The notes under the pieces: generated by a model
Seen by the model: only the letters and a program-made list of their open reading frames with translations
Database searches by the model: none
Told to the model about the DNA's origin: nothing
In this document: piece by piece, positions 1 through 58,973 of the stretch
Position numbering within the stretch: the first letter of the stretch is position 1
How the letters are laid out: each line of letters opens with the position of its first letter
Position numbers and translations under genes: made by a program
DNA from: a virus
Direction: 5' to 3' (one strand)
DNA length: 58,973 bases
IMG/VR virus record: IMGVR_UViG_3300025769_000119
Location: 1-58,973 of that record

Positions 1-543
1 TATTTGTCCCCTAATGAAGATTGGAGCTTTCAAACTGTAGGAAATTACTACGGTGCTGGAGATGATGTAATTCATGGCCATTGGAGCGCAATTTCATCTA
101 TTGAGATTTACCGTGAGGGAAACACTCCTTTTGATCTTCAGTTCTTCCATTTGACATCTAACACTGAAATCGGTGGGGGAGCAGCAACTGGAGACGAAAT
201 CATTGCTATCCAAGGATGGTTAGATGGAGCAATAGTTACTGAAGAGTTTCAATTGCCAAGTGAAGATTGGGGAGGCGAATACCAAGATGTCTTCCTTCCC
301 TCTTCGTTCGATAATGTTGACAAAGTTGTTATCCGTGATTTATCGCAATGGACAACGGGCGAGTATGTCCAAGGTGAATGGTCTGCCTTCTGTTTTGGAA
401 TGGATAACTTTGTTTTCGACGAGGTTATCCCACAAGAACTTATCATTGGTAACTCTGTTGAGTTGAAACCTATACCAGAACTTAGCTCAAGCTTATTTGG
501 AGGGCTGGGATTGCTGCTTCTTTTACAGCGGAAAAGGAGATAA
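1..543 (+). CDS. PEP-CTERM-like surface protein, 5' end missing
   Basis: The frame is open to the left edge of the window, so this is the C-terminal part (about 180 residues) of a longer protein and the true start is outside. The body is acidic, rich in Trp, Gly and aromatic residues, and reads like a secreted beta-sandwich. The C terminus has the three parts of a PEP-CTERM sorting signal: Pro-Glu followed by Ser residues (PELSSS), a hydrophobic stretch of Gly and Leu, and a final basic cluster (QRKRR). In bacteria this tail is recognised by an exosortase and the protein is sent to the cell surface or matrix. It lies alone on the plus strand, convergent with the lysis-type genes, and is followed by a strong terminator. 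The alternative is a tail-anchored membrane protein. Sorting is inferred; the tripartite tail is seen. Confidence 0.6.
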   Translation, partial: YLSPNEDWSFQTVGNYYGAGDDVIHGHWSAISSIEIYREGNTPFDLQFFHLTSNTEIGGGAATGDEIIAIQGWLDGAIVTEEFQLPSEDWGGEYQDVFLPSSFDNVDKVVIRDLSQWTTGEYVQGEWSAFCFGMDNFVFDEVIPQELIIGNSVELKPIPELSSSLFGGLGLLLLLQRKRR

Positions 544-560
544 TAAATAATAAAATATAC

Positions 561-592
561 AAAAAAGCCCCTCTTCGGAGGGGCTTTTTTTT
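561..592. terminator. Bidirectional intrinsic terminator
   Basis: A perfect 7-bp GC stem (GCCCCTC/GAGGGGC, 567-573 and 578-584) closes on a TTCG tetraloop with the stabilising C-G closing pair. Six A residues precede it and eight T residues follow, so it can end transcription in both directions: the plus-strand gene ending at 543 and the minus-strand gene ending at 591. The minus gene's stop codon overlaps the T tract. Confidence 0.92.
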
Positions 593-842
593 ATTGATTG
601 TAAATCTCTCGCTCTAGCTTTCTATAACGAGCATCTGAATGCCAGACTTCATCACTTTGGGGGGTGTACGTCCCCTCCTGAGTCTGAATCGGTTGTCCCG
701 CTTTGAGCTTCAAGGAAGACGGTTGATATATGTTTAAATTGGTTGTTTTCGGTGCGGAGCTGCCCCCGCAGGAAGTCAGCGCGATCATTGGACTCATTAT
801 CACCAACAGCGCGTAGCTTTTCAATTTCTTCGATAAGTTCAT
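591..842 (-). CDS. Small lipoprotein, candidate outer-membrane spanin (Rz1-like)
   Basis: This 83-residue protein begins with basic residues, a hydrophobic segment and a clear lipobox, LTSC at residues 22-25, followed by Gly-Gly. After cleavage by signal peptidase II about 59 residues would stay anchored in the outer membrane through the lipidated Cys25. The gene starts inside the preceding minus-strand gene (652-948) in another frame and runs past its end. That is the architecture of overlapping Rz/Rz1 spanin pairs, which join inner and outer membranes in the last step of lysis of Gram-negative hosts. The lipoprotein signal is certain enough to call; the lysis role is inferred from size, lipobox and overlap. 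No endolysin or holin is visible in the window. Confidence 0.7.
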   Translation of the reverse strand: MNLSKKLKSYALLVIMSPMIALTSCGGSSAPKTTNLNIYQPSSLKLKAGQPIQTQEGTYTPQSDEVWHSDARYRKLEREIYNQ

Positions 843-948
843 TTTTTCTTTTGTTATGTTTTTCTGTTATTTCAAAGAAGGCAAGCTTATTCCTTAAAGC
901 AAGATAAAGCTTGAGACTTTGAGCAAGAGTTTTAATTAAGGACATCAT
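652..948 (-). CDS. Coiled-coil protein overlapping the lipoprotein, candidate inner spanin
   Basis: This 98-residue protein starts with a weakly hydrophobic helix (about residues 4-25, containing Lys and Gln), followed by a charged helical region rich in Lys and Glu (30-75) and a short polar tail ending in Pro-Pro-Lys. Two start codons in tandem (ATG ATG) follow a WGTGTAW motif by 12 nt. The lipoprotein gene begins inside it in another frame. An inner spanin should have a convincing N-terminal membrane anchor, and this one is poor. It could instead be a phage helical protein of unknown role that happens to overlap a lipoprotein. The next gene upstream is hldD, whose stop lies 7 nt away. Confidence 0.5.
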   Translation of the reverse strand: MMSLIKTLAQSLKLYLALRNKLAFFEITEKHNKRKNELIEEIEKLRAVGDNESNDRADFLRGQLRTENNQFKHISTVFLEAQSGTTDSDSGGDVHPPK

Positions 949-955
949 TGCTCTA

Positions 956-1756
956 TTATATACACTCTAAAACCTGCTTCCACTCCATATCCCCAATGAC
1001 AGAAGTTAGTTTCGTTATATCTGCCTGAGTGAACTTTTGGTATTGTCCTTTTAATTTTTCTGGCATTGCTATTTGCTTAACTTTTGCTCCAGAATTCTCT
1101 GCCATTTTGTCAGCAATATCCCTAAAAGGAACAGAATTACCAGTGCCAACATTAAAGATCCCAGAGTCATCATGATGAAGCATCCTATAATGAACTTCAC
1201 AAACATCCTCAACATGGACGAAGTCTCTGCTGGCTTTTCCTCTAAAAACTTTGATCTCACCATGTTCTTGAACTTGTTTAACGAATTTAGTAATAGGACT
1301 TGCTTGATCTCCTTTGTGCTCCTCATGAGGACCATACACATTGAAGTACCGAAATCCTTGATACGGATGCTTCTCGTTTAACAACCAATTGTCAAACATA
1401 TATTTACTATAAGCATAAGGACTCAATGGAATACAGAACTGATCCTCTTGGAAAGTGTCTGCAACCCCATATACTGAAGCACTGCTAGCATATTGGAATT
1501 TAATATCCATATTAGCACACAATTGATAAAGAGTGCCAGAGAAGATAAAGTTCTCATTTAGAATCTTTTTTAAGTCAGTTTCTGTCGTACTTGAGTTAGC
1601 CCCAAGATGAATAACTGCATCAATACCATTTAAAGGAGGCAGACTGCCGCCAAATTTTATGTCATAAGGTACAACTTCTATTCCCCTCTTCTCAAGATAA
1701 GGGCAAAGGTTTTTCCCAATGAAGCCTTCACTGCCAGTGACTACAACACGCTGCAT
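956..1756 (-). CDS. hldD: ADP-L-glycero-D-manno-heptose 6-epimerase
   Basis: This short-chain dehydrogenase/reductase converts ADP-D-glycero-D-manno-heptose to the L,D form, the donor for LPS core heptose. It shows the NAD(P) Rossmann motif GSEGFIG (residues 8-14), GANSSTTETD (52-61), the SSASVY segment and Y114-x3-K118, FRYFNVYGP followed by HEEHKG with the Lys148 that HldD enzymes use as a second acid/base, and KLKGQYQKFTQAD near the end. These stretches match my memory of E. coli HldD closely and separate it from GalE-like relatives. At 266 residues it is shorter than bacterial HldD (about 310), mainly in the N-terminal half and the C-terminal end. It is the only gene of the ADP-heptose pathway visible here, so substrate would have to come from the host. 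Confidence 0.9.
   Translation of the reverse strand: MQRVVVTGSEGFIGKNLCPYLEKRGIEVVPYDIKFGGSLPPLNGIDAVIHLGANSSTTETDLKKILNENFIFSGTLYQLCANMDIKFQYASSASVYGVADTFQEDQFCIPLSPYAYSKYMFDNWLLNEKHPYQGFRYFNVYGPHEEHKGDQASPITKFVKQVQEHGEIKVFRGKASRDFVHVEDVCEVHYRMLHHDDSGIFNVGTGNSVPFRDIADKMAENSGAKVKQIAMPEKLKGQYQKFTQADITKLTSVIGDMEWKQVLECI
961..965 (-). promoter_or_regulatory. WGTGTAW motif before 652-948
   Basis: GTGTA on the minus strand (context GAGTGTATATAA), 12 nt before the ATG at 948. It lies in the last codons of hldD, overlapping its Cys-Ile codons just before the stop. One of eleven copies at gene starts; promoter role inferred. Confidence 0.45.
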
Positions 1757-1767
1757 AACGCATTATA

Positions 1768-2739
1768 TTACAAGTCACCTTCGTCTTCAACAAATTCTTT
1801 AATATGATTCAAAAATGGAAAACCATTAAGCAAATCATGATGTTCTGCAAATGATTCATCATCCCAACCCCACTCAGAAAACTTCTCTTCTTCGTCCCAA
1901 GCTAAAACTTCTTCTGAAGCCATAGAACTTACAGGCTTTTTAGCCCAGAATTTGCAACTCCAGTAGCGTGGGGTAGTTTTATCTTTGGCAGTATCGCACT
2001 TATGACGCGCTCTAAAGCTCCTGCGACGATCTGGGTCGTCACGTTTGATCTCCATGTTAGGATCACCAAACTTAACCATAATCACATTGCCAGTCTTGGG
2101 ATTCTTAACATAAACGCCAAACTTCTTTTTGCCATCCTTAAGTCGGAATGGCTTGTTTAAAGTCTTTTTTTCTGCTTCTGAGTAATCAATGTCTTCGATA
2201 TCTTGATCTGATTCAGATGAAGCATCCATCCGAACGAAATCTAAACGGGCAAGAGCAAAATCAATTTCCTCATAATCAACGAAAGCTCTTCCAAGCTCTT
2301 CAATATAATAATCTTCAGAACCTCTTGCTACATCCTGATCGGCTGCACGGTAAGATTTTTTAACCTTACCTCCGCGCATCATCTTTAAAAACATATTTAC
2401 TCTAGCCATCGCCCATTGACCTCTGGTCTTGTTAGGACGGTGACTAGAGCTAAATGCTCCCGCACCACGGCGGTAAATTTTCTTTAACTGAGAAAGTGTA
2501 ACTTTTTTGGAATGCTTTTCATTATGCTCTTTTACTTTATTTTTTAGAGCAGTAACTACTTTTTCTGAGAAGGTAATCTTTTTCCCATCTTTCCCAGCAC
2601 TACCTTTTTCGTTCTTACTAGAACCTTTTTTGCGCTCGCTAGGCTTTGCTGGAGTTTGCGCTCCACTTTTAGGCCCAGAACGCTTGGCAGACTGAGATTC
2701 AAGAAATTCTTTAGCTTCTTTAGAAAAATCGTATTCCAT
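1768..2739 (-). CDS. Phage virion-type protein with DUF5824-like domain
   Basis: A 323-residue protein with a low-complexity basic N terminus (Lys, Ser, Gly, about 15-60), a central conserved block (RGAGAFSSSHRPNKTRGQWA, about 90-115, followed by YRAADQD) and a second block beginning KKKFGVYVKNPKTGNVIMVK that continues with FRARHKCD and ends near RYWSCKFW. Both blocks resemble domains found in putative structural or capsid-associated proteins of marine myoviruses and siphoviruses; DUF5824 is recalled, not searched. The C terminus is acidic. The ATG at 2739 is preferred over a TTG one codon upstream, and a WGTGTAW motif lies 10 nt before it. It sits far from the head genes, between hldD and a cluster of tiny genes. 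Confidence 0.6.
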   Translation of the reverse strand: MEYDFSKEAKEFLESQSAKRSGPKSGAQTPAKPSERKKGSSKNEKGSAGKDGKKITFSEKVVTALKNKVKEHNEKHSKKVTLSQLKKIYRRGAGAFSSSHRPNKTRGQWAMARVNMFLKMMRGGKVKKSYRAADQDVARGSEDYYIEELGRAFVDYEEIDFALARLDFVRMDASSESDQDIEDIDYSEAEKKTLNKPFRLKDGKKKFGVYVKNPKTGNVIMVKFGDPNMEIKRDDPDRRRSFRARHKCDTAKDKTTPRYWSCKFWAKKPVSSMASEEVLAWDEEEKFSEWGWDDESFAEHHDLLNGFPFLNHIKEFVEDEGDL

Positions 2740-2748
2740 CAAAAGATG

Positions 2749-2937
2749 TTACACTTGTTTTTCAAAAACTTCGTTATAACTTTGAAGTTTTTCTTCGTCA
2801 GTCATATTATCAAGTTTACGATCAACCTCTTCATTAACTAGAGTAGAGATTATATCTATTAACTCTGCAAAAGTTAGATTACTTGTAATATGATTAACAA
2901 GGGCTTCGTGAAGCTCTTGTTCTTGATCAGGAGCCAT
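2749..2937 (-). CDS. Small acidic phage protein, unknown function
   Basis: A 62-residue acidic, helix-rich protein (many Glu, Asp, Leu and Ile) with no motif I recognise. Its start codon overlaps the stop of the upstream gene as TAATG, which indicates translational coupling. It belongs to a chain of four coupled small genes (3495 down to 2749). The overlaps and the compact arrangement support it being real. Confidence 0.6.
   Translation of the reverse strand: MAPDQEQELHEALVNHITSNLTFAELIDIISTLVNEEVDRKLDNMTDEEKLQSYNEVFEKQV
2750..2754 (-). promoter_or_regulatory. WGTGTAW motif before 1768-2739
   Basis: GTGTA on the minus strand (AAGTGTAACATC), 10 nt before the ATG at 2739. It falls at the 3' end of the upstream small gene. 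No strong Shine-Dalgarno sequence lies between motif and start. Confidence 0.45.
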
Positions 2938-3140
2938 TACTTCTGTAATTGCTTACTCTTATAAATTCGCAGATCAGGCTGGTTATCCTTTTCTTTGTAT
3001 TTATTCTTGAAGATAACGATTTCTAGTTTTTCACCTCCAACCGTTACGCTTCCAGAGTAAAATGGCTTGTCTCCGCCTTTACGCCAGAGAGCACCAATTT
3101 CACGCTCTGACCATTCGCTTGATGTATTATTTTCGTTCAT
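2937..3140 (-). CDS. Small beta-rich phage protein (DUF736-like)
   Basis: This 67-residue protein begins polar, followed by SEREIGALWRKGG and alternating hydrophobic strands (SGSVTVGGEKLEIVIFKNKY, then KDNQPDLRIY). The pattern W-x-K-x-G, then S-G-x-V, then I-V-I-F-K-N, then P-D-L-R-I-Y is typical of a small single-domain family common in phages and plasmids and often listed as DUF736; the assignment is from memory. Its function is unknown. The start overlaps the preceding stop as ATGA. Confidence 0.65.
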   Translation of the reverse strand: MNENNTSSEWSEREIGALWRKGGDKPFYSGSVTVGGEKLEIVIFKNKYKEKDNQPDLRIYKSKQLQK

Positions 3141-3286
3141 AGATTTGTATAGCTTTTGATTAAGTGCTTCTTATTATGAGGAAGCTCAGTATAACGCTTT
3201 TTAATTCTCTTGTAAACCCTTTTCATGATTGGGTCTTTCTGAAAAGAAATTAAGCTCCTGAGATATCTTGCTGTCGATCCACTCAT
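3137..3286 (-). CDS. Tiny basic protein, 49 residues
   Basis: A 49-residue gene beginning MSGSTARYLRSL and ending KSYTNL. It is strongly basic, with a run of Arg, Lys and Tyr (MKRVYKRIKKRY) in the middle. The start overlaps the stop of the upstream gene as TAATG at 3286, and its stop overlaps the next start as ATGA at 3137-3140, so it is locked into the coupled chain on both sides. A longer reading frame on the same strand across 3201-3386 has no such junctions. The pattern resembles tiny conserved proteins I recall from T4-like cyanophages. Function unknown; a nucleic-acid-binding role is only suggested by the charge. Confidence 0.7.
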   Translation of the reverse strand: MSGSTARYLRSLISFQKDPIMKRVYKRIKKRYTELPHNKKHLIKSYTNL

Positions 3287-3495
3287 TACTTGCCAAATGA
3301 GACTTTGTCAAGGCTTGTTTTTGCAAATCGACGAACATTTCCATTATTCCGATCAAAGATCTGAATATAACTTTCAGTCTCTCCACGAAACTGAGCGTTT
3401 AAGGTTTCCCCCTGTGTAGTTTTAAGGCCAAAAAAACGACCCCGTGTACCACGAATGACATTAAGTGCAGTTTTCTGCTTACGATTTAATTTCAT
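3286..3495 (-). CDS. Small basic beta-strand protein
   Basis: A 69-residue basic protein (MKLNRKQKTALNVIRG at the start) that continues as alternating strands around GRFFGLKTTQGETLNAQF and YIQIFDRNN. This could form a small SH3- or OB-like barrel. It opens the chain of coupled small genes, and its stop is joined to the next start by TAATG. The function is not recognised. It lies 32 nt past the end of the Clp-type ATPase gene. Confidence 0.6.
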   Translation of the reverse strand: MKLNRKQKTALNVIRGTRGRFFGLKTTQGETLNAQFRGETESYIQIFDRNNGNVRRFAKTSLDKVSFGK

Positions 3496-3527
3496 AACAT
3501 GTTATTCTAGAAATAAAAGCCACTTTA

Positions 3528-5822
3528 TCAACTAGAAAGACAAATTTTTTCTAGATTTATTTTAGAGCAATCCTTTGTTATCTCTTTGCAAATAAATTTA
3601 TTTATCTGCTTTTCGAACCTGTCTTCAAAGTCTACTAGGTTCTTAGAGGAAGAAGCAAATCTCTTGAGAAAACTCAGTGTAAACACAACCTCTATATTGT
3701 TCAACCTCAAATCCTCATTGATCTTTTGAAGCTTATGATAAAGAATCCTGAATATATCTTTCTTCCTGACTTGCTTCAATACTAAGTTGCAGTCAAAGAG
3801 CGATAATAATTCTTTAAAAATAGAAGAGGTAGGAGAGCCAGATTCAGAATTGAATCCCATAGAAGAGGAGTTTTCAACACCGCTAGTGACAAATATTTTA
3901 GCATTGGAGAAGTCAGCTAAATCTCCATTTGCCATTTGAAGCCTACCTTCTTTTAGAATTTGAGCAAATATAGTCTTAACAGAAACATGTAGCCTATGAA
4001 AATCATCAATAATGATCACACTATTCGGATGAATATTAATCTTCTCACAAAGAGAAGTATTGTTCATTACCTCTGGTAGAATTTTAAACTTAGCAAACTC
4101 GTCTGAGAAATGAACTCCGCTGTAACTTAAAACATTAACCCCTCTCTTCTCTAAAGACTCCTTTAAAGTAGAGCAGAAGAAGCTTTTACCACTGGATTCT
4201 ACCCCAGTTAGGCAATAGATGTTAGGAGCTGCCCCCTTTTTGTTCATGCCGTAGCTTGATAGTGAAATACTCTCAACGAGAGAATCTATAACACTTTTAT
4301 TTCCTACAAACTTACTGTTTAAACTTTTCGAAAGTTCTGACAAGATTTCTGGCTTCCTCAAAGGATTCTCTTTCTTAGAAAAGAAATCTTCAAGGTGCTT
4401 CATTGCTACTTCAGGAGTATTTTTTTGCTTATCTTCCGCCCAACCTGAAAGTCTATTCGATACAAAAGACATTATGGACTCTGTAGAAGTTAGATCTACC
4501 TCACTAGCTTTTATTTCATCCTGAATTTCTTTAAAGGAAGAGTCTTCTTGCCAATGAGAAAGTTTGGCTTGAGCACCACAGTGATCAATAACATCAATAG
4601 CTTTATCTGGGTAAAACTTATTAGGGAGATATTTCTCACAAAAATCAATCACATGATTAATAAAGTTCTCTGTGTAACTGACTCCATGAAACTCTTCATA
4701 GTATGAGGTGATAGTTGGCAGGATCTCCTCCATTTGGAATTTTGAAGGTTCCTTAATGGTAACTCTTTCAAAGCGACGATCCAAGGCAGTGTCCTTCTTA
4801 ATTGTATTGGTATACTCGTTAATAGTTGTTGCTCCAATACAGCTAATAGTACCTCTTGCTAATTCTGGCTTAAGAATATTAGAAGCTTCAAGAGAGTTCT
4901 CTGTTGTTCCTCCAGCACCAACTAAAGTGTGGATCTCATCTATGAATAAAATAATATTGTCATATTTTTTAACTTCATCAACAAACTTCTCAAGCCGCTC
5001 TTCAAATTGCCCCCTATATTGGGTGCCAGCAACCATACTAGACAAACTCAAAGAATAAATAACTTTGTTCGCGATGAGCTCTGGAGCTTCCCCATTTACG
5101 ATCTGACAAGCGAGACCTTCAATTAAAGAAGTTTTACCTGTTCCCGCTGGACCCACTAGAATTGCATTAGGCTTTTTCTTTCTACAAAGAATTGTGGCTA
5201 TTTCTGATATCTTGTCATCAAAGTCTACAATTTTATCGAAATCTCCACGAGAAGCTTTTAAGTTTAAGTTTTCTGCAAATTGATCCAGAATAGGGTTCTC
5301 ATCGAACATACCAATCCATTTGTCAACTAATTCAACGGAAGAGTCTGAGTCGAAATAACTTATGAACTCATCATCCTCGTCTTCTTCATCTTTTATGAAT
5401 CTAGTAATATCTGTAATCAGAATTCGAAAATCCTCTTCCCCAAGAACTGAATTTAAAGCCTTGGGTGTAAAGCTATCGCTCAACATGACAAGAAGTATAG
5501 ATTCTGGTCCGATATAATCTAAACCAAAAATATCTCTCTGGATGATCTCACATTCTTCAATTAGCTTATTTAGCTTAGTGGAATATTTTCTAGAAGTTAT
5601 TTTTTGAGGTTTTTTCTTCTCTATTACTTGAAGCGATGCAAGCTGTAGAGCCTCTTCGGAAGAAAACTTCTCAAGTAGGGCCGAGCAGGAAAGACTTAAG
5701 TCATTGATAAAACTATGAAAAAAAACATCTATATCTACCCTATTCCTTTCAAGGAGTTCGTTTAACTCTTGAGATTTTTTAAAAATAGAAGTCAGTTGTG
5801 GAGTAAATGGAAGATCGTTCAT
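3528..5822 (-). CDS. ClpA/ClpC-type AAA+ ATPase with degenerate second ring
   Basis: A 764-residue double-AAA protein. A Clp-N-like region (about 1-145) and an acidic linker precede D1: Walker A GPAGTGKT (224-231), a pore-loop segment near AGTQYRGQFEERL, Walker B LFIDE (292-296), and an intact arginine finger in ALDRRFERV (346-354). D2 keeps Walker A (GVESSGKS, 540-547) but has IIIDD instead of DE in Walker B (603-607). In place of the usual EFRNRLD arginine-finger block it has ELLSLFDCN (671-679). A loop with Met-Gly-Phe (655-657) sits where ClpA/ClpC carry the IGL/LGF loop that docks onto ClpP. The long ClpB middle domain is absent. The start overlaps the polymerase stop as ATGA. It likely unfolds proteins, possibly with host ClpP; a replication role is also possible. 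Confidence 0.85.
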   Translation of the reverse strand: MNDLPFTPQLTSIFKKSQELNELLERNRVDIDVFFHSFINDLSLSCSALLEKFSSEEALQLASLQVIEKKKPQKITSRKYSTKLNKLIEECEIIQRDIFGLDYIGPESILLVMLSDSFTPKALNSVLGEEDFRILITDITRFIKDEEDEDDEFISYFDSDSSVELVDKWIGMFDENPILDQFAENLNLKASRGDFDKIVDFDDKISEIATILCRKKKPNAILVGPAGTGKTSLIEGLACQIVNGEAPELIANKVIYSLSLSSMVAGTQYRGQFEERLEKFVDEVKKYDNIILFIDEIHTLVGAGGTTENSLEASNILKPELARGTISCIGATTINEYTNTIKKDTALDRRFERVTIKEPSKFQMEEILPTITSYYEEFHGVSYTENFINHVIDFCEKYLPNKFYPDKAIDVIDHCGAQAKLSHWQEDSSFKEIQDEIKASEVDLTSTESIMSFVSNRLSGWAEDKQKNTPEVAMKHLEDFFSKKENPLRKPEILSELSKSLNSKFVGNKSVIDSLVESISLSSYGMNKKGAAPNIYCLTGVESSGKSFFCSTLKESLEKRGVNVLSYSGVHFSDEFAKFKILPEVMNNTSLCEKINIHPNSVIIIDDFHRLHVSVKTIFAQILKEGRLQMANGDLADFSNAKIFVTSGVENSSSMGFNSESGSPTSSIFKELLSLFDCNLVLKQVRKKDIFRILYHKLQKINEDLRLNNIEVVFTLSFLKRFASSSKNLVDFEDRFEKQINKFICKEITKDCSKINLEKICLSS

Positions 5823-8380
5823 TTTTTACTTAAGTCCCTCAGTTTCATCATGATTTTTGTATCTACGACTCTTGCTGAGTTCACAAAACTATTACCACGA
5901 CCTTTGCTAGCATTCAAGATCAAAATGCAGTCTTTTGATATTTTGTACTGCTCAAGGAAATCAGTAAGGGTGGTTGATCTAGAATTATCCATCATAAGAA
6001 AACTAGCTGCCCCTGTGTTATCAGAACCTTGAATCAACATGTATTTATTGCCGCTTTGAGATGTCTTTGTGAAAAAATCTTTTACTTGGCAAACTGTCTT
6101 GAAGTTAGTCCTCTCTGATATCTCATCTATATCCTTGAGATAACACATAGCCCCAAACTCATCTTCAAAACAATCCTTCAAATCAAAAGAGTAGCTATAT
6201 CCCAGCAAAGTATTTTCATACCACCAATTAGTGAACTTTTGATAAGGTTTATTTTTGTCAAAGATTTCTTTGTAATTTTTGAAGTTCCTTTTGAACGTTT
6301 CAAACCTAGACTCTTTCATTAAAGGACGACCATCGTCAGCAATAGCTTTTGTTTCTATCGCTTGCGATATGGCTTTTAAAATATCATCTCCAAACCTGTC
6401 TTTAAATGAAATAAAATTCCTCTTCTCTCTATCCGTCAGTATGTTGAAAGCTTGAGCCTCTAATACTAACCTGCCTCTTTTTTCTGTAGACTCTCCCATC
6501 GCTCCAGCTTGGATCAAAGCGACAAGAACAGATATGTTGATTCCGCAACTCTTAGCGGCAGAGAATACATCATACTTGCTCTCAAATCCATCAGCACCTT
6601 TAAAAAATATAAGGCTTTCAATAGACTTTTCTGAGATGCCCTTAATGCTATTCAAACCATACCTAATATTGTTATCCTCAATAGAAAAATTCATTTGAGA
6701 TTTAAATAAGTTTGGTGGCAATAAGCGAATACCAAAGTGATCTAGCTCATGGTGAACAGAAGCAACAACCGCCAAAGGATCTGGATCAAACTCAGAGGAT
6801 TCAAGCACAGACAAGAAAAACTCTCTAGGATACTTGTATTTCAAATAAACTGTTTTAGCAGCTAACTCAGCATAAGCAAAACTATGAGACTTGTTAAAAG
6901 AATAATCTGCCGAAGCTTGAAGTGCAGTCCAGTAGAAATCACTGATTACACCATCCAAACCTAAATCCTCTGCGGCATCATAAATTCTATCTTTCCACTT
7001 AGGCATCTCCTCAACCTTCTTCTTGCCAACAATTCGACGGAGAGTCTCTGCTTCTTCCAAGGTTAAACCAAAAACCTTATTGGCAATCTGCATCAATTGC
7101 TCTTGATATAGAATTACATTTTTTGACCAAGACAAAATCTCATCTAAATCTTCATGTAATCCACTCTTTTTAAGAGACACTTTTTGAGTGATATATTCAT
7201 CAACAAATTGTAGAGCTCCAGGCCGTGCTAGAGCCACAACGTCAGAAAGCTCGTTTAGATTTTGTGGTTTCACCTCCTGACAAACCCTAAAGTTTGTGTC
7301 AGCAGAAATTTGAAAAAGACCTTCTGGATGGTTGTAATCTTGAAGCTTTTCATAAATAAAAGAATCGTTGGGATCTATGTCATCTATGTTGATGCCTATC
7401 TTCTCACAAGTCCTGTGGGCAATAGTTAAAGTCCTCAATCCAAGAATATCAAACTTAACCATCAGGTCAGCAACATCATGCATATTGTACCCAGTGACTA
7501 AATCTCCATCTTTAGTTCTCTGTAATGGAACTACATCGCCAATTGATTGCGAGCAGATCGCGATACCAGAAGGATGGACTCCAGTGTTCTTGATTAAATT
7601 CTCTACTCTCTTGGCGTTAACAAAAGTTCTTTTGTGCTTTTTTACCCACTGATCAAACTTCTCATTCTCTTCTCTAGCACTTTCTAAAGAAGAAACTTTA
7701 CCATGGAGTTTGGGGATCATATCACTAACAAAATTAGCCTGATCCTCTTTTGCTTCATCAAAATACTTTGTCGCTTCTCTAATGCAAAGTTTGGAACTAA
7801 AAGTATTGAATGTTAAAATTTTTGCAGTCCTGCCATTGTGTTTGTCTTCAATATACTGAATAACCTTTTGTCTCTGCTCATAACTAATGTCTGAATCAAC
7901 ATCAGGAAGAAGACTGCCAACAAGAAACTCCTTGTTTCTCTTATCGTAAACTTTTTTAGCGCGACTCTTTGAAACGAAACGCTCAAAGAATAAGTTGTGA
8001 GGTATTGGATCAATATTAGTTACTCCCAATAAATATAAAACAAGAGAGCCAGCAGCAGATCCTCGACCTGCTCCTGTAGGAATGTGATTCTCGTGGCAGA
8101 AATTCAATACATCCCAGTTAAGCAAAATGTAATCTGTAAACCCTAGCTCCTCAAAAGTCTCCAATTCTTGTTTGGCTCTTACGTAGTAAGCATCTCTATT
8201 ATTATATTTAGTGATCCCCTTATCTCGCAAACCCTTGCGAGTTAACTCATACATAATTTCTTTTGTAGAGCTGTTTTCACCAAGACCTAAGCTTTGTAAA
8301 ACTTTTGAAGAAACCTCTGTTTTAGGAAGTTCTACTCCAGCAGGTTCACAATCATCATATACTGTAAAATCTTCGAACAT
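5819..8380 (-). CDS. dnaE: DNA polymerase III alpha subunit, catalytic part
   Basis: The C-family replicative polymerase core, 853 residues. Seen: GAGRGSAAGSL (103-113), the two catalytic aspartates in PDVDSD (D162 and D164), the third in KFDILGLRTL (D311), TGVHPSGIAI (267-275), a helix-hairpin-helix stretch around YGLNSIKGISEKS, and an OB-fold near the C terminus. The N-terminal PHP domain that normally begins DnaE is missing and is encoded separately upstream (8981-9682). Between the two lies a proofreading exonuclease gene, so the DNA order is PHP, exonuclease, polymerase, like the domain order of Gram-positive PolC. The start overlaps the exonuclease stop as TAATG, and the Clp-type gene follows by ATGA. 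No beta clamp or clamp loader is visible here. Confidence 0.95.
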   Translation of the reverse strand: MFEDFTVYDDCEPAGVELPKTEVSSKVLQSLGLGENSSTKEIMYELTRKGLRDKGITKYNNRDAYYVRAKQELETFEELGFTDYILLNWDVLNFCHENHIPTGAGRGSAAGSLVLYLLGVTNIDPIPHNLFFERFVSKSRAKKVYDKRNKEFLVGSLLPDVDSDISYEQRQKVIQYIEDKHNGRTAKILTFNTFSSKLCIREATKYFDEAKEDQANFVSDMIPKLHGKVSSLESAREENEKFDQWVKKHKRTFVNAKRVENLIKNTGVHPSGIAICSQSIGDVVPLQRTKDGDLVTGYNMHDVADLMVKFDILGLRTLTIAHRTCEKIGINIDDIDPNDSFIYEKLQDYNHPEGLFQISADTNFRVCQEVKPQNLNELSDVVALARPGALQFVDEYITQKVSLKKSGLHEDLDEILSWSKNVILYQEQLMQIANKVFGLTLEEAETLRRIVGKKKVEEMPKWKDRIYDAAEDLGLDGVISDFYWTALQASADYSFNKSHSFAYAELAAKTVYLKYKYPREFFLSVLESSEFDPDPLAVVASVHHELDHFGIRLLPPNLFKSQMNFSIEDNNIRYGLNSIKGISEKSIESLIFFKGADGFESKYDVFSAAKSCGINISVLVALIQAGAMGESTEKRGRLVLEAQAFNILTDREKRNFISFKDRFGDDILKAISQAIETKAIADDGRPLMKESRFETFKRNFKNYKEIFDKNKPYQKFTNWWYENTLLGYSYSFDLKDCFEDEFGAMCYLKDIDEISERTNFKTVCQVKDFFTKTSQSGNKYMLIQGSDNTGAASFLMMDNSRSTTLTDFLEQYKISKDCILILNASKGRGNSFVNSARVVDTKIMMKLRDLSKK

Positions 8381-8994
8381 TACAAATTCATTTCTTTTTT
8401 AAGTGCCGAAAAAACCTTGAAACACATCTTGTTATCATACAGTGCATCATGAAGCTTCTCCTCTTCAAATTCAATCCCAAAAAACTTCAATAACTGATTC
8501 TGAGAAACCCTCGCTTTAAGAGATCTGTCATGAATTATTTTATACTGCCAACTAAGCATGTTGGTTTTAGGCTTGTCTAGATCTTCCCTATAAGCCTTTC
8601 CCAAAGCTCTAGTATCATAGATTCGTTCAAGGTAAGAGTAATCTGGGGTCTCCCCTAATAATCTCTGCATCCCAGCTACCATGTAAACATCGAAGCCAAG
8701 CAAGTTCTGACCAACAACTTTGTATTCTGGGTTAAACAAATCAGCTTTAAAATCAGCCCAAACTTTCTTCAAAGGCTCCTTCCTCTCATTATACTTATCC
8801 CAACTAAAACCAGTCAAATGCTCTACCTTTTTATTTATTTGTAGATCCTTATGACTAATAAATCTATCATTCTCTTTGATTATCTTATTGCCTTGACAAA
8901 TCAACCAAGAAACTTGCCAAGTACGAGAGGAATGAAGATTAAGACCCTCAGTCTCCGTGTCGAAAACTAAATATTTTTGATTATGTGGTAGCAT
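8380..8994 (-). CDS. DnaQ-like DEDDh 3'-5' exonuclease
   Basis: A proofreading-type exonuclease of 204 residues. All five DEDDh residues are present: D12 and E14 in FDTETEG, D102 in GFDVYMVAG, and H182-x4-D187 in LHDALYDN. It lies between the PHP fragment, whose last 14 nt it overlaps, and the polymerase core, with which it shares a TAATG junction. It is the likely proofreading partner of the split polymerase. The alternative is a separate repair exonuclease, but the position argues against that. Confidence 0.92.
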   Translation of the reverse strand: MLPHNQKYLVFDTETEGLNLHSSRTWQVSWLICQGNKIIKENDRFISHKDLQINKKVEHLTGFSWDKYNERKEPLKKVWADFKADLFNPEYKVVGQNLLGFDVYMVAGMQRLLGETPDYSYLERIYDTRALGKAYREDLDKPKTNMLSWQYKIIHDRSLKARVSQNQLLKFFGIEFEEEKLHDALYDNKMCFKVFSALKKEMNL

Positions 8995-9682
8995 CTTTAT
9001 AAGACTCCCAGCAGAACTCGTCTGAACAGAAGTGATTTAGGTTTGGGTTTTGAAAAGTTGGAGATTTACCCCCAGATCTACTGCAAGCAGCCTTGTACAT
9101 TTGTAAAGCCTCAAAGTCATCCTTATTATGATGAAGAATAGTTTTGACCATCTGAGTTTTCACATTTAGCTCTTTGATAACAGACCTAATCTGAAAATCA
9201 AAAGGGTGGTTATTATCTTCGATAAAGTAAGTCGGATTCAAATGACTTATCTCAATATGAGATAGACCAAAGAAAAATAAATTATTGAAAATATAAGAAT
9301 CATAAAAAGGAACACATACCTTTAGATTCTCAAAATCTTTATCACTATAGTCAGATAAAATCAAGGAATTCTTATCGCTTAAAGAAGCATCTGAATAAAG
9401 TCTCTTCAGATCTTGTATTCCTTGATTGTTCTTCGCAAAGAGAACAAGCTTACTTGGCTTCTCATTGATATCTCCCTCATTTTGTAACACATTTATCCTC
9501 AACCCAAAAACCAGTGGGATGCCCTCTTCCTGAAATACTTGATTGAAAATCCTGAACCCATAAAACGAATCTTCTACCATTACCACTCTTTCTAGAGAGT
9601 TTATTTTGGCAATGTCTAATATTTTCTCTGTAGTCAATATAGACTTACCTATACTGTACTGACTCTTGAAGAGAGGTATCAT
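8981..9682 (-). CDS. PHP-domain fragment of DNA polymerase III alpha
   Basis: A 233-residue protein that follows the start of DnaE: a 'K/H-S-x-Y-S' opening (LFKSQYSIGKSILT), a strand plus 'FYGFRIFNQVFQEEGIPLVFG' region corresponding to the DnaE 'N-x-x-G-x-x-E-F-Y-x-x-A-x-x-x-G-I-K-P-I-I-G' stretch, LVLFAKNNQGIQDLKRLYSD, and the late 'EALQMYKAACSRSG...HFCSDEFCWES' segment. The metal-binding positions of active PHP domains are altered: the opening His is Ser/Gln and the T-D-H-G motif reads V-E-D-S. It probably serves as a structural N-terminal part of the polymerase. The gene is followed, with a 14-nt overlap, by the exonuclease. Confidence 0.8.
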   Translation of the reverse strand: MIPLFKSQYSIGKSILTTEKILDIAKINSLERVVMVEDSFYGFRIFNQVFQEEGIPLVFGLRINVLQNEGDINEKPSKLVLFAKNNQGIQDLKRLYSDASLSDKNSLILSDYSDKDFENLKVCVPFYDSYIFNNLFFFGLSHIEISHLNPTYFIEDNNHPFDFQIRSVIKELNVKTQMVKTILHHNKDDFEALQMYKAACSRSGGKSPTFQNPNLNHFCSDEFCWESYKDATT

Positions 9683-9691
9683 GACTTGATC

Positions 9692-10738
9692 TTAGAGAAG
9701 ATCCTCGTCCATGTCAAACGAAAAAGCTGGACAACCCGCATATTTTTTCTTCTCAATCCTGACTCCCTTGCCATCATCCAACATCTCTTGCAAATCTTTT
9801 TTTGCGTAAGAAGACTTTATGAACTTATCATCTTCTCCAAGTAGGTGATAATAGTCGAAAGGAAATTTAAATGGGCAATGCCACATCAAATCTCCATTTT
9901 TTTTCAACTGACCAACGTGAGTAGCTCTACCGCAAACAATCTTACCCGCGAAACCATCTTCTTTTGCTGGGTATCCTTTATCCCAAGCCAAACCACTCTT
10001 TGCAGTTTTTTCATTGAAGTTGTTAATGACTTTTTGCACGTCAGTAAGAAAGTATTCAAAGCCCTCTAAATCCAGATCATCCAAGGGCTGCATTTCTAAG
10101 CAACCTTCTCCCTCAAGATCAAACTTTAAAAATAAAAATTCCATCTTACGTTTGAGGTATTCTGGATATAAATATTTTACAGCAAGACAATACATATAGT
10201 CCTGCATGTTATCTGAATATTCCTTTCCCTCAAAAATACTTTTGGAAGTTTTAAAGTCCCTGATGATTGCAGTTTTTTTTCTTTTAAATAAGAAAAGTTT
10301 ATCTATGAACCCTAATATTCTGTAATCCTTGTCTCCTTCTTTCACAGAAATATCAAAGTCCTTCTCTGAAATGGATTCCGTAGGCTTTCCATTTGTATCC
10401 CCAAAGAAATCAAAATTTAGACCTTCAACTGTCATCTTGTTGATTAGATCCATATTTTCAAAGTCATCTATCTCATACTTTTTTGCATAAGCATCGACCA
10501 TCCTCTTAATGGGAGGACTAACATTAATATCTTGGGCTTTTATTATCGCCCTGTAATGCTTTCTATGTCTAGGGTTTCCTAGATTTTCAAAAATAGCGTG
10601 ACAAATAGTTCCACGGAGAGATCCATGATTGGACTTATCTGGCAAGCGTAAGTGGTACTTTGCCCAATATTGCCAAGTGCAGGTTTGCATCGTTTTTATT
10701 CTTGATGCAGATAAGGGCTTATTTTCAGATTTCTCCAT
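9692..10738 (-). CDS. PD-(D/E)XK nuclease, RecB/Cas4-like
   Basis: A 348-residue protein with the order of RecB-family nucleases: LSASRIKTMQTC at the start, a conserved His (H47) in GTICHAIF, GFIDKLFLF with D146, RDFKTSK giving D161 and K163 of the active site, and the Q motif NMQDYMYCLAV about 15 residues on. Cys20 and three late cysteines (C269, C288, C336) could bind an iron-sulphur cluster as in AddB and Cas4, although their spacing is wider. The ATG at 10738 is preferred; a TTG at 10762 in the same frame is possible and would lengthen the overlap with the primase. Probably end processing or recombination. Confidence 0.85.
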   Translation of the reverse strand: MEKSENKPLSASRIKTMQTCTWQYWAKYHLRLPDKSNHGSLRGTICHAIFENLGNPRHRKHYRAIIKAQDINVSPPIKRMVDAYAKKYEIDDFENMDLINKMTVEGLNFDFFGDTNGKPTESISEKDFDISVKEGDKDYRILGFIDKLFLFKRKKTAIIRDFKTSKSIFEGKEYSDNMQDYMYCLAVKYLYPEYLKRKMEFLFLKFDLEGEGCLEMQPLDDLDLEGFEYFLTDVQKVINNFNEKTAKSGLAWDKGYPAKEDGFAGKIVCGRATHVGQLKKNGDLMWHCPFKFPFDYYHLLGEDDKFIKSSYAKKDLQEMLDDGKGVRIEKKKYAGCPAFSFDMDEDLL

Positions 10739-11774
10739 AATGGAAGTCGAATTTCTTCTCAAACTTCCTTAAATTACTAGAGAAAGTTTTATTGACCCCA
10801 CGTTTATTCATCTCTTTGGCGAAATCAATAACGTTAGCCATTGATTCATTATGTTGGGTAGAAGAACAATATTCAACATATTTATTAATCTGATCTTCAT
10901 TCATATCACCAAAATCGTTTTCTGGAGGTGGAGAGAAAAATATCTTGTCAAAATCGATTTGATCACAAAGCTTAAATATAGACTTAATAGAACCTTCAAA
11001 ACCTCTATTGGAATCTGAATTAAAATCATTATTAAAGGCTATAAAAATTTTATCCAATGGAAGAGAATGTAACTTTGAGATAAATTTTGGAGAGATATTC
11101 AATCCAAAAGAAACAAGAACATTCCTTACTCCAGAATCAAACAAAGAAATACAGTCTCCAATAGATTCTACAATATAGACACAACGATGTTCTTCAATAG
11201 CGCCAGCAACTTCATCTATTGAATAGTATGGATAAAACCAGTCAGAACACCTCCCATTGTGAAGCCACTTAGGTCTGGGGTCATCTGTTACCTTACGACC
11301 TGAAAAGCCGTGTATCTTGCCGTCAGAGCGAACAATAGGGAATATAACTCGCTGATACATTTTGCCAGACATAGCCAAGCCACATCTAAATTTTTTCAAA
11401 GTATCTTCTGATACACCCCTGTTTAGGTAAAAGTCGTAATGAGGTAGCAAGCGATTCAAACAGGAATCTGGAAATGTTTTTTCTTCACTCAAAAGGTGTT
11501 TCTTAGTAGCGCGTTCATATATGTTTACACTATCGCTCTTCAAATAAGAACTTAAAACACTCTTATCATTAGTATTGAGGGTTTTTTTAAGTAAAGCCTC
11601 AAAAGGAAGAAACATAGAATCCTCCACATAATCCTTCCAAACACCAGTATCTTTGTAGATCTGTAACGCTGTAGAGTTATCTCCAGACCTGTAAACCGCA
11701 CTGGTTCTCCAGTAAGACCCGTGATCTTTTAATCGATAGCCAAGATCTTCTAAAACAGATTTGTAGTCAGTCAT
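10725..11774 (-). CDS. DnaG-type primase without the zinc-finger cysteines
   Basis: A 349-residue primase-like protein. The N-terminal 60 residues have the shape of the zinc-binding domain (YWRTSAVYRSGDNSTALQIY, then GVWKDYV) but none of the CHC2 cysteines. The middle contains the RNA-polymerase-type core (RVIFPIVRSDGKIHGFSGR, 142-160). The TOPRIM fold shows VYIVESIGD with Glu203 and Asp207, and IFIAFNNDFNSD (243-254), in which the second acidic motif keeps D250 but has Asn in place of one usual Asp. It is overlapped by the helicase upstream (ATGA) and the nuclease downstream. It would prime lagging-strand synthesis beside DnaB. Confidence 0.82.
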   Translation of the reverse strand: MTDYKSVLEDLGYRLKDHGSYWRTSAVYRSGDNSTALQIYKDTGVWKDYVEDSMFLPFEALLKKTLNTNDKSVLSSYLKSDSVNIYERATKKHLLSEEKTFPDSCLNRLLPHYDFYLNRGVSEDTLKKFRCGLAMSGKMYQRVIFPIVRSDGKIHGFSGRKVTDDPRPKWLHNGRCSDWFYPYYSIDEVAGAIEEHRCVYIVESIGDCISLFDSGVRNVLVSFGLNISPKFISKLHSLPLDKIFIAFNNDFNSDSNRGFEGSIKSIFKLCDQIDFDKIFFSPPPENDFGDMNEDQINKYVEYCSSTQHNESMANVIDFAKEMNKRGVNKTFSSNLRKFEKKFDFHYGEI

Positions 11775-13318
11775 TCTGAAAGGACCATTGGTATATCGTC
11801 ACTCAACTCACCCTCCTGCAAATTAACATCAACATTATTGATTGAATTCACAACGTCTTGCAGATCCCCTCTCTCTTCAACCCTAAAGTTTTCAATATTT
11901 AAATTGATAAAGTTTTTACGATTAGATCCATCTGGCATTTCAACAGGATTAATTGCACGTAGAGCTTCTTTGCCCAAGTGTCTTGCTTTTAGATTGACCA
12001 ACTTATGAGTACCAAAGCGATCTCCATCTTCATGTATCTCATCTGGAATTTTTCTTCTGAGCAAAAACAAGTGAGAACAGAATTGAGTAATGCCATCAGA
12101 AAGGGAAACGACACTCTCATCATCAACAATTGCATCTGCACCACGATTGCCAGTAATTCCAAGTCTATTGGCCTGAACAGAAGTCATCATTGATACACAA
12201 GGCTTGCCATCAAAACAAAGATCCCTGTGAATTGTCTGCTTGAACAAGTGAACCATTGAAGCCACTTGCTGCCAACCCTCATTCTTACCAAGGTTATTAA
12301 AGTCAGTCTTGATGTAATCAAAACTAAAAATCATTTTGTTCCCCCTGCCCACTTTAGAATAGTAGAATCTTTTTAGGTAAGAGCACATTTCTTCAGCAGA
12401 CATGCCAGCAACATTTTCATAATAGAATTTCATATTGCCAGATTTAATCTGATCCCAAGCACTACGAACTCTTGCTACAACCTCTTCTACCGTCCAATCC
12501 TTATAGCTAGAAGTTCTCCATTTGCCGCTTTGTAAGAGGTAAATGGGAATGCCTGTCATAGCGGAACACTGACGAAGAGTAAGTTCCTCTTCACTCATCT
12601 CTCCATTATCAAAGTGTAAAACAGGGATGTCGTACTTAGCCGCAGTCCTAGTAGTATAATCCATACAGAACTGAGTTTTACCAACTCCAGAGCGAGCTAC
12701 AATAACAGAGATATTACCCTCAAGCAGTAAAGATCCATAAATGTCATTGATCCTCTGGTGTGGACCCATTAAGCCAGATTCTTCAACAGGGTTATTACCC
12801 CTATCTTCAACCAACTCTTCCATGATGTCGAAAAGGTTGATTGGACCTTCATCATTGAACTCAAACTCTTTTATGTTCTTATTATATATCTCATCTGCTT
12901 TATCTATGATCTCAGAATACTTCAAGTCTGGATCAGCTTTTTTAACAAAAGAGGCGACATTTCTAGAAGAATAATAAATCTCACGACGAGCAGAAAACTT
13001 TTTCAATTCTCTGACTGAGGAAATAAAAATTTCTTCTGTTATCTTGTGGTATACTAGAGACCGAATATACTCTGGTAAATCAATACTATCTGGAAAACTA
13101 ACCTTTAGCTGCTCTAATCTTGGAATAAGTATCGTGTCATCTATTGTCTCTGCATTGTTCAACGCATTGCGGATCAACTTAAAGATAGAAAGATGAACTT
13201 GAGAGTCTTCACTAAAAAAATCTTTTTCATTTAAAAAAACTGAAACTTCAGCCCACTTATGGGGGTGTTGCAAAAGACCTTTTAGCACAGTCTTCTCTAG
13301 ATCCATGCTATGAATCAT
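11771..13318 (-). CDS. dnaB: Replicative DNA helicase, DnaB family
   Basis: A 515-residue DnaB-like hexameric helicase. The N-terminal helical domain (about 1-110) begins with MDLEKTVLKGLLQHPHKW. The RecA-like motor has Walker A ARSGVGKT (208-215), LHFDNGEMSEEELTLRQ, a Walker B-like MIFSFDYIKTDF and downstream QANRLGITGNRGADAIVDDES, which is similar to the DNA-binding loop segment of the family. Its start overlaps the preceding small gene as ATGA, and its own stop overlaps the primase start, so helicase and primase are expressed together. Confidence 0.92.
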   Translation of the reverse strand: MIHSMDLEKTVLKGLLQHPHKWAEVSVFLNEKDFFSEDSQVHLSIFKLIRNALNNAETIDDTILIPRLEQLKVSFPDSIDLPEYIRSLVYHKITEEIFISSVRELKKFSARREIYYSSRNVASFVKKADPDLKYSEIIDKADEIYNKNIKEFEFNDEGPINLFDIMEELVEDRGNNPVEESGLMGPHQRINDIYGSLLLEGNISVIVARSGVGKTQFCMDYTTRTAAKYDIPVLHFDNGEMSEEELTLRQCSAMTGIPIYLLQSGKWRTSSYKDWTVEEVVARVRSAWDQIKSGNMKFYYENVAGMSAEEMCSYLKRFYYSKVGRGNKMIFSFDYIKTDFNNLGKNEGWQQVASMVHLFKQTIHRDLCFDGKPCVSMMTSVQANRLGITGNRGADAIVDDESVVSLSDGITQFCSHLFLLRRKIPDEIHEDGDRFGTHKLVNLKARHLGKEALRAINPVEMPDGSNRKNFINLNIENFRVEERGDLQDVVNSINNVDVNLQEGELSDDIPMVLSE

Positions 13319-13536
13319 TCTCCAACCTCCTTGTTACAAGATATCTCCACCAATTTTGTAAGAGCCATCTCTACACAGCTATTGTCTGTTCTAGTCGCAA
13401 ATGTTGGTTGTCCTAAGTCGTTGATGTAAAAAAGGAAAAACCCTTTATTGCTACCACTTGGAGAACCCGTGCAATCAAACAGCTTAGTGAGAACACTCTT
13501 TGGTAACGTATTGTCTGTCTTGTCAAAATTATTCAT
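13315..13536 (-). CDS. Small conserved phage protein, unknown
   Basis: A 73-residue protein. The segment SVLTKLFDCTGSPSGSNKGF followed by FLFYINDLGQPTFATRTDNSC and VEMALTKLVEI looks like a single folded domain, with well-spaced hydrophobic strands then a helix. I recall similar small proteins beside replication genes in cyanophages, without a function. It is coupled to both neighbours by ATGA overlaps, between a Vsr-like nuclease and DnaB. Confidence 0.65.
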   Translation of the reverse strand: MNNFDKTDNTLPKSVLTKLFDCTGSPSGSNKGFFLFYINDLGQPTFATRTDNSCVEMALTKLVEISCNKEVGE

Positions 13537-13940
13537 ATTACCTCAAGCCTTTTAAGAAGGTCTTGGTCAAGAATATCCTTCTCTAGTATTCTTACAAGCC
13601 TAATTTGGTTAATCTCACAAAAATATTCCTTCTTCTCATCTCTTTGTAGTTGAGATAAAAAATTCTGTCTAGAATTAGAGTGAAAAAATTTGTTGAACTT
13701 GTAATGCTGGTTACCATCAACTTCTATTGCTAGTTTTTTGTTAGCATTATAAAAATCAAGGGTCATCCTTGTTCCAAGAACAGGCAGCTCTTCAAAAACA
13801 ATGTCAGAGATCCAATGTCGGTGCAAAAGATCTTTTACCCTTTTCTGAATCTTACTGCGACACTTCTTGTCCCAATCAATTAAGTACTTAGAAGAATTCT
13901 TGAGCTTTTGTTCACGACCTGTTGTCGTTAAAAAAATCAT
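13533..13940 (-). CDS. Vsr/DUF559-like endonuclease
   Basis: A 135-residue protein of the small PD-(D/E)XK fold. TLDFYNANKKLAIEVDGNQH (about 58-77) gives the conserved D-x(n)-E-V-D-G-x-x-H signature, followed by a charged loop and RDEKKEYFCEINQIRLVRI, the 'R-D-x-x-K-x-x-x-L-x-x-x-G-x-x-v-l-R-i' segment of Vsr and DUF559 proteins. In the family this fold nicks or cuts DNA, either in repair or as a stand-alone homing-type nuclease. It is coupled to the recombinase upstream by ATGA, suggesting a recombination or repair use. Confidence 0.72.
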   Translation of the reverse strand: MIFLTTTGREQKLKNSSKYLIDWDKKCRSKIQKRVKDLLHRHWISDIVFEELPVLGTRMTLDFYNANKKLAIEVDGNQHYKFNKFFHSNSRQNFLSQLQRDEKKEYFCEINQIRLVRILEKDILDQDLLKRLEVI

Positions 13941-15064
13941 GAGAATACATTTTCTGCAATGAAGAACCTCATGCCTTTTTGTACTTCTTCATTGTTCTCA
14001 AGAAGATCATACAAAGACTGCATTCCCTGATATTTTTCGTTGATATCGATCCCTCTATTCTTGAGGTAATCCAGAAGCTCTTCGTCGATTTTAAACCAAG
14101 ATCCAGACTTCTCAATAAAATTCCACATAAGAAGCATTTCTATAATCTCACGCTCAATCCAAATTGACTTACCATCAGAGCGACCATGCTTAATTGGATA
14201 CCTAATCCTCATTCCAGTACTTTCGTTAGTGGATTTCTGAATTAGCACTTTAGCATAATGCCCAATGATTGGGTTCTCTGGGCTAGGTTTAGCTTTTGGG
14301 TCTTTGAGGATTAAATCTGCTTGATTTCTTTTTTCAAAGTTAATAATCCAATCTGGATAATGTAATGCTGCATTGCCACCGCTAGAATTGGTTTGATTGT
14401 TTGGATCACCTTTGGCATACTGACTCGTCTTAATAGTTGACCGAACCTGAGAGATCATTATGCACATATGACCAAATTTACCCATACCAAGACTAACCCG
14501 CTTTAAGAAGTCTGAAGTTAAAGCTGCACCTGCTGCGACTTTTGCTGCGTCACTAGTGGTTTTAGCTAAATCAGATTTAGGAAGCAAGCCATCCATACTG
14601 TCGATGACAATGCAAAATCTTTCTTTTTCTGGATTATTTTTTAGTAATTCTCTAAGACCATCAAAAACAGTGTCGTAAATATGACACTCCCACACGAGAC
14701 AAGTTCCAAGCTCCCAATTACTAGGATCAGTAACAAATTTCAACCCAGACCGCTTTTGGATATCTTTTGACAAACGACCTTCCGCCTTGATGTAGAGGCC
14801 CTTTGTTTTCTCTACGGTCTCCAACATGTTCTTCATAACATGGAGAGCTTCGTTGGTTTTGCCTCCCTCATTACATCCAATAAAACGCTGTAGACCAGCT
14901 CCCAAACCACCTCCGATAAACTTATCTAAAATCATGGAGCCAGTTGAGGCAAGGTATGATTCCGCAGTATCTTCAAAATTGTAGTGGAATTCCTTATTGC
15001 TTTCAAAAAACTTCGACATAAACTCCGAAGTCCCAACTTTGCTTTTTTCACTCTTCTTACTCAT
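13937..15064 (-). CDS. RecA/UvsX-like strand-exchange recombinase
   Basis: A 375-residue RecA-fold protein. The Walker A loop GCNEGGKT spans 63-70, preceded by a typical 'LDKFIGGGLGAGLQRFIG' entry. FCIVIDSMDGLLP corresponds to the Walker B strand and following loop, GHMCIMISQVRSTI to motif 3 with the conserved Gln, and SSGGNAALHYPDWIINFEKR to the L2-type region. It would coat single-stranded DNA and catalyse strand exchange for recombination-dependent replication and repair. The order (zinc-ribbon protein, recombinase, Vsr-like nuclease) is joined by short overlaps. Confidence 0.88.
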   Translation of the reverse strand: MSKKSEKSKVGTSEFMSKFFESNKEFHYNFEDTAESYLASTGSMILDKFIGGGLGAGLQRFIGCNEGGKTNEALHVMKNMLETVEKTKGLYIKAEGRLSKDIQKRSGLKFVTDPSNWELGTCLVWECHIYDTVFDGLRELLKNNPEKERFCIVIDSMDGLLPKSDLAKTTSDAAKVAAGAALTSDFLKRVSLGMGKFGHMCIMISQVRSTIKTSQYAKGDPNNQTNSSGGNAALHYPDWIINFEKRNQADLILKDPKAKPSPENPIIGHYAKVLIQKSTNESTGMRIRYPIKHGRSDGKSIWIEREIIEMLLMWNFIEKSGSWFKIDEELLDYLKNRGIDINEKYQGMQSLYDLLENNEEVQKGMRFFIAENVFS

Positions 15065-15503
15065 CTAAAAAATCTCTCAGGGTTTTTCTTTTTTCGATCA
15101 CTCTATCTTCTCCCACTTTGAGCTTGTGGTCAACCATTTTTTCTGAGTTTTTTGGTTTGTAGTGAAATTCCTTGTATTTTTTGTCCAAGTAAGCCAAGCC
15201 ATCACTGCTTAAAAAGTACTTTATTGTACCGTCTAATTTGAAGGGAGGTTTGACTTTCAGTAAAAAATCTACATCGTTTTCAAATCTCTTGAAGACCTTA
15301 GCTGCTGTAATCATGTCCAACTTTGCACTAATGGAACGCTGACCACCAAGCATCCTCTTCACGAAATTTATTTTTTCCTTGTAATATGTAGGCTTTTTAG
15401 GTAATTTTTTTTGATTTTTAAAACTAAACCCGCACTCACACTCGTGAGAACGGGTAGAGCATAAGGTAGAGCATTTGGGGCATGTCCTCTTACCTCTTGG
15501 CAT
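15057..15503 (-). CDS. Zinc-ribbon protein, unknown role
   Basis: A 148-residue basic protein. The N terminus has a treble of cysteine pairs (CPKCSTLC, then HECECGFSF at about 22-30), a zinc ribbon. The rest is a helical, lysine-rich domain with no motif I recognise (KVFKRFENDVDFLLKVKPPF, then DGTIKYFLSSDGLAYLDKKY). It could be a DNA-binding accessory of the recombinase, with which it overlaps by 8 nt. Function not assigned. Confidence 0.65.
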   Translation of the reverse strand: MPRGKRTCPKCSTLCSTRSHECECGFSFKNQKKLPKKPTYYKEKINFVKRMLGGQRSISAKLDMITAAKVFKRFENDVDFLLKVKPPFKLDGTIKYFLSSDGLAYLDKKYKEFHYKPKNSEKMVDHKLKVGEDRVIEKRKTLRDFLDE

Positions 15504-15512
15504 AGACCAATC

Positions 15513-16541
15513 CTAATATTGATTCAGATCACAAGCAACCATTTTTCTCACTAACTCTAAGAAATCAGTCTGAGGGTTCCAGTTAAGATCTCTTCTTGCT
15601 GATGAGGAGTCTCCTAGAAGCAGGTCCACTTCAGCAGGACGATAGAACTCAGGATTGATCTGTACCAGAACCTTATCTTCGTGGTAATATTTTTCATTAA
15701 CTCCACGCCCTTCCCAGCGACACTTCTCACAACCAAAACCTGCGAAATTAAAAGCCTCCTCAACAAATTCACGGATGGTATGAGTTTCATTTGAAGATAA
15801 GACGTACTCTTTAGGCTGTTCTTGATTGAGCATTAGCCAAACACCTTTGACAAAGTCTTCAGCATCACTCCAATCTCGCTTGGCATCTACATTGCCTAAT
15901 TCAAGAGGCTCAAAATCACCATTAATATATTCATTTTTAATACGAGCTACATTCTTGGTTATCTTACGAGTTACAAACTCTTCTCCGCGACGAGTTCCTT
16001 CATGGTTGAATAGCCATCCTTGAATAGCGAACAAATTGTAGGAGTCTCTCCATACTTTTACCATGTGCCTCGCACTAGCCTTAGAAACGCCGTAGGGGCT
16101 TCTTGGGCGTAGTGGGTGAAGTTCTGATTGTGGAGAATGTAAAACGTCCCCAAACTCCTCTGAGGAACCAGCATTATAATAACGGCATTTAGGGCAATGT
16201 TTGCGAATCGCCTCAAGCTGGTACATTACAGCCATAGCGTTTGTATTCATGTGGTTAGCAGGTTGAGTCCAACTAACACCAACAAAAGAATTAGCCGCAA
16301 AATTAATAAAATAATCTGGCTTCTCTTTAGCGATGACATCTTCTGTATTTACAGAATCAGTAACGTCTAAGTCAATTAGCTTGAAGCGAGGGTGATTAAC
16401 TAAATGAGAAATATTGTCATGATTCTTAACACTTAGTCTACGAACACCAGCAACAATAGTATGTTCAGTATGCTTCAAGAGATAGTCTGCCATGAAGCTA
16501 CCGTCTTGACCAGTGACTCCAGTAATGATTACCTTTTTCAT
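15513..16541 (-). CDS. gmd: GDP-mannose 4,6-dehydratase
   Basis: This enzyme converts GDP-D-mannose to GDP-4-keto-6-deoxymannose, the precursor of fucose, perosamine and related sugars. It has the extended Rossmann motif GVTGQDGSF near residue 8, INFAANSFVGVSWTQP, the catalytic cluster GSSEEFG in place of the usual GSSEMYG, and YGVSKASARHMV with the Y-x3-K pair. FNHEGTRRGEEFVTRKI is typical of Gmd. At 342 residues it is full length. The ATG at 16541 is preferred; an upstream TTG is possible. ATGA joins it to the preceding epimerase. It is the first biosynthetic enzyme of the sugar module. Confidence 0.9.
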   Translation of the reverse strand: MKKVIITGVTGQDGSFMADYLLKHTEHTIVAGVRRLSVKNHDNISHLVNHPRFKLIDLDVTDSVNTEDVIAKEKPDYFINFAANSFVGVSWTQPANHMNTNAMAVMYQLEAIRKHCPKCRYYNAGSSEEFGDVLHSPQSELHPLRPRSPYGVSKASARHMVKVWRDSYNLFAIQGWLFNHEGTRRGEEFVTRKITKNVARIKNEYINGDFEPLELGNVDAKRDWSDAEDFVKGVWLMLNQEQPKEYVLSSNETHTIREFVEEAFNFAGFGCEKCRWEGRGVNEKYYHEDKVLVQINPEFYRPAEVDLLLGDSSSARRDLNWNPQTDFLELVRKMVACDLNQY

Positions 16542-17527
16542 TTCCAATAACTATATATGCCTTTGTTGATTTCGTAAACCATTTTTTTGCTTTCTCTTTC
16601 TGGTTGATCTTTAGCCCACACAAACATTTTTTTAATTAGTTCATGAACGTTTGTTTCATCAGTGAAATTTGCAACCTCTTTGGCTTTTGTGTGATCACAA
16701 TGGGCATGTTTTACCTCATGCCTCTCTTCTCCATGTTCGATAATAGCTTCGTAACCCTGCTCTTTTGCAACTTTTTGAACGATTTTTGCTACCTCATTAA
16801 TAGTCCACTCTTTATCTGCACCAATATTGAATAGTTCTCCATCATAAAACTCAATCATATTTTCAAAGACAGGTAACAAATATTTTACATCTGAAAAAGC
16901 TCTTGTCTGCTCTCCATCACCATAAACAATCATAGAATCTCCATCCAAAACTTTCTTAATAAAGATTCCAATTACATTCCTATAAATATCCCAAATATTT
17001 TGGTAAATACCCAAAATATTATGAGGTCTAACAATCGTATATCTTAAACCAAATTGACTACCAGCTAATTTAATATCCATCTCTGTGGTGTATTTTGCAA
17101 CTCCATATGGATCTACTGGATCTGGGATCATTGATTCTGCAAACGGGGCTGGTTGATTTCCATAAACAGCCATCGAAGATGTGAAAATTAATTTACAATC
17201 ATGTTTAATGCACTCATTCACAATGCGAGTCGAACAAATTACATTATTCTTGTAATTAAACTCTCTAATAAAGGGAGATAAACCTTCAGCCGCATAAGCT
17301 GCAAAATGAAAAACCACATCTGGTCTCTCATTATTAAAAATAGATCCAATATCCCCCGACTCAATATTTATTTTATAAAATTTAAAATTATTATGTATAG
17401 GTAAAAAATCTTCGCAACCACCAGATAAGTCATCAATCCCAATAACATTGTAACCTTTTTCAAGTAAATATCTTGAAAAGTTAGCTCCTAGTAATCCAGC
17501 GCACCCAGTAATAAGAATTTTTTTCAT
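16538..17527 (-). CDS. NAD-dependent nucleotide-sugar epimerase, GalE-like
   Basis: A 329-residue extended SDR. Seen: GCAGLLGANF as Rossmann loop (8-17), FHFAAYAAEG, IFTSSMAVYGN with the catalytic Ser/Thr region, YGVAKYTTEMD with Y-x3-K, and IVRPHNILG then YGDGEQTRAFSDV in the substrate-binding half. It reads as a GalE/WbpP-type epimerase rather than a dehydratase. The exact sugar cannot be named. It is joined to gmd and to a methyltransferase by ATGA overlaps and forms part of the glycan operon. Confidence 0.82.
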   Translation of the reverse strand: MKKILITGCAGLLGANFSRYLLEKGYNVIGIDDLSGGCEDFLPIHNNFKFYKINIESGDIGSIFNNERPDVVFHFAAYAAEGLSPFIREFNYKNNVICSTRIVNECIKHDCKLIFTSSMAVYGNQPAPFAESMIPDPVDPYGVAKYTTEMDIKLAGSQFGLRYTIVRPHNILGIYQNIWDIYRNVIGIFIKKVLDGDSMIVYGDGEQTRAFSDVKYLLPVFENMIEFYDGELFNIGADKEWTINEVAKIVQKVAKEQGYEAIIEHGEERHEVKHAHCDHTKAKEVANFTDETNVHELIKKMFVWAKDQPERESKKMVYEINKGIYSYWK

Positions 17528-18096
17528 TTTCTTTCTAAAACTGTTAATCCATTATTATTTGTAAATCTTTCTTTAACGAACCACTGTTGATTCTTTTCTA
17601 CAAATTCTTCAACAGCGTCCCAAAGACCTTTGCCACAGTCTTGACTAAATCCAGATAAAGAATTAATAGCATCAAAAGATTCACACTTGTGAGCGAATAA
17701 AGTTGTATCGTGCATAATAATCCATTTTTTTGCTTTAGTGTGATGCTTATCTAGCTCCTGTCTTAATTGATCATAATGATGGAAAGTATCTATGAATAAT
17801 AGATCAACTTCTTCGATATCAATATTAAGGGAGTCCGAAACTATGAATTTAAAATCTAAACCTTGATCTTTAGCCATGCTCTCAACAAGATCCATGTTTT
17901 TACTTCTGTAAAGATCTAAAGATCTCATTTTTTTTGGTTTCCCAGCTAAAAACGCCCAAGTGGAAACAACCTCTCTAACCCCCATTTCCATTATAGTGTC
18001 TGACATTTCTGCATATTTTTTTAGTGTGGGCATATGCTCATTAATATCACTTTTTTTATCTGTAAAATATTGGAAATAGCTTTCTATGGTGTTCAT
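17524..18096 (-). CDS. Class I SAM-dependent methyltransferase-like protein
   Basis: A 190-residue Rossmann-like protein. IMEMGVREVVSTWAFLAG contains the motif I-type E-M-G-V-R-x-G region (here EVVST replaces a Gly), RSLDLYRSKN and the acidic strand DLLFIDTFHHYDQLRQELD, followed by IIMHDTTLF. The D-x-x-H-x-Y and H-D-T pair resembles the cephalosporin-hydroxylase/TylF-like methyltransferases common in surface polysaccharide clusters. The acceptor is unknown. It is coupled on both sides (ATGA). Confidence 0.7.
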   Translation of the reverse strand: MNTIESYFQYFTDKKSDINEHMPTLKKYAEMSDTIMEMGVREVVSTWAFLAGKPKKMRSLDLYRSKNMDLVESMAKDQGLDFKFIVSDSLNIDIEEVDLLFIDTFHHYDQLRQELDKHHTKAKKWIIMHDTTLFAHKCESFDAINSLSGFSQDCGKGLWDAVEEFVEKNQQWFVKERFTNNNGLTVLERK

Positions 18097-18302
18097 ATCT
18101 TGAAAAATGGTGCTAAATTATCGTGATCTGGAGACAAGTGAGTTGATTTCGAAGGTATTGGAGTAGCCAAAGATCTTCCTCTTTTGTTCAACTCAATAAA
18201 CATCTCAAAATCTCTTGGTATATTAATTGTAGTAAATTTTTTAAAAATATCAATATCTTCTTTCAAAACAGAATATTTAGTGGCTAATATAATAGTTTTC
18301 AT
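18093..18302 (-). CDS. Small unknown protein of the sugar module
   Basis: A 69-residue protein beginning MKTIILATKYSVLKED. The start at 18302 is chosen because it overlaps the preceding stop as TAATG; a longer in-frame reading to 18425 would run inside the glycosyltransferase gene and has no independent support. The C-terminal SKSTHLSPDHDNLAPFFKI contains two His residues, otherwise nothing recognisable. Function not assigned. Confidence 0.55.
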   Translation of the reverse strand: MKTIILATKYSVLKEDIDIFKKFTTINIPRDFEMFIELNKRGRSLATPIPSKSTHLSPDHDNLAPFFKI

Positions 18303-18991
18303 TACTCTTTGTTTAAAAAAGTGGCATGCATAAGGGGAACGTGAGGAATACCATGGAACCCAAAAGTATCGTATGTTGATAATTTCTGCATATGAATGTG
18401 TCTTTGTTCTGGGCAAGCATTCCATTCAACACTAAATTTAGCAGCTAATTCAACTGGAGCGAACTTAATTCCGAAATCTTTTTCTAGCTTATCTTTAATA
18501 TTTCTACAAATATACGAATCTTCATTCCCAAAAGATTTAGGATCGACATTGGTAGATATTTTTTGACAACCCTCTAATAATTTTTTACTTCTAAAAGAAA
18601 ATCCACCATTACCAACAGTTGAAGGTCTTCCAAATTCAAACCAAGGAGCACCAATGTAATCGTATTGAAGATTTTCATCTAGCCAACAAGAAGGATTGAT
18701 TATAAATCCATCAGCTTGAACTGTTAAAACAAAATCTGTTTTAATGTAATTAGCCAACCGATTAACCATAAAAAAATTATATGACTGGTAACTTGAGTCA
18801 AGATCATCTTCAGCAATCCTGCAACCTAATTCCTCAAAATCAGAAGGGTCAAATTCGTCAATCTTTGAAACGAGTACAACATCATCAAAATCAAAAACAG
18901 AAAGACAATGTTTTATGACTTTAAGAGCTATATGAATTTCTTTTTCAGAAGATATGTATGTGAAAAGAGATATGCTTTTGTTTTGTTTCAT
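18302..18991 (-). CDS. DUF5672-type putative glycosyltransferase
   Basis: A 229-residue protein typical of the DUF5672 family (name recalled). Seen: the early strand ISLFTYISSEKE, VQADGFIINPSCWLDENLQY with a putative donor-binding Asp, DYIGAPWFEFG, VGNGGFSFRSKKLL and the late NEDSYICRN, which together match the GT-A-like fold used in surface glycan assembly. It lies inside the chain of coupled sugar genes. Donor and acceptor are unknown. Confidence 0.75.
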   Translation of the reverse strand: MKQNKSISLFTYISSEKEIHIALKVIKHCLSVFDFDDVVLVSKIDEFDPSDFEELGCRIAEDDLDSSYQSYNFFMVNRLANYIKTDFVLTVQADGFIINPSCWLDENLQYDYIGAPWFEFGRPSTVGNGGFSFRSKKLLEGCQKISTNVDPKSFGNEDSYICRNIKDKLEKDFGIKFAPVELAAKFSVEWNACPEQRHIHMQKLSTYDTFGFHGIPHVPLMHATFLNKE

Positions 18992-19000
18992 CTTAAGATA

Positions 19001-19342
19001 TTAAGTTTTAAATTCAGACTGGTTGCTTTTAGGGAAAAATTTATTTCTAAATGCTTGTTTTGCTTCGAATCTTTGCATGTTACATTCATCTACCTCCTTA
19101 GCTGTTATCTCTCCATAACGAGCTTTCTCAACAGCATTAAAGGTTTTTTGATTAACTTCCACCATTTTACGATACTCTTCGGAAGAAATTAAAACATGCC
19201 AAATGCTTTGAGGGAACTGGCTAGATAAATAAGAAGAGCATGACATCCAAACTTCAGACTGTTCTGGATTATTGTTTTTTTTAACTTCAAGGATGGCTAA
19301 ATAATCAAACGCATAACCTTCATCTACGAGTAATTTTATCAT
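19001..19342 (-). CDS. Conserved hypothetical protein of the sugar module
   Basis: A 113-residue mostly helical protein (VDEGYAFDYLAILEVKKNNN, then VEVNQKTFNAVEKARYGEIT, then a basic tail). I have a loose memory of this small family lying next to phage glycosyltransferase genes but not of any function. It is joined to the upstream GT9-like gene by ATGA. Confidence 0.55.
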   Translation of the reverse strand: MIKLLVDEGYAFDYLAILEVKKNNNPEQSEVWMSCSSYLSSQFPQSIWHVLISSEEYRKMVEVNQKTFNAVEKARYGEITAKEVDECNMQRFEAKQAFRNKFFPKSNQSEFKT

Positions 19343-20163
19343 TTTATTAATTTTTGTATATACCCCTTTATCATGTCAAAGTTTATATTTTTAACATGGT
19401 CTGCTTCTAGATAAAGGCCATTTGGGTTTAATGGAGTTCTATTGTACAAAGGAGCAGAATTTGGATACGAACAATTTGAATAAAGGCCAAGGACATTCTG
19501 ATCGTAACCTGACATTATCCAATTCATACCAGTATCTGTTGTCACCAACATTTTGCAAGACAACGCTATAATTACATCCTCCATAACAGTCCCACCAATT
19601 GGTTCGTAAGTTGTATTTAGGCTATCATGAATTTTTAAGCCAAGTTGTATGGTTTCAAGTCCTAAAGAATGAATATATTCTATTATTCTATTAGCCAAAT
19701 CTTTCGGTATGTCTCTAATTCCTTTGGCACTAGAAAATGCCGTAATAGCAACGCAGTTTTTATATTTTGAATTTAAATCAAACCACTGCTCTAACTCAAT
19801 TTTTAAATCATCTATCTTTCCTAACCCGTGATTATTTGCGAATGCTTGGATGTGGTGAATTTTTGTATACCATTCATTATCTTGATGACAAGACATAGGG
19901 TTAAATATATAATCATACTCTTCGCCATGATCTTCTATAAATTGTTTATCTACTTCTGTTGGAAAATCATCGTATCCATCCCAAATTTTTATATCGTCTA
20001 TGTATTTATTTTTTTTAAAAATTTCTTTGCAATTTTCATATTTTTTATTTATCCCAAGTGTCATATGACTATCTGGGAATATTTTTTTAAACTGCTTGCA
20101 TAAAACAACTTGCATGGCCAAATCTCCTATTTGACCCTGATTGAAGCCTAAACCTTTAATCAT
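19339..20163 (-). CDS. GT9-like glycosyltransferase (heptosyltransferase family)
   Basis: A 274-residue protein. The N terminus GLGFNQGQIGDLAMQVVLCK corresponds to the GT9 opening 'G-D-x-i-x-t-t-P', followed by strands MTLGINKKYE and YDYIFNPMSC. The C-terminal half has VAITAFSSAKG and MLVTTDTGMNWIMSGYDQNV, matching the 'D-T-G-x-x-H-x-A' nucleotide-sugar site (His is Asn/Trp here). In bacteria GT9 enzymes use ADP-heptose to extend LPS core. It is shorter than the typical 330-350 residues. Coupled to neighbours by an 8-nt overlap and ATGA. Confidence 0.72.
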   Translation of the reverse strand: MIKGLGFNQGQIGDLAMQVVLCKQFKKIFPDSHMTLGINKKYENCKEIFKKNKYIDDIKIWDGYDDFPTEVDKQFIEDHGEEYDYIFNPMSCHQDNEWYTKIHHIQAFANNHGLGKIDDLKIELEQWFDLNSKYKNCVAITAFSSAKGIRDIPKDLANRIIEYIHSLGLETIQLGLKIHDSLNTTYEPIGGTVMEDVIIALSCKMLVTTDTGMNWIMSGYDQNVLGLYSNCSYPNSAPLYNRTPLNPNGLYLEADHVKNINFDMIKGYIQKLIK

Positions 20164-20752
20164 TATACTTTTCTAAAATTTTAGAGTGTTCTATGTCATT
20201 TAAAAAATGCAAACTAGCGTCTTCAAAATATTTTTCTTTTACATACCAATCTTCAACTGCTCCATGAGGAGATAGATTAACATTGTTTATAAGTCTTGAA
20301 TAACCATGACTAGAAAATAGATCAAAGGCTTCTTCTTTAACTTCTGGACCGTTAGCATAAAAATCATGTTCGAATGTAATGAATTTAAATTCAAACTTCT
20401 CAAAAGGAAACTTTCTCATCACTTTTTGGGTAGCTCCATCAATATCAAAAGAGAAATAATCTATCTCCTTGGGGCAAGCATACTTATTCAATAGTTCCGT
20501 AATGTCACAAATTGTTAAATCTATAGACTCTACGGGAGTATTTCTATAATTTTTGAAGATCGAAGTCAACCTCGTATCAATATCTATTGATAATCCATCC
20601 CAACCATTCTGTTCTAAAAGAAGAGTGTTATTACCACATGGATTATTTGTAGAAATTCCGTCTCCGCATCCAAAATCTAAAAAAAATCCTTTTTTAGATT
20701 TAAATAAGAAGTTGGCAAATTTATCTTGAGACATTTGAGAGTAGCTATTCAT
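20156..20752 (-). CDS. FkbM-like methyltransferase
   Basis: A 198-residue protein. SQDKFANFLFKSKKGFFLDF followed by GCGDGISTNNP contains the SAM-binding loop, GLSIDIDTRLTSIF the acidic end of strand 2, and IDYFSFDIDGATQKVMRKF with FITFEHDFY is the typical FkbM signature. In the family these enzymes methylate hydroxyls of sugars or other small molecules. It lies in the sugar operon between two GT9-like genes. Confidence 0.75.
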   Translation of the reverse strand: MNSYSQMSQDKFANFLFKSKKGFFLDFGCGDGISTNNPCGNNTLLLEQNGWDGLSIDIDTRLTSIFKNYRNTPVESIDLTICDITELLNKYACPKEIDYFSFDIDGATQKVMRKFPFEKFEFKFITFEHDFYANGPEVKEEAFDLFSSHGYSRLINNVNLSPHGAVEDWYVKEKYFEDASLHFLNDIEHSKILEKYND

Positions 20753-21573
20753 AAGCGAAAAGTTCTTTGTATTGAATTATTGTAAGGAAATATCGAAGAA
20801 ATTCTATTTTCTAAAACATTTTTTAAACCAATCGCAAAATATTGAGGATCAGAGTAAAGAGGTAGCCCACGCTCTTGAAAAGGTAACCACCTTGCTTTGA
20901 TCATTGGATAAGTTACTCCCACTTGTGAATAGTAGTCAGCGGTTTCTATCGTAGGGACTCCATTTGCATAAGCCATATACTTAAAACCAGAATCGATAGT
21001 TACAAAAGCTTTAGCTCCCATTACGGTAATACATGCCTCGTCAATACTAGAGCAAACTATTTTAACTTTATCCAAAACATCAGAGTAACGCTCTTTTTCT
21101 TTTTCTGTACAAATCGCGACCAGCTTATTGTCAGTATCATAAAGAGAGTTGACTAGTTTGGTGATATAACCCTTCCTAAGATTTTTTGGCTCCCATAAAT
21201 TATGAGTCAAATGCAAACAAACATAATCTCCTTTTTGGACTGTGATCTCTGATTTTGGGAAGTAATAGAATCTACTTAACCAATCAAAATCATAAGTCGT
21301 CCATTTCATTTTGTCGATATGGAGATCATAAAAGAAATCATAATCACTTTTATCAACCTCATCCCAAAAACAATATCTGTCAGACATGCTTGGATAAAAT
21401 CCCTCTAAAACATCTAGTTGGTAAATCTCTCCTCTATCATTATCGAAGGCAAAAGTAATATGGCAATCAGAATGGTATTCTCTAATTGCTGGGATAAATC
21501 TATTAGATAAAAGACAATCTCCTAAACCGCCCTCTGCCCTAACAAGAACTTTAGATTGTGTCGTAGAGGTCAT
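20749..21573 (-). CDS. GT9-like glycosyltransferase
   Basis: This 274-residue protein begins MTSTTQSKVLVRAEGGLGDCL, with the GT9 'G-G-x-G-D' opening, then FIPAIREYHSDCHITFAF and DYDFFYDLHID. The second half has KGDYVCLHLT and ITVMGAKAFVTIDSGFKYMAYAN, the D-S-G-x-x-x-x-A pattern of the nucleotide-sugar domain. The ATG at 21573 is preferred over a hydrophobic extension to 21636, which would overlap the upstream glycosyltransferase by more than 80 nt. The donor could be ADP-heptose; not proven. Confidence 0.7.
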   Translation of the reverse strand: MTSTTQSKVLVRAEGGLGDCLLSNRFIPAIREYHSDCHITFAFDNDRGEIYQLDVLEGFYPSMSDRYCFWDEVDKSDYDFFYDLHIDKMKWTTYDFDWLSRFYYFPKSEITVQKGDYVCLHLTHNLWEPKNLRKGYITKLVNSLYDTDNKLVAICTEKEKERYSDVLDKVKIVCSSIDEACITVMGAKAFVTIDSGFKYMAYANGVPTIETADYYSQVGVTYPMIKARWLPFQERGLPLYSDPQYFAIGLKNVLENRISSIFPYNNSIQRTFRL

Positions 21574-22162
21574 TTTGTTTTTCTTGCTTCTGAATATCCT
21601 TAACATGAAGGATACAAAAATGCTCAATAGGGTCACTAGATAATTTAGCTTGATTCTTAGCTCCCGCTAAAACCTCATGGACTTTATTCTGCCACTTAAC
21701 ATGACCCTTGGTAGAAACAAAGCGAGATTGGAAATCAGGAAATCCCTCCCAACCCATTTCGTTTATTGTCCAGTTATATTTTTTGACATGTTCTTCTGTC
21801 GCCCCGCGAACGACATTAATTCTTGGAATCCAAAGCAGATCAATGTCTCCTTTTCGAACAACTGCCCTTAATGCATTCAATAATGATGGTGGAATTTGTT
21901 CGTCAGCATCAATCTGCATCAAATAATCTTTTGTAGACAAGTCGAACAAAGTATTTTTAAAAGCAGAGAAATCTTTCTGAAAGTCAAAATAGTTTACTTT
22001 TAACCCACAAAACTTACAAAAATCTTCGACCTCTTTTGTTACCTTATTCTTATCTGCCAATATTACAATCTCCTCATCTGGTAAAACATACGGTTCAAGT
22101 GAATTAATTAATCTTTTAAATTCAAAGAACTCATTTGCGACTGTAATTCCATAAGTGATCAT
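21551..22162 (-). CDS. Family 2 glycosyltransferase
   Basis: A 203-residue GT-A enzyme. It begins MITYGITVANEFFEFKRLIN, the usual start for family 2, followed by EEIVILADKN and the DxD-type motif MQIDADEQIPPSLL. NEMGWEGFPDFQSRFVS and a late HVKWQNKVHEVL agree with the acceptor-side of the fold. The start at 22162 is fixed by an AGAAGGAG Shine-Dalgarno sequence 7 nt upstream, which is also the 3' arm of the terminator of the hsp20 gene. An in-frame extension to 22213 would read through the hairpin and is rejected. Confidence 0.82.
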   Translation of the reverse strand: MITYGITVANEFFEFKRLINSLEPYVLPDEEIVILADKNKVTKEVEDFCKFCGLKVNYFDFQKDFSAFKNTLFDLSTKDYLMQIDADEQIPPSLLNALRAVVRKGDIDLLWIPRINVVRGATEEHVKKYNWTINEMGWEGFPDFQSRFVSTKGHVKWQNKVHEVLAGAKNQAKLSSDPIEHFCILHVKDIQKQEKQNDLYDTI

Positions 22163-22200
22163 AAAAAAACTCCTTCTAGGTAAGCACGACCTAGAAGGAG
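22163..22200 (-). terminator. Intrinsic terminator whose 3' arm is the next gene's Shine-Dalgarno
   Basis: On the minus strand a perfect 12-bp inverted repeat (CTCCTTCTAGGT/ACCTAGAAGGAG, loop of 7) is followed by seven T residues, and the ATG of the family 2 glycosyltransferase comes straight after. It lies 22 nt past the hsp20 stop. The 3' arm ends AGAAGGAG, an ideal Shine-Dalgarno sequence, and the T tract serves as its spacer. Folding would hide the ribosome site, so the hairpin may limit both transcription and translation of the glycan operon. Confidence 0.9.
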
Positions 22201-22222
22201 CAATATAAGTCACCTCAAAGTT

Positions 22223-22645
22223 TTACTTAACTTTGATCATTATATCTTTTTTTTCCTCTTTTTCAAGAGGTAATTTGACTCTCAATAGGCCATTCTTATA
22301 TTCTGCCTCAATGGAGTCTTTGTCGATACTCTCGTGCAACGTGAAGTGCTTCTTGACGGAGCGTCGAGATATTTTTTTGTGGTAGAATTCAGAAACCTCG
22401 TCATTTTGCTTAGATTCTGCTTCAATTTTTAACGTCTGGCCAGAAACAGAGACACTAATGTCTTCTGAATCTAGACCAACAAGCGCAAATTCAACAACAA
22501 AAGAGTCGTCTTTCTTATAAATATCGTAAGGCTCTGAGCCACGATATGGATTAGCACGATTCTCTTCGAAAATTTGATTCATGCGCTTAAATATATCTCC
22601 TTCGAAAACGAAAGGAGCCATCATTTTGTTTATCATCATTGTCAT
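22223..22645 (-). CDS. Hsp20/alpha-crystallin small heat-shock protein
   Basis: A 140-residue small heat-shock protein. After a helical N terminus (residues 1-35) the alpha-crystallin domain begins with YDIYKKDDSFVVEFALVGLD and ends with AEYKNGLLRVKLPLEKEEKK, containing the family's conserved 'A-x-x-x-N-G-x-L' motif. It holds unfolded proteins, acting in the cytoplasm. Hsp20 genes are also known from T4-like cyanophages. It lies between the ribonucleotide reductase genes and the glycan operon and has its own terminator. Confidence 0.93.
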   Translation of the reverse strand: MTMMINKMMAPFVFEGDIFKRMNQIFEENRANPYRGSEPYDIYKKDDSFVVEFALVGLDSEDISVSVSGQTLKIEAESKQNDEVSEFYHKKISRRSVKKHFTLHESIDKDSIEAEYKNGLLRVKLPLEKEEKKDIMIKVK

Positions 22646-22724
22646 ACTACTATTTTAGTTAGTTTTTGTTTTTCTAGCCCCGACTTGGGTACTGGAAATT
22701 CTCAGACAATGCAAATATACTAAA

Positions 22725-22826
22725 TCAATCTTCTTCGAATTGTGCTTCGTCGATGCGATCAAGTATAAATGCTATTGTTTCGTCGAGTTCTACCTCGTCT
22801 GTAAAATTAATTTCTGGTTCGGTCAT
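22725..22826 (-). CDS. Tiny acidic protein, 33 residues
   Basis: A very short open frame of 33 residues, MTEPEINFTDEVELDETIAF at the start, strongly acidic throughout (about a third Asp or Glu) and probably one or two helices. It fills part of the 219-nt space between hsp20 and nrdA. A WGTGTAW motif lies 12 nt upstream of its ATG, the spacing seen at other genes, which supports it. No Shine-Dalgarno sequence is apparent. Function unknown. Confidence 0.5.
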   Translation of the reverse strand: MTEPEINFTDEVELDETIAFILDRIDEAQFEED

Positions 22827-22838
22827 AGTGCATGTATA

Positions 22839-22843
22839 TACAC
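22839..22843 (-). promoter_or_regulatory. WGTGTAW motif before 22725-22826
   Basis: GTGTA on the minus strand (TTGTGTATATAC), 12 nt before the ATG at 22826, just past the nrdA stop. Its position in this gap is the main reason to believe in the tiny gene. Confidence 0.42.
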
Positions 22844-22864
22844 AAAACCAAACCTTGGGGAAAT

Positions 22865-24511
22865 TCATCCTTCACAAGATTTACATTCCATCATAGATCT
22901 TGCTAATTCTTGGCTAGGATTAGCACTTCTCTGGTAGTAAAATCCTTTGATTCCATTCTGCCAGCCATAAATCAATAATTGATTAACCTCTTTTGCAGGA
23001 GCCTTTGGAGCTACCATGATATTTAAAGACTGCCCTTGATCAATATACTTTTGTCTTTGAGTAGCTTGTATGACAATTTCTTTTTGAGAAATCTCTCCGA
23101 AAGTCTTAAAGACTTCTTTTTCTTCCTCAGACAAGAAAGTAAGATGTTGTACTGATCCGCCTCTTTCTAGGATACTCATCCAAACATCGCCATCATCCTT
23201 ACCTTTTTCAGCTAAAAGAGTTTTGAGATATGGATTTCTAAAAGTAAACTTACCTTTAGCGAGATCTTTTGTAAAATAGTTGCAATTAAGAGGCTCAATA
23301 GATGGAGATACTTGTCCCAAAATAAAGGAGCTGCTTGTAGTTGGTGCAATAGCTAAAGTTGTAGTGTTTCTACGACCGTAGCCTTCGCAATAGAGAGGTT
23401 CACCTAAACCAGTTGCTAATTCTGCTGTAGCTTTGTCTGCCCGACTACGGATAGTCTTCCAAATTGAACTATTCTGCATTTTAGCCTCCATACTTTCAAA
23501 ACCAATCATTTTACTTTGAAGGTAAGAGTGCCAACCCAGCACACCCATACCCAAAGCCCTGTGGCGCTTGGCAAAGTTATGAGAAGATTCCATGAACGGA
23601 ATGTTTTTAGTTTTTACAATATATTCCTCCATAACGGCATCAAGGAACATCACTAGAGTCTCAATGGCATCCGTTTTTTCTATGTCTTCCCACCTGACAA
23701 GGTTTAGAGATGACAAGCAGCAAACAAAAGACTCATCTTCCTTAGAAGGTAAGGAGATTTCATTACAAAGGTTGGAAGCGTAAATTTTCATCCCTTGATC
23801 CTTGTAACAATCAGGGGCATTTTTGTTAGCCGTATCTTGGAAGAAGATATATGGATATCCTGTTTCAAATCGCTTCTTAATAACAGATGCCCAAATTTGA
23901 CGTTTATCTGGGTCACCATTAACCATGCTCTCCATCCATTCGTCAGTAACAGTGACTGCGAAAGACATTTCTTGGATTGCATTGCCCTCACTCTTGATGC
24001 GAAGAAACTCTTTGATGTCAGGATGCTCAATAGGAAGATATGCAGCAAAAGAACCTCGACGAACATTTCCTTGTGAAACTACGGAAGCCACTTTGTCAAA
24101 TAACTCCATAAAATGCACTGAACCAGAAGATTCACCTCCAGAATTAATTGGAGCACCTCTTTCTCTAAGATCTCCAAAATAAGCTGAAGTGCCAGAACCA
24201 TGTTTAGTCTGCATTCCAACCTCTGATTGTTTGGCTAAAATACCATCCATTCTATCTGGGACGTAAACTCCATTACAAGAAATGGGTAAACCTCGTTCAC
24301 GCCCAAAATTGGACCACACAGGAGAAGCTAGGGAATAGAACCCTTGCTTCATATAACTCACAAATTTGTCAGCGAAACCGTCCATACTGAGATACTGTTC
24401 AGCAGTATCTGCGATGTCACGAATCCTCTGTTCTGGAGTTTCTGCTCCTTTAAGATATCCTCTCTCAAGGAATAGCCTTGAGTCCTCATTTAACCAATAG
24501 TAATCTGTCAT
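22865..24511 (-). CDS. nrdA: Ribonucleoside-diphosphate reductase alpha subunit, class I
   Basis: A 548-residue class I large subunit that reduces ribonucleotides for DNA synthesis. Active-site residues are all seen: C79 (PISCNGVY), N247-x-C249-x-E251 (NLCNEI), the second redox Cys pair region (VCCLSSLNL), and the tyrosine pair in GFYYQRS that receives the radical from NrdB. GRRNTTTLAIAPTTSSSF is the phosphate-binding loop. The C terminus ends with C-K-S-C-E-G, the thiol relay. The N-terminal ATP-cone is absent, so dATP feedback control is probably missing. The start follows the nrdB stop directly. No intein. Confidence 0.95.
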   Translation of the reverse strand: MTDYYWLNEDSRLFLERGYLKGAETPEQRIRDIADTAEQYLSMDGFADKFVSYMKQGFYSLASPVWSNFGRERGLPISCNGVYVPDRMDGILAKQSEVGMQTKHGSGTSAYFGDLRERGAPINSGGESSGSVHFMELFDKVASVVSQGNVRRGSFAAYLPIEHPDIKEFLRIKSEGNAIQEMSFAVTVTDEWMESMVNGDPDKRQIWASVIKKRFETGYPYIFFQDTANKNAPDCYKDQGMKIYASNLCNEISLPSKEDESFVCCLSSLNLVRWEDIEKTDAIETLVMFLDAVMEEYIVKTKNIPFMESSHNFAKRHRALGMGVLGWHSYLQSKMIGFESMEAKMQNSSIWKTIRSRADKATAELATGLGEPLYCEGYGRRNTTTLAIAPTTSSSFILGQVSPSIEPLNCNYFTKDLAKGKFTFRNPYLKTLLAEKGKDDGDVWMSILERGGSVQHLTFLSEEEKEVFKTFGEISQKEIVIQATQRQKYIDQGQSLNIMVAPKAPAKEVNQLLIYGWQNGIKGFYYQRSANPSQELARSMMECKSCEG

Positions 24512-25483
24512 TTAGAACAAGTCGTCTGCGTTGAACGTCTGGGAATTTTTTGAGTACTCGACGGGTCGAGCATAAAAGAAGTCTGTGGCGTTATTGCCAA
24601 GCAACTCCTCTTCAAACCAGATTGTGTCTTTAAGCAGGTTTTTGTCAACATCAAAAGCTTGTTTGAAGCCGATTTTGTCCAAAGAATCATTGATTCTGTT
24701 TTTAATAAACTCTTTAAGAACGATAGCGTTCAGACCCTTCTCACGAATTCCATTAATCATCCAATCAACAATTTTGCTTTCTGCCTTGAAAGCTTGTTGA
24801 GCCTCATCAAGAATACGCTCTTCCAACTCTTCATCAAAGAACTCAGGATGCTCTTCACGAATAGTGTTGATGATCTTCATTCCAACCATAGCATGTAGAT
24901 TTTCCTCATTACGAGTATACTTCACTTGCTGATCAGTATCCTTAAGAACATTCTTATTACGAGCGAACCAATTGATTACATAGAATTGCGAAAACAAAGA
25001 AACGTTCTCCACAAAAAGGGTGAATAAGATAAGTGCATAAACATACTGCTTTTTGTTATTCTTATAAAACTTGTGGGTATATTTACGCAAATAGTTTACT
25101 CGCCCCTCAATAAAGTCGAGCTTCAAGTTTTCTTCAAACACCTCCTCCAATCCTAGAACCTCAAGCAACCGCTCATAAGCATTGTTGTGAATAACTTCTA
25201 CGTTCGCCATAACAAAGCCTAAATCACTTAAAGAAGGGTGTGGCAAATTGTCGCCCAACTTACTCCAAAACTTTTTCACTGCTACTTCGATTTGCCCAAT
25301 AGCAGAGAGTGTTCTCACAATTATCTCCTTATCTCTTTCACAAAGAGACACGTTGAAGTCTTGAATATCAGAAGCAAAACTAAACTCTTTGTCGGTCCAA
25401 AAACCATTGTGCATTGCTTCGATGAATTCCCCTGCCCAAGAATAGCGGTCAGGCTTGCGTGATACTTGCTCTTCAAAAATCAT
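24512..25483 (-). CDS. nrdB: Ribonucleoside-diphosphate reductase beta subunit
   Basis: The 323-residue radical-generating subunit. Metal ligands and radical Tyr are present: E66 (GQIEVAV), E96, H99 and Y103 (VEVIHNNAY), E159 (FVENVSLF), E194 and H197 (NEENLHAMV). The spacing E-x2-H-x3-Y matches class Ia. The C terminus, FNADDLF, is the acidic-aromatic tail that binds NrdA. It is the first gene of a long minus-strand run next to the repeat-rich intergenic region, with a WGTGTAW motif 12 nt before the ATG. Confidence 0.95.
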   Translation of the reverse strand: MIFEEQVSRKPDRYSWAGEFIEAMHNGFWTDKEFSFASDIQDFNVSLCERDKEIIVRTLSAIGQIEVAVKKFWSKLGDNLPHPSLSDLGFVMANVEVIHNNAYERLLEVLGLEEVFEENLKLDFIEGRVNYLRKYTHKFYKNNKKQYVYALILFTLFVENVSLFSQFYVINWFARNKNVLKDTDQQVKYTRNEENLHAMVGMKIINTIREEHPEFFDEELEERILDEAQQAFKAESKIVDWMINGIREKGLNAIVLKEFIKNRINDSLDKIGFKQAFDVDKNLLKDTIWFEEELLGNNATDFFYARPVEYSKNSQTFNADDLF

Positions 25484-25495
25484 GTCTCATCTATT

Positions 25496-25500
25496 TACAC
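25496..25500 (-). promoter_or_regulatory. WGTGTAW motif before nrdB
   Basis: GTGTA on the minus strand (TTGTGTAAATAG), 12 nt before the ATG at 25483. It is the first motif on the left side of the palindrome array and would drive nrdB, nrdA and what follows. Confidence 0.5.
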
Positions 25501-25548
25501 AACCTGACGAAATGGGCAAGATAAAAATGAAAAAAGTTGGCAAAGCCT

Positions 25549-25702
25549 CCTTATTAATACGAACGAAGAGAGTATTAATAAGGATACGTACCCTTACAGC
25601 GCAGTAAAGGTACGTATCCTTACGTAAGGTTACGTATCCTAACAGCGAAGTTAGGTTACGTACCCTTTCCTTCGTTGACTCCGTTACGTTATTATACGGA
25701 GT
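25549..25702. repeat. Palindrome and TACGTA array in the divergent intergenic region (origin/control candidate)
   Basis: The 290-nt gap 25484-25773 separates the minus-strand nrdBA run from the plus-strand sigma gene and has no gene. Within it are nested inverted repeats: a perfect 12-bp pair at 25549-25560 and 25572-25583; AGGATACGTACC at 25581-25592 with its complement at 25609-25620, extended inside by four more pairs; the palindrome CCTTACGTAAGG at 25618-25629; an imperfect hairpin at 25628-25668 with core CCTAAC/GTTAGG; ACTCCGT/ACGGAGT at 25678-25684 and 25696-25702. TACGTA occurs five times (25585, 25611, 25621, 25631, 25657) and the loops share CAGCGCAG/CAGCGAAG. An AACGAAG/CTTCGTT pair frames the block and an A-run follows it. 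This suggests protein-bound iterons. Confidence 0.75.
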
Positions 25703-25732
25703 AAAAAAAATCTGTCAACAAAAAAAATTTAC

Positions 25733-25763
25733 TTGAAATTTCTTAATTTTCTTAGAGTATAGC
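25733..25763 (+). promoter_or_regulatory. Possible promoter of the sigma-factor gene
   Basis: TTGAAA at 25733-25738 and TATAGC at 25758-25763 resemble -35 and -10 boxes. The spacer of 19 nt is longer than ideal. It lies 11 nt before the ATG, so the transcript would have a very short leader. Weak call. Confidence 0.25.
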
Positions 25764-25773
25764 TTTATCAAGA

Positions 25774-26361
25774 ATGGATTATCAGGCTAGCGACCCAGAG
25801 TTAACAGAACTAATTAAAGACGATGATAATGAGGAGGCATTAGGTTTACTTATAGATCGGCACTCTGGTATTTATATTGACATGGTTAGAAGATATGCTT
25901 CCAAATCTCTTCCTCCTGATGATATTGCTGACATTATCGATGACAAAGATTATATTATATACAAAGCAGCATTAGACTATGACGAAAAAAAAGCCAAGTT
26001 CTCAACTCATGTTGGGAATAAAGCTAAATATCTTTGCTTGAGTAGGAAAACAGCTAAGAAAAATAGCAGAAAAATTTTATCTTTTGAATCGATTGATTAC
26101 GCTGAAGAATCAAAAGATCTTCATCCGGATGAGAGCTGTGAAATTAAAGAAAGTTTTTCTGAAATTATTAACTTAATAAATAGTCACAAAGACGAAAGAG
26201 TTAAAATTATTTTTAAAGAAAGATACTTTGCTGGAGAGAGAGGTAAGTTAGAAACTTGGAAGAATATTGGAGACAAGATAGGCATCTCTGCTCAAGGATG
26301 TATAAACATACACGACAAAACATTAGAAGAATTTAAAAAGCAAATTAAAAAAAATGCATAA
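25774..26361 (+). CDS. Sigma-70-family factor
   Basis: A 195-residue protein with a region 2-like part (GLLIDRHSGIYIDMVRRYAS, then DIADIIDDKDYIIYKAALDY and KFSTHVGNKAKY, which binds core and the -10 element) and a region 4-like helix-turn-helix near the end (RVKIIFKERYF, then WKNIGDKIGISAQGCINIHD). It lacks regions 1 and 3 and resembles short ECF-like or T4 gp55-like late factors. It is the first plus-strand gene beyond the palindrome array, which suggests it acts early in choosing phage promoters. The stop overlaps the next start by 8 nt. WGTGTAW is a candidate target. Confidence 0.85.
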   Translation: MDYQASDPELTELIKDDDNEEALGLLIDRHSGIYIDMVRRYASKSLPPDDIADIIDDKDYIIYKAALDYDEKKAKFSTHVGNKAKYLCLSRKTAKKNSRKILSFESIDYAEESKDLHPDESCEIKESFSEIINLINSHKDERVKIIFKERYFAGERGKLETWKNIGDKIGISAQGCINIHDKTLEEFKKQIKKNA

Positions 26362-27436
26362 ACTAAATTTCGACGCACCGTTTAACTCTTTAAGTTTAGG
26401 AAATGTGTCTTTGAACTTTCTCAGAGAATTAAGAGATAAAGATATTGATTTAAATATTTTCCCACTAAGCAAGGTTGACTTGTCTGCTTTTGATCGTCTT
26501 CCTGATGAGTATACAAAGTATCTTGAAGATAAATCTTTAAATAATTTAAAAAAATTAGAGAGATCAACTCCCACACTGAAGGTTTGGCATATCAATGGTT
26601 CAGAAAAGAAAATTGGAGACAACCAGTTCCTATACACTTTTTACGAAGTTGACTCGCCAACAGACGAGGAGATTGCGGTTGTGAAAGCTCAGAATCATGT
26701 TTTCTTCTCTTGCTCTGAAGCAGCCGATATATTCAAACAAAAAGGTTGTGATAATGTGTCCTATGTACCATTAGGATTTGACACAGACTTTCACGAGACA
26801 GGGAAAGAATACTTGGGCGAAGATGTCATACATTTTGGACTGATTGGCAAAATGGAGCGAAGAAAAAATACTCAAGCTCTTATACAACTTTGGTGCAATA
26901 AATTTGGTAACAACCCAAGGTATCAACTTACTTGCTTGGTTGGAAATCCATTCATTAAACAAGATCAAATGAACCAACTGATTGCTCAATCAATGAACAA
27001 TCAAAAATACTCAAATGTAAACTTTTTGCCTCGACTCAAAACAAACAGCGAGGTAAATGAAGTTATTAATGCCATTGATATTGATCTTTCTGGCTTATCA
27101 AATGGAGAAGGGTGGAACTTGCCAGCATTTAATGCTACAGCATTAGGAAAATGGTCCATTGTTAGTGATTGTAGCTCTCATAAAGACTGGGCTAATAAAG
27201 GTAATTCTATATTAGTAGAGCCTATTGGTAAACAACCCTGCTATGATAACATTTTCTTTTTCGAAGGCCAAAGATTTAATCAAGGCGAGTACTATCGACT
27301 GAGTGGCCAAGGAATCTCAGAAGCAATGGATCGTTCGGTTCAAATGGCAAAATCAGAAAACAAAGAGGGATTAAAACTTCAAGAAGAATTTACTTACAAG
27401 AAGACTATTGAAAAAATCCTAGAAAAAATATACTAA
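26354..27436 (+). CDS. Family 4-like glycosyltransferase
   Basis: A 360-residue GT-B enzyme. HFGLIGKMERRKNTQALIQL is the start of the second Rossmann domain, followed by YQLTCLVGNPF, NFLPRLKTNSEVNEV and a region around IDIDLSGLSNGEGWNLPAFN that matches the donor-site 'E-x7-E' area, with N-G-E-G-W-N-L-P in place. AFNATALGKWSIVSDC resembles the usual 'E-A-x-A-x-G-x-P-v-v'. It follows the sigma gene with an 8-nt overlap. Substrate unknown. Confidence 0.8.
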   Translation: MHKLNFDAPFNSLSLGNVSLNFLRELRDKDIDLNIFPLSKVDLSAFDRLPDEYTKYLEDKSLNNLKKLERSTPTLKVWHINGSEKKIGDNQFLYTFYEVDSPTDEEIAVVKAQNHVFFSCSEAADIFKQKGCDNVSYVPLGFDTDFHETGKEYLGEDVIHFGLIGKMERRKNTQALIQLWCNKFGNNPRYQLTCLVGNPFIKQDQMNQLIAQSMNNQKYSNVNFLPRLKTNSEVNEVINAIDIDLSGLSNGEGWNLPAFNATALGKWSIVSDCSSHKDWANKGNSILVEPIGKQPCYDNIFFFEGQRFNQGEYYRLSGQGISEAMDRSVQMAKSENKEGLKLQEEFTYKKTIEKILEKIY

Positions 27437-27437
27437 A

Positions 27438-27821
27438 ATGCCAATCTACATATTTAAAAACCCAAAAACAGAAGAATATAAAGAGATCGTTCAAACAATG
27501 AACGAAGAGCATATTTATATTGACGAGTTTGGTTTAGAATGGAAAAGGGTTTTCACGATCCCCCACGCTTCAATAGACACAAAAGAAGACGCATGGAATC
27601 ATAATCAATTTGTAGAAAAGACTGGTAAAATGAAGGGTACGGTTGGAGATGTTTTAGACTACTCAGCAGAACTTTCATCGAAAAGAGCAGAATCTAATGG
27701 TGGAGAAGATCCAGTTAAAAGACAAGCCTTTAACGACTACGAAAAGAAAGTTGGTAAAAAACACATCTCAGATAGAAAAAAGACTATCGAAACTTCTAGG
27801 ATTAAAGTAGATTTGGATTAA
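27438..27821 (+). CDS. FmdB-like small protein lacking cysteines
   Basis: A 127-residue protein. Its start (MPIYIFKNPKTEEYKEIVQT) has the shape of the FmdB/zinc-ribbon family, 'MPIYEYRC...', but the zinc-binding cysteines are absent. The middle is polar, the C-terminal part (GGEDPVKRQAFNDYEKKVGK) is helical and basic. Similar Cys-free proteins occur in marine phages. Its stop overlaps, tail to tail, the end of the fibre-like gene on the other strand by 4 nt. Function unknown. Confidence 0.6.
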   Translation: MPIYIFKNPKTEEYKEIVQTMNEEHIYIDEFGLEWKRVFTIPHASIDTKEDAWNHNQFVEKTGKMKGTVGDVLDYSAELSSKRAESNGGEDPVKRQAFNDYEKKVGKKHISDRKKTIETSRIKVDLD

Positions 27822-28765
27822 GTTACATACTGAAATTTTGTAAAGTCTATAACTCCAGTGAAATACTCTGTAACAAAAACTAATTTTGCTTCGTCTGGTT
27901 CTGCTACAGTATCAACTAATAAAAGCCCAGTTACAGCCTGACCAGTATTTAACACCTCATCTGTGGAGTTTGTGCCGAATGAATTCCCATAAGCAGTGTT
28001 TAAGTATGACGAGAGATCACTTGGATATGAATTATCTATCTTGAACCTTGATCCAATGCGATTCACCCAATATTGAGAAGCTGCTTCTGAGTTATCTTGA
28101 AGGGTAAGGGTATTATCTATATGAGCTGTACCTCCTACGTTTATATTCCCGCTAAAGATTCCAGAATGATTTTGATTGACTCTTAAATGTGTATCAAAGT
28201 AAGCATCATTTCCTGAAAAATAAGCATCGCTTTCAAAAATAGCATCACCATTTTCAAATTTTACATCGCCATTCCTAAAATTAATACCACTTTCAAATGA
28301 TATAACCAAAGATTGATTTGTATCGTTAGTAACTGTGGTTTCATGATCTGCCAATATAACACTTCCTGTGATCTGATCACTAAAAGAAGATGATTTTCCA
28401 GCCAATATTGTATTATTTTGTCCACTGGCCCCAAAATCAACTTGCGTTCCATTAACAAGAACATTGTAACTTCCAGAAATATCGGTATTATTTAATCCGT
28501 TCACCAGAACGTTGTTTGAACCTGAAACGACATTCCCCTCTCCACCCAAGGCTATAGAACTAGAGGAAAAAGAGTTAGTAGATGACGTAGTTAAAAGTGC
28601 GTTGTTATCAACTGTAACTTCTGTATTAAAATTTATTGGACCATCAATATCCCGCGAAAGGTTAATTTGAAACCCAGTAGAAAGGTCACTAAAAGAGAAA
28701 TCACCACTAGGACTAGTAAAAGTTGGTAATTGCAATTGTTGTGGTTGAATTTTTGTAAATGGCAT
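27818..28765 (-). CDS. Tail fibre or structural protein with YadA-head-like repeats
   Basis: A 315-residue protein rich in Ser, Asn, Gly and Thr. An N-terminal part (MPFTKIQPQQLQLPTFTSPS, then GFQINLSRDIDGP) is of a type I recall from cyanophage structural proteins. Next come repeats of the pattern G-x-x-N-x-V-x-x-S-x-N-x-x-V (ALGGEGNVVSGSNNVLVNG and onward) typical of trimeric head domains, then beta strands (FRNGDVKFENGDAIFESDAY) and a C-terminal cap. It probably forms a fibre or appendage. It lies apart from the tail cluster, with a WGTGTAW motif 26 nt before the start and a palindrome between. Confidence 0.65.
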   Translation of the reverse strand: MPFTKIQPQQLQLPTFTSPSGDFSFSDLSTGFQINLSRDIDGPINFNTEVTVDNNALLTTSSTNSFSSSSIALGGEGNVVSGSNNVLVNGLNNTDISGSYNVLVNGTQVDFGASGQNNTILAGKSSSFSDQITGSVILADHETTVTNDTNQSLVISFESGINFRNGDVKFENGDAIFESDAYFSGNDAYFDTHLRVNQNHSGIFSGNINVGGTAHIDNTLTLQDNSEAASQYWVNRIGSRFKIDNSYPSDLSSYLNTAYGNSFGTNSTDEVLNTGQAVTGLLLVDTVAEPDEAKLVFVTEYFTGVIDFTKFQYVT

Positions 28766-28770
28766 GTTAC

Positions 28771-28785
28771 AATAGATTATCTATT
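28771..28785. promoter_or_regulatory. Palindromic operator-like site between divergent genes
   Basis: AATAGAT-T-ATCTATT, a perfect 7-bp inverted repeat with a single central base, in the 38 nt between the fibre gene (minus) and the SSB gene (plus). It lies between the WGTGTAW motif and the fibre ATG, so a bound protein would block both directions. The protein is unknown. Confidence 0.5.
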
Positions 28786-28791
28786 AAATAA

Positions 28792-28796
28792 TACAC
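28792..28796 (-). promoter_or_regulatory. WGTGTAW motif before the fibre-like gene
   Basis: GTGTA on the minus strand (AAGTGTATTATT), 26 nt before the ATG at 28765. Longer spacing than most copies. Confidence 0.4.
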
Positions 28797-28803
28797 TTTT
28801 TCT

Positions 28804-29382
28804 ATGAAATTTACACTTTACAAACCAAATGCTAAAAATACTGGATCTGCCTTCACCTTTGATTCCACTAAAGACAGGAACGGTAAGCCTGTGCTTTTTG
28901 TCTCAATGATTTTACAACACAGCTGGAATGATGAACGGAAAACAGGCTCTTTTAAAGAAAATGCCAAAAATCCAGAAAAATCCACAACAATCAAGCTAAC
29001 AGAAAATGAGGCTGGTGAATTCCTGTCTTGCATGAAGACTCGTATCCCTTTTGTGGGTTTTCACAAAACTGAAGACAAAACCACTATTATTAAACTAACT
29101 CCTTGGGATAAAAATCGCATTATTAAAAACAAAGATGGTCAAGAAACCTTCAAATCTCCAGCTTGGGGGTTAACAGTTACAAAAAATTCTTCGCAATTCT
29201 TCAAGCTCCCAATTGAAGCAGGAGAAGCTGAGTGTTTAGCCATCCTTCTTGAAGGCTACATTAAAGAAAGTCTGGTTGCCCAATCAGAAGCCTACAAACA
29301 AGAACAGCCACAAAAAACTTACCAAAAACCAAAGCCAAAAGCCTCAGTTGTTGAGGATGACGATGACGATGTCCCATTCTAA
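28804..29382 (+). CDS. Single-stranded DNA-binding protein, phage type
   Basis: A 192-residue protein. The body begins MKFTLYKPNAKNTGSAFTFD and continues with strands (PVLFVSMILQHSW, TIKLTENEAGEFLSC, TTIIKLTPWDKNR) like a Whirly or PC4-type ssDNA-binding fold seen in phages. The C-terminal 25 residues are a flexible basic linker and end DDDDDVPF, the acidic-hydrophobic tip that lets SSB proteins recruit replication partners. It would coat single strands for the phage replisome. It is the first gene of a plus-strand operon, divergent from the fibre gene. Confidence 0.75.
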   Translation: MKFTLYKPNAKNTGSAFTFDSTKDRNGKPVLFVSMILQHSWNDERKTGSFKENAKNPEKSTTIKLTENEAGEFLSCMKTRIPFVGFHKTEDKTTIIKLTPWDKNRIIKNKDGQETFKSPAWGLTVTKNSSQFFKLPIEAGEAECLAILLEGYIKESLVAQSEAYKQEQPQKTYQKPKPKASVVEDDDDDVPF

Positions 29383-31081
29383 AATTAAAGTCTTAGTCCA
29401 ATCTAATTACTCCCGCATGGTAACGGGGTTTGGGAAGAATATGAAAAATATTCTCCTCGCTCTTTACCGTGATCCAGACATTGAAGTTATCGAAGCTGCC
29501 AATGGAGTGCCTTATGGCAGAGATATCAATACACCTTGGGAATCTTACGGCACATACCCTTCTGACCCAAAAACCTTAAAGGTAATAGAGAAAGAGCCAG
29601 CAAAGAAAAGGGCTGCTCAATATGGTTTTTACACGATAGACAAGATTGTAGAAAAAGTAAATCCAGACGTATTTTTGGGCATTGAGGATATTTGGGCATT
29701 TAGAGAATACGAGAAAAAACCTTGGTGGAATAAAACAAAAAAAATCATTTGGACAACTCTGGATAGCTTACCTATTCTCCAGCAAGCAATAGACACAGAA
29801 CCTAAATGTGACCAAATGCTTGTTTGGGCAAGCTTCGCAGAAGAGGCCATGAAAAAGCTTGGTCATGAAACCGTAGAGACTGTTCATGGCGCTGTTGACT
29901 ACAGTCACTTTAAACCATTGGAAAATAGAGATGACCTACGAAATTTGCATGGCCTTAGTAATAATTTCGTTATTGGTTTTGTATTCAAAAATCAATTAAG
30001 AAAATCAGTTCCAAATATTCTAGAAGGTTTTAAGAAATTCAAATCCAAAAACCCAGAAGTAAAAGCAAAACTCTTACTTCACACGGATTGGGGCGAGAAG
30101 CAACATGGATGGGATATACCAAGATATTTAAAAGAAAAAGATCTTGAAGACGGAAGTGTTTTGTCAACTTATGTGTGTCATAAGTGCGATGATTATTTCA
30201 TCCAACCTTACTCTGGTGAAGACAAAAATTGTTCTTCATGTGGTTCCGAAAAATCTGTAAAAACAAAAAACAGCGGCAAAGGAGTAGGCGAGAAAGAGTT
30301 AAATGAAATCTATAACATGATGGACGTTTACTGCCACCCATTCACAAGTGGAGGGCAGGAGTTACCAATTCAAGAAGCTAAGGCTGCTGGCTTGATAACT
30401 CTCGTTACAGACTATTCTTGCGGCACTGATTCAGCGTATGAGCATCAAGGAGGACTCCCTCTAGCTTGGAACGAGTATAGAGAACCAAGCACCCAGTTCA
30501 TAAAAGCTACAACATGTCCAGACAGTATTTGCGAAAGGTTACAACAAGTTTATGAAATGGATGAAGAATCCAAACACAAGCTTATTGAAACTGGAAAGAA
30601 ATATGTCCAAGAAAACTTTTCGGTTGAAAATACCGTAGAGAAATTAAAAAACTTTATTAAGTCGGTAGAGTTAAGAACCTCTGAAGAAGAAAAAGAAGAA
30701 AAAAAATCTAAAGAAACAAAGGTATCAATACAAGACTTCCTTAAAGACGTTCCACTGAAAGATAGGATCGCAGTTGTTCTACCAAGGTCAGCTGGAGATG
30801 TATTGATGGCCAATTCATTAATAGAAAACTTGAGTGAGCTTTACCCTGATAAAAAAATATTCTTCGTAACTCAACCAGAATTTTACGACTTAATTAACGA
30901 TAACCCCTTTGTACACAAAGTAATTCCATACTCAAGCTCTTTCGAAGATCTATACGTTCTTGAAGGTAGAGGTGGTCATGAAGGTCTTTTTGATATGGCT
31001 TTCCTGCCTCACTGCATGACTCAAAAAACATACAGTTACAATCATAATGGCAAAGACAAAACACAATTTAGATTAAAATGA
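29369..31081 (+). CDS. Glycosyltransferase (GT4-like) with partial GT9 domain at C terminus
   Basis: A 570-residue protein. Residues 1-430 form a GT4-like GT-B enzyme: KIKVLVQSNYSRMVTGFGKN, IGFVFKNQLRKSVPNILEGF, a zinc-finger insert (CHKCDDYF, then CSSCG), and HPFTSGGQELPIQEAKAAGL as donor site. After a charged linker (EEEKEEKKSKE) comes IAVVLPRSAGDVLMANSLIE, the start of a GT9 fold, followed by KKIFFVTQPEFYDLI. The rest of GT9 lies in the next gene, in the -1 frame, overlapping by ATGA. The ATG at 29369 is chosen (other in-frame ATGs at 29357 and 29363); an extension to 29249 would overlap SSB too far. Confidence 0.72.
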   Translation: MSHSKIKVLVQSNYSRMVTGFGKNMKNILLALYRDPDIEVIEAANGVPYGRDINTPWESYGTYPSDPKTLKVIEKEPAKKRAAQYGFYTIDKIVEKVNPDVFLGIEDIWAFREYEKKPWWNKTKKIIWTTLDSLPILQQAIDTEPKCDQMLVWASFAEEAMKKLGHETVETVHGAVDYSHFKPLENRDDLRNLHGLSNNFVIGFVFKNQLRKSVPNILEGFKKFKSKNPEVKAKLLLHTDWGEKQHGWDIPRYLKEKDLEDGSVLSTYVCHKCDDYFIQPYSGEDKNCSSCGSEKSVKTKNSGKGVGEKELNEIYNMMDVYCHPFTSGGQELPIQEAKAAGLITLVTDYSCGTDSAYEHQGGLPLAWNEYREPSTQFIKATTCPDSICERLQQVYEMDEESKHKLIETGKKYVQENFSVENTVEKLKNFIKSVELRTSEEEKEEKKSKETKVSIQDFLKDVPLKDRIAVVLPRSAGDVLMANSLIENLSELYPDKKIFFVTQPEFYDLINDNPFVHKVIPYSSSFEDLYVLEGRGGHEGLFDMAFLPHCMTQKTYSYNHNGKDKTQFRLK

Positions 31082-32187
31082 GCCACTTAGTAGAAGTTTA
31101 CGCAAAAGACTTGGGAGTAAAAATTGGAGAACCATATCTAAAACCTCACTTCTTTCCGATCCTTGATGATAATTATATCACCATCCACAATGACAATAAA
31201 GTTCAATCTAAAGAATACGATTATTGGGAAGAAGTTATCGTCTTGGTAAAAAAACAAGCTCCAGAAATTAATTTTATTCAAATAGGTTCTGGTAAAGAGC
31301 CAAGAATAAAAAACGCTACAAAATTCGTTCCCACCTTAAATATAAAGCAGTCCGCTTATATAATTAAAAATGCATTGATGCATGTTGGTATTGATAGTCT
31401 TCCAGTACACATTGCTTCTTCTTTTAACAAACCAATAGTAGCAATTTACGCTCACACATATGCTTCTACATGTGGGCCAGTTTGGGGGCATAAAAAAAAT
31501 CATAAATTAATTGAGTCTCACAGGAATAAAGAAAAACCCTCGTACTCTTTAAAAGAAAACCCCAAAAAAATCAATCTAATTAAACCAGAAGAGATTGCTA
31601 ATGCTATCTTAAAAAAGCTAGGCAAGAATAAATGTTCTCACAAAACCCTCTATGTAGGGGATAAATTTAAAGAAAAGTTGATTCACGTTATCCCTGACAA
31701 TAAGTATCAAGTATCTTCTAAAAATGTAGTCCTTAGATTCGATTTGCTTCATAATGAAGAAAATTGTATTCATCTCTTCAGAAATAATAATATATCAATT
31801 GTCACAAATAAACCTTTAGGTGATGAAATATTAAATCAGAAAAATATAAACTGCGTTAATTATTTCTCTGATCGTTTCGACGAAGACTTCATCAAAAAAG
31901 TTAAAAATAAAGGCTTATCCTTGCGGCTGTTTTGCACAAGCAAAGAAAATTTAAATGAAGAAAGGTATAAGTTTTTTGATTATCAAATAGCATTAATTGA
32001 AGATGCTGAGAAGATAGAATCAAATAAAAAACAAATTAAACTTCCAAAGAAAAACTTCAAAATTAGATCTTACTCCATATACATGAAAAATGGCGAGGCA
32101 TACCACTCTCTTTTTGAAGCGAACGGAAAAGAAAATTTAGACGATATTTTCATTGACTTAGAGAAACTTATGGTTTACACTGATTGA
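31078..32187 (+). CDS. C-terminal half of a GT9-like glycosyltransferase plus extension
   Basis: A 369-residue protein. Residues 1-155 continue the GT9 fold that begins at the end of the preceding gene: PEINFIQIGSGKEPRIKN, then LNIKQSAYIIKNALMHVG and DSLPVHIASSFNKPIVAIYA, which matches the 'D-S-x-x-x-H-x-A-x-x' signature. The C-terminal 200 residues are a different domain, with KNVVLRFDLLHNEENCIHLF and a polar end, which I do not recognise. The start overlaps the preceding stop as ATGA. It could be a stand-alone subunit or be read as one protein after a frameshift. Confidence 0.6.
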   Translation: MSHLVEVYAKDLGVKIGEPYLKPHFFPILDDNYITIHNDNKVQSKEYDYWEEVIVLVKKQAPEINFIQIGSGKEPRIKNATKFVPTLNIKQSAYIIKNALMHVGIDSLPVHIASSFNKPIVAIYAHTYASTCGPVWGHKKNHKLIESHRNKEKPSYSLKENPKKINLIKPEEIANAILKKLGKNKCSHKTLYVGDKFKEKLIHVIPDNKYQVSSKNVVLRFDLLHNEENCIHLFRNNNISIVTNKPLGDEILNQKNINCVNYFSDRFDEDFIKKVKNKGLSLRLFCTSKENLNEERYKFFDYQIALIEDAEKIESNKKQIKLPKKNFKIRSYSIYMKNGEAYHSLFEANGKENLDDIFIDLEKLMVYTD

Positions 32188-32188
32188 A

Positions 32189-32968
32189 ATGAGTGAAGAA
32201 AAGATTTACGGTCCTGACGTTTATAAGCGAAACAAACATGGCCTTCTAGAAAATGCTGAGTACGAGTTTAACGATGATGGCTCTGTAAATTGGAGGGCGA
32301 TGATTAAGCCAGAATTTCTTTACCCCAATAAAGATTGGTTTACAGCTCGTAAAAAAGATATCCCTACTTCTTCAGAAGGTTTGGAAGATAAACAGCTTTT
32401 GATTATGTTGGGCGGTATTAAAGAGCTTGCTCGCCTTAGAGGTTTTGAGAGCGTTTCTTTCAAGACTGACCATTTAAGTGATACTTACGTAATCGCAAGC
32501 TGTGAGATCATTTGGTCTCCAAACTATGAAAGCAACGAAGAACGTATTGTCTACCAAGATGTGGCTAATGCAACACTTCAAAATACAGGGTCTTTCGCGG
32601 CAAAGTTTTTAGAAACCATTGCTTGTAATAGAGCTTTTGTAAGATGTGTGCGAAACTTCCTAAATATCCACATTGTAGGAGCAGATGAGATAGACAAATC
32701 AAAAGATGCAATGAATGCACCCTACATTGAAGCATCAAGTGATGAGATTGATTCTGTATCTGTATTGTCTCCTATAGTTCAACTCAAGATGACATTTGTT
32801 GATGAAATGAATGGAGAATCTTTTGAAGACTTCAAAGTTCTTTTAAGAAAGCTGTGGACTGAAGAAAAATATAAAAATCCAGATGCTAAGGACTGGAATG
32901 ATTTCTCAGACATCCCAGCAAAAGAAGCTCGTAAGATTAGAGCTGCTTTAAAGAAACTACAATCCTAA
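32189..32968 (+). CDS. Unknown protein, possible Rad52/Erf-type annealing protein
   Basis: A 259-residue protein. It has an acidic N terminus, a stretch LLIMLGGIKELARLRGFESV, the strands VIASCEIIWSPN and RIVYQDVANATLQNTG, and then FLETIACNRAFVRCVRNFLN. The last segment recalls the helix of ssDNA-annealing proteins (Rad52, Erf, Sak), which carry A-x-T-x-A-x-x-R-A in the same place. The assignment is weak. The final 60 residues are acidic and helical. It is the last plus-strand gene and overlaps the baseplate-type gene tail to tail by 12 nt. Confidence 0.4.
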   Translation: MSEEKIYGPDVYKRNKHGLLENAEYEFNDDGSVNWRAMIKPEFLYPNKDWFTARKKDIPTSSEGLEDKQLLIMLGGIKELARLRGFESVSFKTDHLSDTYVIASCEIIWSPNYESNEERIVYQDVANATLQNTGSFAAKFLETIACNRAFVRCVRNFLNIHIVGADEIDKSKDAMNAPYIEASSDEIDSVSVLSPIVQLKMTFVDEMNGESFEDFKVLLRKLWTEEKYKNPDAKDWNDFSDIPAKEARKIRAALKKLQS

Positions 32969-35311
32969 AAAGTTCCTTTGATTGGCTGTAAATTTAACAC
33001 TATTCTTTGTTGTTAAAACAGCATTCATATTAGCATCGATAATTAATTGTTCGTCTGGTTTTAGTAACTTAACAGTGGATTCTTTGATTGTTGTAGTCAC
33101 TCCTGATGATCCAAACTCAAGAGTTATACCTGATATTGTAGGCTTGAAAGTGCTTGGGAGACTAATTCCAACTATAGTTCTACTAGATTCACTTGGAGGA
33201 AATCTATTGGATTGAGACGCAGAAAAATTACTAGCTGCTAGAGCTTTAATATCTGCAATTTTCCCATTTTTTAAATCCAAAGTAATCGGATTAAGTGGAT
33301 TTCCACTTGCGCCATTAGTTTTTAAATCATAATATTTAATATCAAACCTTTCAAACAATTCTGATAATTTCGCTGATATTTCGTCAAGCCTAGCTTGTCT
33401 GCTCGCAGCGGCTTCTTCTTCTTTCCTTGTTTTATCAGTTTCAAGTTCGTCTGTCGGCCTTTTAGATCTAGTAAAATAAGCTCTTGCAGTTTGAGAGCCA
33501 TCTTTATCTTGATTTTTAAATAATACTGCTGATGCGTCAGCGAGAGACTTTATTTTCTTATTAAGCTCGCCTGTTACTGCTAAATATTCAGACAATTTAT
33601 TCCTAGTAAATTGATAATTTGATGGGGTGAATAATGAATAATCAAGCTCCTCCTTGTCTGCGCCATTCGCTGCTTTAGAGCTTCCACTTTTTATACCAAC
33701 AAAACCATAGTCTCCAGTTCCTTCTGAACCCGCGAATTGCATAAGTTTATTGAGGGATATGTCTGATCCACCAATAGACTTTAGAGCAGTAAATACGTCA
33801 GCAAGAGCTTCTATATCTGAGATCATTGTTCCTTTTTCATAAGGACCACTTATGCTCATTTCAGATCCTGTCCAATTTATCCTCCTAGCTGTGTATTGCA
33901 AGTAATAATTAGAAACAAAAACCTTATTATGGAGCAAGTTTAAAATATTTTGTATTTTCCCGTAAGCTTCTCCCCCAGAAGGTCTCTCTATTATTTCACC
34001 AGTAACAGAATTTTTTAATTGTATAAATTTGCCAGTTTTAAGGTCCATTGCGCCTTTATTATATTCATCTAAATTATCTTCAATTCCAGTCAATATCTCA
34101 GAACCACCAGCTCTTGCATCAGCTATATCTAATGATGATGCCCATTCAGATTCTTTCCAAGTAATGTTATCATTCTGCCTTGTTGCAATAATTCCCATTA
34201 CATCGAAATTCTGTTGAGTATATTTCCCAGCAAGGTGCATTCCATAATATAATTTAAGCAAATCCGTAGAAACATCTATTGACGATAGCAATTTCTTTAA
34301 AGAAACTTTTTTAAATCTAGTCCTTCTATCACCTTGATCAAACTCAAAAGTTTGCTGTTTTTTTTCTATCTGAGAGGAAAAAGCATTTACAATAACAGGA
34401 GACATTTTGTCTTGTGTGAAAGAAGCATTAATATATTTTCTTTGTACTTCTTCTGATTGCTCCAATGGGTTTAATGGCGGCAAAGCCGCTGCTGAAGCAG
34501 AATTTACAAACTTAACCGCACCAGAGAATGGATCGACAAACCAGTAATATCCAAACTTAGAAGCTATATTGGAAATAATCGCATCTAAAGTCCCAGACTC
34601 TTGAAATAAAACACTACCATTTGATGGTAGTCCCTGTACATGTATACCACATTGGGCCAAACCTTGTTTAGCTTCAGTCAACGTATAACCATACCTTAAA
34701 TCATAATTAGAATAATCTGGATTAGCTTTATAATGATTACTAATTTGATCTGAATTGTAAGAGAATTTTTCAACTAAAGAATTATTTTGATAAACTAAAG
34801 ATGTTTTAACTCCTTCTGAAGTGACAGAACTTTCTTCATTATAAATATTACCAATCCTTACAATACCTCCAGTTTTGTTTGGTCCCCTAAATGGGAATTT
34901 TTGTGACGGGTTTGTTATGGGGCTATTTGTACATTCACTAAAATACGGCATTATAATGTCAGACCCCGCTCTTTCATCTTTAGGATGACATTGACTACCC
35001 CTAACAATAAAACAGTGAGACTTCAGTTTAAGAGAAGTAATATCTGAAAATTCTCTGTGAACCCTAGTAGCAGTCCCGTCTTTTCTAGTCGTTTTTCTAA
35101 CCTCTTGGAAATTATTAATTATACGCTGGAGTGTCTCATTAGAAAGTGTGGCCCTTCCAGCAGAAGAGCCAATAATAGTCCCAAGCTCATTCCCTTCTTG
35201 ACTTAAATCCTTAGCGTTTTTAATACTTTCGATAGAGAGTGAGTGATCGCCCCCTGAATTTGAGAAATTAAAATTCAAAGATACTAAAGTTTCTTTCCCT
35301 GATGAATTCAT
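32957..35311 (-). CDS. Large tail protein, possible baseplate hub
   Basis: A 784-residue protein at the distal end of the structural run. It is mixed alpha/beta with N-terminal 'NFNFSNSGGDHSLSIESIKN', a Cys-containing central part (QCHPKDERAGSDIIMPYFSE and AQCGIHVQGL), ATLDAIISNIASKFGYYWF-type helices then FVDPFSGAVKFVN, which resembles hub (gpD/gp27) domains. A coiled segment (EEAAASRQARLDEISAKLSE) and a beta C terminus follow. Being the largest protein after the tape measure, a hub or baseplate role is likely, but I see no certain motif. The start overlaps the preceding stop as TAATG. Confidence 0.5.
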   Translation of the reverse strand: MNSSGKETLVSLNFNFSNSGGDHSLSIESIKNAKDLSQEGNELGTIIGSSAGRATLSNETLQRIINNFQEVRKTTRKDGTATRVHREFSDITSLKLKSHCFIVRGSQCHPKDERAGSDIIMPYFSECTNSPITNPSQKFPFRGPNKTGGIVRIGNIYNEESSVTSEGVKTSLVYQNNSLVEKFSYNSDQISNHYKANPDYSNYDLRYGYTLTEAKQGLAQCGIHVQGLPSNGSVLFQESGTLDAIISNIASKFGYYWFVDPFSGAVKFVNSASAAALPPLNPLEQSEEVQRKYINASFTQDKMSPVIVNAFSSQIEKKQQTFEFDQGDRRTRFKKVSLKKLLSSIDVSTDLLKLYYGMHLAGKYTQQNFDVMGIIATRQNDNITWKESEWASSLDIADARAGGSEILTGIEDNLDEYNKGAMDLKTGKFIQLKNSVTGEIIERPSGGEAYGKIQNILNLLHNKVFVSNYYLQYTARRINWTGSEMSISGPYEKGTMISDIEALADVFTALKSIGGSDISLNKLMQFAGSEGTGDYGFVGIKSGSSKAANGADKEELDYSLFTPSNYQFTRNKLSEYLAVTGELNKKIKSLADASAVLFKNQDKDGSQTARAYFTRSKRPTDELETDKTRKEEEAAASRQARLDEISAKLSELFERFDIKYYDLKTNGASGNPLNPITLDLKNGKIADIKALAASNFSASQSNRFPPSESSRTIVGISLPSTFKPTISGITLEFGSSGVTTTIKESTVKLLKPDEQLIIDANMNAVLTTKNSVKFTANQRNFLGL

Positions 35312-36129
35312 TATAACGTATAAGTTTCTATTTGCTGGTTAATCAAGAATACTGATGAATCTACTCCTGTTTCTATCATATACACTCCAGTATTAGTTTG
35401 GATGAAATCTTTAGGATCTTGCTCCATTCCATTTAAGTAAAAATCGACATGATTTTCTACAAATTTATTTCCATAAATGTCTGCGATACCAGTCACTTCA
35501 TTAATTTGACTTTCTTTTCTTATCGCAAATGCAATACCCGTAACATCATCTAAATCAGTAGAAGAATCAAAGCTTACCACCTTCTGACCATTAAAAAATA
35601 AAAAATATTTTTCCTCCATCTCTATAGTGTCAGCAGTTACATCTACATCATCAATTTTATACAATAAGTTTCTAACAACATCATTCCAAGATCCTATAGC
35701 CGTACTTGTTTTCCCAGTTACAAAAGAAGAAGACGGAGTTCTTTTATCATAAAAAATTACATCTTCATTACTCAAATCTAAAACTGGATCAAAAATAATT
35801 TTTCCTCTAGAATTTTCTACATCAACAATGTAATTTCCAGAATCTGATACTATATAATAACTCTTATTGTTTGAATCTGTAACTGAAAAAGTTTCAGACT
35901 CAAGCATTGTTTGAGAGTTAAAAGACATTAAAGAACATTTACTTCCAGTTATTATGCTGTCATCAAAAAAGAATGGATATTCTTTTTCATTACCATTTTC
36001 ATCTAACCTAAAATGAGTTTCCTCTTCTAAAGGAGCACTTAAAAAAGCATTTTGATTTTTATGCAAGATGTTTCGTATACTCCCTGATATAGTAGAGTCT
36101 CCAGTGGCTATTACATAATTAAACTTCAT
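35311..36129 (-). CDS. Tail protein, unknown
   Basis: A 272-residue beta-rich protein. It begins MKFNYVIATGDSTISGSIRN and contains strands such as NYIVDVENSRGKIIFDP and YFLFFNGQKVVSFDS. No catalytic motif. It is coupled on both sides, ATGA to the LamG-like protein upstream and TAATG to the hub candidate downstream. The layout suggests a tail-tip or baseplate component. Confidence 0.55.
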   Translation of the reverse strand: MKFNYVIATGDSTISGSIRNILHKNQNAFLSAPLEEETHFRLDENGNEKEYPFFFDDSIITGSKCSLMSFNSQTMLESETFSVTDSNNKSYYIVSDSGNYIVDVENSRGKIIFDPVLDLSNEDVIFYDKRTPSSSFVTGKTSTAIGSWNDVVRNLLYKIDDVDVTADTIEMEEKYFLFFNGQKVVSFDSSTDLDDVTGIAFAIRKESQINEVTGIADIYGNKFVENHVDFYLNGMEQDPKDFIQTNTGVYMIETGVDSSVFLINQQIETYTL

Positions 36130-37499
36130 GACCTACCTCCCATATAATAAATATAATCTTTCTTTAAATCTTCAGAATCCCCTTGCAGGGTTACACCAGA
36201 CGATGCAGCTGAAGTTGTAACATAGGATTCTGTTAGTGCGGTCTGAGTTACACCGCTTATTTCAGAAAGAGTCCCAGTAAGTGGAGTCTTGCCATATAAA
36301 TTAATTGTTATTTTATCTTGGGTCATTCCAGTAACTTCTGTATACATAGATATTGACTCTGAAACATCATTTAAGCCTAAAGTGTCGTAAGCATCTTCTC
36401 CAGTTGGATAGTAAACATATCCAGAGTCTGAATGTAATTTGCCCAATTCTTCTTTATAAAAAGTTTTAACATTACCATTATTCAAAGTATAATATTTATA
36501 ATATCTTTCTCCTTCCTCCCTGCTCTCACTGGATGAAGAATTTATACTTCCAGTAAACTCCTCTCTTCCTGTGATGATTTCCAATGTACCTGTAGAGTAA
36601 TAATCGTAACCTGTAACTCCAGTCTTGTATACAATTGTTTCAGAATAACCAGTGACTCTTTCCTCTATTAATGTAGACCCAGAAGTGAAAGAATAATCGC
36701 CAATTATCCCTTCCCCTAAATCTTTTAAAAATTCTTCTCCAATATATCCAGAGAAAATCGCAAGATTATTCAAACTACCACTAAGAGTTGCAGTTTCATT
36801 ATCTATTGATCTAAAATAAGTGTCACTTCCCCCAAAAGTCAAAAAAGAATTTGCTGAAATAAATTGGTTGGATGCTGGCACATCCATTGTTTTTACCAAA
36901 TTATTAAGGTAATCAAAATAATTCACAGTAATAAAACTTTCACCAGCGGACACTGCGATCAGATTTCTTTTAGACAATTCTATAGAATGTTCTACCTCTA
37001 TTGAATATCCATCAGAATCAAAAGTTTGACAAAATAAATGCCCTCTATCAGTAATACCAACATTAAAACCTTCAGATGTCTCTATCTCAAATGATTCAAT
37101 AGTTTCCTTCCCAGTTTTGAAACATCCCATAATTATGCCATCATCAATTTTTCCATCTAAAAATTCAAAGTCAATAAGAACAGAAATATTATTGGCATTC
37201 AAACCATCTAAAGGTATTCGCAAGTTTCCAGAAGTCAATATAAGCTTATCATTAGCTAATAAAGTTTGAAGATTATTGTTAGCATCGATCTCAGAAGATT
37301 CATATGAACCTAAAACATAACCTGTATGTAATGAAGGTTGATTTACTAATTCATGGTTAAGTAAAACTCCCGTAAAATCTGATCCAGCACCTAATATATC
37401 GATCTCATCAGAAGAATAATTAAAATCATAAAAAGCAGATAGCCTTTGGTTTGAACCAACGCCTTCCTGTAAAACGGAATATAAACCTTTCGCGCTCAT
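36126..37499 (-). CDS. Tail protein with LamG/concanavalin-like domain
   Basis: A 457-residue protein. The middle (about 100-270) reads as a jelly-roll of the laminin-G type: NISVLIDFEFLDGKIDDGII, GFNVGITDRGHLFCQTFDSD, LIAVSAGESFITVNYFDYLN and LNNLAIFSGYIGEEFL. Such domains bind glycans or proteins, so it may contact the host surface. N- and C-terminal parts are Ser/Thr/Tyr-rich. Start and upstream stop share TAATG. Confidence 0.6.
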   Translation of the reverse strand: MSAKGLYSVLQEGVGSNQRLSAFYDFNYSSDEIDILGAGSDFTGVLLNHELVNQPSLHTGYVLGSYESSEIDANNNLQTLLANDKLILTSGNLRIPLDGLNANNISVLIDFEFLDGKIDDGIIMGCFKTGKETIESFEIETSEGFNVGITDRGHLFCQTFDSDGYSIEVEHSIELSKRNLIAVSAGESFITVNYFDYLNNLVKTMDVPASNQFISANSFLTFGGSDTYFRSIDNETATLSGSLNNLAIFSGYIGEEFLKDLGEGIIGDYSFTSGSTLIEERVTGYSETIVYKTGVTGYDYYSTGTLEIITGREEFTGSINSSSSESREEGERYYKYYTLNNGNVKTFYKEELGKLHSDSGYVYYPTGEDAYDTLGLNDVSESISMYTEVTGMTQDKITINLYGKTPLTGTLSEISGVTQTALTESYVTTSAASSGVTLQGDSEDLKKDYIYYMGGRS

Positions 37500-39112
37500 T
37501 AATAATACTTTGATAAATTATAAGATATTGAATTTTGTCCTGTAGAATAAGATTCAGCTATGATATAATCTCCACTACAAAAACCAGAAACAAATTCTTT
37601 TAAGGTCTCCAATTGACTCCCATCATTACTACAATTAGCTGAAATAGAATAATTCCCTAGACTACGAGAAATCATTTGAGAAGCCTGAAAACCTCCAATA
37701 GTTTCTTGCACGTTATTAATAGCAAGAGGTTTTTTATCTTGAATGTTTAAATTTAAATCTTTCAAATCTCCGTCAGAAAAATCTACTTGATTGTTATAAG
37801 TATAATTGTAAGAAATTGTATTATCAACTGGATTTTTAGATATTGAAAAACTTATTGGCTCTGAGTTTACATATGAAGAATTAAATTCATAACCAGTAGC
37901 GATACCAGAAAAATCATTCAAAGCAGTCGTGGCGATTGCTAACTGATCAATTTCTCCAAGAGCGGTTTCTAAAGCTTGAAATCTACTATTATTTTCAAAT
38001 TCTCCTGTAGAATCAATGAATAAAGTTCCCAAATATCTTAAGTCTCCGCGAACTGAAACAGAAGAAGATGAAGAGTCTTTTGATATACTAATAGAAGATG
38101 TATATGAATGTAGAACATTATTATTTATAACGTCAACTTTATCTGGATCAGCAAAAGTGAAAGAGAAATTAAGCAAGTTTGCTCCAGTATTTAAATCATA
38201 ATTAAATTGAGTTGGACCATCTTGAACAAAACTATAAACGCCTGATTCGTAATCAGAGTAAGAGTTGACTAACGCATTTATTGCGACATCTGTAGCTTGA
38301 TCTGGTGTAAAATTTCCAGTAGTTAGCAATCCATCTTGGCTACCTGTATTTGCATCTATACTACCCTGAATACTACCATTTACATTGATGGAAAGTTGAG
38401 AGTCATCATTAAACGAAATTGATGTAGAGACATTTAGAATACCACTGTCAGAATAAGAATTCTGAGAGTTATCTCTATCTGATGCAGAATAAGAATACAC
38501 TTCAGTGACTCCGTAAATGTTTTCTTTTCTGTCTACATTTTCTGTTCTAGAGGTTAAGAAGGCATTAGTCCCGCTGTTAAACAGGGCGATATTTTGGAAA
38601 CCACCTTCAAGCTTCCCAGTTACAAAGTCACGAGCGTTATCAAAAGGATCACTAGAGTTTACCTTTAATCCTTTCGCAGAAACAGTGTGAGTTGCGGTAA
38701 TAATTTTATTTTCATTTTCATCATAAGACCAAGAGTTTTGTGGATCTGTAATTCCGAAATAATCTGAGAAAGTTTCTCCAGAATAATATAACACGGTTAA
38801 ATTATAAGGCAAGATGGTCGTTGAATCGCTATCATTGAAATCAATTGTTTCTATAAGCGCAGAAGGACAAGTTTTAGTCTCGTTTTCAATAGTGATAGTT
38901 AGATCTTCATATTCACTAAGAAAACCACTTACCATTTGCATCTTTTGCAAATCTAATCCACTCAAATCGCTCCCAGTTAAAAAACCCACTATATTAACTC
39001 TAATAGCACTATGATCTAAAAGTCCACCAAATTTCACAACTTCATCCTCTTCAGAAAAAAGAGGAATAGGTTCTGGGAAAGAATAACTCCCATATGTAAT
39101 TGAGGTCGCCAT
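37499..39112 (-). CDS. Repetitive beta-rich tail protein
   Basis: A 537-residue Asp/Asn/Ser-rich protein. It begins with a compact domain (ITYGSYSFPEPIPLFSEEDE). From about residue 200 the chain repeats a module, roughly 'SISxxxxxxxSI...G.L...L..' (examples: STSISFNDDSQLSINVNGSI; SSISISKDSSSSSVSVRGDL; SFSISKNPVDNTISYNYTYN), three copies about 130 residues apart. It may form an extended rod or decorate the tail. It is joined by TAATG to the next gene and lies 1 nt from 39114-40658, which may be a relative. Confidence 0.6.
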   Translation of the reverse strand: MATSITYGSYSFPEPIPLFSEEDEVVKFGGLLDHSAIRVNIVGFLTGSDLSGLDLQKMQMVSGFLSEYEDLTITIENETKTCPSALIETIDFNDSDSTTILPYNLTVLYYSGETFSDYFGITDPQNSWSYDENENKIITATHTVSAKGLKVNSSDPFDNARDFVTGKLEGGFQNIALFNSGTNAFLTSRTENVDRKENIYGVTEVYSYSASDRDNSQNSYSDSGILNVSTSISFNDDSQLSINVNGSIQGSIDANTGSQDGLLTTGNFTPDQATDVAINALVNSYSDYESGVYSFVQDGPTQFNYDLNTGANLLNFSFTFADPDKVDVINNNVLHSYTSSISISKDSSSSSVSVRGDLRYLGTLFIDSTGEFENNSRFQALETALGEIDQLAIATTALNDFSGIATGYEFNSSYVNSEPISFSISKNPVDNTISYNYTYNNQVDFSDGDLKDLNLNIQDKKPLAINNVQETIGGFQASQMISRSLGNYSISANCSNDGSQLETLKEFVSGFCSGDYIIAESYSTGQNSISYNLSKYY

Positions 39113-39113
39113 A

Positions 39114-40658
39114 TTAAGCTATTATATACTGTATTACACGAGTTGTAGTTCCATCAGCTAAATTAGATGTAACTATATCGCTTGTCGCGTGATATTCTGT
39201 CTCCTCTAAAGCTGCATTAATTTCTGTAGTTTTACTGTTTAAAAAATCCTTTCCATAATGAATTCCATATGAAGGGTCTGCCGTGGTTGTAGCAGTCACT
39301 GTTGCTGACCCCAATTTATCCAAATCAGATACTACAAGTTTTTGTTTTAAATTAGATACATCAATAACCACGCTATTTCTTTTCACTTTATCTTGTTTTT
39401 GGACAGATATATCAAACTTCAAAATTCCTCTTGGTAATGGTCCAGAATTATAAGTATCATCTGTAGTATACTTAATATTCTCTGTCACTGATCCTCTAGG
39501 TTTATCAATTGTTGCTGATCTAGATTTTTCATATATGCTAGTTGCTTCAGAAAACAAATTAGAAACCTTGGTGTTATTTTTATCTTTGTAAGATTCCCAT
39601 AAAGCAATCACACTATCGTATCTTGTTTGTGAGTTTTTATCCCTAGCTTTGTAAGTGACGCTCAAATCATATTCAAAAAATGCCCCCGTTTTGTTTTTAG
39701 TACAATTATAGGAAATGCTATTTTGTTGAGACAATTGCGGATCAGTAGAAAAACTTATAGAGAGGGAAGCTTTTCTTGAGTCTTTTGTTATTCCCTTTTC
39801 TATGGCAAATGGTTTACCAAACTGACTTTCTTGATCAGATATAATGCTATCTATAGTTGTTCCAATGGCATTGCCTATTATATTAGAAGAGTCATATTTT
39901 AATGATGTAAGCTCAATATTAAAAACTTTTGTAAGATACCCTTTCGCATCAATAGAGCTAGAAGTAGTTATTTTTTTCGAAACATCTTCTGAATCAACAA
40001 CAAAAGAAGAATCAAAACTTTCTTGCAAATCAACAGATAAGTTTACTAAATCAATAGTTTGATTGAGTGTTCCATTATAGTTGTCATCGAACCTAGCATT
40101 CTCAGATATCCCATCTTCGTAGTATCCCAAGTTGGGCCTATTGGCGTAGTAATAATTAGTAAGAAATATCTTTGCGTTTGTTAAAAACTGATCTCCCGCA
40201 TCTTGAGAATATTTGATTGATACAGTTCGTTCATAAGAGTAATCTGCATCTGATCTTGTAAAAGTATAACTCTCTGAGAATTCTTCTAACAAATGAGGAC
40301 TTGGGATATACTTAGCAAAAGCAGTTGAGCTATAGTCATCCAATCTTCTTCTCTCTTCAATTGTAATATTTACAGTATCTTCTCCATTCAGAGATCCCTC
40401 TTCAAAAGATATACTAGTGAGCAATCCGTTTAATATTTCATCTCCAGCTATGCGAGCTGTTATATTTTGCCTTTTGTAAGCAGATCTTATAGCCGCTCTA
40501 CCAGAAAGAAGAACACCATCGTTATTGTCGAACTGTATATCTTCAACCTTTATAGTATAATTAAAAATAACCAAGTATCCAAATATCTCCTGACTCTCTA
40601 AATAAGAGTAAGATATTTGAGAGCTAGAGTTTATTACATTGTTAACTAAAAGGCTCAT
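39114..40658 (-). CDS. Beta-rich tail protein, possible relative of the downstream neighbour
   Basis: A 514-residue protein. It begins with a domain around FGYLVIFNYTIKVEDIQFDN and VLLSGRAAIRSAYKRQNITA, then a region with 'ASLSISFSTDPQLSQQNSIS' and 'AFFEYDLSVTYKARDKNSQT' that matches the repeat style of 37499-39112. The C terminus is beta and Thr-rich. It follows the tape measure gene by 14 nt, where distal-tail proteins usually lie. Confidence 0.55.
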   Translation of the reverse strand: MSLLVNNVINSSSQISYSYLESQEIFGYLVIFNYTIKVEDIQFDNNDGVLLSGRAAIRSAYKRQNITARIAGDEILNGLLTSISFEEGSLNGEDTVNITIEERRRLDDYSSTAFAKYIPSPHLLEEFSESYTFTRSDADYSYERTVSIKYSQDAGDQFLTNAKIFLTNYYYANRPNLGYYEDGISENARFDDNYNGTLNQTIDLVNLSVDLQESFDSSFVVDSEDVSKKITTSSSIDAKGYLTKVFNIELTSLKYDSSNIIGNAIGTTIDSIISDQESQFGKPFAIEKGITKDSRKASLSISFSTDPQLSQQNSISYNCTKNKTGAFFEYDLSVTYKARDKNSQTRYDSVIALWESYKDKNNTKVSNLFSEATSIYEKSRSATIDKPRGSVTENIKYTTDDTYNSGPLPRGILKFDISVQKQDKVKRNSVVIDVSNLKQKLVVSDLDKLGSATVTATTTADPSYGIHYGKDFLNSKTTEINAALEETEYHATSDIVTSNLADGTTTRVIQYIIA

Positions 40659-40672
40659 TTTTAATATTTATT

Positions 40673-43600
40673 TTAATTGCCACCAGTAAGCTTTTTAATT
40701 TGTTCCCTATTTGCCTCTATTATTTTGACCAGCGTTTCTATTCTTGTATTTTGCGTTTTTATAGCTACTTCAGCATTACCAGCCATTGTTAAAACTTTGT
40801 CTGATATTCCTCCTATAGCTTCTGAAGCAGCTTGGTATCCAGCAAAATTATCAGCAGCTGTGTTTAAAGTAGCTTCTGTTCTTTTAATTGCAGCTATTGT
40901 CTTTTCTGCATTAAAGGCTTGTGAATACGTCTGCATTTGTTTTTCTATAGCTTTTTGCTGCGCGAGTAATGCTTGTAGTTGTTCAGCATTGTCTTTCAAC
41001 CCTTTATTGATATCACCTTGTCCCCCAGCATTCAAGAATCCTCTTCTTTGTTCTGCTGTACCTCCAATAACAGATTTTCCAGCAGCTCCAGACCTTTCAC
41101 CTTTTGTCAAAAGATCTGTAGTCAAACCTCTAATAAAATCTTGCCTCCCTGACCTGAGACCACTAATAGATCCTTCAAGCGTTGCCACTAACTCTGCTAT
41201 CCGTACATCTTTTTGATCTTGGGTTAAATTAGATCCCCTGATAGACTCCAATGCTTTTTTGAAATTTGAAATTATATCAAGATTAAACATATCTCCCTTT
41301 CCTGCTCTAACAATATCAGATGTTTGCAGTTCTCTAGATTTTTTAGTTAAAGCTAATTTTTGTTTTTCGTTTTCAAGAATGAGCCTACCAACTTCATTCT
41401 GTTTTTGCTGCATAAAGATAGCTCCTTCTGAAACTTTTTGCTTAAATTCTTCTGAGGCTTCACTTAAAGCTTGTTTTAATTGTTCTTTTTCATCTAGGCT
41501 TGTCGCACCAGCTAATTCTGTTTTTATTTGCTCAACCAAGGCTTTTGCCTGAGTAGTCTCTCCTACCTTTGAAGCTATAGAAAGGTCTCTATTAATAAGA
41601 TTTGCAAATGGCCCTTGTTTGCCAACCATTAACTGCTGACCAAGATCAATTCTCTTTTGCTGAAAAGCAACATCCCTTCCTAATTTTTCGCCAATATTAT
41701 TTTCTCTTTGTTGGTTTATCCTAGATTCTGCGTCTCTAATAGTATTCAGAGAAGTTTGAATCTTGTTTGAATTGTCTATTAATTTACGTGCTCTTTTAGC
41801 AATTTTCGTATATTCTTTTTGAGCCCTTACAAACTGAATCGTTCCTTTTTTAGTTGCAGCAAATGCCTTTTGAGCTTGTATTAGTTGATCTGAGATATCT
41901 AAATCAGCGATGCCAGTTTTAGAAGCTAAATTCCCCAATTGTTTTCTAGTTTGTTCGTTTCCTTGTCCTAAAATATCAAATTGAACTTTTTGAGCTTCAA
42001 ACCTTGAACCATCAGGTTTAGCGAATTCTTTTGCTTGTTCGTCAAATTCTTTTATAGCTTTTTTGCTATCAAACATAGATTTAGCTAAACCAGCAGCAGC
42101 ACCAGCCGCCGCACCAAGTGGCCCAGCAACAGCAGCACCAGCCGCAGCAAATTGTGTAATTGAACCAGTTGCTTCAGTGAAAGCTCCTGCTTTATCACTA
42201 CCAGTTAAATCCCTTACATTTCCTGCCTGACTACCAATAGCAGCTCCAGCAAGACTAAGCCCTAAGCCTCCTCTAAAAGAAGCGGTTCTGTTCCCTAGAG
42301 TGCGAAAAGTACTTCTACCTACCGCCGCCGTGCCTCTACCAAGTTTGCTTTGAGAAACGCCTCTACCAAATTTGCTTTGAGAAACTCTTCTGCCTAAATT
42401 CGCCGCGCCTCTACCCACACTCTGAAAAGTTGGTAATTGTGTTCTTATAAACCTGTTTCTTTTAATTCTGGCTAGTCTTTTTCTAGCTTCTGGGCTTCTG
42501 TCTTTTGAATCCCTCTCTGATGATCCTCCTCCCAAAGAACCTCCTATCCCCCCTGCCATCATCATCAGCATCATTGGGTCTATACCCATATCCATAGATC
42601 CCTCATTGTATCTTCTTACTTTAAGATTTGGCAGTGAGCCTTTCGCCATGTTTTGAATATTCAAGAATCTCTTTCTTGAACCTATTATTCTATTTGATTG
42701 AGCTAAACTACTAGCACCTCTTTTCAAATTACCCTTAGAATCATAAAATTGAGGATTCTTTCTTCTATCTCTTTCTATAGATCTTCTTAGAGCGACATCC
42801 TTATTTTCTTTTTGAGTAATTGCGCCAGCACCTCTTTCTTTACCAACCTTAGAATAAAAAGATTTAATATTACCAGAGCTTTGAGAAGCCTTAAAATCAG
42901 CTATTCTTTCGCTAATCCCAAAAAGTTTTTGAATTCTACTAATATTAGCTCCTCCGCGAACATCAAAGTCTCCACCCTTTTCTCTTTGAGCAGCTTGATA
43001 ATCTAGAGATTTTGTAATGCCAACTTCAAAGGCCGAACCTACAGCAGACTTTAAAGCTCCCTTTGCTCCAGCGATAGTTTGGAAGCCTCTTTGAATATCT
43101 CTAAAAGAAGCTTGTCTACCCAAAGGTTGAAGTTTTTGTGTCCATTTAGCAGCACTACTAAAAAGATTTTTTTTAATCTGACCTTCTAGATTAGCTTCTG
43201 CCGAATCAGAAGATCCTTGTATAGCGTTTTTTTGCGGCCCTCTAACAACAGCTCCACCTTGAAATTTTTGGCCAGCAATTGTTGAAGGCGGTAAAGATCC
43301 TTTTGCTCCAACTTTAGGGACAAGAAAGGCATATTTTCCTTTAGATACTAGCCCCTTTCTACCCCTTCCAGTTCCTTTGTTAAATCTAGGAATTTGATCT
43401 TCGCGTAAAATCTCTTCTCTTCCATTAATGCGAACTTGCATTTCGGAAGTGTTCATAACAGCAGGTTTACCCCTAAAATTAGTGACATAAGGCATCGCTC
43501 CAGAAGGAGCATCTCTAGCCTCATTCATCATGGCGGTCATCAAGTTAGGCTCCATTTCGCCAGCTCCTCCAGCAGCGAAACGTCTTCCTCTTTTACCTTT

Positions 43601-45160
43601 AAAAGAGCCCGTACTTGAATCAAATCCAGTTACTCCCCCTCTTCTAGCTATATTTGAAATATTAGAAACAAGATCTCTTTGTTGAACCAATAACTGATTT
43701 TCTTTTTGGATCGCAGAGATTACAGCTTGTTCTTTTTGAGCTTGAGTTGCGGTAGTACTAACAAGTGTATTTCTTAAGTTCGCATCCTTTTGTAATAAAC
43801 CAATAAGACCATTTTCGATTTGCTTGATTCTTTCAGTAGCAGAGCCTATCTCCATAATACTCTTAAATCCATCTTTAGCAAACTTAATAACTGTTTTAAA
43901 TATCTTAGCAAAAGCAACTGTAAATATAGCTAACCCCGGCCCAGATAAAAATGTACCAATAACTTTAAATAAACCTTGAACAAATTTACTCCCTTTTTCT
44001 GGGTCGAGAGCACTATCTAATGATTCTGAAAAACTTGTTGCAATTCCAATTAAATTTTGCAGCAAAGGACCAAAAGTAAGGTTGCCTATTTTTTCTCCAA
44101 GACTTGTTACACTGACAATAAGAGAATTTAAATTAGCAAGGAGTGTCTCATTAAGAGCTGCATTTTTTTCCGTAGCTTGATTCGCGGCATTAAATGCTTC
44201 TTTTGTAGCTTGCCCAAATACAGAAGCTTCGTCTCCAATATCTTTTAATGCGGCACTAACAACGTTAATCTGGAATACACCACCAGCTAATTCTTTAATC
44301 TGACTTGCTACAGTTGGATCAGATATATTTTGCAATGCATCAGATAAAGCTTTTAATTTTTGAACCCCATTTTGATTTGCATCTATTGCAACACCCAATG
44401 CTTTAAGGTCTTCAATTGTTGAGCCTCTACTCAAGCGGGTAAAAATTGATTTAAAAGCGTTACCAATAACAGCACCACCTCGTGCAGTTCTTTGTTCAAC
44501 AGCTGTAATTAAACCAAGCAATTCGTTAAAAGAAACTCCAGCATCTTCTGCTGTCGAACCAGCACGACTAAATCCTTCAGCAAGATCTTGAGCAGAAACC
44601 GCAAATGCAGTATCAACTGCAACAATTTTGTTTACAACTTGGTTCGCTGTTAATCCAGCAGAAGTAAATCCATTCATAGCTGCGGTCAAAGCCTTAACAG
44701 ACTGTTCTGCTCCTAGTCCAGATATTCTCGTTAATATAAGTGCAGCTTCAAGTCTTTTAGCACTTTCAGTGGCCCCTAAGCCTTGCCTCGCAAGTTCAGC
44801 GGCTCCTTCTGCCACAGTATTAAAAGATTGCCCAGTAGTTTTAGCAACTTGGAAAATTGAATTTCTATACTTGTTAAATTCTGCCGCCCCAGCACCTAAG
44901 ATAGAGTTAATCTCTTTTAGTTTAGCCTCAACATTGATAGTTGCGCTAACTAAAGATTTAAAAGACTGAGTTATGCCGTTAATAACAGCAGTAGTTGCTC
45001 CAAAAGCAAAAACGCGAGCAGTAGATGCATCTAGTGACTTTTGGAACTCAGAAGCTTGGCCCGTAATCCTACCTAAAGCCTGTTGCACCTGTTTCGCAGA
45101 AGCATTAATACTAGCTGGATTAAGGTTTAAATTAGCATTAATATTGATTGGAGAAGCCAT
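40673..45160 (-). CDS. Tail tape measure protein
   Basis: A 1,495-residue protein, the longest gene of the window, in the expected place between tail chaperone and tail-tip genes. N-terminal domain: INGITQSFKSLVSATINVEA, then ILGAGAAEFNKYRNSIFQVA and ELARQGLGATESAKRLEAAL, typical of the TP901-type tape measure core. Hydrophobic stretches occur around GTFLSGPGLAIFTVAFAKIF and later at LGLSLAGAAIGS and AAAGAAVAGPLGAAAGAAAG. The rest is long helices rich in Ala, Lys and Gln. The ATG at 45160 is preferred over a GTG at 45175 that overlaps the upstream stop. It sets tail length. Confidence 0.93.
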   Translation of the reverse strand: MASPININANLNLNPASINASAKQVQQALGRITGQASEFQKSLDASTARVFAFGATTAVINGITQSFKSLVSATINVEAKLKEINSILGAGAAEFNKYRNSIFQVAKTTGQSFNTVAEGAAELARQGLGATESAKRLEAALILTRISGLGAEQSVKALTAAMNGFTSAGLTANQVVNKIVAVDTAFAVSAQDLAEGFSRAGSTAEDAGVSFNELLGLITAVEQRTARGGAVIGNAFKSIFTRLSRGSTIEDLKALGVAIDANQNGVQKLKALSDALQNISDPTVASQIKELAGGVFQINVVSAALKDIGDEASVFGQATKEAFNAANQATEKNAALNETLLANLNSLIVSVTSLGEKIGNLTFGPLLQNLIGIATSFSESLDSALDPEKGSKFVQGLFKVIGTFLSGPGLAIFTVAFAKIFKTVIKFAKDGFKSIMEIGSATERIKQIENGLIGLLQKDANLRNTLVSTTATQAQKEQAVISAIQKENQLLVQQRDLVSNISNIARRGGVTGFDSSTGSFKGKRGRRFAAGGAGEMEPNLMTAMMNEARDAPSGAMPYVTNFRGKPAVMNTSEMQVRINGREEILREDQIPRFNKGTGRGRKGLVSKGKYAFLVPKVGAKGSLPPSTIAGQKFQGGAVVRGPQKNAIQGSSDSAEANLEGQIKKNLFSSAAKWTQKLQPLGRQASFRDIQRGFQTIAGAKGALKSAVGSAFEVGITKSLDYQAAQREKGGDFDVRGGANISRIQKLFGISERIADFKASQSSGNIKSFYSKVGKERGAGAITQKENKDVALRRSIERDRRKNPQFYDSKGNLKRGASSLAQSNRIIGSRKRFLNIQNMAKGSLPNLKVRRYNEGSMDMGIDPMMLMMMAGGIGGSLGGGSSERDSKDRSPEARKRLARIKRNRFIRTQLPTFQSVGRGAANLGRRVSQSKFGRGVSQSKLGRGTAAVGRSTFRTLGNRTASFRGGLGLSLAGAAIGSQAGNVRDLTGSDKAGAFTEATGSITQFAAAGAAVAGPLGAAAGAAAGLAKSMFDSKKAIKEFDEQAKEFAKPDGSRFEAQKVQFDILGQGNEQTRKQLGNLASKTGIADLDISDQLIQAQKAFAATKKGTIQFVRAQKEYTKIAKRARKLIDNSNKIQTSLNTIRDAESRINQQRENNIGEKLGRDVAFQQKRIDLGQQLMVGKQGPFANLINRDLSIASKVGETTQAKALVEQIKTELAGATSLDEKEQLKQALSEASEEFKQKVSEGAIFMQQKQNEVGRLILENEKQKLALTKKSRELQTSDIVRAGKGDMFNLDIISNFKKALESIRGSNLTQDQKDVRIAELVATLEGSISGLRSGRQDFIRGLTTDLLTKGERSGAAGKSVIGGTAEQRRGFLNAGGQGDINKGLKDNAEQLQALLAQQKAIEKQMQTYSQAFNAEKTIAAIKRTEATLNTAADNFAGYQAASEAIGGISDKVLTMAGNAEVAIKTQNTRIETLVKIIEANREQIKKLTGGN

Positions 45161-45170
45161 TGTAATTAAA

Positions 45171-45175
45171 TACAC
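45171..45175 (-). promoter_or_regulatory. WGTGTAW motif before the tape measure gene
   Basis: GTGTA on the minus strand (TAGTGTATTTAA), 10 nt before the ATG at 45160, overlapping the TAG stop of the upstream gene. Confidence 0.45.
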
Positions 45176-46032
45176 TAAAAGTCTTCAGCGGTCAACTTTC
45201 CTCCATTTTGCGCCATTTTAGATCTTAAATCAGAAACTCCTTCTGTAATCTTATCTTTTTCGGATGTATTTTCTTTTGGCTGGAAATTGTATATTTTTAA
45301 AGGATCTTCCCTTATATCATCAGGAATTTCAAAATTTTTCAACTTGTTTAGAAGAACAGAGGCGTAAGATAACAAACTTTTTTGCCATATTGTTATTTTA
45401 TAAATATTCGTATCAAGGATTTGATTCGGATCTCTATAATTCAAACAATAAACATCAAAAAAGTAAGAGTCAAAGGCTACTTTTATTAAATTTTCACTCT
45501 TTGTTAATTGCTCTATTTTTGAATTAACTTCAGGAATCAGAAAAAATAAATCATCCTCACTGACATTGTTTTTCATCTGCTTATCATAAAACAAGCTAAG
45601 ACCTATTTCTTTATTGATCCTCTTCCTTTTTGCTAAGTTTTCAGCACTATGATTTGTAAACTGATTTTTTTTTGTTTGCAGTCCTTCAAGTTCTTTTACG
45701 TATTTGTCAATAGAAGCTTGAAAAGCCTTCCTTGAATTATTATCTACTATTTTTGAAGAAGCTTTGTTGGACTTATCAATCATCCACTTCAAATCTTTTA
45801 TTGAAGATTCTTCTTCTTTCGACCATCCCCCTCTTTTAATGGCTTGCTCCAAGAGTTCCTCTTGGGTTTTAATCCCTTGCTTTCTAGCTAAATTAACACA
45901 GTCTATCTCAAACTCTTCAAGTTTTAAACTTTCGTATATCCTGAAGTGTTTAAAATAGTAATTTTTATATTTGTGAGTTATTTTACTATAACCACGTAAT
46001 ATATCTAAGAGTAGTGAATTTTCCTCGTTCAT
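45175..46032 (-). CDS. Protein upstream of the tape measure, possible tail assembly chaperone
   Basis: A 285-residue helical, charged protein. Motifs are not recognised; SKEEESSIKDLKWMIDKSNK and DIREDPLKIYNFQPKENTSE give an idea of composition. Its place just before the tape measure gene is where many phages keep the pair of tail assembly chaperones. Here the second gene (46029-46808) is joined by ATGA rather than a frameshift. Function inferred from position only. Confidence 0.5.
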   Translation of the reverse strand: MNEENSLLLDILRGYSKITHKYKNYYFKHFRIYESLKLEEFEIDCVNLARKQGIKTQEELLEQAIKRGGWSKEEESSIKDLKWMIDKSNKASSKIVDNNSRKAFQASIDKYVKELEGLQTKKNQFTNHSAENLAKRKRINKEIGLSLFYDKQMKNNVSEDDLFFLIPEVNSKIEQLTKSENLIKVAFDSYFFDVYCLNYRDPNQILDTNIYKITIWQKSLLSYASVLLNKLKNFEIPDDIREDPLKIYNFQPKENTSEKDKITEGVSDLRSKMAQNGGKLTAEDF

Positions 46033-46808
46033 TCATCACCGAAAACCTCTTTCATTTTTTGTTCAATCTCCTTCTGGTTGGCTCCCATCTTGTTATACCA
46101 CAAATTAGCAACTCTAGCCAAAGTCTCAAAAGATAAATCAAAAATAGATTTATTGTCTAGAAGGGAAATGTCTTCAATATCCTCTTCGTCTTCACACAGT
46201 TGTAAGTAATGCTGTCTTTTTTCATCAAAATCGTCCCCTAAAAATAAAGGGAAGATCTCAACAGAATCATTTACTTTATCTTCATAATAAGAAAAATTAA
46301 AAATAAACCACTCAATGAGCTTCTGCTCTGCTTTTGCTTCTGCTGTCTGATTATATTGAATGCGATAGAATTGTTCAAAGTCCGCTACAGTCTTCTGAGT
46401 TTCAGTGAATTTCTCTTTAGCTTCTTCAAGTTTCTTTTCTTGCTCTTCATCAAGGTCTTTTTGGCCCTCGTAGAATTCAATAATTTTAGCTGCTTCCATA
46501 TTTTCAACAAAAGCCTTGTTGATCATGTCACTAGTCAAACTAGAAGAACTTTCTGAATTATTAATTTTATTATTAAGTAAAAACTTAGTTAAATATCCAG
46601 CATTAATAAAATCATTATATTGTTGCCCATAAAAGAATTCTGCATTTTCAATTTCAGCATAAGAAGGTTTGGCAAAAATTACCCTATTAGAAACAGTTTT
46701 GGTTTTTGTTTTAAAAGATTCTACAATATCACCTTTCGCGTTCTCTTTTTGTACAGAAATTTTCTGTTTTACTTTTCTCTTGATTGGGAAGGAGTACAGC
46801 TCTTTCAT
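46029..46808 (-). CDS. Acidic helical protein, possible tail assembly chaperone
   Basis: A 259-residue protein with a basic N terminus (MKELYSFPIKRKVKQKISVQ) followed by acidic coiled-coil stretches (EGQKDLDEEQEKKLEEAKEK) and a short C-terminal domain. It reads like a chaperone that binds a tape measure. It shares ATGA with the gene before the tape measure. No motif I can name. Confidence 0.5.
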   Translation of the reverse strand: MKELYSFPIKRKVKQKISVQKENAKGDIVESFKTKTKTVSNRVIFAKPSYAEIENAEFFYGQQYNDFINAGYLTKFLLNNKINNSESSSSLTSDMINKAFVENMEAAKIIEFYEGQKDLDEEQEKKLEEAKEKFTETQKTVADFEQFYRIQYNQTAEAKAEQKLIEWFIFNFSYYEDKVNDSVEIFPLFLGDDFDEKRQHYLQLCEDEEDIEDISLLDNKSIFDLSFETLARVANLWYNKMGANQKEIEQKMKEVFGDE

Positions 46809-46859
46809 ATATTTTTCGACAATATATTATCGTTAAAAATATAGATATGTCAACAAATA

Positions 46860-47231
46860 CTAAAAAATATATTCAATTCCAAGAGATGAATCTCCATGTT
46901 TTTCAAACTCAATATAATCAAATCCAGTCGAACCAGAAACATTATTAGCAATCAAAACATCATCAATAAAGTAAGAATAAGTGTCGTTGCTTTTCATATG
47001 GATAGATAGATTAACTGGAATATTCGGAGCGTATCCTCCAACAAATTTACCAGACTGATCAAAAACATACCCTTCATATCCAGAGAATACAAAACCACTA
47101 TTAAGCAACCCATCTCCTTCTGCATTACCAGTTCCACCAGCAACAGAGAACCCAGAAAAAGTGTTTTCAACTAGAATATTTAAATTCAAAATAGATTCTT
47201 CGTATCCAGTAAGTTGTTGATAAACTTTCAT
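46860..47231 (-). CDS. Small beta-sandwich virion-type protein
   Basis: A 123-residue protein of beta strands and Gly-rich turns (FSGFSVAGGTGNAEGDGLLN, then GYVFDQSGKFVGGY and YSYFIDDVLIANNVSG). Similar small proteins sit near tail tube genes, but the function is not known. It is a single-gene unit between two terminator-like structures, with a WGTGTAW motif 11 nt before the ATG. The 51 nt downstream of it hold an AT-rich imperfect palindrome. Confidence 0.6.
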   Translation of the reverse strand: MKVYQQLTGYEESILNLNILVENTFSGFSVAGGTGNAEGDGLLNSGFVFSGYEGYVFDQSGKFVGGYAPNIPVNLSIHMKSNDTYSYFIDDVLIANNVSGSTGFDYIEFEKHGDSSLGIEYIF

Positions 47232-47242
47232 TCACTATATAT

Positions 47243-47247
47243 TACAC
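47243..47247 (-). promoter_or_regulatory. WGTGTAW motif before 46860-47231, directly after a terminator
   Basis: GTGTA on the minus strand (TTGTGTAATATA), 11 nt before the ATG at 47231. The T tract of the tail tube terminator abuts it, so a new start of transcription is needed here if the terminator works. Confidence 0.6.
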
Positions 47248-47277
47248 AAAAAACAGCCCCACCTTTCGGTGAGGCTG
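47248..47277 (-). terminator. Intrinsic terminator after the tail tube gene
   Basis: Ten-pair stem with one mismatch (CAGCCCCACC/GGTGAGGCTG on the plus strand) and a 4-nt loop. On the minus strand six T residues follow. It lies 22 nt past the tail tube stop. Confidence 0.88.
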
Positions 47278-47298
47278 CTTAGATTTTTTTAGTTATAA

Positions 47299-48507
47299 TT
47301 AACTGATTGGTTGAGCAGTCAACTTGTTATTATCTCCACTTACGACCGTGAAGCTTGGCACACTAGCCGTTGGCTTGAAGAACAAGCCTTGATCAGTAGT
47401 GCTAGCACCTCCAATTTGAGCAGAGAAGGTGAGGTCAACAGTTTCGTTGTCATCAAGTCCTTGAGAGAAAGATTGATTATCAAGAACTGCACCTTGTAGG
47501 ATGTATGTAATTTTATCAGCTCCTGCGTCTTTAATATTCAATGTAATATTAGTTTTATTGTTTTCAGCAGTTCCAGTTAAGGCATACTCAAGCGCACCAG
47601 AAGCAAAGTCCCTAGTAAGAGAGCTAAGACTCATAGTAACATCAATTGGGAACTCAAGAAGTTTAGCATAAGCTAATTCATTACCAAGAGCCTCAATAAC
47701 TTCACGGGCTAATGGAAGCTCAATAGAAGCACTCTGAATCGGCAAATCACTAAAGCTAGGACCACCAATTGCGGAATCTCCATCACCTGCATCATCAAAA
47801 CTAATAGTAACATCTTGAGGGCGAAGAACAAGAGGAAGGTTAGCAGTATCAGAACTTGGAGGAGCAAGCAGGACAATACCAGTGTGAGTTCTCTCACCTT
47901 CCAAGTCTAATGATGGGTTTATAAGACCAGAGTTAATTCCAGTGTAGAAAACAACATTAGAGGCTTGCATTTCAACATCAGCTCGTGGGATATCTCCAAC
48001 ACTAAAGTTCGCACTGTAGCTGGAAATAAAGCAGTTTCCAAATCCAACAACGTCATGATTATCTTGGGCTGCAACCATTTTTGCCGTAGTATTAAGCGTA
48101 AAAGCATCTTCTCCTTCTTCAACAGTCAAAAGGAAAACGTTGCGCTCTTTCAGAATAGGATCTTCTGTTAATTGACCAGAACACATTTGTCCTGTAGAAC
48201 CAGAAGTCGATTTAAAAAACCCCAGAGCTAATTCATTCTCTCCATCCCCCAAGTAGTAACCGAAACTTAAAGTTGGATTAACTTCAGTAAGGTTAACGGT
48301 TCCGATTCGCGCCAACTGACCAAACTCTCGTACGTCTTGACGTGCGCCAGCGAGATCCATTTCGAATGAGAAGGTATCAACGCGATGCAAGTGATGACCT
48401 GTAATCAGACTGTTTCCAGTTCCATCATATCCTGCGAAATTATCCCATCCAGTAGGAGTTACATAGACTGCCTTGTTTTGTGAAATTACTCTAGTTCTTG
48501 TAGCCAT
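47299..48507 (-). CDS. Major tail (tube) protein
   Basis: A 402-residue protein. It begins MATRTRVISQNKAVYVTPTG and is beta-rich with compact domains: HHLHRVDTFSFEMDLAGARQ, then RIGTVNLTEVNPTLSFGYYL and VDVTMSLSSL-type strands. The 'R-x-d-T-F-S-F-E-x-D-L... D-V-x-E-F-G' pattern with N-terminal helix-and-barrel is that of tail tube proteins. Its position between neck genes and tape measure supports this. It has its own upstream motif and downstream terminator, as expected for a highly produced protein. Confidence 0.7.
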   Translation of the reverse strand: MATRTRVISQNKAVYVTPTGWDNFAGYDGTGNSLITGHHLHRVDTFSFEMDLAGARQDVREFGQLARIGTVNLTEVNPTLSFGYYLGDGENELALGFFKSTSGSTGQMCSGQLTEDPILKERNVFLLTVEEGEDAFTLNTTAKMVAAQDNHDVVGFGNCFISSYSANFSVGDIPRADVEMQASNVVFYTGINSGLINPSLDLEGERTHTGIVLLAPPSSDTANLPLVLRPQDVTISFDDAGDGDSAIGGPSFSDLPIQSASIELPLAREVIEALGNELAYAKLLEFPIDVTMSLSSLTRDFASGALEYALTGTAENNKTNITLNIKDAGADKITYILQGAVLDNQSFSQGLDDNETVDLTFSAQIGGASTTDQGLFFKPTASVPSFTVVSGDNNKLTAQPIS

Positions 48508-48530
48508 ATTTTAAAAAGGTTTACTTTAAA

Positions 48531-48535
48531 TACAC
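48531..48535 (-). promoter_or_regulatory. WGTGTAW motif before the tail tube gene
   Basis: GTGTA on the minus strand (GAGTGTATTTAA), 23 nt before the ATG at 48507, 5 nt past the stop of the upstream gene. Confidence 0.42.
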
Positions 48536-48539
48536 TCAT

Positions 48540-49418
48540 TTAAGACCTTGGGAAACGATAGGTCAATAAATCGAAGTCCAAAAATGCTATAGAGAAATCT
48601 TTATTTAGTTTTTCTCGTAAAGCTTCAGAAACCACTTTTGAAGCAGTAACGCGATCAATATAAGAACATAATGGACTGTCTCCCTGATCTCCTACAACAC
48701 CAGTATAGGTATAAGGAAAATCCTTAACAGAATAAGAATAAGCGTATGGGAAATCCTCATAAGGAACATGAGTTACCTTTTCTCTCACGGTATCTCTAAG
48801 CCTAGAAATAACCGAATCTAAAATATAAGAATCTTTGGTGAGAACCATAACACGAACTCTACTTTGAGTATTTTCTTCTCCACCAAATGAAAACTCTTCA
48901 TTCTCAGAAGAAGCTAAGGAAACAAAACAAGCTGGAAGGAAATAAGATCCTTTATCAAGAATCCCCGTTTCATTGTAAAAATAAGGAGAATCTTGGCCAT
49001 TCTCAATAAAATCAGAGTGTACCAAAAATTCTAAATCATCATCATGAGAGATATAAGTATTAACCTCCTTTACTGAATACGTGCCAGAAACGCTCAACCC
49101 AGTCCCAGAAGCCGAAGGGAATAAGATGCGACCATTATTGTAATCTGTATATACGCTTCCGTTAGCACTAGAATCTCCTGTAATAAAAGCATCTCCAACA
49201 AAAAAACCAGAATTAACCACATCAACATCATAATCAGCTACAAGCTGTCGATATTCCCCCTGATACCCAACCATATCAGTAGGAATGTCGTCGAAATCCA
49301 CATAACGAAAATTATTTTCTAATCCCGTAAGATAAGCTTTTGTGTCAGATTTTAACAAACGATTCTCTAACCACAAGTAAAAACTAGACAATAAATTTTG
49401 ATCAAATTGAGCTTTCAT
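48540..49418 (-). CDS. Neck/tail-terminator-position protein
   Basis: A 292-residue protein. It has an N-terminal helix (LLSSFYLWLENRLLKSD), a beta body (GRILFPSASGTGLSVSGTYS) and a C-terminal part with REKVTHVPYEDFPYAYSYS and TASKVVSEALREKLNKDF. It lies between the neck genes and the tail tube, where the tail terminator usually sits. Assignment by position. Confidence 0.45.
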   Translation of the reverse strand: MKAQFDQNLLSSFYLWLENRLLKSDTKAYLTGLENNFRYVDFDDIPTDMVGYQGEYRQLVADYDVDVVNSGFFVGDAFITGDSSANGSVYTDYNNGRILFPSASGTGLSVSGTYSVKEVNTYISHDDDLEFLVHSDFIENGQDSPYFYNETGILDKGSYFLPACFVSLASSENEEFSFGGEENTQSRVRVMVLTKDSYILDSVISRLRDTVREKVTHVPYEDFPYAYSYSVKDFPYTYTGVVGDQGDSPLCSYIDRVTASKVVSEALREKLNKDFSIAFLDFDLLTYRFPRS

Positions 49419-49421
49419 TTT

Positions 49422-50048
49422 TTAAAATTTTGTAACATCTTTATAAAACTTATCTACTAATTTCGATATGTAAGGCTGAGTCCTGAAGCTAGCAGCCCTT
49501 AAATCATTTTTGATCTGCACTCCAGTACCAGACCTAGATTTAGGAATACCTTTCCCTCTATATAAAAATGAACCCAAATTAGATAGTCCCTTTTCTATTC
49601 CTTCTGCCCAGCTAGAACCACTTGCCCAAGGTATTTGGGATACGCTAAAAAGCTCCTCTTTGGAAGGGGGATTTGCTATAGATATTCTAAACCTTCCACT
49701 AGAGATTGCCCTAACTGTTACTGAAAGCTTTTGTTTTATAACTTCGCCAATTGCTGCTATTGGGTCTTCTCCTCTATCAAAACCAATAAATGAAAAAAGG
49801 TTGCCATAACCATTCAAAGTGCCAGAGCTGTTAGAAGCATTCGGCCCAGCTTCTATTTCTTTAGTAACAGAGTGGCTATAGAAATCTTTAATTAACTTTT
49901 CTTGAGCTTCTTCAATAATTGGCAAAACATACTTTCTTACCTCTCGCCCAGTAATCTTGCCATTATTACCAACAGTAACCTCTTTAAGAAGTGCTGCTTT
50001 ATTTATGGAAACTTCAAATTTACTTGCTGACAGGAATGCTTTAGCCAT
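49422..50048 (-). CDS. Neck protein, HK97 gp10-like position
   Basis: A 208-residue protein with a helical start (VRKYVLPIIEEAQEKLIKDF) and a later basic region (YRGKGIPKSRSGTGVQIKND). The layout helix then loop-rich region suggests a tail-completion or neck protein. It is joined to the upstream gene by TAATG. No sure family match. Confidence 0.45.
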   Translation of the reverse strand: MAKAFLSASKFEVSINKAALLKEVTVGNNGKITGREVRKYVLPIIEEAQEKLIKDFYSHSVTKEIEAGPNASNSSGTLNGYGNLFSFIGFDRGEDPIAAIGEVIKQKLSVTVRAISSGRFRISIANPPSKEELFSVSQIPWASGSSWAEGIEKGLSNLGSFLYRGKGIPKSRSGTGVQIKNDLRAASFRTQPYISKLVDKFYKDVTKF

Positions 50049-50497
50049 TAGTTTTCTCTTTTAAGGAATACAGTATAATATTGAGTTGAGAATGGCCCCA
50101 CATTTTTTGCGTCAGTATCTACAATAAATAAATTGTCATCAATTTCAATCCTAGTAGAATCTTTTACTTTTTCGTAACCATCTGAATCAACTTTTATTCT
50201 CACTTTGCCGTGAGAAGCGGTTAAATTAAATTGCGCCCCAGCGTCTATAATAGACTCGCCCTGATTTGGCGCGTAGCTGACCCTAGCTTGCACTGTGTGC
50301 TTGACTAGCGTAGTTTGTGAACTCAACTTAGAATCATCCTTGGTCCTGCCGTACAATGGATTGTAGTTCAAATTAGCGGGTCTTGTGCTAATCTTTTTTT
50401 CTATGTAGACATAAATGTCTCTGGCAAAAGTATCGTGTACTTCGCTTAATGCACTTTGTATTGCTGACTTTTGAGCAGATGTAAGTAGTGAAGCCAT
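50048..50497 (-). CDS. Head-closure-like neck protein
   Basis: A 149-residue protein. An N-terminal helix (AQKSAIQSALSEVHDTFARD) leads into strands (IYVYIEKKI, VQARVSYAPNQGESIID, HGKVRIKVDSDGYEKVKDST, EIDDNLFIVDTDAK). This helix-plus-barrel order suits the stopper/head-closure proteins. It is coupled to both neighbours through shared TAATG junctions. Confidence 0.5.
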   Translation of the reverse strand: MASLLTSAQKSAIQSALSEVHDTFARDIYVYIEKKISTRPANLNYNPLYGRTKDDSKLSSQTTLVKHTVQARVSYAPNQGESIIDAGAQFNLTASHGKVRIKVDSDGYEKVKDSTRIEIDDNLFIVDTDAKNVGPFSTQYYTVFLKREN

Positions 50498-51018
50498 TAG
50501 TATGATCTATAAGAGCTTGTAGGTTGATAAGAATCAATGCTGTCAATTGGCTCAATTCCATCTCGACCAAACACCTGCAATGGGGAAGACTTGTATTGGT
50601 TATAACGTCCTACCAAATCATTTAGCCTATCAGTAGCATCAACCTTTAAATCTCTATATGTTTTAGCAACGGAGTTTTTGTTTTGTCTCTGAATAGTAGT
50701 ATCACCTTCTTTGAGGGTAATCCAGTCAGTATCTCCCCCATAAGTAAATCCACGCAGAGAATCCCTAGCTGCTTTCTCATAGTAGTGAATCTGATATAGT
50801 GTGGAAAGAATATTTTCTTCAATTGGCAATAAACCTGATCCTGTAGCAATTTCTATAGCACCAGTATCATTAACATAAAATTCTTCATTGGTGAGGCCAT
50901 TAAGTTCTCCAATGTTGGTCTCAAGCCAACCAGAAACATAAGACACAGGAAACCTCTGCCTATCTTCTGAAAATTCGTAATTGACTATTTTTGTTGCTAG
51001 TGAGCCAAGATCATTCAT
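50497..51018 (-). CDS. Head-tail adaptor-like protein
   Basis: A 173-residue mostly helical protein (LGSLATKIVNYEFSEDRQRF, then SGLLPIEENILSTLYQIHYY and KDLKVDATDRLNDLVGRYNQ-type helices). Helical bundles of this size just after the capsid genes are usually the adaptor that docks on the portal. No motif beyond that. A CTGTAAGAT sequence, a poor copy of WGTGTAW, precedes the ATG. Confidence 0.5.
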   Translation of the reverse strand: MNDLGSLATKIVNYEFSEDRQRFPVSYVSGWLETNIGELNGLTNEEFYVNDTGAIEIATGSGLLPIEENILSTLYQIHYYEKAARDSLRGFTYGGDTDWITLKEGDTTIQRQNKNSVAKTYRDLKVDATDRLNDLVGRYNQYKSSPLQVFGRDGIEPIDSIDSYQPTSSYRSY

Positions 51019-51055
51019 TAAATAATCTTACAGCAAAACAAGCATTTAGGGAACT

Positions 51056-51427
51056 CTATAGCTCAAACAGCTTCTTAACTTCTGGGTCTTCAGTAGAGAT
51101 TACTGGTTTGGGTGATCCAGCAACAGAAACATTGTGTTGCCTCAAATAAATATCAAAAGATTTCTCTAATGCCTTTTTCAAAGAAGGTTTAGACCCCATT
51201 TCCATTCCTGAAATTCCAACCCTTTGAGCTAACTCAGTCATCTGAGAAATAGACATAGAAGCTAAAGTTTCAGCAAATATTTCTTTATCTAAAGTTTTGT
51301 AGGGGTTCATATCTTTAATCCCTAGTAGATCTTCAAGCTCCCTAGCTTTTTCAATTCTTTCGCCTTTATCTTCGTGATTTTTTCCATCAGCAAAATGGAA
51401 CCCTTGTAGGTTTTCTTGATCTGCCAT
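51056..51427 (-). CDS. Small helical protein between capsid and neck genes
   Basis: A 123-residue acidic protein. KARELEDLLGIKDMNPYKTL, then ASMSISQMTELAQRVGISGM and KALEKSFDIYLRQHNVSVAG read as short helices like a HeH/SAP-type module. Its function is not known. It stands alone between the capsid terminator and the adaptor gene, with a WGTGTAW motif 17 nt before the start. Confidence 0.6.
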   Translation of the reverse strand: MADQENLQGFHFADGKNHEDKGERIEKARELEDLLGIKDMNPYKTLDKEIFAETLASMSISQMTELAQRVGISGMEMGSKPSLKKALEKSFDIYLRQHNVSVAGSPKPVISTEDPEVKKLFEL

Positions 51428-51444
51428 AACTTATAATAAAGTAT

Positions 51445-51449
51445 TACAC
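51445..51449 (-). promoter_or_regulatory. WGTGTAW motif before 51056-51427, just past the capsid terminator
   Basis: GTGTA on the minus strand (TAGTGTAATACT), 17 nt before the ATG at 51427 and shortly past the T tract of the capsid-gene terminator, so it would restart transcription. Confidence 0.58.
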
Positions 51450-51460
51450 TAAAAAAATCA

Positions 51461-51490
51461 AAAAAAAAGAGCCGCCCCGTAGGGCGACTC
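51461..51490 (-). terminator. Intrinsic terminator after the major capsid gene
   Basis: Nine-pair stem with one mismatch (GAGCCGCCC/GGGCGACTC on the plus strand, loop CGTA). On the minus strand eight T residues follow. It lies about 20 nt past the capsid stop. Confidence 0.9.
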
Positions 51491-51510
51491 CTAAATTTAG
51501 GAAACCTCTA

Positions 51511-52626
51511 TTAGAGGATGATTCCGCAAAGAGCGCGGTCGTCAATACAGACGCGACCCTCTTCAACTTTACCATAGTAACCAATCTTATTCTGACGGAC
51601 AGAGAACTGGTCGTCAACGAGAACGTTGAGTTCACCAGTTGAACCTTCGTCAAGAACAACAGGACGGATAAGAGCGTCACGAGAACGGTCGATACCGATA
51701 AGGATCTGCTCAGAAGCTTCAGTGAAGCTCACGCTACCCTTAACAGCATCAAAGATCTTATTGAAACGCTGTCCACTACCCATTTCAAGAACTTCAATGA
51801 TATTGATACCATAGAAGCTTGGAAGACCAGCACCGCTATAAAGCTGAGAGCGAAGATCTTCTGGAGCAGCAAGTCCATTAGAAGCAGCATCGGTAGAGAT
51901 AGTTCCACCAAGAGCTTTCGTGGTGTTGATTGGGTTGTAAGCCATAGCGCGAATGTCTGCAACTGCTTCAGGAGAAACAAGCAAATCAGTCACACCAACT
52001 TTAGAACCACCAACTGGAGTACCACCAACGAAAGAGCTGTTGATACGCTTAGAGGTGGTGATCAACTGATTCAAGTCATCAAGAAGCAGAGTCGATCCTG
52101 CGGCAGAGATAATATGATCTCCTGCGGTAGCAGTGAGGCTATCTCCACCAACGAGAGCGGTAGCAAGCACGTTGAACGCAGTGCGCTCCTGCTTGAGCAT
52201 AACCTCTTGAGCCATACGAGTAAAGGTCTTGGAAACCACATCAACGCGAGCCTTCTTAGCATACTTACGGTCGAAAGCGAGTGCGCTGTCGAGAGTGTAA
52301 GTGCTAAACTTCAGCTCGTTATGAGCTGGGAAGACTTGGTTGTAAGGAAGTCCACCAGCGACTTGCTGGGAATAAACCTGTACATAATCTTCTTCAGTAA
52401 CATCGTGGAAAAGGTCAAGAGGAAGAGATGGATTATCATCAGCCTGATAAGTCAGGGTGGTGAAAAGATTTCCAACAGTCACAGCGTTGTTGATAACTTC
52501 AGTGACCACAGGTCCAAGAAGTTCTGCAACAGCTGCCTGTGCTTCGTAAGCCTCCTCACGATTATTCGAACCCATTGCGCGAACAAGGGCTAACTGATCT
52601 TCAGTTCTTTTAATAGTAATTTTCAT
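51511..52626 (-). CDS. Major capsid protein (HK97 fold)
   Basis: A 371-residue protein. N-terminal arm of helix with RTEDQLALVRAMGSNNREEA and EAQAAVAELLGPVVTEVINN, then TLTYQADDNPSLPLDLFHDV. The body includes LDSALAFDRKYAKKARVDVV (spine helix region), VTDLLVSPEAVADIRAMAYN, GINIIEVLEMGSGQRFNKIF and QILIGIDRSRDALIRPVVLD, the last in the P-domain. Composition (Ala, Val, Leu, Asp) and the place between decoration protein and neck proteins support it. Terminator directly downstream. Expected to be the most abundant virion protein. Confidence 0.85.
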   Translation of the reverse strand: MKITIKRTEDQLALVRAMGSNNREEAYEAQAAVAELLGPVVTEVINNAVTVGNLFTTLTYQADDNPSLPLDLFHDVTEEDYVQVYSQQVAGGLPYNQVFPAHNELKFSTYTLDSALAFDRKYAKKARVDVVSKTFTRMAQEVMLKQERTAFNVLATALVGGDSLTATAGDHIISAAGSTLLLDDLNQLITTSKRINSSFVGGTPVGGSKVGVTDLLVSPEAVADIRAMAYNPINTTKALGGTISTDAASNGLAAPEDLRSQLYSGAGLPSFYGINIIEVLEMGSGQRFNKIFDAVKGSVSFTEASEQILIGIDRSRDALIRPVVLDEGSTGELNVLVDDQFSVRQNKIGYYGKVEEGRVCIDDRALCGIIL

Positions 52627-52641
52627 AATCTGTGAGTAAAA

Positions 52642-53220
52642 TTAGAGGTTGATGTTAACGATTGCATAGTCTCCTGCGTGAGTATCACCAGCAGCACGAG
52701 TTCCAGTTGCAAGGACTTGACCGACTTTAACAGCATTACCACCAGCAACACCAAGTTTTCCAGCAGCGTGCCCATAAACGTCAGTTCCAACAGCAGGAAC
52801 AGCAGAACCAGTAAATGCACCTTCCATGAAAGTGAAGATACCTTTGGTTGCAACAGGGACGGACTCTCCAGAAAGAACGCACTGAAGCTCTTCTTTCTTT
52901 TGTGGGTAGAAACGAAGTTTCTCACCGTTTTCGTCAGTGTCACGAACGTCACGAAGAAGAATTCCAAGAGCAGAATCTCCAGATCCAGCAGCTTCCACAC
53001 GAAGTGGGTTAACAGAAAGTGGAGAATAAGCGTTACCCTGAGAAGTCAGGAATTCGCCTCCACCATCGACGAGATCAACAAGATCGTCGTTAAGGTTGGC
53101 GGCAGAGACTTTAACAATAAGTCCTGCCCCTTTATTTGTACCTTCCATAGCGAACATGTTGACAACATCGTTGTCATCATATTGACGGAAAGGCAACAAG
53201 TTAGTAATTTCATTAGCCAT
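52642..53220 (-). CDS. Head decoration-type protein
   Basis: A 192-residue beta-rich, Gly/Ala/Val-rich protein. It contains GTNKGAGLIVKVSAANLNDD, GSGDSALGILLRDVRDTDEN and FTGSAVPAVGTDVYGHAAGK. Its place between scaffold and capsid genes and its compact beta composition fit a decoration or minor capsid protein. No sequence motif proves it. Confidence 0.6.
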   Translation of the reverse strand: MANEITNLLPFRQYDDNDVVNMFAMEGTNKGAGLIVKVSAANLNDDLVDLVDGGGEFLTSQGNAYSPLSVNPLRVEAAGSGDSALGILLRDVRDTDENGEKLRFYPQKKEELQCVLSGESVPVATKGIFTFMEGAFTGSAVPAVGTDVYGHAAGKLGVAGGNAVKVGQVLATGTRAAGDTHAGDYAIVNINL

Positions 53221-53243
53221 AATATTTATTTGTAATTAGATTT

Positions 53244-54767
53244 TTATTTAGTAACTTCAACAGAGAAGTTTTCTTTTAGTTTTTCAACTAAAGAGATTTG
53301 TTCTGAGGCTTCAGCGTTGTTGTTAGGAATAGAAGGGGCTTCAACCTCTTCAACTTCCAGCTCATCTTCGCTAGCCTTAACTTCTTCTTGCTCTTCAGTA
53401 GCCTCTTCAGCCATCTTGGAAGCAATAGCTTCTTCGATTTTAGCTTTAACAGCCTCTTCTTGAGCAGCAATGGCCTCTTTGGTCTTGCTTGCAAAAAGAA
53501 TAGAAAGTTTCCCTTTAAAGGCATCAAAAGCTTCCTCAGAAGCCTCAACAACCTTTAACTCATCTACGACTAACTGAAGCTCTGCCTCAGTAAGTTCGTA
53601 AGTGGAGTCGATAAAGTTCATGCGAGAGTTAAATAACTCAACAGCAGCTTGAGCTTCGATCTCAGATTTGAGAGAAGTGAGTTCTGACTGAACAGCTTCA
53701 AAAGAAGCTTTCATTTCAGCAAGATCTGCTTCAGCCTTTTCACGGGCTTCTGCTTCAAGTTGAACTTTAGATTTCCAGTTTTCGGAATGCTCAGTAAGAG
53801 CATCACGCATAATCTCGCCAACGGAGCTGGCTTGATCGTCCTTCTTGACAACGGAAGCTACGCTTTCTGCAACTTGTGTCATTAATGTTTCGAATTGTTC
53901 TTTATCCATATCAAAAATATCGAATTTGTTTGTTGTTACAGTGTTTTTATTGTTTAGGGAATTTTTAATATTAATATTATCTTGTTCTGCTAAAGAATTA
54001 TCAACATTGTTTTCACTTTTCTCTGGTTCTGAAGTATAAACTCCTTTAACTCTAGCAGCAGGTTTATATGTCAATGCCGCTCCTAAAGGATAAGTTTCAC
54101 CATGAATTAATCGATGTACAGGAGTTCCATCTTTGTCCATACCTTTGCCTCCAAAGCCCTTTACATATTGCTTTAACTCTTCTGCCTGTGAACCTTCGGC
54201 AACTTGGCACTCGTCCAATCTATTAGATCCATAGACGACTTTATAGTTCTTAAATGCAAGTTCCCAACTAGTAGCAATACTTTGATATTCTTCATTTTCT
54301 TCTTTAGCGGCTTCTTCAATGGCTTCTGCTAACTCTGGAAAAATATTTTTGTAAATTAAACCAGCAGCATTAATATAAAAAGGCTCTTTTTTGTCAGCGT
54401 ATGATTCAATAGCGTTATCTTTAAAATCATACTCATCAACAGAGAAAGAAGCGTTAATCATATGCCCTACAATTTTGTGCTTCTTATGTTCAATGTTAAT
54501 CGGCTTATTAATAAATCTTTTTACTGCTGCTACGGCTGTTTCAGAATCAATACCGTCTCCGTTCTTGTTAAACTCATTAACTAAAGCTAAGTTGAAGACA
54601 ACAGGCAAAACATCAACATTCTGTGACGGGTCAAAATCTTCTGGAAGTAGAGATTTAGCTGCCTCTGCGATAGATCCTTCTGATACTCCGAACTTCTCGT
54701 AGTCAGTCTGTTTGAGAGCTTTAATGTTACAATCAAAGCTACTTACCTCAAAATCTTTTAAATCCAT
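53244..54767 (-). CDS. Prohead protease fused to scaffold
   Basis: A 507-residue two-part protein. Residues 1-240 look like a serine prohead protease: INIEHKKHKIVGHM offers His94 (conserved E-H pair) and SIATSWEL offers Ser167, with HGETYPLGAALTYKPAARVK at the end of the domain. After a polar linker (about 245-290) comes a long helical, Glu/Ala/Lys-rich region with coiled-coil character (EREKAEADLAEMKA-type) and acidic tail, the scaffold. Protease and scaffold in one frame are known in several phages. The protease is expected to cut itself and the scaffold out during maturation. Motif 9 nt before the ATG. Confidence 0.78.
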   Translation of the reverse strand: MDLKDFEVSSFDCNIKALKQTDYEKFGVSEGSIAEAAKSLLPEDFDPSQNVDVLPVVFNLALVNEFNKNGDGIDSETAVAAVKRFINKPINIEHKKHKIVGHMINASFSVDEYDFKDNAIESYADKKEPFYINAAGLIYKNIFPELAEAIEEAAKEENEEYQSIATSWELAFKNYKVVYGSNRLDECQVAEGSQAEELKQYVKGFGGKGMDKDGTPVHRLIHGETYPLGAALTYKPAARVKGVYTSEPEKSENNVDNSLAEQDNINIKNSLNNKNTVTTNKFDIFDMDKEQFETLMTQVAESVASVVKKDDQASSVGEIMRDALTEHSENWKSKVQLEAEAREKAEADLAEMKASFEAVQSELTSLKSEIEAQAAVELFNSRMNFIDSTYELTEAELQLVVDELKVVEASEEAFDAFKGKLSILFASKTKEAIAAQEEAVKAKIEEAIASKMAEEATEEQEEVKASEDELEVEEVEAPSIPNNNAEASEQISLVEKLKENFSVEVTK

Positions 54768-54776
54768 AAAATGTTA

Positions 54777-54781
54777 TACAC
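54777..54781 (-). promoter_or_regulatory. WGTGTAW motif before the protease-scaffold gene
   Basis: GTGTA on the minus strand (AAGTGTATAACA), 9 nt before the ATG at 54767, immediately before (on the minus strand, just after) the portal stop. Confidence 0.45.
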
Positions 54782-56743
54782 TTAAATTTTAGTTGAGTGA
54801 TATAAAATTGCAGCAGACATATCGTCAAGCTGATGCTTAGAACCCATATCTAGAACTTCAGGGTCAACATTTAACTCAGAAAGGTTATCTAGATTCTCCA
54901 CAACATTAGATAGTGTTTCATCCCACTCTTTTGATGGCTTAGAAACAATGATTGATTCACAAGCGCGAGAAACTAAGTCTTTCCGATCTTCATCAAGTTC
55001 TTCTAAACCAAACTTAAGAGCAAAGTCGCGGTAAGCTCTCAATTCAAACTCACTAACCATTTTAGTAGCTTCAACAATATGTTTCTTAGAGAAGTTAGAA
55101 TTAGATACTCCAATGGGGCGACCACCAGAAGGAGCTATAGGTGCAGCTTGTTCTTGAGGTTCTTGTTCGGAATCTTCCTCGTTTTGAAAGAGATTAATGC
55201 TATTTACAAGAGGCATGTAGTAACCCTCTTCCCTCTGCTCTTTGAAAGATTCTTGGGCAGACATTAGATCTTCTGCCTTTGGGAATACTCCATTATGAAC
55301 AACTTCCATTCCTTGTTGTGGAGTGAGTACTCCAAGCTCCATCATACGAGTAGCAAGCTTGGTCATGTCTGAATTATCAAGAGTATCAGTCTTAACAAAC
55401 TTAACCTCTGGCCAAGAACGCATACCAGCCGCTTTACAAATTCGACGGATCTCTGGCTGCAAGAAATCACGAATAAATTGCTGACGAGACTCTTCAAGAC
55501 GCTGGATGAAGATCTTCATCTTAAGTTGTCCATCTGCGTATTTGTTATCCCCAAGTAAAACATTCTGAAGTCCTTCTTGGATGTCACGGTTTAAAATTTC
55601 ATACTTTTCTGGACCAATTACTTTTCGGAGATCAGGAATAATGAAATCGGCTTTAGTTGTATAATCAGATACAAGAACACGACCAACGCTTTGGTTCTTA
55701 AAGATATTCTGCATAGCAGACAGGGCTTTATGGTTAACTCCACCCTTATCAGGCTCTGCACCCATAGTAACTAACAAAACAACATTTTCAATAGAACGAG
55801 AAATAGCTTGGTCAATTTTCTTAAGTTCTAATTTCTTATTGATGTCATCAAGGACAGAGAAAGCATATGGAACAGAAAGCGGCTCATAGTCTTGTTTTTT
55901 GGCAAACACTACATGTAGTAGTTCAGATGCTAATTTTATGTATAAACGCTCAGTTGTAGTAGCAGTGTTATTTTGTATTCTTACTTGGACATCTTCTGGT
56001 AAAGAGTTGTACATCTCAATCTCATGATCAGTTTTGGGATCTTTGAGTCGAGAAATCTCATATGGAGTAAGAACTTTAAAGTATTGAAAATCATTAAATG
56101 AAATAGAACCTTTAGTAGCAATATCTGTAGGGTTCATGATTAAATACTTAATAGGGATAGGCACACTTTTAGTTGCACCATAAGTCTCTAAAACCCTACC
56201 AGTATCATTTGTTTTAATCCTACCATCTACACGGTACATAAACACATTACCAGACCTATAGTATTCGCGGAAGTATTGTGACTTAATATCGTGTATTTTA
56301 ATTCTTTTAAACCAAGCATTAATAAAGTTCCTTGATTTATCAGAACCGCCTTCTAGATAAAGGTCAGAATCAGCGAAATCAGATAACATATCAATAGTAC
56401 TGCGGAAAGCTGGTACGTTAAAGTAAGCTTTCTGACATAGCTGAATAGCATCACGTACATCTACTGAATCACGGGAGTAATCAAATGGCAATAAACCATC
56501 ATCAATATTCTTGAATCTGTTTTTAGTATAACTCTGAGTAACACTGTTAGTTCTTGAACTAGAACGCTTACTAGAATCAGAAAGCCTAGAAGCAGTTGTT
56601 TCATAAAGAGATTCTCCTACTAATTCTGGAGAAAACTCTTCGGCAAGAGATTGTCTTGTTAATTCTTCAAGATTATTATTGGGAGTATTAGATTTGAATT
56701 TTTCCCAATACTCAGACCTCTTAGTATACTTACGTTTTGCCAT
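54782..56743 (-). CDS. Portal protein
   Basis: A 653-residue portal. Features: a basic N terminus, DAIQLCQKAYFNVPAFRSTI and RIKIHDIKSQYFREYYRSGN (clip and stem region), IFKNQSVGRVLVSDYTTKAD, LRKVIGPEKYEILNRDIQEG, and MELGVLTPQQGMEVVHNGVF near the C-terminal third, which is the most family-like stretch. Twelve copies would form the ring through which DNA is packaged. It lies in the usual place between large terminase and protease. Confidence 0.88.
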   Translation of the reverse strand: MAKRKYTKRSEYWEKFKSNTPNNNLEELTRQSLAEEFSPELVGESLYETTASRLSDSSKRSSSRTNSVTQSYTKNRFKNIDDGLLPFDYSRDSVDVRDAIQLCQKAYFNVPAFRSTIDMLSDFADSDLYLEGGSDKSRNFINAWFKRIKIHDIKSQYFREYYRSGNVFMYRVDGRIKTNDTGRVLETYGATKSVPIPIKYLIMNPTDIATKGSISFNDFQYFKVLTPYEISRLKDPKTDHEIEMYNSLPEDVQVRIQNNTATTTERLYIKLASELLHVVFAKKQDYEPLSVPYAFSVLDDINKKLELKKIDQAISRSIENVVLLVTMGAEPDKGGVNHKALSAMQNIFKNQSVGRVLVSDYTTKADFIIPDLRKVIGPEKYEILNRDIQEGLQNVLLGDNKYADGQLKMKIFIQRLEESRQQFIRDFLQPEIRRICKAAGMRSWPEVKFVKTDTLDNSDMTKLATRMMELGVLTPQQGMEVVHNGVFPKAEDLMSAQESFKEQREEGYYMPLVNSINLFQNEEDSEQEPQEQAAPIAPSGGRPIGVSNSNFSKKHIVEATKMVSEFELRAYRDFALKFGLEELDEDRKDLVSRACESIIVSKPSKEWDETLSNVVENLDNLSELNVDPEVLDMGSKHQLDDMSAAILYHSTKI

Positions 56744-56755
56744 GTCACAAATTGT

Positions 56756-56760
56756 TACAC
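56756..56760 (-). promoter_or_regulatory. WGTGTAW motif before the portal gene
   Basis: GTGTA on the minus strand (TAGTGTAACAAT), 12 nt before the ATG at 56743, directly past the AT-rich hairpin that follows terL. Confidence 0.45.
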
Positions 56761-56761
56761 T

Positions 56762-56789
56762 AAAGTTATAAAAGTTACTTTATAACTTT
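56762..56789 (-). other. AT-rich hairpin after terL
   Basis: A perfect 11-bp inverted repeat (AAAGTTATAAA/TTTATAACTTT, loop of 6) starts at the base after the terL stop. It has only A-T pairs apart from one G-C, and there is no T tract, so it is a weak terminator at most. Processing or partial attenuation is possible. Confidence 0.45.
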
Positions 56790-58682
56790 TCAAATTGTGA
56801 ATGGAATAAATGTAGAAACAGGTTTTTTCTCTGGAGTAACATGAAGAGAGTCAAAATACACTTTGGCAAACCAATTGCCTAGAATTAAAGCAGAATAAGA
56901 ATCTTTTCGTGCTCTATTTGGTCCCTTTTGTCTTCTTAAGTTTTGGGGTAGGTTAAATGACTGAGATCCTTGTGGGTTTGTAGCAACCTCAATGTTAGCA
57001 CATTCTGACTTTGTAAGTTCAATGATACTTTTCTGATGATCAATTAAATCAATCATCTTAGCCCCTTTGGAAGAAGCAGTAATCTTGTGGTCCCACTTAA
57101 TTTCCTCAATAGGTATGTTCTTTTTTCTTTGTTGATCAAAATGATCGTCTACCGCTCTAGCACCAAACAATATTCTTTTATGGTCTATTGCTGCTTGTAA
57201 CATCTCATTACCATTTCTAATCCAATTAGACGTTGGCTTTCTTAAAATACAATATTTTCTTTCCTTTTGGTTGTATTGATTCTTGAACTGCATAATATCA
57301 CCATGCCACTGATCTGGTTTTTCTAGCTCAACTTCAATTACTCCAATATCAACTTTAGCCTTTTTAAACAGTTCACTTTCATTACAAGAGTTTATAAATT
57401 GTACTCCTCCATTATAGTCACCGCATATACCGACAATATTAAAGTTTTCAATTAAATATAAGAAATACCTCATATGGTCTTTTAAGGACACTCCAGCCAC
57501 TGCGTAGCTATGAACAAGGCAAATCTTCTGTTCGTCCCTCAGAACCTTAAATACGTGCATTGCGAAGTGGTCTGCACTTGTGTTACCAGCCCAGTTGGGG
57601 TCAAAAGCAAGAATATAGTCATCACTTGGATTCCCAACTACCTCAACAGCAGGAAATTCTCCATCCATGATGGTGCAAGCCGCCATTTTAGATAATCTAA
57701 AGTAACCATCGCTCTCATCTACGAACTGTGCCCCAAATTCCCTCTTGAACTGCATCTCAGACATAGTTGCCTTAGCTTGTTTAAGCAGGTTTTGATCGTA
57801 TAACCTTGTAGGAGCACAATCATAACTCAATTGCATAATTAATCTATATGCATCATCAGCCGCTTGCTCATCTTCCTCGTCGTCTCTATCGAATTCTCCA
57901 AATATTAGCCCCTCATACTTTTTGTAGAGTTTGTACATGTATTCGAATTTGAATGACGGAGATGAAAGGATTATTAATTTGTTATTGGGCCATACATACC
58001 TATCTTCCTCTTTCAGCTCGCCTTTGTCGATTAGGCGGGATTCTAGTTTATGCAGTTCCTCCCTTTCAATTGGATTCTCTACAACTCCAAGGAATGGTAT
58101 AATAACTTCATTGAATATCTTTTCTGGTATTGTTAAGAACTCATCTAACACAATCCTATTAAATCGAAATCCACGCAGTCGTTCTCCATTAGCTAACGGC
58201 AAAGCTATAGCGCGGCTATTACCAATTTTTAAAGTCCATTGGTCAGTACCTTTTGTTATTTTAACTCCGCATTCTTTTGCGAGCTTTGCCTCTGGCTTAC
58301 TAAGGATATCTTCCATCTTCTGGAAGATCTGTTTTGATTGCCTAAAGCTACCTGCAATAACACCAATATTAGCATTGGGGTTCAGTAGACATTCAAGTAA
58401 CACATAAATAGCTGTAGAGAAAGTCTTAGACATACCCCGTGAGAATACGAACATAGAGTAGTCTGATACCATCATTCCCTTGATGGCCATTGCTTGGAAA
58501 GGAAATAATTTTACCCCCAAAAATAATTCGGAGGTAAATGCTATATTAGCCCTTAAGAACTTGTATAATAAATACTTGGCCTCTTCGTCGGGAAGGTCGC
58601 CATCAAGTGTTCTTAAATAAGAGTTAAACTCTTGTGCGGAGTAATCATTTCGATACCGCTGTTTTCCTTTCTGCCATGCCAT
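56790..58682 (-). CDS. terL: Terminase large subunit
   Basis: A 630-residue packaging motor. ATPase: FSRGMSKT gives the Walker A-type loop (R82-G83-x-S85-K86-T87), RIVLDEF the Walker B aspartate and glutamate (D180-E181). Nuclease: LAFDPNWAG (D361) and GICGDYNGGVQF (D422), with the third acidic residue probably in DHKITASSKGAKMIDLID (about 546-563). Cuts and pumps DNA into the prohead. The ATG at 58682 overlaps the upstream ERCC4-like gene by 38 nt. No small terminase is identified in the window. Confidence 0.94.
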   Translation of the reverse strand: MAWQKGKQRYRNDYSAQEFNSYLRTLDGDLPDEEAKYLLYKFLRANIAFTSELFLGVKLFPFQAMAIKGMMVSDYSMFVFSRGMSKTFSTAIYVLLECLLNPNANIGVIAGSFRQSKQIFQKMEDILSKPEAKLAKECGVKITKGTDQWTLKIGNSRAIALPLANGERLRGFRFNRIVLDEFLTIPEKIFNEVIIPFLGVVENPIEREELHKLESRLIDKGELKEEDRYVWPNNKLIILSSPSFKFEYMYKLYKKYEGLIFGEFDRDDEEDEQAADDAYRLIMQLSYDCAPTRLYDQNLLKQAKATMSEMQFKREFGAQFVDESDGYFRLSKMAACTIMDGEFPAVEVVGNPSDDYILAFDPNWAGNTSADHFAMHVFKVLRDEQKICLVHSYAVAGVSLKDHMRYFLYLIENFNIVGICGDYNGGVQFINSCNESELFKKAKVDIGVIEVELEKPDQWHGDIMQFKNQYNQKERKYCILRKPTSNWIRNGNEMLQAAIDHKRILFGARAVDDHFDQQRKKNIPIEEIKWDHKITASSKGAKMIDLIDHQKSIIELTKSECANIEVATNPQGSQSFNLPQNLRRQKGPNRARKDSYSALILGNWFAKVYFDSLHVTPEKKPVSTFIPFTI

Positions 58683-58973
58683 GAACTTTTTTCTCTAAGT
58701 GATATTGTACATCAACATGCCATAATTTTTGGCCATGATATAGTATTTTGGGTATAATTTTCTTTGCTCCTGCTCTTGAGTATGCAAAAATAAATTGAAT
58801 ATTTTCTGGGTAGTCTATCATCAGACTACGAACATTATGCCACAAGTAACCTAAGTTCGATTTAAACTTCGATACTTTGTTGTCTTCTTCGATTTTTTCA
58901 ATAGACGACTCGACAACAATGAACATGTAAGAATTAAACTTGACACAACGATCCATTTCGCGCCTGAACCGTT
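58645..58973 (-). CDS. ERCC4-like nuclease-domain protein, 5' end missing
   Basis: The frame is open to the right edge, so about 109 C-terminal residues are visible. It reads ERFRREMDRCVKFNSYMFIV and continues VESSIEKIEEDNKVSKFKSN, with a later IQFIFAYSRAGAKKIIPKIL. The opening 'E-R-F-x-R-E-M', the following hydrophobic strand 'V-V-E-S-S' and the later strand 'F-A-Y-S-R' resemble the ERCC4 nuclease fold found in phages and in XPF/Mus81. Catalytic residues at the start of the domain lie outside the window. It sits just upstream of terL. Confidence 0.55.
   Translation of the reverse strand, partial: RFRREMDRCVKFNSYMFIVVESSIEKIEEDNKVSKFKSNLGYLWHNVRSLMIDYPENIQFIFAYSRAGAKKIIPKILYHGQKLWHVDVQYHLEKKVHGMAERKTAVSK

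Follow-up and report, generated by a model that had tools for sequence, protein, structure and literature searches.

The five-base word GTGTA is a real, conserved element located closely before gene starts in the virus record that we analysed (hereafter the window; 58,973 bases, linear and probably a fragment) and in its relatives. A phage sigma factor appears to read this element and to switch on late genes, and the resulting messages probably begin at the start codon or within a few bases of it. We consider it very likely, judging from sequence patterns, that GTGTA is a single-element promoter of the −10 type that is used by the host RNA polymerase together with the sigma factor encoded at 25774, with a start about 10 nt downstream and with leaderless or near-leaderless middle and late mRNAs as the product. 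The system appears to belong to a large, uncultured, mostly marine family of bacterial viruses. Searches of openly accessible papers, a scope without most of the subscription literature, gave no mention of the motif.

An earlier note on this DNA had named eleven gene starts preceded by GTGTA on the minus strand. The motif was found before all eleven of these starts, and the gaps between motif and start were as described, with eight of 9-12 nt and three of 17-26 nt. In addition, a twelfth site that was absent from the earlier list was found before 39112, and this site is conserved as well. The sites in the window and the gene behind the best-conserved one are given below, where labels such as G001 denote whole records of relatives.

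961..965, minus strand: GTGTA, 12 nt before the gene start at 948; kept before the G001 orthologue.
2750..2754, minus strand: GTGTA, 10 nt before 2739; kept in G001 and G005.
22839..22843, minus strand: GTGTA, 12 nt before a 33-codon ORF (22826-22725) directly after nrdA.
25496..25500, minus strand: GTGTA, 12 nt before nrdB (25483); kept in G005, G007 and G009.
28792..28796, minus strand: GTGTA, 26 nt before 28765.
39135..39139, minus strand: GTGTA, 22 nt before 39112; kept in G001, G003 and G009.
45171..45175, minus strand: GTGTA, 10 nt before the tape-measure gene (45160); kept in G001, G003, G005, G007 and G009.
47243..47247, minus strand: GTGTA, 11 nt before 47231, adjoining a terminator U-run; same layout in G001 and G009.
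48531..48535, minus strand: GTGTA, 23 nt before 48507; kept in G001, G003, G005, G007 and G009.
51445..51449, minus strand: GTGTA, 17 nt before 51427, about 10 nt past a terminator U-run; kept in G001.
54777..54781, minus strand: GTGTA, 9 nt before 54767 (predicted to be leaderless); kept in G001, G003, G005, G007, G009 and G015.
56756..56760, minus strand: GTGTA, 12 nt ahead of the gene of the putative portal protein (start 56743); kept in 73 of 73 related loci.
54782..56743, minus strand: putative portal gene, named for its place after TerL and because its G003 orthologue weakly matched a portal profile.

The strong terminators that had been placed directly before the motif at 47231 and 51427 are both present. 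Likewise, the claim that motif-bearing genes lack a strong Shine-Dalgarno sequence agreed with our search, since GGAG, GAGG and AGGA were absent from positions −18 to −5 of all called genes in the window that bear GTGTA. No GTGTA site was found before any plus-strand gene of the window, the sigma gene included, and an Rfam search of the window gave no match.

Gene starts were taken from a simple ORF caller with a preference for ATG, and start-codon statistics were for that reason left out as evidence. The gene-calling threshold was 60 aa, so that the 33-codon ORF at 22826 fell outside the enrichment count. GTGTA was present at a gap of 9-12 nt in 7 of the 57 called genes; 2,000 dinucleotide shuffles gave 0.14 such genes on average and never more than 3. 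With the gap widened to 8-30 nt, 11 called genes had the motif, against 0.83 expected from the shuffles. The earlier note had held that a total motif frequency equal to that of shuffled sequence would refute a promoter. Taken literally, the totals are indeed equal, as WGTGTAW occurs 30 times in the window with 28.1 ± 4.8 expected and is not over-represented; the enrichment is positional, however (7 vs 0.14), and the total count is therefore uninformative.

We found the same positional signal in related viruses. The putative portal protein has 74 relatives in IMG/VR, and none were found among cultured phages. Of the portal loci, 73 had an upstream region that could be read, and in every one of these GTGTA lies shortly before the start, at about 9-15 nt; the loci span 42-100% protein identity, and the bases around the motif differ. 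When all 1024 five-base words were ranked over the 30-base stretches that precede genes in 15 records, GTGTA came first in 13 of them and second in G015 and G024, the top word of G024 being a Shine-Dalgarno word. The motif was flat in the control regions of these relatives, namely the antisense strand, positions −75 to −45 and the interior of genes. The element is specific to the phage group; in a control of 80 contigs of T4-like marine phages it ranked 96th and had no peak at 9 nt. Among sigma relatives at 35-44% identity GTGTA was still the top upstream word, and these relatives include the one in a record (G018) where homologues of the window's structural genes were not found. The genome bins that hold portal relatives, examined as a clue to the host, were of mixed taxa, with two relatives in one Flavobacteriaceae bin. 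The equality of total counts would also fit a pattern produced by chance or by base composition, but enrichment by position was seen in the window and, as an independent result, in 15 records, which leaves this explanation a negligible probability.

Across 278 non-redundant sites, the element consists of a T/A-rich stretch followed by GTGTA and then by A (0.72) or T (0.21). These sites gave no −35 signal over positions −45 to −7, with information of at most 0.06 bit per position. Single-base variants of GTGTA were weakly enriched (ATGTA, 15 vs 7.9). In the spacing profile, which covered 1,972 genes in 15 records, the gaps between motif and start ended in a hard edge on the short side, at 9 nt, which was also the commonest gap: the gaps of 0-8 nt had 10 sites in all, and those of 9, 10, 11, 12, 13 and 14 nt had 61, 47, 24, 22, 9 and 10 sites, respectively. 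This is the edge expected if RNA synthesis begins about 10 nt past the motif and no start codon can precede that point. About one fifth of the GTGTA sites lie farther off, with a gap of 20-32 nt, and would give real leaders. Long-gap sites were chosen to look at position +10, because in these the start codon is unable to confuse the picture. At sites with a gap of at least 16 nt the T frequency dropped from 0.43 to 0.26 exactly at +10 (p = 2e-8), a change like that of an initiator, and purines were increased at this position (p = 0.017; with all gaps from 13 nt upwards included, p = 0.0009). At the level of sequence, the conserved position, the lack of a −35, the 9-nt limit and the change at +10 support the earlier suggestion of a phage-specific, −10-like promoter, and the hard edge and the change at +10 also point to the very short or absent leaders that had been proposed along with it. 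Whether coding sequence avoids cryptic GTGTA through selection was considered as well, and this effect was not specific.

The genomic context of the sites supports the view that GTGTA marks gene starts needing a promoter of their own. GTGTA precedes 46% of the genes that lie 13-20 nt from their neighbour, a distance that just fits the motif plus its spacer, and 20% of the genes whose upstream neighbour is on the opposite strand. Terminator-like hairpins run directly into GTGTA in 17 of 297 cases, the 47231 site being one of them, against 1 for the reversed control word. A Shine-Dalgarno sequence was found in 0.6% of the genes with a gap of 8-13 nt vs 12% of the genes without GTGTA, the latter rate being partly background of AT-rich genomes. 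A motif 9-12 nt before the starts of genes without a Shine-Dalgarno sequence might also act in the mRNA, as a translation signal or alternative ribosome-binding site. We regard this as very improbable, because GTGTA is nearly absent (1.2%) before genes that overlap their upstream neighbour and are equally in need of translation signals, the gaps reach 32 nt, the composition shifts at +10, and terminators lead straight into the motif; furthermore, ribosome-binding sites impose no hard 9-nt edge with a decaying tail.

If GTGTA is a promoter, its proposed reader is encoded within the window.

25774..26361, plus strand: gene of a phage sigma factor that has regions 2 and 4; candidate reader of GTGTA, with profile, PHROG, Pfam and fold matches.

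This gene encodes a protein of 195 residues, relatives of which occur in 95 IMG/VR stretches. A profile of 46 members matched region 2 of RpoD/SigA (E 9e-5), and its C-terminal part aligned weakly to region 4. Matches to phrog_351 (RNA polymerase sigma factors) were obtained for 25 of the 46 members, and in Pfam Sigma70_r2 was matched by 7 and Sigma70_r4 by 1 of them. A structure model built from the 46 sequences, which improved on a weaker model from 6 sequences, had a pLDDT of 85, with mostly >90 in the four-helix C-terminal domain and with the orientation of the domains undefined. Among the 50 PDB matches listed for this model, all were sigma factors or sigma-containing models. By these profile and model matches, the protein is confirmed as a member of the sigma-70 superfamily with regions 2 and 4. 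Region 4 usually contacts the −35, and this sigma factor keeps its region 4 where no −35 was found.

Of the 16 records in the first set, 14 contain the sigma gene and the other two are fragments (46 and 29 kb); the gene co-occurs with GTGTA down to 35% identity. This co-occurrence supports the earlier idea that the 25774 sigma is the reader; the pairing is correlative because both share ancestry in most records, and among the records examined none was found that combines the sigma with another motif and could reveal covariation. Two other readers were weighed. That the pairing derives from co-occurrence, and that it is unusual for a region 4 to have no −35 to contact, would suit a promoter read by host RNA polymerase with a host sigma factor or with a phage DNA-binding activator, instead of with the 25774 sigma. 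We think this unlikely, as GTGTA does not resemble the TTGACA/TATAAT class of the same genomes, no promoter-like GTGTA peak is seen in the T4-like marine phages, and the 25774 sigma is found in nearly every record, G018 included. The second candidate is a phage-encoded RNA polymerase, since polymerases of the T7, phiKZ and AR9 type use short single promoter motifs. A reader of this kind is extremely improbable: no Rpb1-type domain (PF04998) was found in 14 records, in a search with a positive control that did match, and no T7-type polymerase (PF00940) was found in a search that had no positive control.

In addition to GTGTA, a second, host-type class of promoters was observed, the best example of which is located upstream of nrdB.

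25691..25718, minus strand: host-type promoter TTGACA-16-TATAAT upstream of nrdB; perfect, with 12/12 matches.

A good host-type promoter (TTGAAT-17-TACAAT) also precedes the plus-strand gene 28804, and this divergent promoter sits in the leader of 28765, between GTGTA and the start. TTGACA was enriched on the sense strand of the intergenic regions of several relatives. Bacteroidota-type promoters (TAnnTTTG), which were considered for the early class, showed no enrichment, unlike the TTGACA type. The two classes fit an early phase with host sigma followed by a phase with phage sigma, a timing suggested by the promoter sequences. Since nrdB has a host-type promoter as well, late expression may not be strict for every GTGTA gene.

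For the 25774 sigma as reader, the course of events would be as follows. Ordinary host TTGACA/TATAAT promoters would act first, on the early genes as well as on the gene of the sigma itself. Once equipped with the 25774 sigma, host RNA polymerase would recognise GTGTA(A/T), with no −35 needed, and RNA synthesis would begin about 10 nt downstream of GTGTA. At the commonest gap of 9 nt, the start point would coincide with the A of the ATG and the mRNA would be leaderless, whereas gaps of 10-15 nt would give a leader of about 1-6 nt. We find it reasonably probable that middle and late genes are expressed mainly in leaderless form throughout this widespread family, whose records reach 150-200 kb, with a dedicated sigma factor that has kept region 4 and a five-base element without a −35, and that its promoters fit into gaps down to 14 nt and are sometimes fused to the terminator before them. 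This sigma-promoter pair is compact, at 195 aa plus five bases. The GTGTA rule would allow late operons and start codons to be read in a large uncultured phage group, for which no close cultured relative was found in this analysis. It would also let transcription starts be predicted with single-base precision, and it points to a virus in which dependence of the late programme on leaderless translation could be tested.

The closest precedent is gp36 of phage phiEco32, a phage sigma factor that works on host RNA polymerase and uses one element (tAATGTAtA) before middle and late genes, with starts 6-8 bp downstream and no −35 (PMC8948821). Common to both systems would be a phage sigma, the host polymerase and one element with a TGTA core and no −35. 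When the TGTA cores are aligned, the phiEco32 start falls 8-10 nt after xTGTA, which matches the start predicted after GTGTA. The elements themselves differ, with ATGTA in that of phiEco32 and a GTGTAW core here, and the sites of the present family do not match tAATGTAtA. In addition, region 4 is present in the 25774 sigma and reported absent from gp36, and, for the GTGTA family, a sharp spacing of 9-12 nt to the start codons was measured. An hhalign comparison of the sigma profile with gp36 gave no direct match, and the gp36 family (phrog_1740) was weakly matched by 4 of the 46 sigma members, up to 8e-5. By analogy, the GTGTA system would work like that of phiEco32, with a possible kinship to gp36.

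Other known systems resemble the proposed one in part. The late promoters of T4 gp55 (TATAAATA) likewise have a single −10-like element that is used by a phage sigma on host RNA polymerase. Their sequence is different from GTGTA, gp55 is placed in phrog_234 and it gave no match to the sigma profile; a kinship of the 25774 sigma with gp55 was ruled out by this profile comparison and the separate PHROG. Phage 7-11 gp47 also represents late promoters of a phage sigma (GTAAtg-16-aCTA), but these are bipartite and of another sequence, and no second element was found at GTGTA sites. Finally, leaderless genes of bacteria (Deinococcus-Thermus, Actinobacteria) carry a signal of the −10 type some 10-12 nt ahead of their start codons and no Shine-Dalgarno sequence (PMC3160421, PMC12340547). 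In that case a host sigma factor and TAnnnT serve cellular genes, whereas here a phage sigma and GTGTA would serve a viral programme.

In the window, the U-run of one terminator coincides with the T-rich part of the putative GTGTA promoter that follows it, which gives a putative fusion of the two elements:

47243-47275 (-), putative terminator-promoter fusion

Such fusions were also present in eight records of viral relatives (G001, G003, G005, G009, G017, G020, G025 and G028). Directly upstream of another GTGTA site, between terL and the portal-like gene, lies an inverted repeat of 28 bases:

56762-56789 (-), inverted repeat, AAAGTTATAAAGTAACTTTTATAACTTT

The window has a single copy of its core word and several relatives have one or two, and similar inverted repeats recur at the same junction in distant relatives. 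This element is possibly an operator or a packaging signal.

The leader that separates nrdB from the host-type promoter upstream of it is rich in TACGTA repeats:

25484-25690 (-), nrdB leader

It folds much more strongly than shuffled sequences (z = -5.7), and a search of the whole window against Rfam gave no match.

Two relatives, G008 and G009, carry a second, weak match to phrog_36 near the terminase end, which could represent a second regulator or sigma factor:

G008, 61537-61812, second phrog_36 match
G009, 52903-53184, second phrog_36 match

The window contains no tRNA genes, whereas the 147-kb relative G003 has 18 in an array:

L092 (record G003), 11534-17465, tRNA gene array

Finally, two different portal relatives (L253 and L255; 98% and 47% identity) are located on contigs of a single Flavobacteriaceae genome bin, which weakly hints at the host.
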